IMG/VR virus record: IMGVR_UViG_3300001473_000065
Span: 1 to 42,966 of that record
Length of the DNA: 42,966 bases
Strand: one strand, 5' to 3'
Source: a virus
The notes below the pieces were generated by a model that did no database searches, had not been told where the DNA came from, and saw only the letters and a program-made list of their open reading frames with translations. The number at the start of each line of letters is the position of its first letter. The stretch's first letter is position 1. A program made the translations under genes and the position numbers. Below are positions 1 through 42,966 of this stretch, piece by piece.

Positions 1-1206
1 CTAAATGGCGGACATGAGGGCCATTTCGGCTGTCGCGAGCTCTTCGGCATCATCCCCGCGTGGGAACAAATGCCCGTAGGTATCCATGGTCATTGTGATC
101 GATGAATGCCCAAGGCGTTCCTGCACGGCTTTGAGAGGCAATTCGAGTCCACCATCGGATCGACGGTTGATGCACCACGACGCGTAGAAGTGTCTCAGCG
201 CGTGCATGCCGCGGTATTTCGGACCAATTACAGGGTTGCCTTTCGGATCGGTCTTACCAGTGTCGACCACAAGGCCTGATGCGATCTGTGGAGGCCATAG
301 CAGGTAGCTGGCGAGCTTGGGGGCGGCGAGGGGGCTTCCGCCTTTGTTCGGGAATATAAGATCCAGGTCGCTCTTGGGGGCTTTCAGTTTCCATTCCCGG
401 AGCGAATTCACCACCATCGGCGGAACCGGTATCACCCTCTGACCGGCTTCCGATTTAGGCATGCCAATATCGCGGTATCGATCCGCGCGTTGGCGGACAT
501 GGATTGCTCGATCGTCAAATTCAACATCGACCCATCTGACGCCGCGCAATTCCGATGCTCGCATTCCGGAGAACACGGCCGTGATCATCATCGGGCGCCA
601 CCGGCCTTGCACATTCTCGATAATGGCGCGGATCTCGGCAGGCGTGGGGATATCAACACCGACCTGCAATTTGCGTCTTTGGCGTCGTTCGGAGTGCCGG
701 GCTTTACCCTTCGACCGGCGACCCGCCATTTCCCGCACTACGTTTCGATTGATCAGTCCACGTTCTTGTGCGTCGGAGAAGATGCTGCCGAGACTTACCG
801 TTACGCGTTTGATCATCGAAACCGATCGGCCTTCTTCGCGAAGCCTTTCCTGATAGGCCCGGACCGCCGGAACTGTGAGCTTGTTCAACTTGGTTGATCC
901 CAAAAACGGATCAATGTGCAGTTTGATGTGCTGGCGATATTGGTCTGTCGTCGCCCGCTCAAGACCAGACTCCTCGGCGGTCCTCAACCACAGTTCGCCG
1001 GCCTCACTGACTGTGATCGTCGCGTTGTCGGCAACGTGCACGCCATCTCGGATTTCGACTGATGCCTTGGCGGAAAAGGCATCGGCTTCTTTCTTCTTCG
1101 CGAAGGATTTGAGGCGACGCTTCCCAGCTGTATCGACATAATCGACGACCCACGCCGACTTTTCGACGCCCTTTTCGGTGGTCCATGTGCGACGGCGGAC
1201 GCTCAC
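1..1206 (-). CDS. int: Tyrosine recombinase / phage integrase
   Basis: A 401-residue integrase that would catalyse site-specific integration and excision. An N-terminal arm-binding region and a SAM-like core-binding domain (about 65-165) precede the catalytic domain. Visible catalytic residues are Arg216 (GMRASEL), His335 and Arg338 (MHALRH), His367 (LGHSS) and nucleophile Tyr377 in DTYGHLF. The length is normal and the gene is complete. The start is GTG at 1206, with GGAGGG just upstream, and it overlaps the stop of the ribbon-helix-helix gene (GTGA), so the two are translationally coupled. It looks intact although the rest of the prophage is incomplete. The att site should lie left of the window or at the tRNA-Cys on the other side. 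Confidence 0.95.
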   Translation of the reverse strand: MSVRRRTWTTEKGVEKSAWVVDYVDTAGKRRLKSFAKKKEADAFSAKASVEIRDGVHVADNATITVSEAGELWLRTAEESGLERATTDQYRQHIKLHIDPFLGSTKLNKLTVPAVRAYQERLREEGRSVSMIKRVTVSLGSIFSDAQERGLINRNVVREMAGRRSKGKARHSERRQRRKLQVGVDIPTPAEIRAIIENVQGRWRPMMITAVFSGMRASELRGVRWVDVEFDDRAIHVRQRADRYRDIGMPKSEAGQRVIPVPPMVVNSLREWKLKAPKSDLDLIFPNKGGSPLAAPKLASYLLWPPQIASGLVVDTGKTDPKGNPVIGPKYRGMHALRHFYASWCINRRSDGGLELPLKAVQERLGHSSITMTMDTYGHLFPRGDDAEELATAEMALMSAI

Positions 1207-1589
1207 AATCCCTCCAGACCTCGCCGCCGGTCTGGGGGTTCTACAACGTAGCCCCGTTCACTTAGATATTCTCTCAGAATATATTCGACTGCTTCTGTTT
1301 TCTCCATAACATTGCCCTCTTTAGATTGGTCGGCAATGAAACCATCAAGATCTACATCGCGATAATACATCATCATATTGAATAAACCATCAGTCAATGC
1401 TGTAACGTTTCTTAAAGCAGCGACGATTCCCTCGTCCGTTAAATCCAACATACGAAAGCTACTAGTCAGCCGGGAACTAATTTCTCCATTCAAGGACCGT
1501 GAATTCTCGGCAGCTTCCTCGACCAGCATTGAGTGCAACAGTGCTGATAGGCGCAAGGTGATTCTTACTTCTTTATCGTCGGTTCCCAC
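1203..1589 (-). CDS. Arc/ribbon-helix-helix-like DNA-binding protein
   Basis: The N-terminal 45 residues (DKEVRITLRLSALLHSMLVE... to SSRLTSSF) match the Arc-type ribbon-helix-helix pattern: a beta strand of alternating polar and hydrophobic residues followed by two helices. The remaining roughly 80 residues have no recognisable domain. An upstream ATG at 1652 would add a poor leader. The GTG at 1589 has GGAG seven bases upstream and gives a 128-residue protein starting just before the RHH strand, so I prefer it. It is coupled to the integrase, so a role in controlling integration or excision, or autorepression of the divergent promoter region at 1620-1700, is inferred. Confidence 0.7.
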   Translation of the reverse strand: MGTDDKEVRITLRLSALLHSMLVEEAAENSRSLNGEISSRLTSSFRMLDLTDEGIVAALRNVTALTDGLFNMMMYYRDVDLDGFIADQSKEGNVMEKTEAVEYILREYLSERGYVVEPPDRRRGLEGL

Positions 1590-1634
1590 GGTGAAACTCC
1601 AACCGGCTCCAAACACCACCATTAGCACCAATCC

Positions 1635-1680
1635 GACACTATGTCTTGACACTATAATGGTGCGACACTAATTTGGTGTC
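1635..1680. promoter_or_regulatory. Divergent control region with three GACACTA repeats
   Basis: GACACTA occurs three times in direct orientation at 1635-1641, 1648-1654 and 1664-1670. The last copy pairs with an inverted GTGTC at 1676-1680 across a 7-base spacer. TTGACA at 1646-1651 is a fair -35 for the rightward AlpA-like gene, with a weak TAATTT 17 bases downstream. A perfect TATAAT sits at 1653-1658. The arrangement suggests an operator for the adjacent ribbon-helix-helix or AlpA-like protein; which one binds is not known. Confidence 0.5.
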
Positions 1681-1705
1681 ATTAACCTTAATGGAGGTGA
1701 GTTTG

Positions 1706-1915
1706 ATGACTGTACAGCGTGCAACAGGCGATGAGAATCCCGGTGGCCTCGACCTCATTTGGAATGTCTCAGAAATTGCAAAACTGATCGGACGGACGGA
1801 ACGCCAGACGTTCCATCTGCTCTCCACCGGCAAGCTGCCGGCGAAAAAGGTAGGCAAACGCTGGGTTGCGGAGCGCAGCCAGCTTGTCAGCTTCTTTCTT
1901 GAAACCGCGAACTAG
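1706..1915 (+). CDS. AlpA/excisionase-type HTH protein
   Basis: A 69-residue protein with a MerR/excisionase-like winged helix: IWNVSEIAKLIGRTERQTFH forms the HTH, followed by the wing LPAKKVGKRWVAERSQL. Such proteins bind DNA near phage attachment sites or activate integrase genes. The ATG at 1706 has GGAGG eight bases upstream, which is better than the earlier in-frame starts at 1673 and 1691. It is divergent from the RHH-integrase pair and shares its control region, so it is a candidate recombination directionality factor. Confidence 0.75.
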   Translation: MTVQRATGDENPGGLDLIWNVSEIAKLIGRTERQTFHLLSTGKLPAKKVGKRWVAERSQLVSFFLETAN

Positions 1916-1959
1916 TTCGGCCTCTCGCCAAACGTTCTTGCCATATACGGAGAGGCACG

Positions 1960-2316
1960 ATGGGGACCTCGACAGACTTATCTATCCAAACCAATCCCGG
2001 ATTGCGCATTCACAAGATCCTGGGCGACAGCATGGAGCCGCGGCTTCGCAGCGATCTGGATTACATCATGATCGTTCCATGCACTTCGTTCTTATGCGAC
2101 GGCATGTACGTGATCGATAACGGCGGCGGACTTGTCCCGTATCACGTCGACTATCTGTTTGGCGAAGGGAAGGTTCGGCTTCGTCTGGAAAACCCCCGCT
2201 ATCGAGGTTGCGAATTCACACTTGAGCAGTTCGAGGACTGTGTTGCCGGCCGCGTCGTCGCTGAAGTGAAAGTGCTCGATCCATCGGCGATTGAACAGTC
2301 GAGGCGACGCTCATGA
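1960..2316 (+). CDS. Orphan S24/LexA-like C-terminal domain protein
   Basis: This 118-residue protein contains the S24 peptidase signature GDSMEP with candidate nucleophile Ser24, then DGMYVIDNGG and LRLENPRYRG, which match the LexA/CI C-terminal fold. There is no HTH in front, and the usual VKRL lysine segment is replaced by YHVDYL, so the catalytic lysine appears lost. It may bind or titrate another repressor, or be a remnant of one. Its start has GGAG spaced properly, and its stop overlaps the next start (ATGA). It is the first gene of the rightward early operon. Confidence 0.6.
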   Translation: MGTSTDLSIQTNPGLRIHKILGDSMEPRLRSDLDYIMIVPCTSFLCDGMYVIDNGGGLVPYHVDYLFGEGKVRLRLENPRYRGCEFTLEQFEDCVAGRVVAEVKVLDPSAIEQSRRRS

Positions 2317-2549
2317 CCGCGATCGATACCCGCTCTTTCGTTGGCTCAACAGACTCTTCGATCGACAGGCTGAAAGTCGCTGACGAACTCAATGCGTTAG
2401 CCGAGCAAGCATATCTGCTTCATCTGGCGATCAGTGGTTACGGTCATTCGAAGAGAACGCACAAAGAAGTGTGGCCGCTTATGGATATCGCCGATGACAT
2501 TTCCCATCGCATTCGTGCCTTGTCGTCGCAGGTTTGGCCAACAGCGTAG
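2313..2549 (+). CDS. Small early protein of unknown function
   Basis: A 78-residue mostly helical protein (DELNALAEQAYLLHLAIS, MDIADDISHRIRAL) with no recognised domain. The start overlaps the preceding stop by ATGA, which supports it as a real, translationally coupled early phage gene. No signal peptide or membrane segment is visible. Confidence 0.6.
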   Translation: MTAIDTRSFVGSTDSSIDRLKVADELNALAEQAYLLHLAISGYGHSKRTHKEVWPLMDIADDISHRIRALSSQVWPTA

Positions 2550-2561
2550 GAGATCAAAAGC

Positions 2562-2816
2562 ATGCCTAGCGCCGAGATCATCCCGTATCCGCTCGTGTAC
2601 CGTCGCGCCTTCATATGCAAGCACGCAAGGCGGATGGCCAATCTGCGGGAGCCGACCGCAGAGAAGCACCTGCGTGCGCAACTGAACCTCCAGGCCAAGA
2701 CCATGCAGAAGCGCGGTATCCCGACGCCAGAGATCGAACGACAGATTCAATCTGCCGAAGCCGCTATCCGTGCCGAGTTGTGGCGGCTCGTCATAATGGG
2801 GCCACAGCATGGGTGA
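2562..2816 (+). CDS. DUF6074-like small protein
   Basis: An 84-residue basic protein beginning MPSAEIIPYPLVYRRAF and continuing with a helical region ending in AIRAELWRLVIMG. This arrangement (I-I-P-x-P start, Arg-rich helix, about 85-100 residues) resembles DUF6074, a family of small proteins found mostly in Rhizobiales chromosomes and prophages with no known function. It follows the preceding gene closely and overlaps the replication gene by 8 bases, consistent with one early transcript. The family assignment is from memory of the pattern. Confidence 0.55.
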   Translation: MPSAEIIPYPLVYRRAFICKHARRMANLREPTAEKHLRAQLNLQAKTMQKRGIPTPEIERQIQSAEAAIRAELWRLVIMGPQHG

Positions 2817-3630
2817 AAGGCGTCCTGAAAGGTTCAGCCCGATGCCCAATCGGGCATGGCTCGACAACCGTCTGTCGAAGCTACACCTGCGGGTGTTGGG
2901 CATCGTCGCCATGCATGCCCGGTTCGGCAGCAACCATTTGGGCTGCACGCTCAGTTGCCGGGGCATCAGTGAGAAGATCGAAGTGCGTCACGACAAGGTG
3001 GCGGCGGCCCGTCGTGAACTCGTCGAATTGGGCTACCTGGAGGAGCACCCGCATCCGACCAAGAAGCAAATGTATATGCACTTCATCGTCTTCGATAACG
3101 ATGCCGATGCGGATGCGATCGGCAACAAAACCGGACCTGTAGAGGTGTCCGGTTCAGAAGCAAAACCGGACCCATATGAAGGGCCGGTTGAAAATCAAAC
3201 CGGACCTATACAGGGGTCCGGATCGACCAAAACCGGACCCGCTGAAGGGTCCTATAAGATACTCTCCTCAAAGGAGAGAGAAGATATTGGGCTGAAGCCC
3301 AAAAAAGATATTCCGAATTTAATCGGCAACTCGCCTGTCGGCGAGCCGCATACTGAGCAGGGAAATGGGCAAACAATCGGTGCCCAACTCGCACAGTTCG
3401 AGCGAGACATGCAGAGCATGTTCGACGATTGCACGCCATGCGGCTTAGATCTCAACCTTCTTCGATTCCACTACGAGTGGCTCACCGAAATAGCTGACGA
3501 ATATGGCTCGCATCACGGCGATCCGATTGGCGGATGGGCGGAGCGATTGAGCGGGGAAGTCAATAGCGTGATCGAAGCGCTCGAAGAGGACATGGAATAC
3601 CCGGACGATCAGCAAGAGGCCTACCAATGA
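2809..3630 (+). CDS. Phage replication initiation protein with N-terminal winged helix
   Basis: The first 95 residues form a winged-helix domain typical of phage and plasmid replication proteins: PNRAWLDNRLSKLHLRVLGI, LSCRGISEKI, HDKVAAARRELVELGYLEE. A low-complexity linker follows (about 105-150), containing repeats of the type TGPxxGSGS. It is encoded by the iteron-like dyads described separately, much as lambda O carries its origin. The C-terminal part (about 190-273) is acidic and may contact a helicase or loader. The stop overlaps the next start (ATGA). No helicase gene is present in this element, so it would depend on host DnaB. Initiator function is inferred from domain and embedded repeats. 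Confidence 0.7.
   Translation: MGERRPERFSPMPNRAWLDNRLSKLHLRVLGIVAMHARFGSNHLGCTLSCRGISEKIEVRHDKVAAARRELVELGYLEEHPHPTKKQMYMHFIVFDNDADADAIGNKTGPVEVSGSEAKPDPYEGPVENQTGPIQGSGSTKTGPAEGSYKILSSKEREDIGLKPKKDIPNLIGNSPVGEPHTEQGNGQTIGAQLAQFERDMQSMFDDCTPCGLDLNLLRFHYEWLTEIADEYGSHHGDPIGGWAERLSGEVNSVIEALEEDMEYPDDQQEAYQ
3127..3252 (+). repeat. Four iteron-like dyads inside the replication gene (candidate origin)
   Basis: AAAACCGGACC or a one-base variant occurs at 3127-3137, 3162-3172, 3196-3206 and 3229-3239, spaced 35, 34 and 33 bases. Each copy is followed by an inverted partner, the best being AACCGGAC at 3129-3136 with GTCCGGTT at 3147-3154. Copies 1, 3 and 4 are read in frame as K/Q-T-G-P, but copy 2 is in a different frame and reads K-P-D-P. 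Conservation is therefore at the DNA level. Confidence 0.65.
3262..3313 (+). repeat. Hairpins and AT-rich tract beside the iterons
   Basis: CTCTCCT (3262-3268) pairs perfectly with AGGAGAG (3272-3278), and TTGGGCT (3287-3293) with AGCCCAA (3296-3302). Flanking copies of AAGATATT occur at 3281-3288 and about 3306-3313. The stretch is more AT-rich than its surroundings and directly follows the dyads, as an unwinding element would. It lies inside the replication gene. Confidence 0.5.
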
Positions 3631-3857
3631 GTGATGACAGAACCGTTCGTGACGAGGCGAAGGAAGTGGTTCAGCAGTTTGTAGCTGGCTGGATATCGAG
3701 CGGCCGGCCATCAGGCGTGCTTGCCGAGACCATGGTCGCATCGGGCGGCGCGGTGCTGTCGCTTGAGCTTGGAGACGATGCGGCGGCGGATCTGCTCATG
3801 AAGGTCGGCACGGCGATCCTGCAGGCAGCCGGCAAAGAGGACGGGACGCGGCATTGA
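3627..3857 (+). CDS. Small early protein, paralogue of the protein at 3984-4235
   Basis: A 76-residue protein (MSDDRTVRDEAKEVV...) whose core, WISSGRPSGVLAETMV..., LSLELGDDAAADLL and AILQAAGK, aligns along most of its length with the 83-residue protein at 3984-4235. Function is unknown. The start overlaps the replication gene stop (ATGA), so it belongs to the early operon. Confidence 0.6.
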   Translation: MSDDRTVRDEAKEVVQQFVAGWISSGRPSGVLAETMVASGGAVLSLELGDDAAADLLMKVGTAILQAAGKEDGTRH

Positions 3858-3877
3858 AGGCCGGGGGGGTGTCGGAT

Positions 3878-3920
3878 CTTCAGCGCCGTGGGACACCGTA
3901 CCGGCGTGGGGCACAACTTT
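3878..3920 (+). repeat. 43-bp direct repeat, copy 1
   Basis: This segment matches 5946-5988 over 43 bases without gaps, and the last 21 bases (3900-3920) are identical. Both copies can be read in a frame giving a peptide ending TGVGHNF. The pair brackets the small paralogue gene, the hairpin array and the capsid gene, and may mark a rearrangement. Confidence 0.7.
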
Positions 3921-3983
3921 TCACAAAACCAGATTGAGGTCCGGAGATGCCTGATTTGGCCAAAACTGACGAAAGGTATGACC

Positions 3984-4235
3984 ATGACGAAATTGGAAAT
4001 CGAGAAGCAGCACGAGATCATCGCCAGTCTATGCATGAAGCTGGCTGATGAGATCTCAGCACGCGGTGTCGACCGGGCACTGATCGGCGATGGCATGGTG
4101 ACGGTCGGGCTTGGCATCTCGCTTGAGGCGCTCGGCTTTGATCATGTTATCGATGGTCTGAACACAGCCGCCGAAGTGTTGGAAGAGCGCCGCGGCGTTC
4201 TATCGTCAGACCTCAAGCCCGCCCCCCTGAACTGA
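3984..4235 (+). CDS. Small protein, paralogue of the protein at 3627-3857
   Basis: An 83-residue protein starting MTKLEIEKQHEII. The preferred ATG at 3984 lies seven bases after GAAAGG; an ATG at 3978 is too close, and the longer frame upstream runs through the 43-bp repeat. The core DEISARGVDRALIGDGMV...LEALGFDHVIDGLNTAAEVLE resembles the 76-residue protein upstream, suggesting a local gene duplication. No known domain was recognised. It lies in the segment bracketed by direct repeats. Confidence 0.55.
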   Translation: MTKLEIEKQHEIIASLCMKLADEISARGVDRALIGDGMVTVGLGISLEALGFDHVIDGLNTAAEVLEERRGVLSSDLKPAPLN

Positions 4236-4297
4236 TAGGTTGCGTCGATAGAACAAATCAGGCACATTGATGGACATCAGAACAGTCCAGGTTCGGT

Positions 4298-4470
4298 TTT
4301 TGCCACGCGTGATGCAAGCAAGATTAGTGTTCGGACATGTTCTGAAGGGTTCCGCCCGCATGATGCAACGGATGCCCGCTGGATGCCGCCCCGCGTGATG
4401 CAAGCGGTTTGCCGAAGCAGAGTTTTCAGGGTGCTGTATCCCTGTTTCCGCCTCGCGTGATGCAAGCGGA
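4298..4470 (+). repeat. Array of four hairpins with an invariant loop upstream of the capsid gene
   Basis: Stem-loops are centred near 4311, 4362, 4397 and 4459. The 14-base loops share CGCGTGATGCAA, or CGCATGATGCAA in the second, preceded by two variable bases. Closing stems change in a compensating way: TTGC/GCAA in the first, TCCG/CGGA in the second, CCGC/GCGG in the third and TCCGC/GCGGA in the fourth. A further CAGGG...CCCTG hairpin sits between the third and fourth. The remainder of the 4236-4553 gap shows no convincing gene. Function unknown; a structured mRNA leader or protein-binding array is inferred. Confidence 0.65.
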
Positions 4471-4553
4471 CGAAGCCGACGCCACCAGTCTCCATCGAAA
4501 TCAGGATAGGCAGTTAGTGCCATCCCTGACCGCTTTCGCGGCGATGCGGACGA

Positions 4554-5789
4554 GTGTCGGACATTCCTCGTCAATCGCCCCAAACTGACGAGGACTACGC
4601 TATGGATCAAGTAAATCAGTATCGAACTCGAGGTGTTCTGAGCGCCCGGGCTCAAACGAATGCGAACGGCCTATTGACCGATCTGACACTCGCTTTCGAG
4701 GACTTCAAGGTCCGGAACGATCGGCGCACCGACGCGCTTCAAGGCGCCATAGACGATCTCAACAAAAACGTCGCGGCCATGCAGGTTGGTCCGGGCAGCG
4801 GCGAAGGGCTGAGCCGCGTAGAGCATTCCGCGTTCGCCAAGTTTCTGCAAACCGGAACGCCGCAGGCGAACATGCGGGAGTCTTCGAATCCTGATGGCGG
4901 CTGGACGGTACCGGAAAAGATCGACGACACGATCCAAAATCAGCTTCTCGAATTCTCCCCACTTCGCCGATGGGCTTCGATCGTCACACTTGGAAAGGGC
5001 GCTGGAACTTATTCGTTTCTTGTCAATCGCCGTGGAGCATCATCCGGTTGGGTTGGCGAGATGGATGCCCGTCCTCAAACGGATACGCCGTCGCTTGGCA
5101 AAATCATGCCGGCTGAAGGCGAGATCTATGCCAATGCACGGATAACACAGTGGCTGCTCGACGACTCCAAGTTCAACCTTGATGCCTTCATCCGCGATAA
5201 CATCCTTGATGAATTTGCCGTTCAGGAAGGCACCGCGTTCGTGTCCGGTGACGGCATCAATAAGCCGCGCGGCTTCCTTACCCACGACACTGCCGACACG
5301 GATGATGACACCCGTCCATTCGGCACCATGCAGTATGTTCCCACCGGTGTTGCCGCCGCTCTTTCGGACGGATCGAACAATGGCTTCGATGCACTGATCA
5401 ACCTGGTCTATTCCATCCGCCCGTCTTATCGGACCGGTCCCGGTGTTGGCTGGATGATGAACTCGACTACAGCCAGCAAAGTTCGCAAGCTGAAGGACAA
5501 CGACGGTCGGTATCTTTGGCAGGAGAATACGCAGGCCGGTCAGCCTCCAATGCTGCTCGGCTATCCGGTTGCCATGGACGAGAACATGCCGAGTGTTACG
5601 GCCAACGCCTTCCCGATCGCATTCGGCAATTGGCGACGCGGCTACCGGATCGTTGACCGGTTCGGCACGCGCATCCTTCGCGACCCGTACACCGACAAGC
5701 CGTTCGTCCACTTCTACCTGACCAAGCGCGTCGGTGGCGGAATGGCGGATAGCAACTCAATCAAGCTTCTGAAGGTAGCGACGATTTGA
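4554..5789 (+). CDS. HK97-family major capsid protein
   Basis: A 411-residue protein with the HK97 capsid layout: an N-terminal helical delta-like region (LLTDLTLAFEDFKVRNDRRT...), then VPEKIDDTIQNQLLEFSPLRRWASI, the E-loop and spine region, AFVSGDGINKPRGFL, MMNSTTASKVRKLKDNDGRYLW and PMLLGYPVAMDENMP near the C-terminus. The GTG start at 4554 gives the length shown; an ATG at 4602 with GAGGA ten bases upstream is an alternative. No prohead protease, portal or terminase gene precedes it, and a hairpin array occupies its leader. It is the only capsid gene seen in the window. Confidence 0.92.
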   Translation: MSDIPRQSPQTDEDYAMDQVNQYRTRGVLSARAQTNANGLLTDLTLAFEDFKVRNDRRTDALQGAIDDLNKNVAAMQVGPGSGEGLSRVEHSAFAKFLQTGTPQANMRESSNPDGGWTVPEKIDDTIQNQLLEFSPLRRWASIVTLGKGAGTYSFLVNRRGASSGWVGEMDARPQTDTPSLGKIMPAEGEIYANARITQWLLDDSKFNLDAFIRDNILDEFAVQEGTAFVSGDGINKPRGFLTHDTADTDDDTRPFGTMQYVPTGVAAALSDGSNNGFDALINLVYSIRPSYRTGPGVGWMMNSTTASKVRKLKDNDGRYLWQENTQAGQPPMLLGYPVAMDENMPSVTANAFPIAFGNWRRGYRIVDRFGTRILRDPYTDKPFVHFYLTKRVGGGMADSNSIKLLKVATI

Positions 5790-5790
5790 C

Positions 5791-5994
5791 TGCGATCCCG
5801 GCGTATCGCGCGCGTCGGGTTCGTCGCCGTGGCTACCGTTGGTCTCGCCACGGCCGATCCAGTCGGCAGTGATCGTAACAACACCGACAGGCGGCAGCGG
5901 TTCCTCCTATGGCCGCGTGGCCGCCGACACCCCCGGGGCTCGAAACTTCAGGGCCTGGGGAGGCGGAACCGGCGTGGGGCACAACTTTCCATAA
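5791..5994 (+). pseudogene. C-terminal remnant of a lost phage gene
   Basis: Between capsid and tape measure, one frame stays open from the capsid stop to TAA at 5992. It reads VIVTTPTGGSGSSYGRVAAD and then NFRAWGGGTGVGHNFP before the stop. It has no start codon with a ribosome site and contains the second 43-bp repeat. The composition resembles the end of a structural protein, so I read it as the tail of a deleted gene that lay just upstream of the tape measure. The identity of that gene is not recognised. Confidence 0.4.
5946..5988 (+). repeat. 43-bp direct repeat, copy 2
   Basis: This is the partner of 3878-3920, with identical final 21 bases at 5968-5988. It lies within the open remnant upstream of the tape measure. 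The distance between copies is 2,068 bases. Confidence 0.7.
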
Positions 5995-6056
5995 ATGCCC
6001 CGAAAAAAAGTTTCGGCCACCAAAAAGGGTCTCGGATCCGGATTGAGGACAAGTGG

Positions 6057-8216
6057 ATGGTAGCTCTCAGTGAGATCAGGCGCACCGTAACGATCACCGG
6101 TGAATCACGAGGCTTGGAAAAGGTCGCCAACGATCTCGGCAAGATCACGGCCGCTCAGGACAACGTTGCTTCGAAGGGTGCCAAAACCTCTCGCTCGACG
6201 CTTTCTGTCCAAAAGGCATTTGATCGCATGCAACGGTCGCTGGATCCGACGATCCGAGCGATGCAACAAATGGAAAAGGTCGAGCGCACACTGCAGCAGG
6301 CACGCGCGCAAGGTTTGGTATCGCTGGAACGGCAATCCGAGCTTCTGGATCTGGCGAACCAACGCTACATGGCCCAGACACCTGCGATATCGACGGCAGC
6401 CGACGCAACAGAATTGTCGGCATTCCAGATGCAGAATCTATCGCATCAGATCAGCGACATTGGCGTATCGCTTGCGAGTGGCCAATCTCCGTTCATAGTC
6501 CTTGCGCAACAGGGCAGTCAGATCGCCGGATCCTTCGGGCCCGGTGTAGGCGCTTTGGGTGCAGTTCGTGCTCTTGGCAAAGGGATCGCATCCTACGTGA
6601 CGAACCCGTTGAACTTGGCGGTGATCGGTGTCGCTGCTGCGGCCGGCGCTGTCGGGCACTTGTTCAACAGTGTGACGGATGGCGCGGACGATGCGAACAA
6701 AGCGATCGAGAAGCACGACGCTCTGATCCGGGATTTGAGATCCGCATACGGTACAGCAGCCGACGCGCTCGATGATTACGCTAAGAAGAGCTTGATCGTG
6801 TTGGAGGTCGACTTGGCGTCCGGCATCAGTTCGGCACAACAGCAGTTGCAGCAAGAAGTAGACAAGCTGTTGGCAACCGGAGGCGGCTTGCTCGGTGCTG
6901 CGGGAGGTGACCGAGGTAATGCGCAGCGTGTCGCTGATCAGTTCCAGATGTTCGAAAGCGCAATTCACACGCTCAGGGATGAGGCCCGGAGCGGCGTGCC
7001 GGATATGCGACGGTTCTGGGATTCGCTGTCTGAACGGGCGCTGGCATTAGGAGCAACCGCGGACATATTGGCGACCCGCGATGCAATCAAAGAACTATCT
7101 CAAGAAGCCTTCGATCATTTCGTTCGGTTCGAGCAGCTTGGGCATGCGCAGACTCTTCCATCTCAGTTTCAGCAGATCGTCGATGGCCTGAACGCTGAAA
7201 TCGATGCGGCACGAAGAAGCGAACTCCAGAATTCAATTCTGGCGGCACAACGCGATGCGAACGTTCTCGCAACCAGCGAACAGGGAAAGGTGATCGCCGG
7301 TCTGGTGACCCAACTGCATGATGAAGAGTTGGCCAGGGAAGGGTTGATCCAATCTCAGCGCGAAGCCGATCGGTTACAAAGGCAAGCTGATTCGGAGCGG
7401 ATACGCGCCAAGCTTCAAATCGACGGTGTTGTCGAGAGCCTGAGATTTGAAGGCGAGCAGCTAACGCGGACCAACCTCGAACAGCGCTACTACAACGAGC
7501 TCAAACGCGCCGGGATAACCGATACCCATGCGATGGCCGGCACCATTCGGGATCTGGTTACAGCGAATGACGACTTGGCTCGGAAGACGCAGGAGACGGC
7601 GGATAGGCAAATGACGCTGCATGATGCCGTTTCGGCAACGGCTAACACCTACGCGTCAGCGATCAATACCGGCAACCAACACATGGATCGTATGATCCAA
7701 CTTCTGATCGAAGCGGTCGCCCAATCCGAGCAGTTGAAGAACGCCTTGAACGGTCTCGATTTCGGTGGCGGTGGTGGTGGCTTTTTCTCGAACCTGTTAG
7801 GCGGTCTTCTCGGCGGCTTGCTCGGCGGTGGAGGATTACCGGCGGCATTGCCGGGAGGGGGGTCGCTGCCCATTAATCCGACGGTGCAGCCTAGCGCGCT
7901 TGGCAACGTCTTCGATCGTGGAAACTTGATACCGTTTGCCAGTGGAGGAATTCTTGATCGCCCGATGTTGTTCCCGCTCAATCGCGGTATAGGGCTCGCG
8001 GGCGAAAGCGGCCCGGAAGGCATTTTGCCGCTGCGCCGAGATCGACAAGGTCGCCTTGGCGTGACGGCAGAAGGGGGCGGTCAGCAGTCCAACACCACCG
8101 TCAACAACGTGTTCCATATTCAAACGCCAGACGTTGCGGGTTTCCGCAAATCCAAAAGCCAGATAGCGAAGATGACGGGTCGGGCCGTGCAGCGCTCTCT
8201 GCGGCGGGATGGTTAG
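6057..8216 (+). CDS. Phage tail tape measure protein (siphovirus type)
   Basis: A 719-residue protein beginning MVALSEIRRTVTITGESRGL. Long coiled-coil stretches (about 20-110 and 370-530) flank a hydrophobic region (about 140-205: LAQQGSQIAGSFGPGVGALG, NLAVIGVAAAAGAVG). A Gly-rich segment (LLGGLLGGLLGGGG) and the typical C-terminal FASGGILDRPMLFPLNRGIGLAGESGPEGILPL follow; this last pattern is common in tape measures near their end. The ATG at 6057 has GAGGAC upstream; the longer open frame from 5829 has no such support. No tail chaperone, tube or distal tail gene accompanies it. Its stop overlaps the convergent HTH gene. Confidence 0.85.
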   Translation: MVALSEIRRTVTITGESRGLEKVANDLGKITAAQDNVASKGAKTSRSTLSVQKAFDRMQRSLDPTIRAMQQMEKVERTLQQARAQGLVSLERQSELLDLANQRYMAQTPAISTAADATELSAFQMQNLSHQISDIGVSLASGQSPFIVLAQQGSQIAGSFGPGVGALGAVRALGKGIASYVTNPLNLAVIGVAAAAGAVGHLFNSVTDGADDANKAIEKHDALIRDLRSAYGTAADALDDYAKKSLIVLEVDLASGISSAQQQLQQEVDKLLATGGGLLGAAGGDRGNAQRVADQFQMFESAIHTLRDEARSGVPDMRRFWDSLSERALALGATADILATRDAIKELSQEAFDHFVRFEQLGHAQTLPSQFQQIVDGLNAEIDAARRSELQNSILAAQRDANVLATSEQGKVIAGLVTQLHDEELAREGLIQSQREADRLQRQADSERIRAKLQIDGVVESLRFEGEQLTRTNLEQRYYNELKRAGITDTHAMAGTIRDLVTANDDLARKTQETADRQMTLHDAVSATANTYASAINTGNQHMDRMIQLLIEAVAQSEQLKNALNGLDFGGGGGGFFSNLLGGLLGGLLGGGGLPAALPGGGSLPINPTVQPSALGNVFDRGNLIPFASGGILDRPMLFPLNRGIGLAGESGPEGILPLRRDRQGRLGVTAEGGGQQSNTTVNNVFHIQTPDVAGFRKSKSQIAKMTGRAVQRSLRRDG

Positions 8217-8590
8217 CCCATCAGATCCCGCTGCCTCATGCGCTTGCCGATCCGGGAAACTGTCATGGCCGACACATGGAACCGGCGGGCGATTTCTCGG
8301 GTCGATTGACCCTTCCTGATCTCGCTTTCAATCCGCGCCACCTTGTCATCAGGTGTCCGTTCCCGCGAACCGGGCGGCTTCCTGCGATCGATCTGCTGGC
8401 GAAGCAATTCGATCTCGCCTTGCAGTTCCTTGATGACGGCGGATTGCTGATCGATCAGGTTACCGAGACTGTGGTTCGATTGAGCGAGTTCAACGGCATA
8501 TTGCTGCCATGCGACTTTGCCGCTACCTGGGCCGCGCCAAGGCGGCGTTTTGATGTACTCGGTCGGAACGTCTGCAGGATCATCGCGCAT
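8213..8590 (-). CDS. Helix-turn-helix protein with coiled-coil N-terminus
   Basis: A 125-residue protein: a central coiled coil (LIDQQSAVIKELQGEIELLRQQID) precedes a resolvase/transposase-type HTH, IESEIRKGQSTREIARRFHV and SAMTVSRIGKRMR. Basic residues surround the HTH. The ATG at 8590 is used; a TTG at 8599 is also possible. Neither has a clear ribosome site. It is convergent with and overlaps the tape measure by 3 bases. A perfect inverted repeat directly upstream (8592-8613) may be its operator. A regulatory role is inferred from the HTH only. Confidence 0.6.
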   Translation of the reverse strand: MRDDPADVPTEYIKTPPWRGPGSGKVAWQQYAVELAQSNHSLGNLIDQQSAVIKELQGEIELLRQQIDRRKPPGSRERTPDDKVARIESEIRKGQSTREIARRFHVSAMTVSRIGKRMRQRDLMG

Positions 8591-8591
8591 G

Positions 8592-8613
8592 CGTAACAAT
8601 AACTAATGTTACG
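8592..8613. promoter_or_regulatory. Inverted repeat upstream of the HTH gene
   Basis: CGTAACA (8592-8598) and TGTTACG (8607-8613) form perfect 7-base arms around an 8-base AT-rich spacer, immediately next to the start of the HTH gene. This fits an autoregulatory operator. The 8614-8833 stretch beyond it holds no gene I can support. Confidence 0.45.
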
Positions 8614-8833
8614 GAGTGCGGCAAACACCCGAATTCGGACATGGGGCATAGATTGCCGCGACAGAGGCGGCGCGAGAGCGGCTTGCTGGTTATTCTTGGA
8701 GATAATGAGCCCGAACATCCAAACGCCCGTCCTGAGGCTTCTCTGTGGCTCGATCGGGGTCTGCGGAATTCTCGGCATACCCCTCGCAGCACGGCTTCTA
8801 TGCGTATGATACACTCAGCTTGAGCCAGTGATC

Positions 8834-8850
8834 ATTGCCATCATGGCAAT
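8834..8850. repeat. Palindrome ATTGCCAT-c-ATGGCAAT
   Basis: A perfect 17-base palindrome with 8-base arms lies about 25 bases past the stop of the DUF4238 gene. It has no T-tract, so it is more likely a protein-binding site than an intrinsic terminator. Confidence 0.4.
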
Positions 8851-8874
8851 ACTTCCTATCCGACTAGCTCGACC

Positions 8875-9846
8875 TTAGGCGTCGCCATCGCGTTCCTGAT
8901 TCGGCTCAACTTGATCTGTAGGCGCCTTCTTGGACGGAGACACCATCTGCATTGCCAGCTCTTTGCCGTGTGCGGGAACAACCGGTTCATCCGGGATCCG
9001 GCCCATATTCTTGCGAACAAATGACAGATGACTTGCGGTATTCCCCCATACAAATCTCTGCGCTTGTGCAACCACTCGTAGATTCGCTTCTCTTGCTAAT
9101 TTGTTTTGACCGACACCGGACAATTTCGACAAAACGCTTGGTGATCTTGCGGATACGAAAATCGAATCTGGAGAAATTGGCAGGCAAAGAAACGCTTCAC
9201 TAAGTTCATTGTCACCGTACGTGTGCACCGGGCGATCCGAAGTTAACAGCCCAATATTGGATTGATTAACTGACAAAATACGCCAATAGCTATTTTCAAA
9301 ATGATCGATGAAATTGTCGCTATCTATGAGCTTTGCAACTAAATCTAATGAAGAAACGCGAGATCTAATAAAATAATCACTCTCAATCGCATTCAAATCG
9401 TCTATTGTGTCAATTGTCTTCCCGGCAGCTGCAATCTCCAGTTTGAAAGACTCTATGGCCGCATTATAAATATCCGAAATTTCCCTTCGTATCTCTTCAA
9501 TTTTTTCGGGTGTCCGCAAACGAAGCGATACAATGAATCGGATCCACGCGTGTCTTCGACCTTCATCTAATTTTTCTACCCCATCTCTAAGCATCACGGA
9601 CAAGGCGATCGCGGCATCGTTATCTATTGTAGTAAAAAAATCTGCTTCGTATACCTGTGCGCACTCAAGTGGTACTCCTTCTATACGATAGAGATCACGT
9701 TGATATCCTGTTCCGCCAGGATGACGAAAGAATGCTCTAATCACTTCATTATTTTGAGGCGAGTATACGCATACATTGCCCTTATCATTAGCCCATTTAT
9801 CTAGATAGAACTCGGGAATATAGTGGTGATCTCTTGGATTAGACAC
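8875..9846 (-). CDS. DUF4238 domain protein (cargo gene)
   Basis: A 323-residue protein starting MSNPRDHHYIPEFYLDKWA, which carries the diagnostic N-terminal HHYIPxFYL pattern of DUF4238. Further family-like segments are HAWIRFIVSLRLRTPEKI and NIGLLTSDRPV. No signal peptide or membrane segment is visible. The coding sequence is noticeably more AT-rich than its neighbours, a sign of separate acquisition. It sits alone near the prophage end, the usual place for lysogenic cargo. DUF4238 has no settled biochemical function; a defence or exclusion role would be inference from position alone. Confidence 0.8.
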   Translation of the reverse strand: MSNPRDHHYIPEFYLDKWANDKGNVCVYSPQNNEVIRAFFRHPGGTGYQRDLYRIEGVPLECAQVYEADFFTTIDNDAAIALSVMLRDGVEKLDEGRRHAWIRFIVSLRLRTPEKIEEIRREISDIYNAAIESFKLEIAAAGKTIDTIDDLNAIESDYFIRSRVSSLDLVAKLIDSDNFIDHFENSYWRILSVNQSNIGLLTSDRPVHTYGDNELSEAFLCLPISPDSIFVSARSPSVLSKLSGVGQNKLAREANLRVVAQAQRFVWGNTASHLSFVRKNMGRIPDEPVVPAHGKELAMQMVSPSKKAPTDQVEPNQERDGDA

Positions 9847-9858
9847 TTTCGCACCCGA

Positions 9859-10011
9859 TTACCGTGCAGCTGTTCGCAGCCTCACTCCCGGCCCGTCGCC
9901 ATTGCCATCAATGAACTCGACGCCGGCAGATTGGAGCGCGGCGAGTAGATCAGCCAAAGTTCTATTATAAGGCGTTCGCCTACCAGCCTCAAAGTTGGCG
10001 ATCCTGCTGAG
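9859..10011 (-). pseudogene. Truncated XRE-family regulator (C-terminal 50 codons)
   Basis: Reverse-strand translation gives LSRIANFEAGRRTPYNRTLA, then DLLAALQSAGVEFIDGNGDG and PGVRLRTAAR followed by TAA. This is the recognisable end of small Cro/CI-type HTH regulators (recognition helix, E-x-G-R-R-T-P, then GVEFID...GPGVRL). Upstream of 10011 the similarity stops and no start codon or first helices of the HTH are present. It is a fragment left by a deletion or integration at the prophage edge. Confidence 0.7.
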
Positions 10012-10107
10012 AACTAGGAACCGGACGAGGATTACGATCCGGTGTGGGAAAAATGATCAAGGCCGCAGCGAAGGCCAGGAACACAAAGCGAACAAATCCG
10101 ATGTTCT

Positions 10108-10195
10108 ATGTTGCGTTCATGTTGCATGGATTTGCTGCGCATAACCGGAAACCGTTGGAAATCAAGGGAATCAGCTTGCAACACGATGCAACATG
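10108..10195. repeat. Inverted and repeated ATGTTGCAT motifs near the tRNA-Cys
   Basis: CATGTTGCAT at 10118-10127 and its exact reverse complement ATGCAACATG at 10186-10195 form a separated inverted repeat. Further TGTTGC cores lie at about 10109 (forward) and 10178 (reverse), giving four copies in about 85 bases. Such clusters resemble arm-type integrase sites, and the tRNA 3' end is 63 bases away. The rest of 10012-10257 has no supportable gene. Confidence 0.4.
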
Positions 10196-10257
10196 AAATG
10201 CCCAAATACCTCTTGCTTCGAAAAATCTAAGCTATTGAAATATATGGGTAAAAGGGG

Positions 10258-10331
10258 TGGAGGCCACGCCCGGAATCGAACCGGGGTACACGGATTTGCA
10301 GTCCGCTGCGTCACCACTCCGCCACGTGGCC
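10258..10331 (-). tRNA. tRNA-Cys(GCA)
   Basis: Read on the reverse strand, the acceptor arms GGCCACG and CGTGGCC pair fully, with a T discriminator and an encoded CCA end. The anticodon loop CTGCAAA contains GCA for cysteine, and the T arm has CCGGTTCGATTCCGG. Length is 74 bases including CCA. It lies between the two prophages with its 3' end facing the left element, so it is the likely attachment gene for that element. Confidence 0.95.
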
Positions 10332-10343
10332 AGCCGAACGGGA

Positions 10344-10372
10344 TACATATTGGGGTGCAAAGCCTTACGCAA
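10344..10372 (-). promoter_or_regulatory. Putative tRNA-Cys promoter
   Basis: On the reverse strand TTGCGT (10367-10372) is followed after 17 bases by TATGTA (10344-10349), placing a start site a few bases before the tRNA at 10331. The boxes are weak but spacing and position fit. The rest of 10332-10530 shows no gene. Confidence 0.4.
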
Positions 10373-10530
10373 GGCCGGAATGTGGACAGCAATAAAAATT
10401 CTGAAAAAGGATCCGTGGCATTTCTGAAACGCGTTCGCGTCGTGTCCGCTTCAACCGCCTCCGGAATTTCGCGATCGAACTGCCAAACCAGCATCGGCAC
10501 TCAACATGTCGTTGACCCGTTACATATACG

Positions 10531-11040
10531 CTACTCTGCCGAAAGCGCCCGCAAACCGGTTTGGGTATCGAGATCATGAGGGGCATATTTCGGCTGATCT
10601 GACACATTCCAGGCTCGGCGGCGATCGGGATCAGGCATCTCGACCTCTTTGCCGCCCTCATTCGCAACAGCCGTCTCGATCGCGCGATAGACTGCCGGTC
10701 CGAGTGTCCCGCGCGTCACCTCGCACCCATCCTGGAAGATCGCGACCAGCACGTTCGGCGACCAGATCGTGACGATGGCCAGGACCGTGTCGCCCTCGTG
10801 TTCCGTGCGCGGCGGAACCGCGTTGAACCTGGCGATCCATGTCCGTGCCATCTCGCCTTCGATATCGGTGAGAATGGCCACAGCGCCGCGCGCTGCAAGG
10901 CCCGCAAGCCGCGCGCGCGTTCCATCAAGCGTCGGGACGCAGCTATCCGGATTCGGCGGTGGCGACGGAACGGTTTCGGCAAAACCGAACCCCGCCGATG
11001 CGACGAGCATCAGCACGGCCGCGACGAGACGATGCAACAT
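10531..11040 (-). CDS. Secreted small protein of unknown function
   Basis: A 169-residue protein with a clear signal peptide: MLHRLVAAVLMLVASAGFGFA, with cleavage expected after the AFA-like site before ETVPSPPP. The mature part has two cysteines (NPDSC, DGCEV) that could form a disulfide, and no recognised domain. The ATG follows AGGAAG at good spacing. It is the last gene of the leftward operon, 27 bases after the membrane coiled-coil gene, so it would be expressed with lysis genes. A periplasmic role in lysis or exclusion is conceivable but unsupported. Confidence 0.6.
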   Translation of the reverse strand: MLHRLVAAVLMLVASAGFGFAETVPSPPPNPDSCVPTLDGTRARLAGLAARGAVAILTDIEGEMARTWIARFNAVPPRTEHEGDTVLAIVTIWSPNVLVAIFQDGCEVTRGTLGPAVYRAIETAVANEGGKEVEMPDPDRRRAWNVSDQPKYAPHDLDTQTGLRALSAE

Positions 11041-11067
11041 GATCTTCCTTCTCCGATGATCCGCCCG

Positions 11068-11484
11068 TCAGGGCGCGCGGCTGAACAGCGCGACCAGTTC
11101 TTCCCAGAAGGCGATCAGCGCGCCGGCGACGGGGAAGACGATCCCGCGCGCGACCCAGCGCAGCGAGCGGCCGACCCAGGCGGCACCGTGGGCGCGCTGT
11201 TCCATCCGCTTGATGGTCTCGATGACGGGCAGGACATCCTCTTCGATCGTCGCCTCTATCTTCGACAGCCGGGTTGCCTGGTTGGTCTGCTCGACCCGGA
11301 TCTCCGCCTGCTGCCGCGCCAGCGCCTCGACCTGGCTATAGAGCCGCGACCGGCTTTCCTTGGCGTCGTCGTCGGATTTCTCGAAGGCGGTTATCAGCCC
11401 GTCGAGCTTGGCGTTGATCGCGGAGACCTGGCCGATAAGCGCCACGACCCGCTCGTCGAGAATCTTGTCTTCCGGAATGGTCAT
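11068..11484 (-). CDS. Coiled-coil protein with C-terminal membrane segment (lysis region)
   Basis: A 138-residue protein starting MTIPEDKILDERVVALIGQV. A long coiled coil (about 15-100) is followed by a C-terminal hydrophobic segment, GIVFPVAGALIAFWEELVAL. The layout resembles DUF1515 or XhlA-like small phage proteins with a cytoplasmic coiled coil and a tail anchor. The start at 11484 is 8 bases after the o-spanin stop; the longer frame to 11571 overlaps that gene and is not preferred. The role is probably accessory to lysis, inferred from position. Confidence 0.6.
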   Translation of the reverse strand: MTIPEDKILDERVVALIGQVSAINAKLDGLITAFEKSDDDAKESRSRLYSQVEALARQQAEIRVEQTNQATRLSKIEATIEEDVLPVIETIKRMEQRAHGAAWVGRSLRWVARGIVFPVAGALIAFWEELVALFSRAP

Positions 11485-11492
11485 CCTGCCGC

Positions 11493-11816
11493 TCAATCCC
11501 ATTTGGTGCCGCCGAAATCGCGCCGCACGCCATCCGACCAGGCAACGGCGCGCGCCCGGCGGCGGTCGCAATCGGTGAGCGCCACCGCGTAGCGCCGGGT
11601 CAGGACCTTGGCGTCCGCCCCCGCCGACAGAGCCGGGCGTGGGCAGGCTTGCCGCAGGTCCGCTGGAATATCGGGAATACCGGGCAGGTCGATCTCGGCG
11701 ACACGGGCCGCGACAACCGGATCGACCCTACCGCTCGAGCTGCCGCAGCCCGTCAATGTCAGACTGATCAAGCAGGCAGCGATCATGAGCGGGAAGTGCG
11801 GCGCGGTCGGCTTCAT
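11493..11816 (-). CDS. o-spanin-like lipoprotein (Rz1 analogue)
   Basis: A 107-residue protein with a lipoprotein signal, MKPTAPHFPLMIAACLISLT followed by LTGC, with lipidation expected at Cys24. The mature part is short and starts GSSSGRVDP. The gene starts inside the upstream i-spanin gene in another frame, overlapping it by 89 bases, the architecture typical of Rz/Rz1. Together the two would span the periplasm and fuse inner and outer membranes during lysis. The mature segment is longer than lambda Rz1, so it is called by topology and position. Confidence 0.75.
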   Translation of the reverse strand: MKPTAPHFPLMIAACLISLTLTGCGSSSGRVDPVVAARVAEIDLPGIPDIPADLRQACPRPALSAGADAKVLTRRYAVALTDCDRRRARAVAWSDGVRRDFGGTKWD

Positions 11817-12093
11817 AGGCGTCCACCTCTTCAGTCAGGTCTTCGATCTCGGCAGCGTCGCGATCGGCCAGGACACGGGCAGCCCGCAGGCTCGCCTCGG
11901 CGGCCTCGGCGCGGCGGACCGCCTCGTCGAAGGCGGCCTGCGTCACCATCTGCGTGAACCGCGCCTCACAGGCGCGACGGGCGTCGCTGGCTGCGTCATG
12001 GCGCAACCACAGCACGCCAAGACCGACAGCGGCGAGGATGCCGCCCCGGACCAGCCAGCGGCCCGGGATCAGCGACAGGACGGCGCCGATCAT
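11728..12093 (-). CDS. i-spanin-like membrane protein (Rz analogue)
   Basis: A 121-residue protein with one N-terminal membrane segment (GGILAAVGLGVLWLRHD) followed by a periplasmic coiled coil (about 35-105, heptads through FDEAVRRAEAAEASLRAARV). This matches the i-spanin design. It overlaps the holin-like gene by ATGA upstream and contains the start of the o-spanin gene. It acts in the inner membrane during host lysis. Confidence 0.8.
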   Translation of the reverse strand: MIGAVLSLIPGRWLVRGGILAAVGLGVLWLRHDAASDARRACEARFTQMVTQAAFDEAVRRAEAAEASLRAARVLADRDAAEIEDLTEEVDAYEADRAALPAHDRCLLDQSDIDGLRQLER

Positions 12094-12386
12094 CCGACGG
12101 GCCCGCCCTCGCCCGGCGGAGCAGATGGCAGCGGATCACCGACCGGGGCGGTCGCCCGGCCGCCATGCACCCGGTCGCCATGCACCATGACGTTGCGGTC
12201 GTCCCAGGCGGCGCCGAAGACGTAGGAGCCGATGATGCCCGCGGCCAGCATGGCCAGCCCCTCGGCGATCGCCCGATGCAGAACCGTGTCGTCGCCCGCG
12301 CCGATCAGATAGCCGATCGCGCCGGCGCAGAAGATCAGCGCGCCGAAGACGACGCGACGGCGGTGCTTCCAGGAAGGCCTGTCCAT
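12090..12386 (-). CDS. Putative holin with two transmembrane segments
   Basis: A 98-residue protein with two hydrophobic helices, VVFGALIFCAGAIGYLI and AIAEGLAMLAAGIIGSYVFG, a basic N-terminus (PSWKHRRR) and a charged, Pro-rich tail. Size and topology match small phage holins, which permeabilise the inner membrane to release endolysin. The ATG at 12386 lies 4 bases after the endolysin stop; the longer frame to 12416 overlaps the endolysin and is less likely. It lies between endolysin and spanin genes. The endolysin has no signal peptide, so a holin is expected here. Confidence 0.7.
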   Translation of the reverse strand: MDRPSWKHRRRVVFGALIFCAGAIGYLIGAGDDTVLHRAIAEGLAMLAAGIIGSYVFGAAWDDRNVMVHGDRVHGGRATAPVGDPLPSAPPGEGGPVG

Positions 12387-12390
12387 CGGA

Positions 12391-13038
12391 TCACGCCGCC
12401 CGCACGTAGCCGCCATGCACCCAGCCGGTATAGCCGGCCGGCGTCGTGACGTTCATCCAGCTGCCGTCATGAGCGTTGATCGTCACGAAGGTGCCCTCGG
12501 GCAATTCGCCGACGATCTCGCCGTTCGGCGCGCGGCGGAAATTCAGGATCTCGGCCGTGACCGTGCCGGTCTTCGCCGGATGTTCGGATTCGAACGTCTG
12601 GTTGCCGTCCAAGGAATTGGTGTCGCTCAGCAATGGCGCGTATTCCCGCCTGGCCGGGAAGCACGGGCAGGCCTTGGCCGAATAGTCGTGATGACCGGAG
12701 ACCTGTTTCAGGCCATGGCGGGCAATCGCCTCTTTCGTCAGGCGGGCCATGGTCGCCTTCTGGGCCGGTGTGCGCGTGTCCTTCGGCGTGCGCCCGTCTT
12801 TTGCGACGCCGCCGACATAGGTGTAGCCGATCGTCCCGGTATTGCGGCCGCCGACATGAGCGCCGATGCGCGCTTCCGGCCGGCCGTCACTCACCGATCC
12901 GTCGAGATGGACCACCTTATGATAGCCGATACCGCTCCAGCCGCGGGCGCGGTGCCAGCGGTCGATCTCCGCCACCGTGACCGCGCGCCCCTCCGGCGTC
13001 GCGGTGCAGTGCCAGATCAGTTCGGTGATGGCGCGCAT
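12391..13038 (-). CDS. N-acetylmuramoyl-L-alanine amidase endolysin with SH3 domain
   Basis: The first 140 residues form an Amidase_2 (T7 lysozyme-like) domain. Probable zinc ligands are His10 in IWHCTAT, His116 or His117 in SGHHDYS, and Cys124 or Cys126 in KACPCF. Residues about 155-215 resemble a bacterial SH3 domain (AEILNFRRAPNGEIVGELPE, then VTTPAGYTGWVHGGYV) for wall binding. It would cleave the bond between muramic acid and the peptide stem. There is no signal peptide, so export depends on a holin. AGGAG precedes the start at 13038. An intrinsic terminator lies just upstream (13065-13084). Confidence 0.92.
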   Translation of the reverse strand: MRAITELIWHCTATPEGRAVTVAEIDRWHRARGWSGIGYHKVVHLDGSVSDGRPEARIGAHVGGRNTGTIGYTYVGGVAKDGRTPKDTRTPAQKATMARLTKEAIARHGLKQVSGHHDYSAKACPCFPARREYAPLLSDTNSLDGNQTFESEHPAKTGTVTAEILNFRRAPNGEIVGELPEGTFVTINAHDGSWMNVTTPAGYTGWVHGGYVRAA

Positions 13039-13057
13039 CTTTCGTCTCCTGTGACAA

Positions 13058-13084
13058 ATGAAAAGGCCGCCCCGAAGGACGGCC
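13058..13084 (-). terminator. Intrinsic terminator between tail and lysis genes
   Basis: On the reverse strand GGCCGTCC-TTCG-GGGCGGCC forms an 8-pair stem (one G-T) closed by a UUCG tetraloop, then TTTTCATTT. It sits between the small gene at 13113 and the endolysin, so read-through would be required for lysis gene expression from the tail operon promoter. Confidence 0.8.
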
Positions 13085-13112
13085 GCGCGTGCTCAGGTCC
13101 GTGGACTGTCGA

Positions 13113-13436
13113 TCAGGGCGGCGGAGCGGCAGCGTCCAGGGCCGCGGACATGGCTGCGTTAAGGCCGGCATCGGAAAGCAACGAGGCTGCATCCGACAGC
13201 ATTTCCGCGACCGTCCTGGTCACCGCCGTCCCGCCGCCATCGACGGGTGCGATCGGCACGGGGGTGTCCAGCGTCTCCGGCGCGCAGGCGACGCAGCCGG
13301 AGACGGCCTGTCCCTCCATCAGGATTTCACCGCCGGCCCCGACCGTGGCCGGGACATATCTGTATTCCAGCGACAACGGTGTCTCCGCGTCGCCCTCGAT
13401 CAGCGAGATGGACTTACATCTATACTCGATCTGCAT
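13113..13436 (-). CDS. Small tail-region protein of unknown function
   Basis: A 107-residue protein starting MQIEYRCKSISLIEGDAETP. The N-terminal half is beta-like (PLSLEYRYVPATVGAGGEIL); the C-terminal third is Ala-rich and helical. AGAGG lies five bases before the ATG. It follows the second fibre gene by 15 bases and is followed by a terminator, so it closes the structural part of the operon. No family was recognised; a fibre accessory or chaperone role is only a positional guess. Confidence 0.55.
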   Translation of the reverse strand: MQIEYRCKSISLIEGDAETPLSLEYRYVPATVGAGGEILMEGQAVSGCVACAPETLDTPVPIAPVDGGGTAVTRTVAEMLSDAASLLSDAGLNAAMSAALDAAAPPP

Positions 13437-13451
13437 GTCATGCCTCTTTGT

Positions 13452-15359
13452 TTAGCGGATGTATTCGATGCATCCCTGAAGCCGCGTCGGGCTGCCGGAT
13501 GATGACGACAAAACGGTTGGCGCATCGGCGTTGTTCATGTCGCCGGTGTTCGCGTTCTGAACCGTGAACCTGCCGGCGGTCGTCGAATGGCGGCGGATAC
13601 CCCACCCCGCGAAATTCGATCCCACGGCGGCGTTGTCAGCCTCGTGAACGACCCCGGCCGACACCCACGCTGCCTCGGCGGCTGTGAACGGCAGGGATAC
13701 CAGCAAGTTCCCGCTCGGCGCCGTGCCCGCGCCGATGTAAGCTTCGATGTTGAAGAAGGCTTTCACCCATTCTCCATCGGTTATGTAGAATCCCTCCTGA
13801 ACGGTATGGACGATGCCGCCTGCAACCGTGCCGCCGGACAGCGCGGGAACCCATGTGCCGCGATCGAAGCCCGCCAGATGCGACGATGCCAGGGCTGCGC
13901 CGTTCACATAGGGGGCCTGTTGGAGGTTGATTGTGCCGGCGCCCTGATCGCCGTTGGTGGGGGTGCCGACGACAACACCGTCCTCCACATAAGCCCGCGT
14001 GGCGCTTGTGCCGCTTTGCGCCGTGCGAATTTCCAGCCGTCCTGAGTGAGAGCCCGCCGTCGGCGAAACGATCCGCGCATTCGTGCCTGCATACACCGCA
14101 TCGATGCCGCTGCTCAATCGGCCCAGATACTCAAGAATGCCGAGATAGTCGTTTGCCGCAGGGCTCGCGCTGCTGCGTGCGATCCTGACGTAAGGGCCGA
14201 GGCTTGAAGTGTCATCGCTCCAGAGAAAGCGGGCTGGAAATTGCCCGTAGAAAAACTGTCGTTCAGTCCAGGTATGAGAGACGTTTAGGGTCGGCACCGG
14301 ATCGCCATTGACGAAGAGTGCGGTCGCGTTGAAGGATCCCGGTCCCTGATATCCGCCGGCCGCCCCTTGCATGTATGCGCCGTCACCGAACCAGGCGACA
14401 TCGTTATAGCTACCGTTTCGCCGCGCTGCGACGTAAACGGAGGCACTCTCGCTACCGGCCGCGGGATCGTTGATCTTTCCGCCGACGAAACCGTAATTTC
14501 TTTCCGCAGCAGCGGAGTCGCGACCTCTAAATACCACCCGACCAATCGAATCATTTACGGCCGGCGAACCACTGTCTCGGAACACACGGAGTTCCGGCCC
14601 CGCGCCAGCACCGGAATCGGTTGAAAGTGCGAGAATCGACGGATTGCCGGTGAATGTCTGGACCGCCGTCCACGTCTGAGCGCCATCCAGCCGAGCCACT
14701 TGCGACCACGGCTGCCAGGTCATGGAGGGCTCGTCAGGATCGACGCCCGCCCGAACCCAAGTTGTGTTGGTTTCGTAGTGGATGATCTGCTGCCAGATGG
14801 TATCGGCGCCCCTGACGACCAGCATCGTTGACCAGTTCCAATTGTTTGGGGGGGCATTGGTGTTCGCGTTCGATAGTCGATAGAAACCGCTTTCTACCAG
14901 TGTGTTCAGATCGCCCGCGGTTGTCTGGACTACCCCCTCCAGCCGACTATCGGTGCCGGTGTGGTACACGCGCGACCACGGCTGCCAGGTCAGCGCCCCT
15001 CCGACATCCGGCGGGCTGCCCGCGCGCACCCAAACGGTATTGCTGCCATAGTGAATGATGATCTGCGCGATCGTCGCAAGGCCCCGAATGACCTGCATCG
15101 GGGACTGCTGCCAGTTGCTGGCCGGTGCGTTGGCGTTGGTGGTGCCAAGGCGATACCAGCCGCTTTCGACGATCGTATTCAGATCCGCGTCGGTCTGCGC
15201 GACATTCGCCGCGAGGCGATCGGGAAATTCGTCCAGATAGGCCTTCAGCTCGTCGAGCGTGATGCGCCCGTGCACCATGGACTGAACCAGATACAGCAGT
15301 TCGGTTCCATCGAAGCCGGCAAGGGCGGGAAGCTGTGTCAGCTGTTTGGGTGCACTCAT
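13452..15359 (-). CDS. Tail fibre protein with pyocin-knob repeats (second of two)
   Basis: A 635-residue fibre. Residues 1-60 form a short N-terminal attachment segment (PKQLTQLPALAGFDGTELLY). Two pyocin-knob-like domains follow at about 60-135 and 145-220, each with the pattern DLNT-V-ESG-YRL...NAP..NW...M.V.RG.....QIIHY..NT.WVRAG.....WQPW. The distal part is Gly/Ser-rich with beta repeats ending in a head-like domain (GSPTRLQGCIEYIR). Its first 135 residues are closely similar to those of the fibre at 15580-18798, but it lacks the S74 chaperone. AGGAG precedes the ATG. It probably binds a surface receptor. Confidence 0.85.
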   Translation of the reverse strand: MSAPKQLTQLPALAGFDGTELLYLVQSMVHGRITLDELKAYLDEFPDRLAANVAQTDADLNTIVESGWYRLGTTNANAPASNWQQSPMQVIRGLATIAQIIIHYGSNTVWVRAGSPPDVGGALTWQPWSRVYHTGTDSRLEGVVQTTAGDLNTLVESGFYRLSNANTNAPPNNWNWSTMLVVRGADTIWQQIIHYETNTTWVRAGVDPDEPSMTWQPWSQVARLDGAQTWTAVQTFTGNPSILALSTDSGAGAGPELRVFRDSGSPAVNDSIGRVVFRGRDSAAAERNYGFVGGKINDPAAGSESASVYVAARRNGSYNDVAWFGDGAYMQGAAGGYQGPGSFNATALFVNGDPVPTLNVSHTWTERQFFYGQFPARFLWSDDTSSLGPYVRIARSSASPAANDYLGILEYLGRLSSGIDAVYAGTNARIVSPTAGSHSGRLEIRTAQSGTSATRAYVEDGVVVGTPTNGDQGAGTINLQQAPYVNGAALASSHLAGFDRGTWVPALSGGTVAGGIVHTVQEGFYITDGEWVKAFFNIEAYIGAGTAPSGNLLVSLPFTAAEAAWVSAGVVHEADNAAVGSNFAGWGIRRHSTTAGRFTVQNANTGDMNNADAPTVLSSSSGSPTRLQGCIEYIR

Positions 15360-15361
15360 GG

Positions 15362-15505
15362 TCAGGCTCCTGGTTCCACTGACCAGATCGCATCAATCCG
15401 CAATGTCGGGCGGGACACGACGCCAAGCGACATGGGGTCCGGGTTGTGCGGCCGGTCCTCGGCGCGCGCGGCGCGATATCGGGGGAATTCGGGGATGGGG
15501 CGCAT
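15362..15505 (-). CDS. 47-residue ORF with a tail-chaperone-like C-terminus
   Basis: A reverse-strand frame starts MRPIPEFPRYRAARAEDR and ends IDAIWSVEPGA. The last residues parallel the end of the fibre-assembly chaperone at 18801-19289, which finishes EDVIWPTEPGA, and both are followed two bases later by a fibre start. It lies between the two fibre genes and looks like the trimmed partner in a duplicated chaperone-fibre unit. It may be translated but might only provide the junction and ribosome site for the second fibre. Confidence 0.5.
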   Translation of the reverse strand: MRPIPEFPRYRAARAEDRPHNPDPMSLGVVSRPTLRIDAIWSVEPGA

Positions 15506-15579
15506 CGGCGTTCTCCATGCATAGAGCCCCCCGGATCGCTCCGAGGCACTTGATTGAGCGTTGGATTGTCAGGATTGCG

Positions 15580-18500
15580 TCAGGCGGCCAGAGCGGCGAC
15601 CTGGGTGGAAAGCTGATCGACTGTATTTTGCAGCGTCTCGACCTGCGCCTCGAGAGTGTCGATGCGAGAGTCCTTTTCCCGCGCCTGCGCCACGACATAG
15701 GCGATCACATTGGGGACGGTGCGAGACCAGTCGACGCCCCACATCTCCGCCTCCGTCTCGCCTGGTGAGACGGCCTTCGGAAAAATCGGCTGCAGGGTCT
15801 GGGCGTAGGCGCCGAAATCCTCGCTGCCGTCGGAGCGCCAATTGAATTTGCCCAGCACCGCCGCGATCTCGGTCACGACATCGCCGGGCGCAAGCGTGTG
15901 GCGAAAGTTCTGTTTGGCCCGCGCGTCCGAAATGGAGTTGAACGTGCAGTCATTTCCGTTCGTCTTGATGTTGCCGACTTCGCCATTCGGGTTGTGTAGC
16001 GAATAGTGGCTCCGCCCACCGCCGGCGCTTGCCGATGACCGCATCTTCGCAGCATTTTCCGTCGCGACGATGTCGCGTCCGTCGGAATTACCGTTCTGGC
16101 TGAACGTGCCCCACTCGATTTGATTGTCGACCTGCACGAAGCCGGTGAAGGTCGATGTACCCGAATAGGTGTTGTTGCCGTTCAGCTTTCCGACCTTCCC
16201 CCCGGACGTCCCGACATTTTCAACCGCGGCACTGCCAAGGCCGAGGTGTGTCCGCGCCGCCGACATGCTCCCGGAAATCAAGAACGACTCCATATCGACG
16301 GAGATGGTGTAGGTGCTCATCCCGCCTAGGGGACTCGTAAAGTAGGGGATCGATCTGTTGGGAACTTCGAAACTAGATAGCGATTGGAGGGCCAGATCAT
16401 AGCCTTGGACGTCCGATCCGATCGCAAGGCCAAGGTTCGAGCGAGCATTTGCTGCTGTTGACGACCCCGTCCCGCCGTTCGCTATTGATAGGCTGACACC
16501 GGACCAATCGTTGCTGTTGATCGTGTCCTTTTCAGCCAAGGCGCCCATATTCAGGATGGTCTTGACTTGGCTGGCAGACAAATTGGACGGATTGCCCGTT
16601 CCCGCGCCGCTTGCGCGCCCCTTGATGGTGGCTTGCGCCATATTCTCAAGCTTGGCGTTGGTAACCGCGTCGCTGGCTATCTGTGCCGTGTTCACTTGAT
16701 CGAGATCGGCTAATGCCCCCAACGCAAGGTTCGCTTTGATTTGTGGCGTCGTATACAGCGCGGCATTGGCGCCGGTTATTGCGCCGCCATAGCCGATCAC
16801 CTTGAACCCGCCGACCCCGCCGTCGCTAGGGAGCTTGTCGAGCGATACAGTGTGGTCCAGAATCTTGGGGGCAGTTATCGCGCCATCATCAATCTGCGCC
16901 GTAGCAACCGCATCGAGATCGGCAAGAGCGCCTAAGTTCAGGTTCGCTTTGATCTGCGAGGCTGAATATAGAGTCGCGTCCCCGCCTGAAACTGCCCCCG
17001 CGTAGCCGATAACCTGGAACCCCCCTGTACCGCTGTCGCTTTGCAGCTTGGAGAGCGTGATCGTGTGGTCGTTGACAGTATCTAGCGTCGCCAGCGAACC
17101 CAGCCCCAGATTGGCGCGCGCACCGGCCGCGTTGGATGCGCCGGTGCCGCCATTCGCAACGGACAGGTCGACGCCCGACCAGTCCGCGTTGTCGACCGTG
17201 TTCCTGGTCGACAGCGCACCAAGCGCGACACCATTGCGGTACAACTCGGTGGCGTTGAAAGTCCCCGCGCCTTTGTCGCCACCTGCAGGCGAACCAACCC
17301 TAACGCCAGCGCCGATTGTAACAGCGCCGTTGTAGGCACCATTGCTTCTCGTCGCGAGCGTAAGGTTCGAGTCGTCTGATCCAGAGGTTGCGTCCAGGAG
17401 CGCTGACGTGATGAACCCGTGGACCTGTTTGGCGCCGGCGCCGTCGCGGCCTGAAAAGCGAATCTGGGCGAGATTGTCGCCCCCCGACGCGCTGCCGGTT
17501 TCGCGAAACAACTCAAAGATCGGCCCTTGCGATGAGCCGTTATCGTCCCATTGCAGCCTAAACGGGAATTGCCCTGTTGCAACTTGGGTAGCCGACCATG
17601 TGTTTGTGGTGTTCAGCTTCGCGATCGCGTCACCCGACGTGCCGACGTTTTCCGTCGCCGCAGATCCCAGGCCCAGATTTGTCCGCGCGGCCGCGTTGTT
17701 TGCGGACAGGAGGAGCGCCTCTGAATCGGCGGATATGGTGTAGGTGCTCATGGCACCCAGGGCGCTTGTGAAATACGGGATCGACCGGTTGGGCACCGCG
17801 AAGTCTGAAAGGGCCTGCAGCGCCGGATCGTACCCCTGAACGTCGGCCCCGATCTCCAGGCCAAGGCCGGTTCGCGCGTCTGCCGCGTTGGAGGCGCCCG
17901 TCCCGCCATTTGCAACCGCGAGATCGGCGCCATTCCAGTCCCCGTTGCTGATCGTATCCCGGGTCGACAAGGTGCCGAGCGCCGTCCCGTTCAGATAAAG
18001 ACTGGCCGCGTTAAGGGAGCCGCTCCCCTGGTCGCCGCCGGTCGGATCGCCGATGACCAGTCCGTCTTGCAGATACGCGCGCCGACCCCACACGCCCGCC
18101 TGAAGCGTGTAGAGTGACACGCGACCGTCCTCGGACCCGTCGGTCGGATCGATGACATGCGCCGCGATCGACGAATAGGGAACCGGCTGACCGGCATCGT
18201 TCTGACCGGAAAATTCCAGAACGCCCAATCCGTCATACGCAACGGGGCTGTTTGAGCTTCGCTGGAGCTGCATAAACGGACCGAGCGTGTTCCCGTCGTC
18301 GTCCCAGCGCGCCGCGAGGGGATATCGATCCTGGAAAACCTGTCGCGCGCTCCACCATTGCTGGAGGTCGAGCTTCGCCAGATTGCCGTCGTTGCCGGTG
18401 TGATAGACCGAAGCCCATGGCTGCCAGACGCCCGCGCCCCCAGCCTCCGGCGGATGGCCGGACCGCACCCAGACGGTGTTCGTCTCCCAGTGGAAGATCA

Positions 18501-18798
18501 GCTGGGTGATGGTCGCAAGCCCCCGGCCGACAAGCATGGGAGACTGTTGCCAGTTGCTGTCCGGCGCGTTGGCGTTCGTGGTCCCGACGCGGTACCAGCC
18601 GCTTTCCACGATGGTATTCAGATCCGCGTCGGTCTCCCCGACATCCGCGGCAAGCCGATCGGGCAGCTCGTTCAGATAGGCCTTCAACCGGTCGAACGAG
18701 ATGCTGCCATGCACCGCGGACTGCACCATGTAGAGCAGTTCGGTGCCGTCGAAGCCGTCGAGGGCGGGGAGCTGCGTCAGGAGCTTCGGTGCGGTCAC
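15580..18798 (-). CDS. Long tail fibre with C-terminal S74 intramolecular chaperone
   Basis: A 1,072-residue fibre. An N-terminal attachment segment and one pyocin-knob domain (about 55-135) precede a repetitive shaft with recurring LSVANGGTGASNAAxARxxL and IxxDAITNAKL-type units. The end carries an S74 domain: SISDARAKQN with the self-cleaving Ser near residue 957, then FGAYAQTLQPIFPKAV and a terminal coiled coil. S74 domains trimerise the fibre and then cleave themselves off. The GTG at 18798 follows GGGAG and matches the start of the second fibre; an upstream extension to 19038 runs antisense-like through the chaperone gene and is rejected. Confidence 0.9.
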   Translation of the reverse strand: MTAPKLLTQLPALDGFDGTELLYMVQSAVHGSISFDRLKAYLNELPDRLAADVGETDADLNTIVESGWYRVGTTNANAPDSNWQQSPMLVGRGLATITQLIFHWETNTVWVRSGHPPEAGGAGVWQPWASVYHTGNDGNLAKLDLQQWWSARQVFQDRYPLAARWDDDGNTLGPFMQLQRSSNSPVAYDGLGVLEFSGQNDAGQPVPYSSIAAHVIDPTDGSEDGRVSLYTLQAGVWGRRAYLQDGLVIGDPTGGDQGSGSLNAASLYLNGTALGTLSTRDTISNGDWNGADLAVANGGTGASNAADARTGLGLEIGADVQGYDPALQALSDFAVPNRSIPYFTSALGAMSTYTISADSEALLLSANNAAARTNLGLGSAATENVGTSGDAIAKLNTTNTWSATQVATGQFPFRLQWDDNGSSQGPIFELFRETGSASGGDNLAQIRFSGRDGAGAKQVHGFITSALLDATSGSDDSNLTLATRSNGAYNGAVTIGAGVRVGSPAGGDKGAGTFNATELYRNGVALGALSTRNTVDNADWSGVDLSVANGGTGASNAAGARANLGLGSLATLDTVNDHTITLSKLQSDSGTGGFQVIGYAGAVSGGDATLYSASQIKANLNLGALADLDAVATAQIDDGAITAPKILDHTVSLDKLPSDGGVGGFKVIGYGGAITGANAALYTTPQIKANLALGALADLDQVNTAQIASDAVTNAKLENMAQATIKGRASGAGTGNPSNLSASQVKTILNMGALAEKDTINSNDWSGVSLSIANGGTGSSTAANARSNLGLAIGSDVQGYDLALQSLSSFEVPNRSIPYFTSPLGGMSTYTISVDMESFLISGSMSAARTHLGLGSAAVENVGTSGGKVGKLNGNNTYSGTSTFTGFVQVDNQIEWGTFSQNGNSDGRDIVATENAAKMRSSASAGGGRSHYSLHNPNGEVGNIKTNGNDCTFNSISDARAKQNFRHTLAPGDVVTEIAAVLGKFNWRSDGSEDFGAYAQTLQPIFPKAVSPGETEAEMWGVDWSRTVPNVIAYVVAQAREKDSRIDTLEAQVETLQNTVDQLSTQVAALAA

Positions 18799-18800
18799 GT

Positions 18801-19289
18801 TCAGGCTCCCGGTTCGGTCGGCCAGATCACGTCTTCCGGCGCGCCGAAGGTCGACGGGACATCGCGCAGGGCCTGGCGATAGGCCTTCCACGCATCCTGT
18901 GCCGCAACGTCCAGTGGCGCATCGGCGAGAACCGTCCAGTCGGACCGGCTCAGGCGCGCGTTTCGTTGCGCTCGGACCCCGGCCCAGAGCGCGTACTGCT
19001 CGCGGGCGGCCGTCTCCGCCGCCGTCTCGACGCGCCACTGTCCGTTGTCATTGACGAGTGTCTCGTCGAGACCGCAATCGACCTCTTGCCAGGCGGGATC
19101 AAGAGAAGCGGCATGTTTTCGGCCGGCAGCGTCGATCCAGAATTTGGAGAGGGTTTGTGCGTCGAGGAATGCGCTGTCGACGTAGCGGAGCCGGTCCAAT
19201 CGCAGCGCCCGTAATGCCTCGGGAATCTCCGGGCCATCGACCAGATCCGCGCAGCCCGCCACGATATCCCCATTCAGGATAGCATACAT
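18801..19289 (-). CDS. Phage tail fibre assembly chaperone
   Basis: A 162-residue protein whose C-terminal half has the tail-assembly-chaperone pattern: REQYALWAGVRAQRNARLSR, SDWTVLADAPLD and AWKAYRQALRDVPSTFG. Such proteins help fold or attach the distal fibre. The internal ATG at 19289 has GGAG eight bases upstream, better than the ATG at 19295. It ends 2 bases before the fibre start, so the two are coupled. Its C-terminus is partly duplicated in the small ORF between the fibres. Confidence 0.8.
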   Translation of the reverse strand: MYAILNGDIVAGCADLVDGPEIPEALRALRLDRLRYVDSAFLDAQTLSKFWIDAAGRKHAASLDPAWQEVDCGLDETLVNDNGQWRVETAAETAAREQYALWAGVRAQRNARLSRSDWTVLADAPLDVAAQDAWKAYRQALRDVPSTFGAPEDVIWPTEPGA

Positions 19290-19304
19290 GTTCATTTCTC
19301 CGAT

Positions 19305-20303
19305 TTAGGCATTCGCGCCGAAACGAATGCGGGTGTTGCGGACTTCGATCGTGCGCTGATCCCAAATCCGCACACTGTAGCGGTGCGCGGCATAAAGGCC
19401 GAAACTGTTCTCGATGCCATTGCCGCCGTCTACTATTGTGTATTCTGGATGGGTAACATCGCTCTCGTGCGCCGTCGTGAAATCGTTCACGGCGATCAAT
19501 CGGGGGCGCGGCCGCCGCGACCAGTTCAACTCGATTGTGTGGTAGTTACCCATGTTGGCTGGATTGGTGTGGTTCTCGAATGCAAGCTCGCCGAGACCCT
19601 GAACACCGATATGCACATCTGCTTCGGTGTCGATGTTGTGGAGGTTGACCAGCGGCGTGATCGTCGCGACATTGGAAGCGTCGGTAACGACCCTGGCGAT
19701 GAGCATGTCGTCATAGGTGGAATCGAAACTCGGATGGCTCTCAGGCTCGGAAAACGGATTGTATGCCGCGTCTGCCAGGTCGTTGATCGACAGCGCCTCC
19801 GCGCCCGGTGCCATGTTCATGCGCACGTGATAGGTCTTGCTGGCGGCAGTCGAAAACGTCCGGGAGAGCTCATCGAAATCCGACGTCGACATCTGATGGA
19901 TGCCGCGGTGCAGGATGCTGACGCCACTCACAACGCGTACCTGCCCACCGGTTGGCACGGTCAGGTTGATCTTGCCATCGGCGGAATTGAGCACTTCGGG
20001 ATAGAACAACAGCCGCGAACGCGCCTGGTTCATCAGGATGTAGTCGCTGGTCGCGCCGGTACCGGTCGCTGACGCGATAAGCGCCTCGATCGCCTTGCGC
20101 ACCTGCTGCAAGTCAGCATCGTTGTCGGTCAGGCCGGCATAGTCGATCAGATGACCGAGCTCGGCCTGTACCGCGTGGTGCAGCCAGTTGAACAACTCAC
20201 GGTCAGCCGGACCGCATTCGAAGCCATTCAACCTTTCATTGGCTGTCGGACGGCGTTTGTTGCCTTCGCCATTGGCGAAGGCACTGACGAATTTTTCTGC
20301 CAT
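19305..20303 (-). CDS. Phage tail fibre or collar-type protein
   Basis: A 332-residue protein with an N-terminal baseplate-contact segment (ERLNGFECGPADRELFNWLH) and a beta-rich body (DGKINLTVPTGGQVRVVSGV, YHTIELNWSRRPRPRLIAVN). It lies between the DUF2612 tail protein and the fibre chaperone, where many contractile phages carry a proximal fibre or collar protein. I assign a structural tail role by position and composition; the exact family is not recognised. It may be the adaptor onto which the two longer fibres dock. Confidence 0.65.
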   Translation of the reverse strand: MAEKFVSAFANGEGNKRRPTANERLNGFECGPADRELFNWLHHAVQAELGHLIDYAGLTDNDADLQQVRKAIEALIASATGTGATSDYILMNQARSRLLFYPEVLNSADGKINLTVPTGGQVRVVSGVSILHRGIHQMSTSDFDELSRTFSTAASKTYHVRMNMAPGAEALSINDLADAAYNPFSEPESHPSFDSTYDDMLIARVVTDASNVATITPLVNLHNIDTEADVHIGVQGLGELAFENHTNPANMGNYHTIELNWSRRPRPRLIAVNDFTTAHESDVTHPEYTIVDGGNGIENSFGLYAAHRYSVRIWDQRTIEVRNTRIRFGANA

Positions 20304-20315
20304 GATCGATCCTTG

Positions 20316-21122
20316 CTATTGAAGCCAGATGGACTCGCACAGGCCGCCCCAGCCGGCGCCGAAGCCGAAGAACGGTATGTCCTCGACCTGTCCGACGATC
20401 TCTATGCGGACGCCTGGCGCGACCGGGGTTACCTGCTGGAAAAGATGGAGTGTGGCGCGCTCCTCGCCGGTCAGCGGGCGGCCGGCTGCCGCCGTGATGA
20501 CCCCCGGCCGCTCACGTGCGATGAAGGCCTTCGCGCCGAACAATTCCTGAAGGCTTTCGGTCAATGTCGAACGGCGGAAGTCATTCAGAAGCTGATACCG
20601 GCGCACCTTCAGGAAGCGGCGATAGAGCTCATCATCATCGAAGCAGAACTCCTCGAATTCCGGTCCGCCGCAATCGAACGTGACGGCCTCGTCGCAGAAT
20701 CCGCCGACCGGGTTGAGCGGGATCTCGCACAATGGCGTCCCCGTGAAGCCGCCCAGGCAATCGAGGCCGGCGGTTCCGGCGCTATCCGACGGTACGGCGA
20801 GACACTCCGCCCCTGCCCCATCCAGCGCGAGGGTGAACGCCGTCATCGGCTCGCATTCGAAGCCGAAATACGTCTTGCGCCGGCCCGCGCAATGACATCG
20901 CGGCCAGCCGAGCCACTTGCCGATGATCGTCAGCTGCTCGCCTTCTGCCGTATCCAGGTCGAAATGTTCGGGGATCCTGCAAACCGTCTCGACCAGCGTC
21001 GCCGGTTCCGCGAGAAGGCTACGCAGCAGCGCGAGGAAGTTCGGCGACTCGCGATACTGGGTCAGGATCTTGTCGACGGCATCTTCGATCAGCGCGTCGG
21101 GACCTGGGCAGGACAGCATCAT
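20316..21122 (-). CDS. DUF2612 baseplate/tail protein (gpI-like)
   Basis: A 268-residue protein with the DUF2612 signature near residues 45-75 (ETVCRIPEHFDLDTAEGEQL, TIIGKWLGWPR) and FRRSTLTESLQELFGAKAF later. These proteins occupy the position of P2 gpI or Mu gp48 and sit at the baseplate edge connecting wedges to fibres. A central Cys-rich, Gly-rich stretch (CHCAGRRKTYFGFECEP...CDEAVTFDCGGPEFEEFCF) is an insertion-like feature. It overlaps the baseplate J stop by ATGA. Confidence 0.8.
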   Translation of the reverse strand: MMLSCPGPDALIEDAVDKILTQYRESPNFLALLRSLLAEPATLVETVCRIPEHFDLDTAEGEQLTIIGKWLGWPRCHCAGRRKTYFGFECEPMTAFTLALDGAGAECLAVPSDSAGTAGLDCLGGFTGTPLCEIPLNPVGGFCDEAVTFDCGGPEFEEFCFDDDELYRRFLKVRRYQLLNDFRRSTLTESLQELFGAKAFIARERPGVITAAAGRPLTGEERATLHLFQQVTPVAPGVRIEIVGQVEDIPFFGFGAGWGGLCESIWLQ

Positions 21123-22048
21123 TGCCCACCCGCCGGTAGATAGTAGACCCGCACTTCCTCGAGGATGGCGATCTCATCGAAGTCAATTTCGACCGGCTCC
21201 TCGATCGGCGCCGCGAAAGTTCCCGATCCGGCATCCTTTGCGCGGGTCATCCGAACGCGCTGAACGCCCAGTCCGGCGAGTTTCGACACCGCGCCGATGA
21301 TGCGGGTCGGATCGACGCTCTCGCCATTCGTCAGACCGAATTCGCTGGCAAGGCCCAATTCGCTTTCCAGTTGCGCGGAAATCGCCGCCAGATCGGGCGT
21401 CACGCAGCCGCCGGCAATCGGCTTGGCGTTGACATCGATCTCGACCAGGATGCCGACCTGGGCGGGCCGCAGGAAACCGACCGTCCGGCAATAACCCGCA
21501 TCGTTGATCTCGATCGGCGTATTGCCGTAAAGACCGATACCAGTGACCGTCCGGTCGAAAATGGCCGACGCGACCGTCTCGTCCGCGCCGCCGATCACCA
21601 CGACGCACAGGCTGTGGCCGGGAATGCCGTTGTTGTCGACCTCGTCCCCGTCATTGGCCCAGACCTTCACCCATTCGACACCGTCGACCGCGGTCACGTC
21701 GTTGATCAGCGGACGCAGATGGATGTCGGACTTGCCGGCATTGGTGATCATTCCCCGGTAGCCCGCATCGGTTCTGCCGGTCGGCCGGTCGACTGCGCGG
21801 ATTTTGCCGAGCATGTCGAGGCGCACGCCTTCGGACTGATCGGGATCGAAGCTGTGATAGGTGTCCTCGGCCTGCTCCCAGAGCTTGGCCGAGAGCAGCG
21901 AAAACAGACCGATCAGCTGGCCCATCGGGCTTTCATCGTCGTCGATCAGCGCGTCGCCGAAAATCGTCTTCGCGGCCAGCTTGTTCTCGTCAGCGATCGT
22001 GAGGATCGGCTTTCGCTTAAAGCCGCCAGAATTAACGCCGTAGCTCAT
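21119..22048 (-). CDS. Baseplate J/gp47-like wedge protein
   Basis: A 309-residue protein with features of baseplate J: FSLLSAKLWEQAEDTYHSFD, QSEGVRLDMLGKIRAVDRP and VDGVEWVKVWANDGDEVDNN, then GIPGHSLCVVVIGGAD. It forms the wedge of contractile tail baseplates with the gp46-like protein, triggering sheath contraction. Genes on both sides overlap by ATGA, which fits a tightly coupled baseplate operon. Confidence 0.9.
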   Translation of the reverse strand: MSYGVNSGGFKRKPILTIADENKLAAKTIFGDALIDDDESPMGQLIGLFSLLSAKLWEQAEDTYHSFDPDQSEGVRLDMLGKIRAVDRPTGRTDAGYRGMITNAGKSDIHLRPLINDVTAVDGVEWVKVWANDGDEVDNNGIPGHSLCVVVIGGADETVASAIFDRTVTGIGLYGNTPIEINDAGYCRTVGFLRPAQVGILVEIDVNAKPIAGGCVTPDLAAISAQLESELGLASEFGLTNGESVDPTRIIGAVSKLAGLGVQRVRMTRAKDAGSGTFAAPIEEPVEIDFDEIAILEEVRVYYLPAGGQ

Positions 22049-22488
22049 AGTTCGACCACCTCATCGAATTCGGTTCGGATGTCGGCGCGCGCCACGTTCA
22101 GGCGGCGCCGGTGCTGCTTGCGTTCCGTCCGGTCCGGGATGTCCTTGCCATTGACCAGCATCTCGAAGCTCAACAGCTCCTCGACGCCGCGCGTCTGGAG
22201 GATCGTGCGCTTGATCAGCGCCTCGGAGATCACCTCGTTGAACGGGCGAACCAGGATGTTCTGGAACCAGGGGACGCCGGTCAGCGCGTTCAGGAACCAC
22301 TCGCCGCGATAGGCCAGAAGCCGCTGCTTGCAAAGCTGGGTGATCGACGCGGAATCCTCGACCATGGCGAGGTTGCCGTCCGGGTCGAGATACAGATCGT
22401 GACGCCCCGGCTCGTAGTCGGGGTCATCTGCCGGAACGTGGTGTTCGGCGTATTTGTCGTAGAGGCTGATGCCCAGATATCTGATCAT
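22045..22488 (-). CDS. Baseplate wedge protein, gp46/gpW (gp25)-like
   Basis: A 147-residue protein starting MIRYLGISLYDKYAEHHVP. The core DLYLDPDGNLAMVEDSASIT, QLCKQRLLAYRGEWFLNALT and GVPWFQNILVRP is the conserved gp46/gp25 wedge signature. It pairs with baseplate J to build the wedge. The ATG at 22488 overlaps the PAAR stop (ATGA); a longer frame to 22722 reads against the PAAR gene and is rejected. Confidence 0.9.
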   Translation of the reverse strand: MIRYLGISLYDKYAEHHVPADDPDYEPGRHDLYLDPDGNLAMVEDSASITQLCKQRLLAYRGEWFLNALTGVPWFQNILVRPFNEVISEALIKRTILQTRGVEELLSFEMLVNGKDIPDRTERKQHRRRLNVARADIRTEFDEVVEL

Positions 22489-22787
22489 GATGCTGGCCCT
22501 ATGAAGACGTTGGGAGACCCGGTCGCGACATACGATTTGCAGGCGACGGGATCGTCGACCCGGCCGGCCTCCTTGCCATTCGCAAAGACCGTCGGGCTGC
22601 CCTCCTTGAGCACGCTGGCATGGCATTCGAGGGTGATCGGGCAGCAATGCACCAACCAGCTGTCGCCCTTGCGGTGCAGCTTCTTGCCGTTGACGAAGAC
22701 GTTCGGGCTGCCCTCGTCGCACTGGCGCGGCGGAAAGCAGTCATGCCCGGTACACAGGTCCTCCAGGACCCGGCAGGCTTTCGGCAT
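22485..22787 (-). CDS. PAAR-like spike tip protein
   Basis: A 100-residue protein with repeated turn motifs, EGSPNVFVNGKKLHRKGD, EGSPTVFANGKEAGRVDD and TGSPNVFIGPAS, plus His and Cys residues (HCCPITLECH). This is the PAAR fold, a cone that caps the central spike and binds a metal ion. It would be the piercing tip of the tail. It lies just downstream of the Gp138 spike gene. Confidence 0.85.
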   Translation of the reverse strand: MPKACRVLEDLCTGHDCFPPRQCDEGSPNVFVNGKKLHRKGDSWLVHCCPITLECHASVLKEGSPTVFANGKEAGRVDDPVACKSYVATGSPNVFIGPAS

Positions 22788-22794
22788 GTCTGGC

Positions 22795-23370
22795 TCACTC
22801 GTTGAGATCGATGCGCGGCGCGATGATGCGAATGCCCGCCGCCGTCATTTCGATGAAGCAGCCGTCGTTGAACTTGATCAGCAGCAGGTCGTCGCCCATC
22901 TCGACCTTCGGCAGGCCCGCCAGCATCCGCAGTTCCGTGCGCGCGGCGTTGAAATTGCCGACCGCCTGTGGCCCCGCGACCATGCCGCCGGGAACCGCGA
23001 CCGCGTCCGACAGGTCGTGCATGCGGAAATTGTCCGCCTCCTGCTCGCCGCCGTTTGCGTACCAGTTGTCGATGTTGCGCGAGGCGATCTGAACGCCGAC
23101 CGGATCGCCCTTGCCGATCGGCCAGGTCAGCGCGCCGCCGCCGCCGCGCGGGAACTTGACCGGAACCTTCTTCAATTCCGGAAACGGAAAGTCCTCGCCC
23201 CTTACCTTGGGCCTGTGCAGGATCTTGACCGTCGCCGTCTGGGTGGCGGCGTCGAAATCGACGATCTCGCCGGGCAGCAGCACGTGCATGTCCGAGCGCT
23301 CGGTGCCGGCGGCCTGGGCATAGACTTCCTCCTGCTGGCCGCGAAGCGGCTTGCCGCGAAGACCGGTCAT
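22795..23370 (-). CDS. Gp138-family central spike protein
   Basis: A 191-residue protein: an OB-fold segment (HVLLPGEIVDFDAATQTATV, PVKFPRGGGGALTWPIGKGD), the region ASRNIDNWYANGGEQEADNF and RMHDLSDAVAVPGG, then a beta-helical end (DGCFIEMTAAGIRIIAPRID). This is the Gp138 N-terminal domain followed by a spike, which trimerises below the hub and carries the PAAR tip. It overlaps the hub gene by ATGA. Confidence 0.88.
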   Translation of the reverse strand: MTGLRGKPLRGQQEEVYAQAAGTERSDMHVLLPGEIVDFDAATQTATVKILHRPKVRGEDFPFPELKKVPVKFPRGGGGALTWPIGKGDPVGVQIASRNIDNWYANGGEQEADNFRMHDLSDAVAVPGGMVAGPQAVGNFNAARTELRMLAGLPKVEMGDDLLLIKFNDGCFIEMTAAGIRIIAPRIDLNE

Positions 23371-24221
23371 AGGCGCGTTCCCTCGACATCGACGCGGAAA
23401 TCGCCGTCGCGATTGTCGCCGCTATAGGTGGCCCGATCGACGCGGAAGCGGCCGGCATCCGCGCCGGGTCCCATGCCGAGCGTCTCGGACAGAACGCGGA
23501 CCACGCGGTTTGGCCGGATCTGCGGGTTGAGCAGGACCGGAACCCGGATGCCCTCATCCGTCAGCGTCGGCACGCCGAGCATGCCGGTATGCGGCGACAC
23601 GATCGTTTCCTGATCGATGAAGCCGTCGCTTGGGATCGTTTCCAGGACACCGTTCTGGATCGACCAGCGGAAGGCGTGCGAGCGCGACAGCTTGTTCATT
23701 TCGCGGACGACAGAGCCGAACAGCACCGTCGGGCGCTTGTAGGGCGTCTCGTCGAGACCGAGCAGATCGCCCCGGGCGACGTCGGGCATATGCGCGTGTA
23801 GCCGCAGCACCTGGTCCTTCGGCGATCCCTCGAGCGTTTCGGAAATCGTGCCCTGGCGCCAGGCCTTGTCGCCGTCGGCGAATTCGATGCTGGTGGCGAT
23901 ATCGGTCTCGCTGCGCTGGTGCTCGACGTCGCGGATGAAGCCCTCGCCGATGGTCGAGACGGTTCCCTCGCCATAAAGGCTGCCGGTGTGGCCGGCCTCG
24001 ATGCGCAGCCAGTCCCATTCCCGGCCGACCGCGTTGCGATGCGAGGCGTTCAGGTTCCAGATCCGGACATAGCCCTTGTTGGGCGTGCCGGAGACCGTCG
24101 CCTCGATCCAGAAGTCGATCCTGAGGGGATCCCTGCCCTGGTCGCGCGGCCGTTCGCCCACGACGATGCCGCCGGCGCGACCAAGCGTCACCCGGACCTT
24201 GCGCAGAAAGAGCTTGCTCAT
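23367..24221 (-). CDS. Baseplate hub protein
   Basis: A 284-residue protein, MSKLFLRKVRVTLGRAGGIV, with DFWIEATVSGTPNKGYVRIW NLNASHRN near the N-terminus and FGSVVREMNKLSRSHAFRWS then VLLNPQIRPNRVVRV later. These match hub proteins (Mu gp44/T4 gp27 functional class) of contractile phages encoded next to Gp138-type spikes. It connects the tube end to the spike. It overlaps neighbours on both sides by ATGA. Confidence 0.8.
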   Translation of the reverse strand: MSKLFLRKVRVTLGRAGGIVVGERPRDQGRDPLRIDFWIEATVSGTPNKGYVRIWNLNASHRNAVGREWDWLRIEAGHTGSLYGEGTVSTIGEGFIRDVEHQRSETDIATSIEFADGDKAWRQGTISETLEGSPKDQVLRLHAHMPDVARGDLLGLDETPYKRPTVLFGSVVREMNKLSRSHAFRWSIQNGVLETIPSDGFIDQETIVSPHTGMLGVPTLTDEGIRVPVLLNPQIRPNRVVRVLSETLGMGPGADAGRFRVDRATYSGDNRDGDFRVDVEGTRL

Positions 24222-24541
24222 TGCGTGAGCGCCGCCGCTTCGTCTTGTGTGATGTGATAGAGCCGCACGGTGCCGGCGGTCAGCGCCTGGTAGTTTGGCT
24301 CGGTGTCCGGCGCGTCATAGCCGCCGGCGATGATCAGGCCGATGCCGAACTCGAAGGGCGCGAGCAGATCGACGCCGGTGACGACCCGGCGGCCGGCCAG
24401 CACCGGCACCGCGTCGATCGACAGATCGAGCATCCAGCGGCTGGCCAGCGTGTTGTAATTGAGCCCGATCGTGCAGCGTCGGGTGTTCAGCACCATCGAC
24501 AGAACCTGCCGCGGCGCCTCGATAACGGGAATGCGGATCAT
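24218..24541 (-). CDS. Phage baseplate plug protein
   Basis: A 107-residue protein, MIRIPVIEAPRQVLSMVLNT, with SRWMLDLSIDAVPVLAGRRV and DLLAPFEFGIGLIIAGG. This short beta-rich pattern matches the baseplate plug family (DUF6983) found between Dit-like and hub genes in contractile phages. It is coupled to both neighbours by ATGA overlaps. Confidence 0.8.
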   Translation of the reverse strand: MIRIPVIEAPRQVLSMVLNTRRCTIGLNYNTLASRWMLDLSIDAVPVLAGRRVVTGVDLLAPFEFGIGLIIAGGYDAPDTEPNYQALTAGTVRLYHITQDEAAALTQ

Positions 24542-25131
24542 TGCAGCGCACCTGTCAGAAGGTGTTGGAGAAACTCGATGGTCCGCAGGCTTTCGAGCGT
24601 GTCGCCGTCAAGCGACAGGGCCATGCCCGGGACCTGCCCGCGATTGACGCCGGGCGCGGCCCGCAGCGCCGTCTCCGGATCGGTGATCCGGATCGCCGCG
24701 CGCGGCCCGCCGGCGGCGGCGCCAAAGGTGCTCTCGACGATGAGCGCCTGCCGGCAATGGGCGTAGAATTCCAGCACCGCGGCATTGTCCTTGGTGCGGG
24801 TGACGTCGACGGTTTCGATCAGCATGTCCTCGTAGACATCGAGCCCGGTGACGATATCGAAGGGCTCGCGGCTTTCCTGCAGCGCGACGATCGCCTGATA
24901 GCCGGAGCTGACCCGCGTCGCCGGCAGGCCGTTGACGATGCCGGCCCGCCCGGAGGCCGGCCCGATGACGCCCCACAGGGCGAGTTCCTTGGGCTCGACA
25001 TAGGCGTGATCGGTGACGTCGGCGCCGAACTCGATCGGGTTGCGGGTGATCGACAGGCGCGACAGATGCCGCTCCTGCAGCATCACGTCGATGGGCACGG
25101 GGCCAAGGGACCGGGAGATTGCGACAACCAT
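24538..25131 (-). CDS. Dit-like distal tail protein
   Basis: A 197-residue protein with the Dit N-terminal pattern: PIDVMLQERHLSRLSITRNP and IEFGADVTDHAYVEPKEL early, then GYQAIVALQESREPFDIVTG and a variable C-terminus. It would form the ring at the base of the tail tube. It begins where the tape measure stop ends (TGATGG, one-base overlap). Confidence 0.78.
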   Translation of the reverse strand: MVVAISRSLGPVPIDVMLQERHLSRLSITRNPIEFGADVTDHAYVEPKELALWGVIGPASGRAGIVNGLPATRVSSGYQAIVALQESREPFDIVTGLDVYEDMLIETVDVTRTKDNAAVLEFYAHCRQALIVESTFGAAAGGPRAAIRITDPETALRAAPGVNRGQVPGMALSLDGDTLESLRTIEFLQHLLTGALQ

Positions 25132-27149
25132 CAGGCGATATCCGCGGCTGGGATGTTGAGATCGGTATCGGCCGCGCGATGCGCGAACCGGGTTAGCACG
25201 CCTTCGACCGCCCGGGCGGCAGCCTCCGGCGCGGTCTGGCCGGTGACGTTCTGGGTGAGGTTCGTGGTGATACTTGTGCTATCGGTGTTCTTGATGTTCG
25301 AGACGCCTGCGTCGGCGTACATCTTCGGAGAGACGGCCTGGTGGCGCATGTCGGCGATCTTGGCCGTGGCCTCCGTCGGAACACCTGCCAGGCTCCCGGA
25401 GGGAAACTCCAGCACGGGTGTCCTGGTGTCTGGTTTCTCGCCATAGACGGAGGGTGCGGGACGCTGGAAATATTGCTTTAATCTGGACCCGAAACTATCG
25501 TCTCCGTCCAATGCCTTAACCGGATCCTTGAAGTCCCCTTTCCTCAGGGTGCTCCGTTGATCGAAATACCGCCCGTCAAGCGAAGGCCGCCACGGTTTTG
25601 CTCTGGGGAATGGATGTGTTTGCGGAAACGCTTCAGGCTTTCGACCGGGGACCGGCATCCGCCGGACATTGATGAACGGCGAAACGAGAGGTCGCGAAAT
25701 CTGCGGCCTGCGAGTAAGTGGAACGGTCGCCTTACGCTGGGGAGCACTGGACTGCGGGCTCGTACGCGGCCCGGAATGCTGCTGCCGAAGCTTTTCTCCA
25801 AGCTTTTCACGAGCCTTTTTGAGTTCGCTGGCTACACCAAGCCCCGGCTGTTGAGAGGGCGGCGCTACTAAGGGCTTATCTAGCTCCGCGGCCCGTTTGT
25901 TGACGACAGTTACGCCACCACCGGAGGGAACTTCACGCAACATATGCTCAGGAGCGACAGGGAGCACGAGTGGAGATAAAGAGAATGCCTCCGGATGTCG
26001 CATCAATGTATCAGATATAAGTATTCCCGCAGTAGATAAAGCTATTGCTGGCAACGAAATTAATTCCCCCGACAAGGGAGCATTAAGCGCCTCAGCCGCC
26101 TTCTGATTATCTACCGCTATATTATATTCCGGAAACAAATCTCTCTTACCAATTGTTTTTCTAGAAAGTTCAGAATTAAAAAGGAAACTCTCAATACCGT
26201 ACCCAATATCTCTTCCAATATATTTTTGAGGTTTAACATATATATCAATCACATCCCATTTTAACTCATTTTCATATTCATTATTTAGAAATAATTTATC
26301 TGTAATAGAATTACTATATATTTCTTGATATATGTCAAATTTTTCAATTATTTTTTTTACTAAAAATGCAGATGTTTTGCTATTAAATATTTTAGTTAAT
26401 TCATCTACATCACCTCCAGATGCTTCATATGCAACATTTTTAATAGATTCAACAAAATTAACTCCAGATTCCTCAGATTCTCTAAAAAATTTATCTATAT
26501 CAATACCACGCTTTAGGAATTCTTTTTTGGTGTGAGACGAGTTAAAAGATTCCAATAATTCGACTATAATACCAGCTGTTGTAGGAACTGATTGCGTTCT
26601 TCCTCCATGCAACTGTATCAAAGATGCAAGTGCTACACCTTCCTCAGCACCTTTGAACCCGAGTTGTTCGATTGGTTCAAAGGCTCCGGGTAGGTAAGGT
26701 GCGATATTCCTGAAGGGGATTCCGCCCAGCGACCCAGTGGCAGCAATTGAGCTGAGAAACACTTCATCTTTATTCGCGGGAACCTGGAGGTGAACTGTGC
26801 CGCTCAAATTGAGCCGCGCAACATCCTCGCTGTCGGCTCCAAACGCCTGCGTCCCGCGTGCGATCACGGGCAGTCGGCCCGATACATGCTCGATGGTCGC
26901 GCCTTCTTCGAATTGCGCCTTGGCGGCCTCCAGCAATTTGTACGGTTCCAACCCTGCCTCAAAGGCGGTCTGCATGACCCGCTTTCTGAAGTCATCAGTT
27001 TCAGCACGGCTCCATCTGAACTCTCGTCCCATGTTCTCAAGCAGCACCCGGAATTCACTGCTCTCTTCGAATTCATCAAGAACCGAATCGCCGATCACTA
27101 CAGCACTCGCACCGAGGATAGCGGCGCCGATTGCATGTAAAATACCCAT
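25131..27149 (-). CDS. Phage tail tape measure protein (contractile tail)
   Basis: A 672-residue protein. Residues 25-190 carry the tape-measure core pattern (FRKRVMQTAFEAGLEPYKLL, EHVSGRLPVIARGTQAFGAD, SLGGIPFRNIAPYLPGAFEP, GVALASLIQLHGGRTQSV). A hydrophobic segment near residue 365-380 (SLPAIALSTAGILI) and a Pro/Arg-rich linker lead to a C-terminal AKIADMRHQAVSP...TTNLTQNVTG region. The ATG at 27149 has AAGGTGA upstream, unlike 27176. The central coding part (about 26100-26560) is strikingly AT-rich, a mosaic sign. By the usual rule of about 0.15 nm per residue the tail would be near 100 nm. Confidence 0.85.
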   Translation of the reverse strand: MGILHAIGAAILGASAVVIGDSVLDEFEESSEFRVLLENMGREFRWSRAETDDFRKRVMQTAFEAGLEPYKLLEAAKAQFEEGATIEHVSGRLPVIARGTQAFGADSEDVARLNLSGTVHLQVPANKDEVFLSSIAATGSLGGIPFRNIAPYLPGAFEPIEQLGFKGAEEGVALASLIQLHGGRTQSVPTTAGIIVELLESFNSSHTKKEFLKRGIDIDKFFRESEESGVNFVESIKNVAYEASGGDVDELTKIFNSKTSAFLVKKIIEKFDIYQEIYSNSITDKLFLNNEYENELKWDVIDIYVKPQKYIGRDIGYGIESFLFNSELSRKTIGKRDLFPEYNIAVDNQKAAEALNAPLSGELISLPAIALSTAGILISDTLMRHPEAFSLSPLVLPVAPEHMLREVPSGGGVTVVNKRAAELDKPLVAPPSQQPGLGVASELKKAREKLGEKLRQQHSGPRTSPQSSAPQRKATVPLTRRPQISRPLVSPFINVRRMPVPGRKPEAFPQTHPFPRAKPWRPSLDGRYFDQRSTLRKGDFKDPVKALDGDDSFGSRLKQYFQRPAPSVYGEKPDTRTPVLEFPSGSLAGVPTEATAKIADMRHQAVSPKMYADAGVSNIKNTDSTSITTNLTQNVTGQTAPEAAARAVEGVLTRFAHRAADTDLNIPAADIA

Positions 27150-27273
27150 TTGAATCACCTTCTTCTGAGCGCTCATCGACGCGACGATTAAGGTCCTGGT
27201 GCGGATGAAAGAGTTCGCTCAAGTCCACCATGTCGTCGATGGCGGAGCATCTATCGGCCTTCTGTTCCAGCAT
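27076..27273 (-). CDS. Possible relic ORF with MLEQK start, overlapping the tape measure
   Basis: A 65-codon frame beginning MLEQKADRCSAIDDMVDLSE. Its start and the bases around it resemble those of the tail chaperone gene, which begins MPEQKIDD, and both start codons sit within a conserved element shared upstream of the two divergent cargo genes. The last third overlaps the tape measure start in another frame and looks non-coding. It may be a remnant of a duplicated chaperone start or a very small gene. Confidence 0.3.
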   Translation of the reverse strand: MLEQKADRCSAIDDMVDLSELFHPHQDLNRRVDERSEEGDSNGYFTCNRRRYPRCECCSDRRFGS

Positions 27274-27289
27274 GACAGGCCCTATAGTG
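27260..27289 (+). promoter_or_regulatory. Shared upstream element of cargo gene 1
   Basis: TTCTGTTCC at 27260-27268 and TATAGT at 27283-27288 are spaced 23 bases start to start. The same layout occurs at 28588-28617 upstream of the second cargo gene, and 22 of 30 positions are identical. TATAGT fits a -10 box; the -35 is weak. It covers the divergent MLEQK start on the other strand. Confidence 0.5.
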
Positions 27290-27317
27290 CTGGGTGTGCA
27301 GTTCAGGGAATCATGCG

Positions 27318-27833
27318 ATGAACGTTTGGCATTGTTGGAGAAGTTTATTCTGGTCCGGCTTTTTCGGCGTTGCGCTGATAATCATCGGTTGTACCGGCTT
27401 CACCGGCTTGGGCCACGCTGACAGCGAGCCCAGTGAGCGTGCCAAGAAGGAACTCCAACGGGCTATTGAGATAGCCTTTTTATTGGACGCCGAACGGGTC
27501 TTTGATCCGCATTGCCCTTTTCCAAATTACTGCAGCCTTACCATCTTGAACGGCGGCACTCTTGAATTTTCTGTAGGCGATACGGCGCTAGACAGCGCTT
27601 TTGGTGCCCCCTTTACGCGAAAACAGATGGGGCAGGAGGTGGTGACATGTACTTGGCTTGTCGCCCTCCTGACCGGGGTCGAAGACCTGTCTGTGGCCGA
27701 AGCCATTGCCCAGGAATTGGTGACGGATGCCAGAGCGACGAAACAAACAGTCTCCGCTACAGTGCTTGGCGTCAGTTTCACTGCCAGGTGGTGGCAGGCC
27801 GACTATGTCAGTTGTAAAGGGAAACGCCTCTAA
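27318..27833 (+). CDS. Putative lipoprotein cargo gene 1 (paralogue of 28653-29183)
   Basis: A 171-residue protein starting MNVWHCWRSLFWSGFFGVAL, followed by IIIGC, a lipoprotein-type signal with probable lipidation near residue 25. The mature part shows RAKKELQRAIEIAFLL, PFPNYCSLTILNGGTLEF, CTWLVALLTGVEDLSVAEAI and ADYVSCKG. It aligns with the protein at 28653-29183 through conserved QRAIE, PNxCSL, GGxL, C-x-W and LTGxxD, and the same final Cys-Gly. AGGGA lies eight bases before the ATG. It is transcribed against the tail operon, between tape measure and tail chaperone, as a moron would be. No known family was recognised. Confidence 0.7.
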   Translation: MNVWHCWRSLFWSGFFGVALIIIGCTGFTGLGHADSEPSERAKKELQRAIEIAFLLDAERVFDPHCPFPNYCSLTILNGGTLEFSVGDTALDSAFGAPFTRKQMGQEVVTCTWLVALLTGVEDLSVAEAIAQELVTDARATKQTVSATVLGVSFTARWWQADYVSCKGKRL

Positions 27834-27975
27834 TCGGCAATGTTCTATCTCAAGCAGTTTTGAGGCTCAGGCGAAGCCTTACCTGTGTTTCCGATGGCAC
27901 AGCCTGTAAAAGGAGGCCTTGAAACCGGCACACGAGGTCAGGCCCCTGAAGCCGCCTGCCCCAAAACCATCCCGA

Positions 27976-28601
27976 TCACCTCTTCTTCCCCGGCGCCTCC
28001 GTAGCGCGTCTTGCGATGTCTTCGCGTAGATCCAGGGCTTCATGCATGTCGGCCAGATCATCGATCGTGAGGTCGCCGCAGACATCTCGCCAGGAGCAGA
28101 GTGGCGGGTCCGCCAGCACCGGGCGCCACAGCCACAGATCCTCGTGAATATTTGGCGCTATGCGCTCGATGTCGCTCCCGGACGCGTGGCCGCCGTCGCC
28201 GCCGCTTGTGCGCTGCGGCCGACGGCGCCGAAAAAATCCGCGAAATTCACCTTCAGAACGAAACCCGCCACCTTCCAGGCGCCAATCAGATTGTCCTGAA
28301 AATGGTGATCGAAGACGATGGCCTCGTAGCCGCTACCGCTCGCCGTCTTGATCTGAGCGGATTCCACCAGTTGGGTGATCAGGCTGTCGGCCTCATCCAC
28401 GTCGGCCCTGGCCAACACATCATTGATGATGGCGGCCATCACCCGTTCCGTGCTCTCCTCATCCACGCCACCGCGCAACACCGCAATCCCGTCGAGCGCC
28501 GGACCGAGCACCTTGCCGAGGCGCAATAGAAGCCGCTGCGCCTCGCGGGCGGGAAGCTTCTCGCAGCGTATGGTGACATCGTCGATCTTCTGTTCCGGCA
28601 T
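27976..28601 (-). CDS. Tail assembly chaperone, -1 frameshift product
   Basis: The short chaperone frame contains T TTT TTC (28230-28236) near its end. A -1 shift there leads into an open frame that ends at TGA 27976-27978. The extension includes HEDLWLWRPVLADPPLCSWR, DVCGDLTIDDLADMHEALDL and REDIARRATEAPGKKR. The extension is well formed (W-R-P-x-L, D-L-A-D-M-H-E-A-L-D) and has no start codon of its own in a sensible place. Two overlapping products made by programmed -1 frameshifting at this position are a hallmark of long-tailed phages (lambda G/GT). The product would be about 208 residues and would bridge the tape measure and tube subunits during assembly. Confidence 0.75.
28158..28601 (-). 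CDS. Tail assembly chaperone, unshifted product
   Basis: A 147-residue protein, MPEQKIDDVTIRCEKLPARE, with helical body AQRLLLRLGKVLGPALDGIA and ESTERVMAAIINDVLARADV, and NLIGAWKVAGFVLKVNFADF before the slip site. Position between tail tube and tape measure and the frameshift extension identify it as the tail chaperone. The last 20 residues after the slip site are Ala-rich and end at TAG. It is interrupted on both sides by oppositely oriented cargo genes. Confidence 0.8.
   Translation of the reverse strand: MPEQKIDDVTIRCEKLPAREAQRLLLRLGKVLGPALDGIAVLRGGVDEESTERVMAAIINDVLARADVDEADSLITQLVESAQIKTASGSGYEAIVFDHHFQDNLIGAWKVAGFVLKVNFADFFGAVGRSAQAAATAATRPGATSSA
28230..28236 (-). promoter_or_regulatory. 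Programmed -1 frameshift slip site
   Basis: On the reverse strand the frame reads GAT TTT TTC GGC, giving the canonical heptamer T TTT TTC (X XXY YYZ). Slipping back one base opens the chaperone extension. The GC-rich bases immediately downstream could form a stimulatory structure. Confidence 0.75.
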
Positions 28602-28617
28602 AACGGATCCTGTACTA
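28588..28617 (+). promoter_or_regulatory. Shared upstream element of cargo gene 2
   Basis: TTCTGTTCC at 28588-28596 and TGTACT at 28611-28616 repeat the layout at 27260-27289. It overlaps the chaperone start on the opposite strand. A promoter for the cargo gene is inferred. Confidence 0.45.
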
Positions 28618-28652
28618 AAGGTTGCGGGGACTGAGATTGCGGAGGGGGCGCC

Positions 28653-29183
28653 ATGAAAGCATGGCTTTATCGAAACATCTTGAAACGCGGATGGTTCCGT
28701 CTTTTAGCGACCGTAATCGTCGTATTATTGGGCGCGCTCGTCGTACATAACTTGTTTTTTTTTAGAACCGGCGCCAGACCGACAGACTACACCGAGATTG
28801 AGATTCAACGGGCAATAGAATCCGCACGCACGATGGGGTACAGACGGATCGAGAAGATCAATTGCCAACATCCAAACAAATGCTCGCTCTCATTACGAGG
28901 TGGAGGCGGTCTCAGTCTTTTCACAAGCGAAACCCCTCGAAAGGAGGTTGAGGTCTATACGTTCGAAAAGCAGTGCCGCTGGGCGTTCGCGTTTCTGACC
29001 GGGCTGGACGACCCGGACGCCGTCGATTCCATCGTCAGCGAGCTCATTGCGGAAGTCGATAAGTCGAACCGCTGGGCCAGCAGAGAGATGAATGGGGCCG
29101 CGCTCATAGTCTCGGATATTTCAACCTCGGACGATCGAGATGCGGATATATACTGCAGCGGAGGACGCCCCCTGCGGCGTTAA
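28653..29183 (+). CDS. Membrane-anchored cargo gene 2 (paralogue of 27318-27833)
   Basis: A 176-residue protein with an N-terminal anchor (RLLATVIVVLLGALVVHNLF) after a basic start MKAWLYRNILKRGWF. The exposed part has EIEIQRAIESARTMGY, HPNKCSLSLRGGGGLSL, KQCRWAFAFLTGLDDPDAV and ADIYCSGGRPLRR. Four cysteines align with those of the paralogue at 27318-27833, suggesting conserved disulfides in the periplasm. GGAGG precedes the ATG. It faces the tail operon between chaperone and tail tube, and its 3' end is followed by strong hairpins. Superinfection exclusion or envelope modification is a guess from topology; no family was recognised. Confidence 0.7.
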   Translation: MKAWLYRNILKRGWFRLLATVIVVLLGALVVHNLFFFRTGARPTDYTEIEIQRAIESARTMGYRRIEKINCQHPNKCSLSLRGGGGLSLFTSETPRKEVEVYTFEKQCRWAFAFLTGLDDPDAVDSIVSELIAEVDKSNRWASREMNGAALIVSDISTSDDRDADIYCSGGRPLRR

Positions 29184-29266
29184 ACACACTCCGTCAATGT
29201 GAAGCATGAGCCAGACTCCATAACCGCGACACAGCGGACTTCCCCTCCCATCCATTGGATTTCAAG

Positions 29267-29319
29267 GCAGGCGGCGCGCGCACTGGGCGCGCCGCCTGCG
29301 CCCCTCTCCTGCCGGCAGG
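29267..29319. terminator. Two strong hairpins between cargo gene 2 and tube gene
   Basis: GCAGGCGGCGCGC (29267-29279) pairs perfectly with GCGCGCCGCCTGC (29287-29299) across a 7-base loop. CCTGCCGGCAGG (29308-29319) is a second, self-complementary dyad. They lie in the 29184-29375 gap, which has no gene, and could end transcripts from both sides, though a clean T-tract is missing. Confidence 0.55.
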
Positions 29320-29375
29320 GAGGAGGCAAAGACGGCAAGGCGCTGCAAACGCGTACCAGCCGCGCCGCCGCCCGC

Positions 29376-29810
29376 CTAGACGTATTCCACCTGCGTCGGA
29401 TCCCAGGCCTGGGCAAACAGCACCCAGTCGCGCGAGGCGGCGTTTTCGCCATAGGCGTGCTGCGGCGCGCGGATGATGGTGGCTTCGGCCGCCGAGCCGC
29501 CCTCGTTGTTGCCGGTGTCGCGCACCGACAGCCCGAAGGGCAGAAGCCGGCCCGAGCGCATCCGCTTCCAGCGGTTGTGCAGGAAGGTGTGGGTCGGCGA
29601 GGTCGGCTGCAGCTTCAGGACGATCATCACCGAGGTATCGGCGGTGATCGAGACGATCGCCGCCCCGTCGACGCCAACAAGCGGGAAGCCGATATCGGAA
29701 TGCGGCGCGATCGTCACCGCGTCGTTGCCCTCCCAGAGGCCGGTGACCAGTTTGCCGTCCAGCACGACGGCGACGTTGAGAAAGCTGTAGGACGTAAGGG
29801 CTCGAGACAT
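29376..29810 (-). CDS. Tail tube protein (DUF3277-like)
   Basis: A 144-residue beta-rich protein, MSRALTSYSFLNVAVVLDGK, with DAVTIAPHSDIGFPLVGVDG, SITADTSVMIVLKLQPTSPT and RMRSGRLLPFGLSVRDTGNN. Small size, the YSF-x-x-V start and the place right after the DUF3383 sheath match DUF3277, the tube protein of this phage class. It forms the inner tube propelled by sheath contraction. Confidence 0.8.
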   Translation of the reverse strand: MSRALTSYSFLNVAVVLDGKLVTGLWEGNDAVTIAPHSDIGFPLVGVDGAAIVSITADTSVMIVLKLQPTSPTHTFLHNRWKRMRSGRLLPFGLSVRDTGNNEGGSAAEATIIRAPQHAYGENAASRDWVLFAQAWDPTQVEYV

Positions 29811-29820
29811 GGTATTCGCT

Positions 29821-29852
29821 CCATAAAGAAAAGGGGCGCGCCGCGCGGCGCG
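29821..29852 (-). terminator. Terminator-like hairpin between sheath and tube genes
   Basis: On the reverse strand a perfect 16-base dyad CGCGCCGCGCGGCGCG (29837-29852) is followed by CCCC then TTTTCTTT. A larger hairpin lies just upstream (CGGGGCCG pairing with CGGCCCCG). It would reduce or stop transcription past the sheath gene unless overridden. Confidence 0.6.
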
Positions 29853-29927
29853 GATTTGCGGGCCCGGGGCCGGCCGGAACTGCCGGTCGGAACGGCCCCG
29901 TCAGACCTGTCGATCGGAACTGCCCGG

Positions 29928-31085
29928 TCAGAACTGCATCGTGTAGTTGACGGTCGCGTAGTGGACCGCGCCGGCATAGCGGAAGGTGCAGTTGATGTCG
30001 GGGGCGACGCGGTTGCGCCGCTGGGCGGCCGGCACGTCCTCGACGGCCTCGACCGTGATCTCGTAGGCCGGCAGCAGGTCGCCGCTGTCGGCGTCCTCCA
30101 CATCGGCGATGAGGCCGGCCTTGAAGGCCCGCTGCATCACCTGCTCGACACCGGCGACCAGCATGTGGATGCCGGTGTTGGTGTAGGGGACGACGTCGTT
30201 GTTGGCGAGGATGCCGAGCAGCGTCTCCTGGGTGCGGGCGATCAGCCAGTCGGAGGTGTGGATCTCGTCGATGAAGGCCGAACTCAGCGTCGAGCCCTCG
30301 ACCACCATCGGCAGCCCGCCGATATCGACATAGGTGTTGGCGAAGTGGCCCTCGTCCTTGTCGAGGCCCTTGTCCGGCACGAAGCCGGTGATGGCCTGAA
30401 CGGCGGCCGAGGCCTTGTTGACCGGGGTGATGCCGCGCAGCCGCTTGAACTTCAGCGTATAGGCGGAATCGACCTGGTCGAAGTCGCGCGTCGCGGTATA
30501 GCCGGACGCCGCCGCCGCCACGTAGTGTTCGGGCTCATGGTGATAGAAAACCGAGGTGCGGTCATAGGCGGTCTGGTTGCGCACGGCGATGTTGTCCGTG
30601 GGGCCGGGCGTGGCGACGGGCGCGCTTTCCAACCGCGCGTCGTTGGAGTCGAGGAACAGCTGGATGTTCTTCGCCTCCGCCCAGGCGACCGCGGCGTCGA
30701 GCACGGACTGGTCGCGGAACTCGGCGGTGAACTGCAGCCAGTACCAGTCGGAATCGGCGGCGTAGACCGCATCGAGCTCGTCGGCCATCGCGGGGCTCGG
30801 CACGGTGTCGAGCGTGCCGGCATCGATGAAGCCGATCTTCAGCTGCTTGGGACGCGGGTTCTGGGAAAAGGCCGAAAGCGCCGCCTTGTAGGCCTCGTCG
30901 GCCGCGTTCCATTCGGCCGCGACCTCTTCCATCGATCCGTAGACCTTGGTGCGGGTCCCGGCGCTGACCGGCGCAGCGGCCTGCGAGGTCAGGATCAGCG
31001 GCACGCCGAAGCCGTCGCGGGTGGGAAACCGGTCCTGCCGCGTGACGGTCACCTCGACAACACGGGAAAAAGGCAGTTTAGCCAT
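29928..31085 (-). CDS. Contractile tail sheath protein (DUF3383)
   Basis: A 385-residue protein starting MAKLPFSRVVEVTVTRQDRF. DUF3383 features include PLILTSQAAAPVSAGTRTKV, AFSQNPRPKQLKIGFIDAGT, FYHHEPEHYVAAAASGY and LKFKRLRGITPVNKASAAVQ. It forms the contractile outer sheath, so the right element has a myovirus-type tail. AGAAGGAG precedes the ATG. Length is normal for the family. Confidence 0.92.
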   Translation of the reverse strand: MAKLPFSRVVEVTVTRQDRFPTRDGFGVPLILTSQAAAPVSAGTRTKVYGSMEEVAAEWNAADEAYKAALSAFSQNPRPKQLKIGFIDAGTLDTVPSPAMADELDAVYAADSDWYWLQFTAEFRDQSVLDAAVAWAEAKNIQLFLDSNDARLESAPVATPGPTDNIAVRNQTAYDRTSVFYHHEPEHYVAAAASGYTATRDFDQVDSAYTLKFKRLRGITPVNKASAAVQAITGFVPDKGLDKDEGHFANTYVDIGGLPMVVEGSTLSSAFIDEIHTSDWLIARTQETLLGILANNDVVPYTNTGIHMLVAGVEQVMQRAFKAGLIADVEDADSGDLLPAYEITVEAVEDVPAAQRRNRVAPDINCTFRYAGAVHYATVNYTMQF

Positions 31086-31190
31086 GGTAGGGGCTCCTTC
31101 TGTGGGATGGCCGGCGTCATCGCGACGCTGGCGGGACGGGTTGCCCAGGCCCGTGTTCTCTTCTGTCAGTTGTGAGGGCGGTTGGAGGTC

Positions 31191-31796
31191 TTAAGGATAG
31201 GTGGTGGTGTTCGCGAAACCGGAGGCGCCTTCGGTCAGGGTGGCGGTTCCGGTCTCGGCTGCGTCGATCAGATAGCCGTCCTGGACGGTTGCGAAGAGGG
31301 TGACCTCGAATTTCGCCCGCCGCTCCCAGGCCGCGCCGACGTTTTCGGGTGTGTTGTCGATCGAAATGAACTCGCAGCAGTCGTCGATCGTGGAGCCGTT
31401 GCAGCAACAGCGGCAGTCATCGCATTTGCGGCGGGTGCGGCGATGTTGCAGCGGATGCAGATGGTCCACCAGCACCGTGCCGTTCTCCAGCGAATTGATC
31501 AGATAGCGGGCATTGTCGATCGCGCCGGTCCGGAAGGCCTTTATCGAGACCGTCCATTCCCATTCGACGGCGCGCCGCTCGGTCGGCTGGATCGCGCCGG
31601 TATCCTCCTCCGTGAGGACACAGCCGAGCGCCCGCACGCGCGTCGCCTTGATCACATCGACGGTCACATACGGCCCGGCCGGTCGCGGCGTGTCGGAAAA
31701 CCCTTCGATGACATCGATCCCGAGCATCGCCGTGGCCCATCCCTGCAGAAGGGTGAAGATCGCCGCTTCGGAAACGGTGGCATCAATCAAGGACAT
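31191..31796 (-). CDS. Phage neck terminator protein (LIC_12616 family-like) with Cys-rich insertion
   Basis: A 201-residue protein. The C-terminal DNTPENVGAAWERRAKFEVT followed by LFATVQ and the N-terminal MLGIDVIEGFSDTPRPAGPY resemble the neck terminator family, which caps the tail tube at its head-proximal end. Residues 117-142 are an unusual insertion with seven cysteines (CDDCRCCCNG and DDCCE) and arginines, perhaps a metal-binding loop. A tail-terminator subunit is needed even without a head. It is followed by the sheath gene. Confidence 0.75.
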   Translation of the reverse strand: MSLIDATVSEAAIFTLLQGWATAMLGIDVIEGFSDTPRPAGPYVTVDVIKATRVRALGCVLTEEDTGAIQPTERRAVEWEWTVSIKAFRTGAIDNARYLINSLENGTVLVDHLHPLQHRRTRRKCDDCRCCCNGSTIDDCCEFISIDNTPENVGAAWERRAKFEVTLFATVQDGYLIDAAETGTATLTEGASGFANTTTYP

Positions 31797-31799
31797 GGT

Positions 31800-32423
31800 T
31801 CAATCCCAGGGCTTGGGGCGGCCGTGATAGACGACAATCGCCGCGTCTTCATGGATGCCGTTGCGGACATGGAACTTGAAGGAGGCGATCTCGCCGTCCG
31901 GAAACACGGGCTTGTCCGGACCGAGCCTGATCGAGGCCCAGGTCTGGTCGTCGCCGATCATGCCGCTTGCGCGGATGTCCCCGACGGATCCGGGCACCGT
32001 GAAATCCGACCAGAGATCGGGCGCCGCGTCGTGATCGATCAGCATGACCGAGGTGTTGTAGTAGGCCGGCCGCTTCGCCGGACTGCGCGGCGTGAAGTCG
32101 AATTCCCTCAGGAGCACGATCGGCTCGGGCCGGGTCACCAGGTGATCGATCGAGCGGGTGATCGTGATGTCGAGATCGAGGACCAGCATGCGCCTGCCAT
32201 AGGCCCTGCCCCAGACCGCGATCTTCGGATAGGCAAGCCCGAGGCCGATCAGATGCGCCTCGACCGGGGCGGTGCGGATGGCCGGTTCAAGGCCGTGCGT
32301 ATCGTCCGTCACGCAGACGATCTCGTGCGGCACGCTCAGATGCCGGTCGACCATGGCGGCGAGCCGGTTGACATGGGCGGCGCGGTAACGGTTGCCCCAT
32401 TTGAAGCATACGACGCTCAGCAT
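31800..32423 (-). CDS. Glycosyltransferase-like protein (GT-A type)
   Basis: A 207-residue protein starting MLSVVCFKWGNRYRAAHVNR. A Rossmann-like start is followed by PHEIVCVTDDTHGL and the GT-A metal-binding type motif MLVLDLDITITRSIDHL with DLD near residue 97. YYNTSVMLIDHD and ASFKFHVRNGIHEDAAIVVY HGRPKPWD close the domain. It resembles small GT8-like transferases in phage genomes. The ATG at 32423 overlaps the stop of the next gene by 7 bases; a longer frame reads antisense-like and is rejected. The substrate is unknown; it lies where head genes would be expected. Confidence 0.7.
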   Translation of the reverse strand: MLSVVCFKWGNRYRAAHVNRLAAMVDRHLSVPHEIVCVTDDTHGLEPAIRTAPVEAHLIGLGLAYPKIAVWGRAYGRRMLVLDLDITITRSIDHLVTRPEPIVLLREFDFTPRSPAKRPAYYNTSVMLIDHDAAPDLWSDFTVPGSVGDIRASGMIGDDQTWASIRLGPDKPVFPDGEIASFKFHVRNGIHEDAAIVVYHGRPKPWD

Positions 32424-33055
32424 TTCAGACGGCCGACAAGGGCGGAAAACGCCGGGCCGGTGCGATAGGCCTGCCAGGCCGCGCTGTCGGCACCCTGGCG
32501 CGCCTTCTGCCTGGTCTTCACGCTGTCCCAGGCAACGCCCGGCATATTGTCGGTCAGCCGGACAACATGGTCCTTCAGATAGCGCAGACGCCCCGTGCGC
32601 CGCGCCAGATGGCACCAGAAATTGTCGATGCCGTAATGCTCGATCGTCGGCAGGGCGAGAAACCCGACCTGCCTGACGAGGTCCGCCCCGATACACGGCA
32701 GCGGGAAGTATCGCGGCGTGTGCAGGAGATCGTTGGGATAGGCAACCCGGTCCGGCGCCGCGGCGAACGTGAGCGCCTGGTCCCAGCCCCTGGTCAGCGG
32801 CTCGATATCGTCGGCGAAGATGCCGTAGAAGGGCTCGTTCGGCCGCATGGCATAGGCATAGGCAACCTTGGCCGCGCACCCGATCGTTTCCCCCGGTCGG
32901 ATAAGCAGCGGACAGCCCAGGGCTTCGTAGTCGGCAATCTTCGGATCGGTCTCGTCGATCACGACCCAGAACGGCGTCGTCGCATGCGTTCGCTCGTAGC
33001 ACCTCAGGAATCGCGCGACCTTCCCCGGCCGCTCCCGGCTCGGGATTATCCACAT
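32417..33055 (-). CDS. Glycosyltransferase-like phage protein
   Basis: A 212-residue protein, MWIIPSRERPGKVARFLRCY, with PFWVVIDETDPKIADYEALG, CAAKVAYAYAMRPNEPFYGI and FADDIEPLTRGWDQAL. The P-S-R-x-R start, the VID segment and FADDIEP resemble family-2-like GT-A folds found in prophages. It overlaps its neighbours by 10 and 7 bases, forming a three-gene block with the MptE-like protein and the second transferase. Modification of tail, fibre or host envelope are all possible. Confidence 0.65.
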   Translation of the reverse strand: MWIIPSRERPGKVARFLRCYERTHATTPFWVVIDETDPKIADYEALGCPLLIRPGETIGCAAKVAYAYAMRPNEPFYGIFADDIEPLTRGWDQALTFAAAPDRVAYPNDLLHTPRYFPLPCIGADLVRQVGFLALPTIEHYGIDNFWCHLARRTGRLRYLKDHVVRLTDNMPGVAWDSVKTRQKARQGADSAAWQAYRTGPAFSALVGRLKC

Positions 33056-33915
33056 GGCAGAACCGCCTCCGGAGCGACTTTCGGGAACACATCGACGGCG
33101 CTGTCGAGACAGGCATTCACCACAGGCACGCCCTTGGCCAGTATCGCCGCGCCCATTGCCTCAAGGTCCGGCACGAATTTCGATTCGTAGCAAAACTGCA
33201 GGTTCTTCAACGCGTGAAAGTCATGCCAGTTGCCGTTCGGGCGCATGTCGAAGCCGAGCAGGTAGATCGGCGCGGCGCCGAGCAGATAGGCAAGGTTGAG
33301 CGCGCGCGATCCGCTAGACCGTCCAGCCAGACCATCGGGGGCCTCAGACACGGGGCCGGGCACGTTGCGGATCTGCCTGATGTCGGACCGCCCCTTCAAT
33401 ACGCCCCGATGCGTCGAGATCACCTCCCCGGCGAAGTCGACGAAGGCCGGCTCATCGTGGTTCCACTCATTGAAGCGCTTGTCGGAGAAGAACAGGACAT
33501 CGGCGAACGGCAGCGTGCGATAGGCGGCATTGACGGCGATGATCCGACCCGCGTTTTCAAGCGCGGCGAAGTCGAAACCCGACAGCGACGGGCCGCCGCC
33601 GACCACGAAGCACGGCTCGCCGGCCCACGCATCGACCGGGACCGACCAGTTCAGGTCATTGGCCTTCAGCGACACTGGTCGCGGGCGCGCCGGCTGCTCG
33701 CTATCCGGCTTTCTCAGCGTCTGACGCCGAGCCGGTTCCGCCGGGGCCTTGCTACGTTCCTGGCGTCGCACGGCGTTGGTCAAATCCTGGAGAGCTGAAC
33801 GACCCATGAAGCGCACGTCTTCGGCTATCGCCTGTCTGGTATTGGGCTTGCGGGATATGATTGCCCGGCCGATACGGCGCATGGCGTCGCGCCGCTCCCT
33901 GCATCTGCATCCCAT
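33046..33915 (-). CDS. MptE-like/DUF115-type Rossmann protein
   Basis: A protein of up to 289 residues whose core starts PCFVVGGGPSLSGFDFAALE and continues with NAGRIIAVNAAYRTLPFADV LFFSDKRF; the GGGPSL loop and following NAAY and D-x-x-F segments match the 6-hydroxymethylpterin pyrophosphokinase MptE-like (DUF115) fold used by sugar-transfer related proteins. NLAYLLGAAPIYLLGFDMRP follows. The first 100 residues are basic and poorly conserved. Start uncertain: ATG at 33915 is used, with 33882 or about 33807 possible. The 33916-34213 gap upstream has no gene I can support and could hold the late promoter. Confidence 0.65.
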   Translation of the reverse strand: MGCRCRERRDAMRRIGRAIISRKPNTRQAIAEDVRFMGRSALQDLTNAVRRQERSKAPAEPARRQTLRKPDSEQPARPRPVSLKANDLNWSVPVDAWAGEPCFVVGGGPSLSGFDFAALENAGRIIAVNAAYRTLPFADVLFFSDKRFNEWNHDEPAFVDFAGEVISTHRGVLKGRSDIRQIRNVPGPVSEAPDGLAGRSSGSRALNLAYLLGAAPIYLLGFDMRPNGNWHDFHALKNLQFCYESKFVPDLEAMGAAILAKGVPVVNACLDSAVDVFPKVAPEAVLPCG

Positions 33916-34213
33916 GATGGTTTCTGCTTTTTGTCGGGGGATGGCCGGACCGGACGGTAAACCCGGCACGCTCCTTTCAGAGGTGAAGCGGCCTGGGCGC
34001 CGTAACGGCCTGATCGATCGCAGGGGCCGGATCGGATCGATGCGGCTCAGGGATCGACAGCACGCTGCCGATGCAAACTGCCATCGACGCAGTAGCCGAA
34101 ACTCAATCTTGAAGCGGTTGTGGGAAACACTCTGTGGCGCGATGCACAGGATAGGCCGGTCTGGCCGGGCTCCATGGGCGAACCGACGGTCGGCCCTGGG
34201 TACCGATCGGGTG

Positions 34214-34768
34214 TCAGATGACTTCCCCGACATGCTCCGGCGCCATCTCAACGAGTGATTCGCGCCCGAACATCTTCACGTATGCCCTAATCTTGTGCTT
34301 GCCGTCAAGCGGCGCGGTTTCGGCCACGGTCGCCCAGAGCCGGCTGAACGGCGAGTCATCACCGATTACAAACTCGGTGCCGGCGCGCAGCTTGGGCACG
34401 ACAGGGTCGGGACGATCCGGGACAAAACCGTCTTCCTCGACACCGATATCGTTGGCGATCGACTTCAGCGCATCGCCTTTGACGACGAGCAAACCGGCGT
34501 CCGCAAACCCGACATCCGCGCCGTACAGCACCGTCGACACACCATCGGTTTTGTTGATCAGGTCGATGCGCCGCGTTTGACGGACGAAAAGGTACCGCGA
34601 GAAATACGACACCATCTCGCAGCGGGTCTTGCGATATTGCGGCCGGCCGATGGAGCGCTGATGGAACCGATGCCACCACCACACGCGGAAGCCCTGCCGG
34701 CGCAGATGCATCGTTGCCCGGTTCTCCATCTGCGGCTTGGTATGCACGATCAGCCAGGAATCAGACAT
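34214..34768 (-). CDS. NusG/RfaH-like transcription antitermination factor
   Basis: A 184-residue protein with an N-terminal NGN domain (SDSWLIVHTKPQMENRATMH, RRQGFRVWWWHRFHQRS, SYFSRYLFVRQTRR) and a C-terminal KOW-like part (LRAGTEFVIGDDSPFSRLWA, KIRAYVKMFGRESLVEMAPE). NusG-type specialised factors bind RNA polymerase and let it read through terminators or pauses. It lies at the head of the tail operon, and at least two terminator-like hairpins occur downstream in that operon, so processive antitermination is a reasonable inference. Confidence 0.8.
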   Translation of the reverse strand: MSDSWLIVHTKPQMENRATMHLRRQGFRVWWWHRFHQRSIGRPQYRKTRCEMVSYFSRYLFVRQTRRIDLINKTDGVSTVLYGADVGFADAGLLVVKGDALKSIANDIGVEEDGFVPDRPDPVVPKLRAGTEFVIGDDSPFSRLWATVAETAPLDGKHKIRAYVKMFGRESLVEMAPEHVGEVI

Positions 34769-34874
34769 TGGCGGCCTCCATCGGGCTCGATTTCACGTAA
34801 TACGTCGCGCCACTGGTATCGCCCCGGACGCCCCTGGACCGGGCAAGCCGCCGGATTGTTTCAGACAAGATCAT
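34761..34874 (-). CDS. 37-residue basic ORF upstream of the NusG-like gene
   Basis: A short frame MILSETIRRLARSRGVRGDT and onward to MEAANV. It has a strong GAGGAGG six bases before the ATG and overlaps the NusG-like start by 8 bases. These features support translation, perhaps mainly for coupling. Function unknown. Confidence 0.5.
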   Translation of the reverse strand: MILSETIRRLARSRGVRGDTSGATYYVKSSPMEAANV

Positions 34875-34959
34875 GATCGGCCTCCTCGATGTCAGTGAAA
34901 TAAACCGCGAGCGCGGTCCGCAGGCCCCCGAGCGATGAATGACAGGTGCGGCAGGTCAT
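34861..34959 (-). CDS. 32-residue ORF with a CxxC motif
   Basis: The frame MTCRTCHSSLGGLRTALAVY and onward to EEADHDLV overlaps the preceding replication gene stop by ATGA and the next small ORF by 14 bases. Cys3 and Cys6 form a CxxC pair. Continuous overlaps suggest a coupled mini-gene chain; function unknown. Confidence 0.4.
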   Translation of the reverse strand: MTCRTCHSSLGGLRTALAVYFTDIEEADHDLV

Positions 34960-35786
34960 TGGACGAGCCTCAGTTGATCGACCGGCTCATCGAGCTCGGG
35001 CGGACGCGGCCCCCACTGATCAGGCCATTTGCCGGTGCGGCGGGCATAGGCAACCCGGCCTGCGTGCTCATCACCCGGCGGCGGCAATGCGCGGGCCTTC
35101 GGCTTTCGCTCGGCCGCGGTTCGCACCCAGTTATTCCAGGTCCTCGACCAGTCCAGCTTCGTGCCGCCGGATCCCGCCTTGGCCAGCCAGTAGTCGCGGA
35201 ACTTCTCGGCTTCCCGTTGCGCTTCCCGGTCGCTGAGGCCTTCCTGCCTCGCAAAGGCTAGATCCCCGGCAGTCGGCTGCCAGTCGGACGGCAGCCTCGT
35301 CGCCTTCCTGGACGACGATTTTGGAACAGGTGAAACCTGTTTTTTCTCTTCTCTGGCCTCTGGATTCTGGAGCTTGGGCACCCCTTTGGGAGACCCATTG
35401 GGTAGCGGCAATTCCTTCTTATTATCAGTGCCTTGTGACCACCTTCGTTTGGCGTATTTCTTGCCATCTCTGGAGCGCTTTTGGTCGCGCACCATGCGAC
35501 GGGAGTAGATGCGGCCTTTGCGATCGCGCGAAAAGACGCCCCACTGGTCGAGCTCCACCATTAGGGTTTCCGCCTCGCTCATGCTGATGCCGGCCGCTTT
35601 GGCCACACCGCTGACGTCGAGAGGATTGCCTGCAATGGCGAGATAGCCGGGGGGATCGCCCTTCGCGCAGATGCAAAGCATCCGCATCCAGAGCCCCTGG
35701 GCGGCGAGCGAGCACTGCCGCAGACCTTCATCCGATTCCCAATCAGACCAGAAGAATTTGGACCATGGGAGATCGCTCACCGCCAC
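34956..35786 (-). CDS. Phage replication protein with winged-helix N-terminus
   Basis: A 276-residue protein. The N-terminal half, WSKFFWSDWESDEGLRQCSL, AAQGLWMRMLCICAKGDPPG and SEAETLMVELDQWGVFSRDR, then GRIYSRRMVRDQKR, is typical of phage replication initiation or helicase-loader proteins. A charged linker and a C-terminal helical domain (GDLAFARQEGLSDREAQREA, WSRTWNNWVRTAAE) follow, resembling DnaD-type tails that contact DnaB. It overlaps DnaB by 10 bases, so the two likely act together. Confidence 0.72.
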   Translation of the reverse strand: MAVSDLPWSKFFWSDWESDEGLRQCSLAAQGLWMRMLCICAKGDPPGYLAIAGNPLDVSGVAKAAGISMSEAETLMVELDQWGVFSRDRKGRIYSRRMVRDQKRSRDGKKYAKRRWSQGTDNKKELPLPNGSPKGVPKLQNPEAREEKKQVSPVPKSSSRKATRLPSDWQPTAGDLAFARQEGLSDREAQREAEKFRDYWLAKAGSGGTKLDWSRTWNNWVRTAAERKPKARALPPPGDEHAGRVAYARRTGKWPDQWGPRPPELDEPVDQLRLVQ

Positions 35787-37201
35787 GCCTCCAGATCCCG
35801 GAAGATGCCGGTCGCCATGTCGCCGAAGACGCGGACGATACCGGTGTCGCCGTGGCGCTGCTTGTCGACGATGATCTCGACGACGTTCTGCACCTGGTCG
35901 AGCTTTTCGACATCGGCGATCGAAGGATCCGGAAGCTGCTTGAGATAATAGGCCTCCCGATACAGGAACAGCACCAGGTCGGCGTCCTGCTCGATATTGC
36001 CGGATTCCCTTAAGTCCGACAGGCGCGGCCGCTTGTTGTCGCGCTGCTCGACCTGCCGGGAGAGCTGCGACAGCAGGACGACGCAGACATTCATCTGTTG
36101 GGCGAGGGTCTTGAGCGCGGTCGAGATCTCTCCGACCTCCTGCACACGCTGCCCGGAATAGCGCTTGGACGGCGTAACCAGTTGCAGATAGTCGACAAAC
36201 AGGATCGCCAGATCGGCGCCGCGCCGTTCGAAATCCATCTTGATGCGCCGGGCGCGCGAGGCAAGGTCATGCACCGACATGCCCGATGCCGAGATGATTG
36301 CGGCCGGAAGCATTTCCGCCGCCTCCGCCGCCTCGGCGACACGCTGCCCCTGGCGCTCGGTGAAGAGCCCCTGGCGGAACGCGGCATATTCCAGCCGGTC
36401 GGCCGAATAGCGCTCGGACGCCATATAGGCGGCTGCCCGTACACCGAACTCGGATGCGTTCATCTCGTAGGAAAAGGTCGCGCTGCCCTGCCCTGCCCTG
36501 GCCGTGGTGATCTGCAGGTATTCGAGGAAAGCGGACTTGCCCATGGCCGGCCGGCCGCCGATGACGATGAGCTGGCCGCGATCGAAGCCGCCGATCTTGC
36601 GGTCAAGGTCGGTCAGGCCGGTCGCGATCTCCGGTGCACCCCGGTCCCGGCGCGCGCTCGCCGCCGCGTGCGCGTCCCGGATGGCACCGGCAAGGCTCGT
36701 CTGGACGCCGCGGTCCTTGTCGCGGACCGAAAGCAGCTCGTCGCAGGCGCCGACGGCCTCGCGGACGGCTTCGAATGGCCTTAGCGCGCCGTGGCCGGCC
36801 AGGGCCGCCTTAAGCCCGTCGGCGACATCCAAAGCGCGCCGGGTGACCGCGAAATCGCGCACGGTGCGGGCATAGTCGGGAACGTTGAGGATCGACGTGG
36901 CGCCGGCCGCCAGTTTGGCCAGATAGCCGACCACGGTCACGCCCTCGGCGATGTCCGGCTCGCCGCGCAGCGCGGCCGCGAGCAAGGGTAGCGCCGGCAC
37001 CCTGCCTTCACGATCGAGCGCCAGCATGGCCTGGAAGACGGCCGCGTGAACGTCTTCGTGGAAATCCGCCGGCGCCACGATGCTCCGCGCGACCGGCAAC
37101 GCGTCGCGCGGCTGCATCAGGATCGCGCCGAGCAAGGCCTGCTCGGCCTCGAGATTATGCGGCAGCGGTTCCGACGCCTGGGAGAGATAGGCGACGGTCA
37201 T
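35777..37201 (-). CDS. dnaB: Replicative DNA helicase, DnaB family
   Basis: A 474-residue helicase. The N-terminal helical domain (PHNLEAEQALLGAILMQPRD) is followed by a RecA-like core with Walker A GGRPAMGKSAF (Lys222), Walker B-like ADLAILFVDYLQLV, and the motif LLSQLSRQVEQRDNKRPRLS then DLRESGNIEQDADLVLFLYR. It unwinds DNA ahead of the phage fork. The ATG at 37201 follows an AGGGG-rich site; the frame extends to 37369 without support. Retention of an intact helicase in a headless element is notable. Confidence 0.93.
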   Translation of the reverse strand: MTVAYLSQASEPLPHNLEAEQALLGAILMQPRDALPVARSIVAPADFHEDVHAAVFQAMLALDREGRVPALPLLAAALRGEPDIAEGVTVVGYLAKLAAGATSILNVPDYARTVRDFAVTRRALDVADGLKAALAGHGALRPFEAVREAVGACDELLSVRDKDRGVQTSLAGAIRDAHAAASARRDRGAPEIATGLTDLDRKIGGFDRGQLIVIGGRPAMGKSAFLEYLQITTARAGQGSATFSYEMNASEFGVRAAAYMASERYSADRLEYAAFRQGLFTERQGQRVAEAAEAAEMLPAAIISASGMSVHDLASRARRIKMDFERRGADLAILFVDYLQLVTPSKRYSGQRVQEVGEISTALKTLAQQMNVCVVLLSQLSRQVEQRDNKRPRLSDLRESGNIEQDADLVLFLYREAYYLKQLPDPSIADVEKLDQVQNVVEIIVDKQRHGDTGIVRVFGDMATGIFRDLEAWR

Positions 37202-37286
37202 CCCCTGCCGCTCCGCCGGCAAGCATTGCGGCTCGATGATCTTCGCGCAGGTGACCTTCGGGTGCCGGCCGGCCCGTCCTTGCGGT

Positions 37287-37871
37287 TCATTCGGCGGCCT
37301 CGGCGAATTTGCCGGTTTCGTTGCCAAAGGCTGCAAAGCCTGGATGCCCCGACCGGGCGAACAGTTCACACCGGGGACCGTCGAACATGCTTGCGATCTG
37401 GTCGCGGATCATATCCGGCTTGCGGCTGTGCTCCCGGCGACGGGCGAAGAACAGGCTGCCCGGTTTCCTGCCTTCGATCGGCTGAACCCTGCCGCGCTTT
37501 GCAATCACCAGCAGTTCGCAGTTGCCGACGACTTCGTACCCGGTCCCGCGCGCCATGCTGTCGGGATAAATGAACATCTCGTCTTCGGACGGCCAGAGCT
37601 TCGCCCAGACGCGCGCGGTCGAATACCGGAAGCCCCACGGCTTCAGGACGTCCATCATGCGATGCAGCAGCGGCATCGTGATCCACAGGAACAGCCGGCA
37701 GCCGTCGGGATGCGCCAGGTCGCGGACCGGCAATCCGGCGATCTCATCGATCGGCATTGTCGGGTAGTGATTGCGCGGATTGCGCGACGGGCCGGACGAG
37801 AACCGCCACGGCGGATCCGCGATGATCACGCGATAGGCCTGCGGCTCAAGCGGTGCGAAGGGCCAATTCAC
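37287..37871 (-). CDS. MT-A70 family adenine methyltransferase
   Basis: A 194-residue protein with the catalytic DPPW motif at residues 19-22 (YRVIIADPPWRFSSG), MPIDEIAGLPVRDLAHPDGC, RLFLWITMPLLHRMMDVLKP WGFRY and a C-terminal RDQIASMFDGPRCELFARSG. It would transfer a methyl group to the N6 of adenine. The GTG at 37871 has GGAGG seven bases upstream and overlaps the GcrA stop (GTGA), preferred over the ATG further up. Prophage MT-A70 enzymes usually modify phage or host DNA; the recognition site is unknown. Confidence 0.85.
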   Translation of the reverse strand: MNWPFAPLEPQAYRVIIADPPWRFSSGPSRNPRNHYPTMPIDEIAGLPVRDLAHPDGCRLFLWITMPLLHRMMDVLKPWGFRYSTARVWAKLWPSEDEMFIYPDSMARGTGYEVVGNCELLVIAKRGRVQPIEGRKPGSLFFARRREHSRKPDMIRDQIASMFDGPRCELFARSGHPGFAAFGNETGKFAEAAE

Positions 37872-38374
37872 TCCGCGGCCTCCAAGGCCTGCATCCATTC
37901 CGGATACGCAACGCGGTAATGGTGTTCGCAATAGGGAACGCCCTCACCTGACCGGCGGCCGCAGAAATGAAAGCCCGGCAGCCCGGGATCGCCGATCGGC
38001 CATTTGCAGGTGGTCTCGTCGAGCTCGAGAACGGACAGACGTTTCACGGGATCCGGATCCCCCGGCGACGGATCTCCCTGCGGCAGATCGATCGACGCGT
38101 CATTGACCGGCGGGCCGGCAGGTGTGTCCTTGGCAATGGCGGCGATCGTTTTCGGCTTTGCGGCCCGGGGGGCGGACCGGCGTTTCCTGCGGCGGACACG
38201 CTGCGCTGTCGCCTCGCCCTTCAGCTTGCCACTCTTTGACAGCCCGATCCGATGCGCCTTGCCGATGACAGCGCTACGCGTAACACCGCCCAGTTTCTCT
38301 GCGATCTGGCTGCCGCTGAGCCCTTCGGCCCAAAGCGTCTTCAGCAACGCGATTCGTTCGCCGGTCCAAGTCAT
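37868..38374 (-). CDS. GcrA-family cell cycle regulator
   Basis: A 168-residue protein starting MTWTGERIALLKTLWAEGLS GSQIAEKLGGVTRSAVIGKA, the near-canonical GcrA N-terminal domain. The middle is basic and Pro-rich, and the C-terminal CKWPIGDPGLPGFHFCGRRS with YCEHHYRVAYP is the GcrA sigma70-interaction region. GcrA activates promoters with sigma70, favouring methylated GANTC sites in Alphaproteobacteria. The ATG at 38374 has GGAG seven bases before it. It is coupled to the methyltransferase by GTGA. Confidence 0.92.
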   Translation of the reverse strand: MTWTGERIALLKTLWAEGLSGSQIAEKLGGVTRSAVIGKAHRIGLSKSGKLKGEATAQRVRRRKRRSAPRAAKPKTIAAIAKDTPAGPPVNDASIDLPQGDPSPGDPDPVKRLSVLELDETTCKWPIGDPGLPGFHFCGRRSGEGVPYCEHHYRVAYPEWMQALEAAE

Positions 38375-38502
38375 CATCGCGCTCCGTTCACCAGCAGCAT
38401 CCACCACACGGTCAAGAACGCGGCGATGCAGGCAGCGCCCCACAGACAGATCGACCAGAAGCGGCGACGCTCGTTGGGCGGCCAGAGATCGTGATCGCTC
38501 AT
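38374..38502 (-). CDS. Small single-pass membrane protein
   Basis: A 42-residue protein, MSDHDLWPPNERRRFWSICL, then WGAACIAAFLTVWWMLL as a transmembrane helix and a short NGAR tail. GGAG lies seven bases before this ATG, and the stop overlaps the GcrA start region. The same frame is open up to an ATG at 38676, giving a 100-residue version whose added part looks non-coding. Function unknown. Confidence 0.55.
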   Translation of the reverse strand: MSDHDLWPPNERRRFWSICLWGAACIAAFLTVWWMLLVNGAR

Positions 38503-38677
38503 CGCCTTACTCCGCTGCGTCTGAAAACAGGTTCGGTTCCCGCCGGCGCTACACGGCGACGAAAGCCGCACTGCATTGCGTTCGTCGCCATTATGGGGGA
38601 CAAGGATCGTCTCCTCCGCCGGAGCGGGGATGCACATGTGGATATCGATCAACCCGGATGCGTTAGAGCGGCTCATT

Positions 38678-38720
38678 GGAACGCCTCGATGGGGAACGCC
38701 TCGATGGGGAACGCCTCGAC
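38678..38720 (+). repeat. Three tandem copies of a 15-bp unit
   Basis: GGAACGCCTCGATGG occurs exactly at 38678-38692 and 38693-38707 and begins a third time at 38708. It lies in the 38503-38797 gap between the small membrane gene and the Cro-like gene. A length-variable minisatellite or binding array is possible. No confident gene fills this gap; a 30-codon ORF (MATNAMQCGFRRRV..., stop overlapping the membrane gene start) is only a candidate. Confidence 0.7.
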
Positions 38721-38797
38721 AGCAATTCCGAAGAGCCCGCAAATCATTGCAGTTGTCAGGCTCCAGGACAGACCCGAAACGTATCGGAGGTACGGGT

Positions 38798-39064
38798 TCA
38801 TTCCGCGGTTCCGTCCGCTTGCGGCACGGATACGCCCTGGAGACCATCGCCTTCGCGGCTGGATGCCATCGCCGAAGGGGACGGATAGATATCCGGACGG
38901 AGCTCATGTCGCGGGATGCCGGTTGCTCTTTCGACATCAAGCACGCGCAGAGGCGGGCATCTCCTCCACTGCGAAATCGCTTGATGCGTTACCCCAACCG
39001 CGGCCGCCAGGGCGACTATGCCGCCCGCGTTCTCGATCGCTCGATTAAGCGCGTCTTTACTCAT
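38798..39064 (-). CDS. Cro/YdaS-like DNA-binding protein
   Basis: An 88-residue protein starting MSKDALNRAIENAGGIVALA AAVGVTHQAISQWRRC, a YdaS/Cro-type HTH. PPLRVLDVERATGIPRHELR PDIYP is the conserved end of this domain. It is divergent from the CI-like repressor and first in the leftward operon, the classic cro position. The start at 39064 has no strong ribosome site; a start at 39091 adds nine residues with little support. Confidence 0.8.
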   Translation of the reverse strand: MSKDALNRAIENAGGIVALAAAVGVTHQAISQWRRCPPLRVLDVERATGIPRHELRPDIYPSPSAMASSREGDGLQGVSVPQADGTAE

Positions 39065-39072
39065 GCGCGAAA

Positions 39073-39130
39073 TAAAGCATAACTTTTCCATTCATGCAAG
39101 TCACACTTGCGTGGACTTGCTAAGCAATAT
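39073..39130. promoter_or_regulatory. cI-cro divergent operator/promoter region
   Basis: TAAAGCATAACTTTT at 39073-39087 matches 11 of 15 positions of the perfect palindrome found downstream of cI, and TTGCTAAGCAA at 39117-39127 is a perfect 11-base palindrome using the same AAGCA half-site. Both lie between the start codons of the two regulators. Confidence 0.6.
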
Positions 39131-39145
39131 CGGTGAGAAAGCGCT

Positions 39146-39892
39146 ATGGGAGTTTTACTTGGCAAGGCACTCAAGGCAGCGAGGGAAGCGCGGGGTCTTC
39201 GACAGAAGGATCTCGCACAGGAAATCGGTGTGTCTTCCGCCGCAGTCGGGCAGTGGGAAAACGGCAAGACCGAACCGTCAACAGAGCATCTAATTCGGGT
39301 ATGCGACCTGCTTAACATCAACCTGGCAGCCGCTACCGGTGGAATGGTCAAGCTTCAGAACATTGGCCCGCCAGATAAGCCCGAAGACTCTGTATCCATC
39401 GTGCAAGACCGGCGCCCTGATTTTCGACATATCGAAGACGAGCTATTGCTACTTGGAGGTTATGACCCCAAGATAAGGGGTGACGTTAAAGATGTTCCTG
39501 TATTGGGGGTCGCTGCCGGAGGCAACGATGCAGATTTCTACATGAATGGCGAGATAATAGATTACGTGCGTCGCCCACTTGGCGTTTCGCGCATGAAGGA
39601 TGTCTATGCAATTTACGTCGTGGGATCAAGCATGTCGCCACGCTACGAAGAAGGCGAGGTTGTCTATGTTTCACCACGACGCCCGCCTCAAATCGGGGAT
39701 TACGTCATCATCGAGTTGAAGCCCGACGCAGATGACGCACCGACGCGAGCGTTCCTCAAGCGGCTGAGCCGAAGAGCGGGCAGCAAGATTTTTTGCGAGC
39801 AGTTCAATCCACCCCGCTCGATTGAGATCGACGCCATGACCGTCAAATCCCTCCACAGAGTCATCCCCTGGACTGAGCTGCTTGGCGTGTAG
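39146..39892 (+). CDS. CI-type repressor: XRE HTH plus S24 peptidase
   Basis: A 248-residue protein. An N-terminal XRE HTH at 5-60 (LRQKDLAQEIGVSSAAVGQW) is followed by a linker and an S24 domain. Features include the probable self-cleavage site Ala124-Gly125 (GVAAGG), nucleophile Ser162 (GSSMSP) and general base Lys205 (RAFLKRL). It would hold the element in lysogeny and be cleaved with RecA after DNA damage. Operator-like palindromes lie on both sides of the gene. All catalytic residues are present, so the switch appears functional. Confidence 0.93.
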   Translation: MGVLLGKALKAAREARGLRQKDLAQEIGVSSAAVGQWENGKTEPSTEHLIRVCDLLNINLAAATGGMVKLQNIGPPDKPEDSVSIVQDRRPDFRHIEDELLLLGGYDPKIRGDVKDVPVLGVAAGGNDADFYMNGEIIDYVRRPLGVSRMKDVYAIYVVGSSMSPRYEEGEVVYVSPRRPPQIGDYVIIELKPDADDAPTRAFLKRLSRRAGSKIFCEQFNPPRSIEIDAMTVKSLHRVIPWTELLGV

Positions 39893-39956
39893 GCCCTACC
39901 ATAGCTTGATTAATTGCCAGGCCAATCGCGTAGGGCGAATAGCACACATTCAATTA

Positions 39957-39996
39957 TAAAGCAATACTTGATTACGATATAAAGCAATGCTTTACT
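39957..39996 (+). promoter_or_regulatory. Repressor operators overlapping the early rightward promoter
   Basis: TAAAGCAATGCTTTA at 39980-39994 is a perfect 15-base palindrome (7+1+7). TAAAGCAATACTTGA at 39957-39971 is a 13/15 copy, 23 bases upstream. A promoter with TTGATT (39968-39973) and TTTACT (39991-39996), spacer 17, is overlapped by both sites, so repressor binding would block it. It reads into the gene at 40029. Confidence 0.7.
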
Positions 39997-40028
39997 ATCT
40001 CCATCGTCACAGATGATGGAGCCGCCCC

Positions 40029-40664
40029 ATGTCATCCCTCGTCCGGACCTTCTATTTCATCCTCGCCCGCGCGAAGGGCCGCTACAGGGTGGCGTCCCCT
40101 CGCGGGCCAGATGAACCGACAGACCGCGCCACGGCGCTCGAGCTGGTCAAGGCAATGGCCGACGAGGGGATCGAGGCCATCACGGTATCGGCGTTCAACA
40201 CCTCGGAAGGCTGGTCACATGATCTGACCGAAGCGTTCGCGCGCGAATGGCTCGCCGAACTGGTCGCCGAGGGACACCGGTTCGATCTCGACTTCCCACC
40301 CTTCATCGAGACCGCGATCGGCACCGGCGAAGCCGAAGACCTTCGCCGCGCCTGTAAAGCCGATATCGAGGAAGACCGCCGGGATGGCCCGCAGCGCCGG
40401 GTAGCTCGCGGCCTGGCACAGGAGGCCTATCGCGGCGCTCCCAGTCGGCAACGGCAGATCGCCTTTGTCGCAAACGGGGGATACGGCTCGATGGCGAGGG
40501 CGGTTGCAGAGGCGTTTGAGCGCAACGGGCCCGATTGGCTGACGAATGAGCAGCTCGCCGAGATCGTCTCGCATGAGGTCTCGACGGCCCGCCGTCGCCA
40601 GCACCTCAGCATGCGCAATCGCATCGCCCTGTCGCGCGGTGATCGCCTGGCGGGCGCGGCATGA
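40029..40664 (+). CDS. Early protein of unknown function
   Basis: A 211-residue protein, MSSLVRTFYFILARAKGRYR, with ATALELVKAMADEGIEAITV, LTEAFAREWLAELVAEGHRF and a basic C-terminal helix region (EVSTARRRQHLSMRNRIAL). It is first in the rightward early operon behind the repressor-controlled promoter. No family was recognised. The Arg-rich C-terminus could bind nucleic acid. Confidence 0.6.
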   Translation: MSSLVRTFYFILARAKGRYRVASPRGPDEPTDRATALELVKAMADEGIEAITVSAFNTSEGWSHDLTEAFAREWLAELVAEGHRFDLDFPPFIETAIGTGEAEDLRRACKADIEEDRRDGPQRRVARGLAQEAYRGAPSRQRQIAFVANGGYGSMARAVAEAFERNGPDWLTNEQLAEIVSHEVSTARRRQHLSMRNRIALSRGDRLAGAA

Positions 40665-40912
40665 GCGCGCCCCTGCCTCCTCCGACAGACGCTTTCGCGG
40701 CCTTCCGGGCAGCCGTCGGCGCATTCCAGCGCGATCCGACCGAGACAACCAAGCAAAACCTGCTTGAAGCGCTGCGCAAGCATCTCGAGGCCGCCGATGT
40801 GCCGGCGGACTTGATCGCCTCCGACGTGAAACGCGAAGACCGCCGTTGCGACCACTTCATCGAGGAGCACGGTACGCGGACGAACGGGCGGGATTGGGGA
40901 GCGGCGGGATGA
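40661..40912 (+). CDS. Small early protein of unknown function
   Basis: An 83-residue helical protein, MSAPLPPPTDAFAAFRAAVG, with DPTETTKQNLLEALRKHLEA and HFIEEHGTRTNGRDWGAAG. It overlaps both neighbours by ATGA, so it belongs to the coupled early operon. Function not recognised. Confidence 0.6.
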   Translation: MSAPLPPPTDAFAAFRAAVGAFQRDPTETTKQNLLEALRKHLEAADVPADLIASDVKREDRRCDHFIEEHGTRTNGRDWGAAG

Positions 40913-41394
40913 GCGATCCGGCCGCAAGATGTCGCGCCGCGGTTTCCGGGGACATCGATGCCCTTCAAGACGACAATGGCGGCGATCCCCTCGCCGCTCT
41001 GAAAGCCGACAATCCGGGCATGGTGCACGTCCACACTGCGCGTCACCCGCACCATCTCCGCAGGCTTTTCGTACTGTACCGGACGCTGCACGACGCCGGC
41101 GTCTGGGAAGGCGATCACAACAGCTTCCTGACCTGGGCGAAGCTCGAAACCGGCCATGTCGAAGGCGTTGTCGGGCCGACAGGCCGGATATTCCGCATCC
41201 CGAAGTCGATCAGCTTCGAAGCGATGCCGGAGGATACTTTCTCGCGATGGTGGGATCGGGTTGTCTATCTGATCTTCGATCGCCTGCTGGACAAAGACCA
41301 GGTCGCTCTGCGCAGCGAGATTTCGGGCGTCTGTGATGACGATCTTGGTCGGCGCGCCCGCGAATGCGGTGAGCGTCACGGGAGGGCGGCATGA
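40909..41394 (+). CDS. DUF1367-like phage protein
   Basis: A 161-residue protein starting MSDPAARCRAAVSGDIDALQ. The body HHLRRLFVLYRTLHDAGVWE, FLTWAKLETGHVEGVVGPTG and FRIPKSISFEAMPEDTFSRW resembles DUF1367, a family of phage early proteins near recombination or replication genes with the K-S-I-S-F-x-x-M motif. The start at 40909 overlaps the previous stop (ATGA). Precise function unknown. Confidence 0.7.
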   Translation: MSDPAARCRAAVSGDIDALQDDNGGDPLAALKADNPGMVHVHTARHPHHLRRLFVLYRTLHDAGVWEGDHNSFLTWAKLETGHVEGVVGPTGRIFRIPKSISFEAMPEDTFSRWWDRVVYLIFDRLLDKDQVALRSEISGVCDDDLGRRARECGERHGRAA

Positions 41395-41486
41395 CCGGCA
41401 CACACACCATTCGCCAAAGCGACGCCAAAAAGGATCGAGCAGGGCGCGCCGACATTGTCGACCAGACCCAGATCGAGGTGACGTGA
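41391..41486 (+). CDS. 31-residue coupled ORF
   Basis: The frame MTGTHTIRQSDAKKDRAGRA and onward to QTQIEVT overlaps the preceding stop by ATGA and the next start by TGATG. The tight overlaps on both ends are the main support. No domain recognised. Confidence 0.4.
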   Translation: MTGTHTIRQSDAKKDRAGRADIVDQTQIEVT

Positions 41487-41719
41487 TGGCGCGACCGGCC
41501 CGCATTCCCGATGGCGCCTGGCCTGCCCGCATGAGTGCGGACTATGCCGCGGGCTATTGCGGGGAAAGCTCCGTCGAAGGTTTCCTTAAACGCGTGGGGA
41601 GGGAATACCCCGCGCCACGCGTCGACGAGGGACGGCGGAAACTGTGGCTGCGGACGGATCTGGATCGGGCGATCACCCCGGACAGCGTGGACCCGGTTGA
41701 CGCGGCCGAGGTGCTGTAA
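41486..41719 (+). CDS. Excisionase-like small HTH protein
   Basis: A 77-residue protein, MARPARIPDGAWPARMSADY AAGYCGESSVEGFLKRVGRE YPAPRVDEGRRKLWLRTDLD, with a MerR/Xis-type winged helix: a helix entering AAGYCGESSVEGFLKRV and a wing R-R-K-L-W-L. It directly precedes the integrase, the usual place for a recombination directionality factor. Confidence 0.7.
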   Translation: MARPARIPDGAWPARMSADYAAGYCGESSVEGFLKRVGREYPAPRVDEGRRKLWLRTDLDRAITPDSVDPVDAAEVL

Positions 41720-41721
41720 CG

Positions 41722-42966
41722 GTGGCTTTCGTCCTTCCGCGCTATGTCATCGCGAAACCACGAAAGAACGGCGAAATCGCTTACCACTTCAATGTGCCGT
41801 CTTACTACAAAAAGCGCGGCTGCAGTGTCGTAAGCGAGGCGCTTGGAACCGATTATGTCAGGGCGTGCGGCCCGGACGGCTCAGGCGGCAAGGCTGCTGC
41901 TCTCAATGCCGCGTTTGACGACTGGCTTCGGCAGCACAAGGGCGAGACCGCAGACCGCCGGCGGGCGGCGACCGGGACCGTCGAATGGCTGATCGTCCAA
42001 TATTTCAGGGATGACGCCTTCAAGGAACGCGTATCAGAACGCTCGCGCCCGGATTATCACCGGGTGCTCGGGGATTTGTGCGAGAGAGAAACCAGGGATG
42101 GCGGGCGCGTCGGTGACCTGCGGATCGACTCCATCAGTCCGCTCGCGGCGACCAAACTTTACAAATGGACTGTCGGGGTCGATCCGAACACCGGCAAGCC
42201 CGTATCGGACCGGCTCCGGCATCGCGAGGGCGAGAAGGTCGTCACCTATTGCAAGACCGCGTGGAAGGTTGTTCACGGGCTGTATCCGGAGTGGTTTCGT
42301 GACAAGACACCAAACCCCTGGCAGCACGTCACCACGCTTCGCCGGAGCAAGAAGAAAAAGGCCGCCCACGGCCGCGATATCGTCTATCGGTTCGCCAAAA
42401 GTGCGATCGAACAGGGATATCCCCAAGCCGCCGCGGCAGCCGTGATCTGCTTCGAATTCCTGCAGCGGCCGGAGAACGTGCTGGCGGGCTATGCGACCTG
42501 GGCGGGGTATCGCGGCAGGGACTATCCGACCCACTTCCGCATCGAGCACAACAAGACCGGCGCGATCGTCTGGCATCCGCTCGAGGATGACGGGGAGCGC
42601 TTATACCCGGAGGCCGAAGCGGTAATCGGCGCCCTGCCCCGCCTCGGCGCGGGCATGATCCTGAAGCAAAAGCCCGACGGGCACGTCGAGCCCTACACGC
42701 CGCTTCAGATGGCCAAGATCGTCCGCCGGTTGCGCGACAGGCTCGAAGGCGTTCCGTTCGACTTCACGCTCGATTCCTGCCGGCATGGCGGGATGACGGA
42801 ACTGGAGGAGGCCGGGCTGTCAACCGGACAGGGACGGTCGCTGTCCGGCCATCAAACCGATCGCGCCTATGAAGGGTATGCCAAGGAGACCATGGTGCGT
42901 GCGCTCGAGGCCACAAGAAAGCGCATCGCCTATCGCCGGCGGTCGGTCGGGCAGCCCAAGATATAA
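41722..42966 (+). CDS. int: Tyrosine recombinase / phage integrase
   Basis: A 414-residue integrase. The catalytic domain shows Arg249 (FLQRPENVL), Arg354-His355 (LDSCRHGG), His377 (LSGHQTDRAY) and probable nucleophile Tyr386 in YEGYAK. The first His of the HxxR motif is replaced by Asp351, and the core differs clearly from the integrase at 1-1206. It starts with GTG at 41722, two bases past the Xis-like stop, behind GAGGTG. The gene is complete to TAA at the window end, and the att site would lie just beyond. Confidence 0.9.
   Translation: MAFVLPRYVIAKPRKNGEIAYHFNVPSYYKKRGCSVVSEALGTDYVRACGPDGSGGKAAALNAAFDDWLRQHKGETADRRRAATGTVEWLIVQYFRDDAFKERVSERSRPDYHRVLGDLCERETRDGGRVGDLRIDSISPLAATKLYKWTVGVDPNTGKPVSDRLRHREGEKVVTYCKTAWKVVHGLYPEWFRDKTPNPWQHVTTLRRSKKKKAAHGRDIVYRFAKSAIEQGYPQAAAAAVICFEFLQRPENVLAGYATWAGYRGRDYPTHFRIEHNKTGAIVWHPLEDDGERLYPEAEAVIGALPRLGAGMILKQKPDGHVEPYTPLQMAKIVRRLRDRLEGVPFDFTLDSCRHGGMTELEEAGLSTGQGRSLSGHQTDRAYEGYAKETMVRALEATRKRIAYRRRSVGQPKI

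Follow-up and report, generated by a model that had tools for sequence, protein, structure and literature searches.

For the most part, how phages turn into tailocins has been deduced from finished loci, which are already stripped of their phage genes. According to work cited in PMC10811719, the best-studied R-type tailocins derive from P2-like phages, and replication genes are atypical of tailocin loci (PMC10811719). Rhizoviticin of Allorhizobium vitis VAR03-1 is a tested F-type tailocin that keeps DnaB and replication genes; five genes of its replication region are required for activity, and its authors read the locus as an early prophage-to-tailocin stage (PMC10811719).

The window analyzed here, 42,966 nucleotides, is the full length of IMG/VR virus record IMGVR_UViG_3300001473_000065. 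Between 10.5 and 43.0 kb it carries a single prophage-derived element, probably integrated in an alphaproteobacterium, in which an intact contractile-tail operon is combined with lysis genes and an early region (Table 1). As all tail-building and release genes are kept while every head gene is lost, the element most likely makes a bacteria-killing particle. Our main reading, to which we give a probability of about 0.58, is an R-type tailocin locus early in its domestication, whose ancestor was a temperate phage bearing a contractile tail of the RHEph04/Erebus/Pam3 type. The locus also points to a contractile tailocin where none appears to have been described, with regard to both the tail lineage and the bacterial class.

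Profile searches placed the tail, baseplate, fiber and lysis genes in order on the minus strand, and PHROG and Pfam matches bore out an earlier reading made from the sequence alone (here, the sequence-only reading), which had listed a contractile-tail set from terminator to fibers followed by lysis genes. The tail operon is complete, its gene order is that of RHEph04 gp23-gp38, and none of the tail and lysis frames is visibly broken. The T-domain of the tail chaperone has ~43 to 56% identity with its counterparts in relatives, in which the frameshift heptamer, or a near variant of it, occurs in the same phase. The second fiber is 74% identical to the large fiber over 140 amino acids. In the lysis cassette, which is linked to the tail genes, the amidase was assigned by HMM, and the holin and spanins are putative. 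The terminator, needed for capping a headless tail, is present.

The tail belongs with those of RHEph04, Erebus and Pam3, whose sheaths are 47 to 51% identical to the one here. Sheath identity to relatives was 47 to 57%, with no relative above 57%, and the sheath nests among head-bearing phages with a clade support of 100/99. Relatives came from four scans of viral contigs, three with the sheath and one with the hub, and from a further sheath scan of genome contigs. In 82 distinct relatives (distinct sheath sequences, counting only those with enough upstream DNA) the head genes lie directly before the terminator, and the window was the only headless case found. Candidates for headless relatives were rejected: L064, L007, L009, L013 and L046, seemingly without RHEph-type heads, carry heads of other families, and L078 and the head-bearing L024 are one contig. 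When 385 genomes from the class and 398 from the order were sampled by sheath, one close match emerged, the center genome, which is itself head bearing. No other headless copy was found in the viral and genome collections, from which records close to the window were possibly left out, and a search of plasmids for the element was likewise negative. The one identical partial copy, L069, matches positions 15121 to 29493 and ends short of the junction at 31.7 to 34.3 kb. As DnaB relatives were at most 38% identical, no sister of the early region was found; the NusG-like protein and the integrase had no relatives in viral contigs, nor did the NusG-like protein in phage records.

The absence of terminase, portal, protease, capsid and neck genes from the element, also claimed from the sequence alone, held up in both profile and protein comparisons, which covered this record. 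The large terminase profiles phrog_2 and PF03354 and the portal profile PF05133 were negative across the whole record; phrog_2 was positive in 11/14 control genomes. The profile phrog_145 was also negative but uninformative, since no control genome matched it either. Terminase, portal, protease, adaptor and neck proteins of RHEph04 and Pam3 had no match in the window, and the Pam3 tail terminator was the sole neck-region protein of that comparison to find one. The terminator is kept, while the connector, its upstream neighbor in relatives, is gone, and the element thus has none of the adaptor, neck and connector proteins by which a head would be joined. No head family was recognized among the ten longest unassigned opposite-strand ORFs, one of which is a NinB-like recombination gene. 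The window as a whole does contain a capsid gene (4554 to 5789), so that the claim of no capsid stands for the element only. It belongs to a second, gutted prophage remnant just left of tRNA-Cys, which has an integrase and single genes for capsid and tape measure. It was rejected as the head of the tail element, as this remnant lies on the other side of tRNA-Cys, has ~55% GC and includes neither portal nor terminase.

The slot in which relatives carry head genes holds sugar-transferase-like genes. Their types had been recognized from the sequence (glycosyltransferase-like and MptE-like), but there are three coupled genes rather than two: codon-position GC shows that ORFs 31800 to 33116 and 33046 to 34251 carry out-of-frame extensions. 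Such genes are ordinary cargo of the head region in complete phages, and homologues of the MptE-like gene occur in head operons. A role in modifying the producer's cell-surface glycans is speculative. The join between glycosyltransferase and terminator is tight (stop ending at 31800, start at 31796), and the late operon is unbroken from NusG to the terminator, with no Ns, except for ~500 bp of weak coding signal at 33.7 to 34.2 kb, upstream of the sugar genes. This stretch is a possible scar of the head deletion; no head-gene remnants were detected between 33.6 and 34.26 kb.

Integrase, CI switch, DnaB and replication protein are all intact by sequence, as the sequence-only reading had stated. 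The element extends on the right at least to 42966, and its integrase, at 41722 to 42966, lies outside the interval of 10531 to 34768 given in that reading. CI carries the GSSM serine, the FLKR lysine and an Ala-Gly site and is of the cleavable type by sequence. The integrase had no Pfam, PHROG or NCBIfam match and no sensible match among solved structures; its identity rests on similarity to an annotated homologue together with a C-terminal R-H...H...Y motif that is conserved. In Yong-M2-251, the cox gene adjoins the integrase of that phage. The loss of integration and replication genes, usual in tailocins but not a defining trait, is not seen here, as integrase, Cox, DnaB and Rep are present. 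A comparison of the tRNA-Cys side with the integrase side gave no repeat of useful length that could mark an att site, and no repeat of tRNA-Cys of at least 20 bp occurs elsewhere in the window. Both ends of the record coincide with ends of integrase ORFs, and the record was therefore probably cut at gene boundaries.

Table 1. Features of the element and its left border, in window coordinates
Feature	Position	Strand	Basis or remark
tRNA-Cys(gca)	10258..10331	-	ARAGORN; left limit of element or near it
Predicted exported protein, function unknown	10531..11040	-	signal-like N-terminus; no PHROG
Lysis-region protein, unknown function	11068..11571	-	phrog_5211
Putative Rz1-like outer spanin lipoprotein	11493..11816	-	lipobox LTGC; overlap with Rz-like gene
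Putative Rz-like inner spanin	11728..12093	-	N-terminal TM and coiled coil; position
Putative holin-like membrane protein	12090..12416	-	phrog_14936
Endolysin, Amidase_2 + SH3	12391..13038	-	HMM match
Second tail fiber	13452..15359	-	N-terminal adaptor as in large fiber
Large tail fiber, C-terminal Peptidase_S74 chaperone	15580..19038	-	profile matches
Tail protein	19305..20303	-	phrog_17588; position like RHEph04 gp35
Baseplate protein DUF2612	20316..21122	-	profile match
Baseplate wedge (J-like)	21119..22048	-	phrog_6
Baseplate wedge	22045..22722	-	phrog_120; true start probably near 22480
PAAR tip protein	22485..22787	-	PF05488 / phrog_281
Baseplate spike	22795..23370	-	PF18352 domain; homologues in relatives
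Baseplate hub	23367..24221	-	phrog_196 / PF22759
Virion protein	24218..24541	-	phrog_349
Tail-tube initiator	24538..25131	-	Pam3 gp17 equivalent
Tape measure protein, 681 aa	25131..27176	-	phrog_794, PhageMin_Tail
Tail chaperone T-domain	27979..28200	-	-1 frameshift at T TTT TTC (28236-28230)
Tail assembly chaperone (G-domain)	28158..28601	-	phrog_1613
Tail tube	29376..29810	-	phrog_280 / PF11681
Contractile sheath, DUF3383	29928..31085	-	phrog_205, PF11863
Tail (neck) terminator	31191..31796	-	PF23961, NF047498
Glycosyltransferase in head slot	31800..32423	-	phrog_1962; coding phase
Second glycosyltransferase in head slot	32417..33055	-	phrog_14945
MptE-like/sialyltransferase-like protein	33046..33675 (start approximate)	-	phrog_4603; MptE-like below cut-off
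Stretch with little coding signal	33676..34213	-	codon-position GC
NusG-like antiterminator, heads late operon	34214..34768	-	PF02357, phrog_6386
Replication initiation protein	34956..35786	-	profile match
DnaB replicative helicase	35777..37369	-	profile match
MT-A70 adenine methyltransferase	37287..37931	-	profile match
GcrA-like regulator	37868..38443	-	profile match
Cro-like repressor	38798..39091	-	phrog_35
Operator region, Cro/CI gap, with GCAAGTcacACTTGC	39092..39145	.	read from sequence
CI repressor, HTH_3 + Peptidase_S24	39146..39892	+	profile match and sequence
NinB-like recombination mediator	40846..41394	+	phrog_319
Cox-like excisionase	41486..41719	+	62% identical to Yong-M2-251 "cox"
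Tyrosine integrase, 414 aa, full length	41722..42966	+	47% identical to annotated Yong-M2-251 integrase

Under the tailocin reading, the ancestor would have lost the whole head and packaging block, from terminase to connector, and the sugar-gene cargo of this block either stayed or was inserted in the slot. DNA damage would lead to self-cleavage of CI, the domains for which are present. With the Cro side derepressed, Rep, DnaB and Cox/integrase may raise the copy number of the template, and the NusG-like protein, judging from its domain and position, would allow read-through of the long late operon. Sheath, tube, tape measure and baseplate proteins, for all of which genes are present, would then assemble into a tail capped by the terminator without a head. 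Finally, holin, amidase and spanins would lyse the cell and release headless particles, whose target may be picked by the two alternative fibers. More tentatively, the gene content could mean a still-mobile R-type tailocin, in which CI-controlled excision and replication upon DNA damage would boost particle numbers; selection for killing would keep the element, and its integration system would still work.

The main rival is a defective (cryptic) prophage, in which the heads were deleted recently, nothing has a selected function and the rest is intact because too little time has passed. We consider this less likely than the tailocin reading, though much of the early region speaks for it, as neither the integrase and excisionase nor the CI switch and replication genes have lost their integrity. 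For a settled tailocin, a full integrase/excisionase module is unusual; it could equally go with a deletion that happened very recently and counts against the tailocin reading. Likewise counted against that reading is the failure to find the same headless arrangement in a second genome, i.e., a headless sister. Furthermore, the gutted remnant adjoining tRNA-Cys suggests that the locus collects decaying prophages, and the sugar genes are preceded by the ~500 bp with little coding signal. In contrast, nothing of the head block is left, and its loss ends exactly in front of the terminator, the sole neck gene that a tailocin needs; the glycosyltransferase-terminator join is tight, and the tail and lysis genes show no break.

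It is improbable that the heads are encoded elsewhere (past the record ends or on another replicon) or that the region at 31.8 to 34.2 kb is misassembled. The record appears to be cut at gene boundaries, and the identical second contig, ending at 29493, does not confirm the junction; yet every relative with enough DNA has its heads directly before the terminator in one operon, the operon from NusG to the terminator is continuous apart from the 500-bp stretch, and integrase and excisionase at the right end mark the normal stopping place of an element. Least probable is a satellite that makes its own tail and relies on a helper phage for heads and packaging. Retention of integrase, excisionase, replication genes and switch is as in satellites, but the main genes include no small terminase and no capsid-sizing or packaging-redirecting family, and we know of no satellite that carries a full tail in place of head genes. 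As adaptor, neck and connector are missing, the neck of the helper would have to fit this terminator. Of the two options offered by the sequence-only reading, a tailocin caught mid-domestication or a satellite using the heads of another phage, the latter found no support, since no packaging genes were found among the main genes and the head-joining proteins are missing. The tailocin fits best, as every relative with enough upstream DNA is head bearing, the sheath groups within such phages, and the genes for tail, lysis, switching and mobility are all intact.

If the still-mobile tailocin reading is true, we know of no earlier contractile tailocin from Alphaproteobacteria with a sequenced locus, and this one would also be the first from the DUF3383-sheath RHEph04/Pam3 lineage. 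As the head block is gone while switch, excision and replication genes are kept, one can ask which genes go first, and also whether a tailocin makes use of replication genes, an idea suggested by rhizoviticin.

Among complete phages, Rhizobium phages RHEph04-06, Aminobacter phage Erebus and Pseudanabaena phage Pam3 have their genes between terminator and endolysin in the same order. Right before the terminator, these phages carry terminase, portal, protease, capsid, adaptor, neck and connector genes, all of which are absent here. Tetraselmis viridis virus S20 likewise has glycosyltransferase and sialyltransferase/MptE-like genes in its late operon, in an island that closely precedes the genes for head closure and terminator. 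Unlike the window, S20 has a complete head and a terminator/major-tail/tape-measure operon without an annotated sheath, and identities are only 28 to 32%. Like R-pyocins and other R-type tailocins, the element combines contractile tail, baseplate, fibers and lysis genes with a lack of head genes. However, in contrast to R-pyocin-type loci, its tail is of the DUF3383-sheath RHEph04/Pam3 lineage, from which, to our knowledge, no tailocin is known. With rhizoviticin it shares tail and lysis genes without heads, a retained DnaB and replication initiator, a position adjoining tRNA-Cys and, probably, an alphaproteobacterial setting (PMC10811719). Rhizoviticin is F-type, non-contractile and chimeric with another tail family, whereas the tail here is contractile; its integrase is truncated, whereas integrase and excisionase are full length here; and its activity has been demonstrated, whereas that of the present element is predicted (PMC10811719). 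Overall, the element is best read as a putative contractile counterpart of rhizoviticin.

The tail and lysis genes of element B form a minus-strand operon, and their presence in order agrees with the sequence-only reading. From terminator to endolysin, the genes follow the same order as in Rhizobium phage RHEph04, Aminobacter phage Erebus and Pseudanabaena phage Pam3. The sheath is 47 to 51% identical to those of the three phages and up to 57% identical to that of one metagenomic relative. The first 140 residues of the small fibre are 74% identical to the large one and the two diverge beyond, a pattern expected if two receptor-binding proteins share an attachment site. At the tail chaperone, the window and most of the relatives inspected share a −1 frameshift heptamer (T TTT TTC) in identical phase; other relatives have T TTT TTT or T TTT TTG. 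A conserved, unannotated second domain (T-domain) lies 3' of this site. The T-domain and the heptamer, or a variant of it, are also found in RHEph04, Erebus and Pam3 as well as in several contigs; in these the T-domain occupies the unannotated space ahead of the tape measure gene.

Positions of features on the record
Feature	Position	Strand	Remarks
Element A	1 to ~8.6 kb		GC ~55%; integrase, CI-like fragment, replication gene, HK97-type capsid, tape measure gene; little else
Integrase ORF, record start	1-1206	minus	
DUF4238 gene	8875-9846		between elements A and B, adjoining tRNA-Cys
tRNA-Cys	10258-10331		between the elements
Element B	10.5-43.0 kb		GC mostly >60%
Tail/lysis operon	31796 down to 11068	minus	terminator, sheath, tube, chaperone, tape measure, tube initiator, phrog_349 protein, hub, spike, PAAR, three wedge/baseplate proteins, one more tail protein, two fibres, amidase, holin-like and spanin-like genes
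Match to L069	15121-29493		
Tape measure and moron region	25000-28000		GC ~47-51%
Predicted small exported/membrane protein 1	27294-27833	opposite	
T-domain	27979-28200		
Frameshift heptamer	28230-28236	minus	
Predicted small exported/membrane protein 2	28653-29183	opposite	
Terminator	31191-31796	minus	
Head slot	between NusG-like gene and terminator		~500 bp of weak coding signal, followed by MptE-like/sialyltransferase-like gene and two glycosyltransferase genes
NusG-like gene	34214-34768		
Integrase ORF, record end	41722-42966	plus	

On either side of the chaperone lies a small protein predicted to be exported or membrane-bound; the two are paralogues with 27% identity, and no known family was found for them. 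Relatives likewise have insertions of varied size around the chaperone gene. The low GC of the tape measure and moron region, compared with the rest of element B, suggests that it may be of separate origin. The terminator has a cysteine-rich insertion, KCDDCRCCCNGSTIDDCC, outside the segment matched by the family profile. In Bosea and relatives (L017, L018, L019, L054-L062), a subtype of the sheath is longer by about 90 residues, and its match splits near residue 170.

No terminase, portal or capsid gene was found in element B, as the earlier reading had claimed. The head proteins of RHEph04 and Pam3 gave no match there, with only the Pam3 terminator matching, and head proteins were not found among the unassigned long opposite-strand ORFs. 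The profile searches proposed in that reading were run over the whole record: the TerL families phrog_2 and PF03354 and the portal family PF05133 gave no match, while their positive controls matched. The portal family phrog_145 also gave none, but neither did its control. The sole capsid of the record is that of element A.

Relatives were gathered by searching viral and genome contigs with the sheath and the hub, which provided the comparison of syntenic loci also called for earlier. Core head genes lay upstream of 82 distinct sheath sequences; all relatives with enough upstream DNA had heads, and no second headless locus was found among them. The connector end adjoins the terminator start (median match distance, 12 bp in the 103 loci with both genes matched). 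In the midpoint-rooted sheath tree, the window falls on a long branch (0.5) within a 16-member clade (support 100/99) with head-bearing relatives such as L020 and L103. As the sheath nests among relatives that all carry heads where enough DNA is available, the headlessness of element B would most simply be a derived loss. RHEph-type tail modules are joined to unrelated heads in the related contigs L064, L007, L009, L013 and L046 (phrog_145 portal with phrog_283 capsid, or phrog_3717 terminase), and the same tail with other head families indicates that the module swaps heads by recombination.

The glycosyltransferase-like and MptE-like genes reported in the head slot were confirmed, but there are three genes; they overlap, and the last stops 3 bp before the terminator. 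Homologues of the MptE-like gene lie in the head operons of the head-bearing contigs L022 and L025, between head-morphogenesis and protease genes, and the complete phage S20 has a glycosyltransferase and sialyltransferase cassette between the capsid-gene position and the head-closure/terminator genes. Sugar genes are thus ordinary cargo of this part of the late operon in phages. The simplest history of the slot would be loss of the head genes around them; their insertion after head loss is a possible alternative. The main rival to a tailocin is a recent, functionless deletion of the heads. It keeps that standing because the head-slot junction is seen in this record alone: L069, a contig of 14,373 bp from another metagenome (3300001341), matches the window at 100% identity over its length but stops short of the junction, so it does not confirm it. 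No visibly broken frames were seen in the tail and lysis operon.

The early region was also retained, as had been proposed, with excisionase and NinB-like genes in addition. The CI is of the S24 type (GSSM serine, FLKR lysine, Ala-Gly site) and, with a divergent Cro-like gene and the 54-bp gap between them containing GCAAGTcacACTTGC, would constitute a complete switch. Replication protein, DnaB, GcrA-like regulator and MT-A70 genes are present. The integrase, which is full length, follows a Cox-like excisionase of 77 residues that shares 62% identity with the cox gene located before the homologous integrase of phage Yong-M2-251. No att repeat for element B was found within the window, and its right end is probably just beyond the record. 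Both ends of the 42,966-base IMG/VR virus record coincide with the last base of an integrase ORF, so it was probably excised from a longer contig at gene boundaries. Element A looks like a gutted prophage remnant: its capsid matches those of SfIV/Klebsiella phages at 42 to 43%, and a TMP_2 tape measure gene follows directly 3', with portal, terminase and tail genes absent between. The GcrA- and MT-A70-type genes and the hosts of relatives suggest an alphaproteobacterial host.

Judged from its genes, the anatomy of element B would be that of a temperate phage minus exactly the block dispensable to a tailocin, with the terminator, which a tailocin needs, retained. The literature searched, coverage of which was partial, yielded no sequenced locus for a contractile tailocin from Alphaproteobacteria; tail-like bacteriocins have reportedly been described morphologically in Rhizobium in older work. 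The nearest described case is rhizoviticin of Allorhizobium vitis, whose locus lacks head genes, keeps DnaB and an initiator, has an integrase remnant and lies beside tRNA-Cys (PMC10811719). Five of its early-region genes are required for activity, and its authors, to whose knowledge no tailocin had previously been described in the class, interpret it as a prophage at an early step towards becoming a tailocin (PMC10811719). Rhizoviticin is F-type with an integrase remnant, whereas element B would be contractile and has a complete integrase-excisionase pair.
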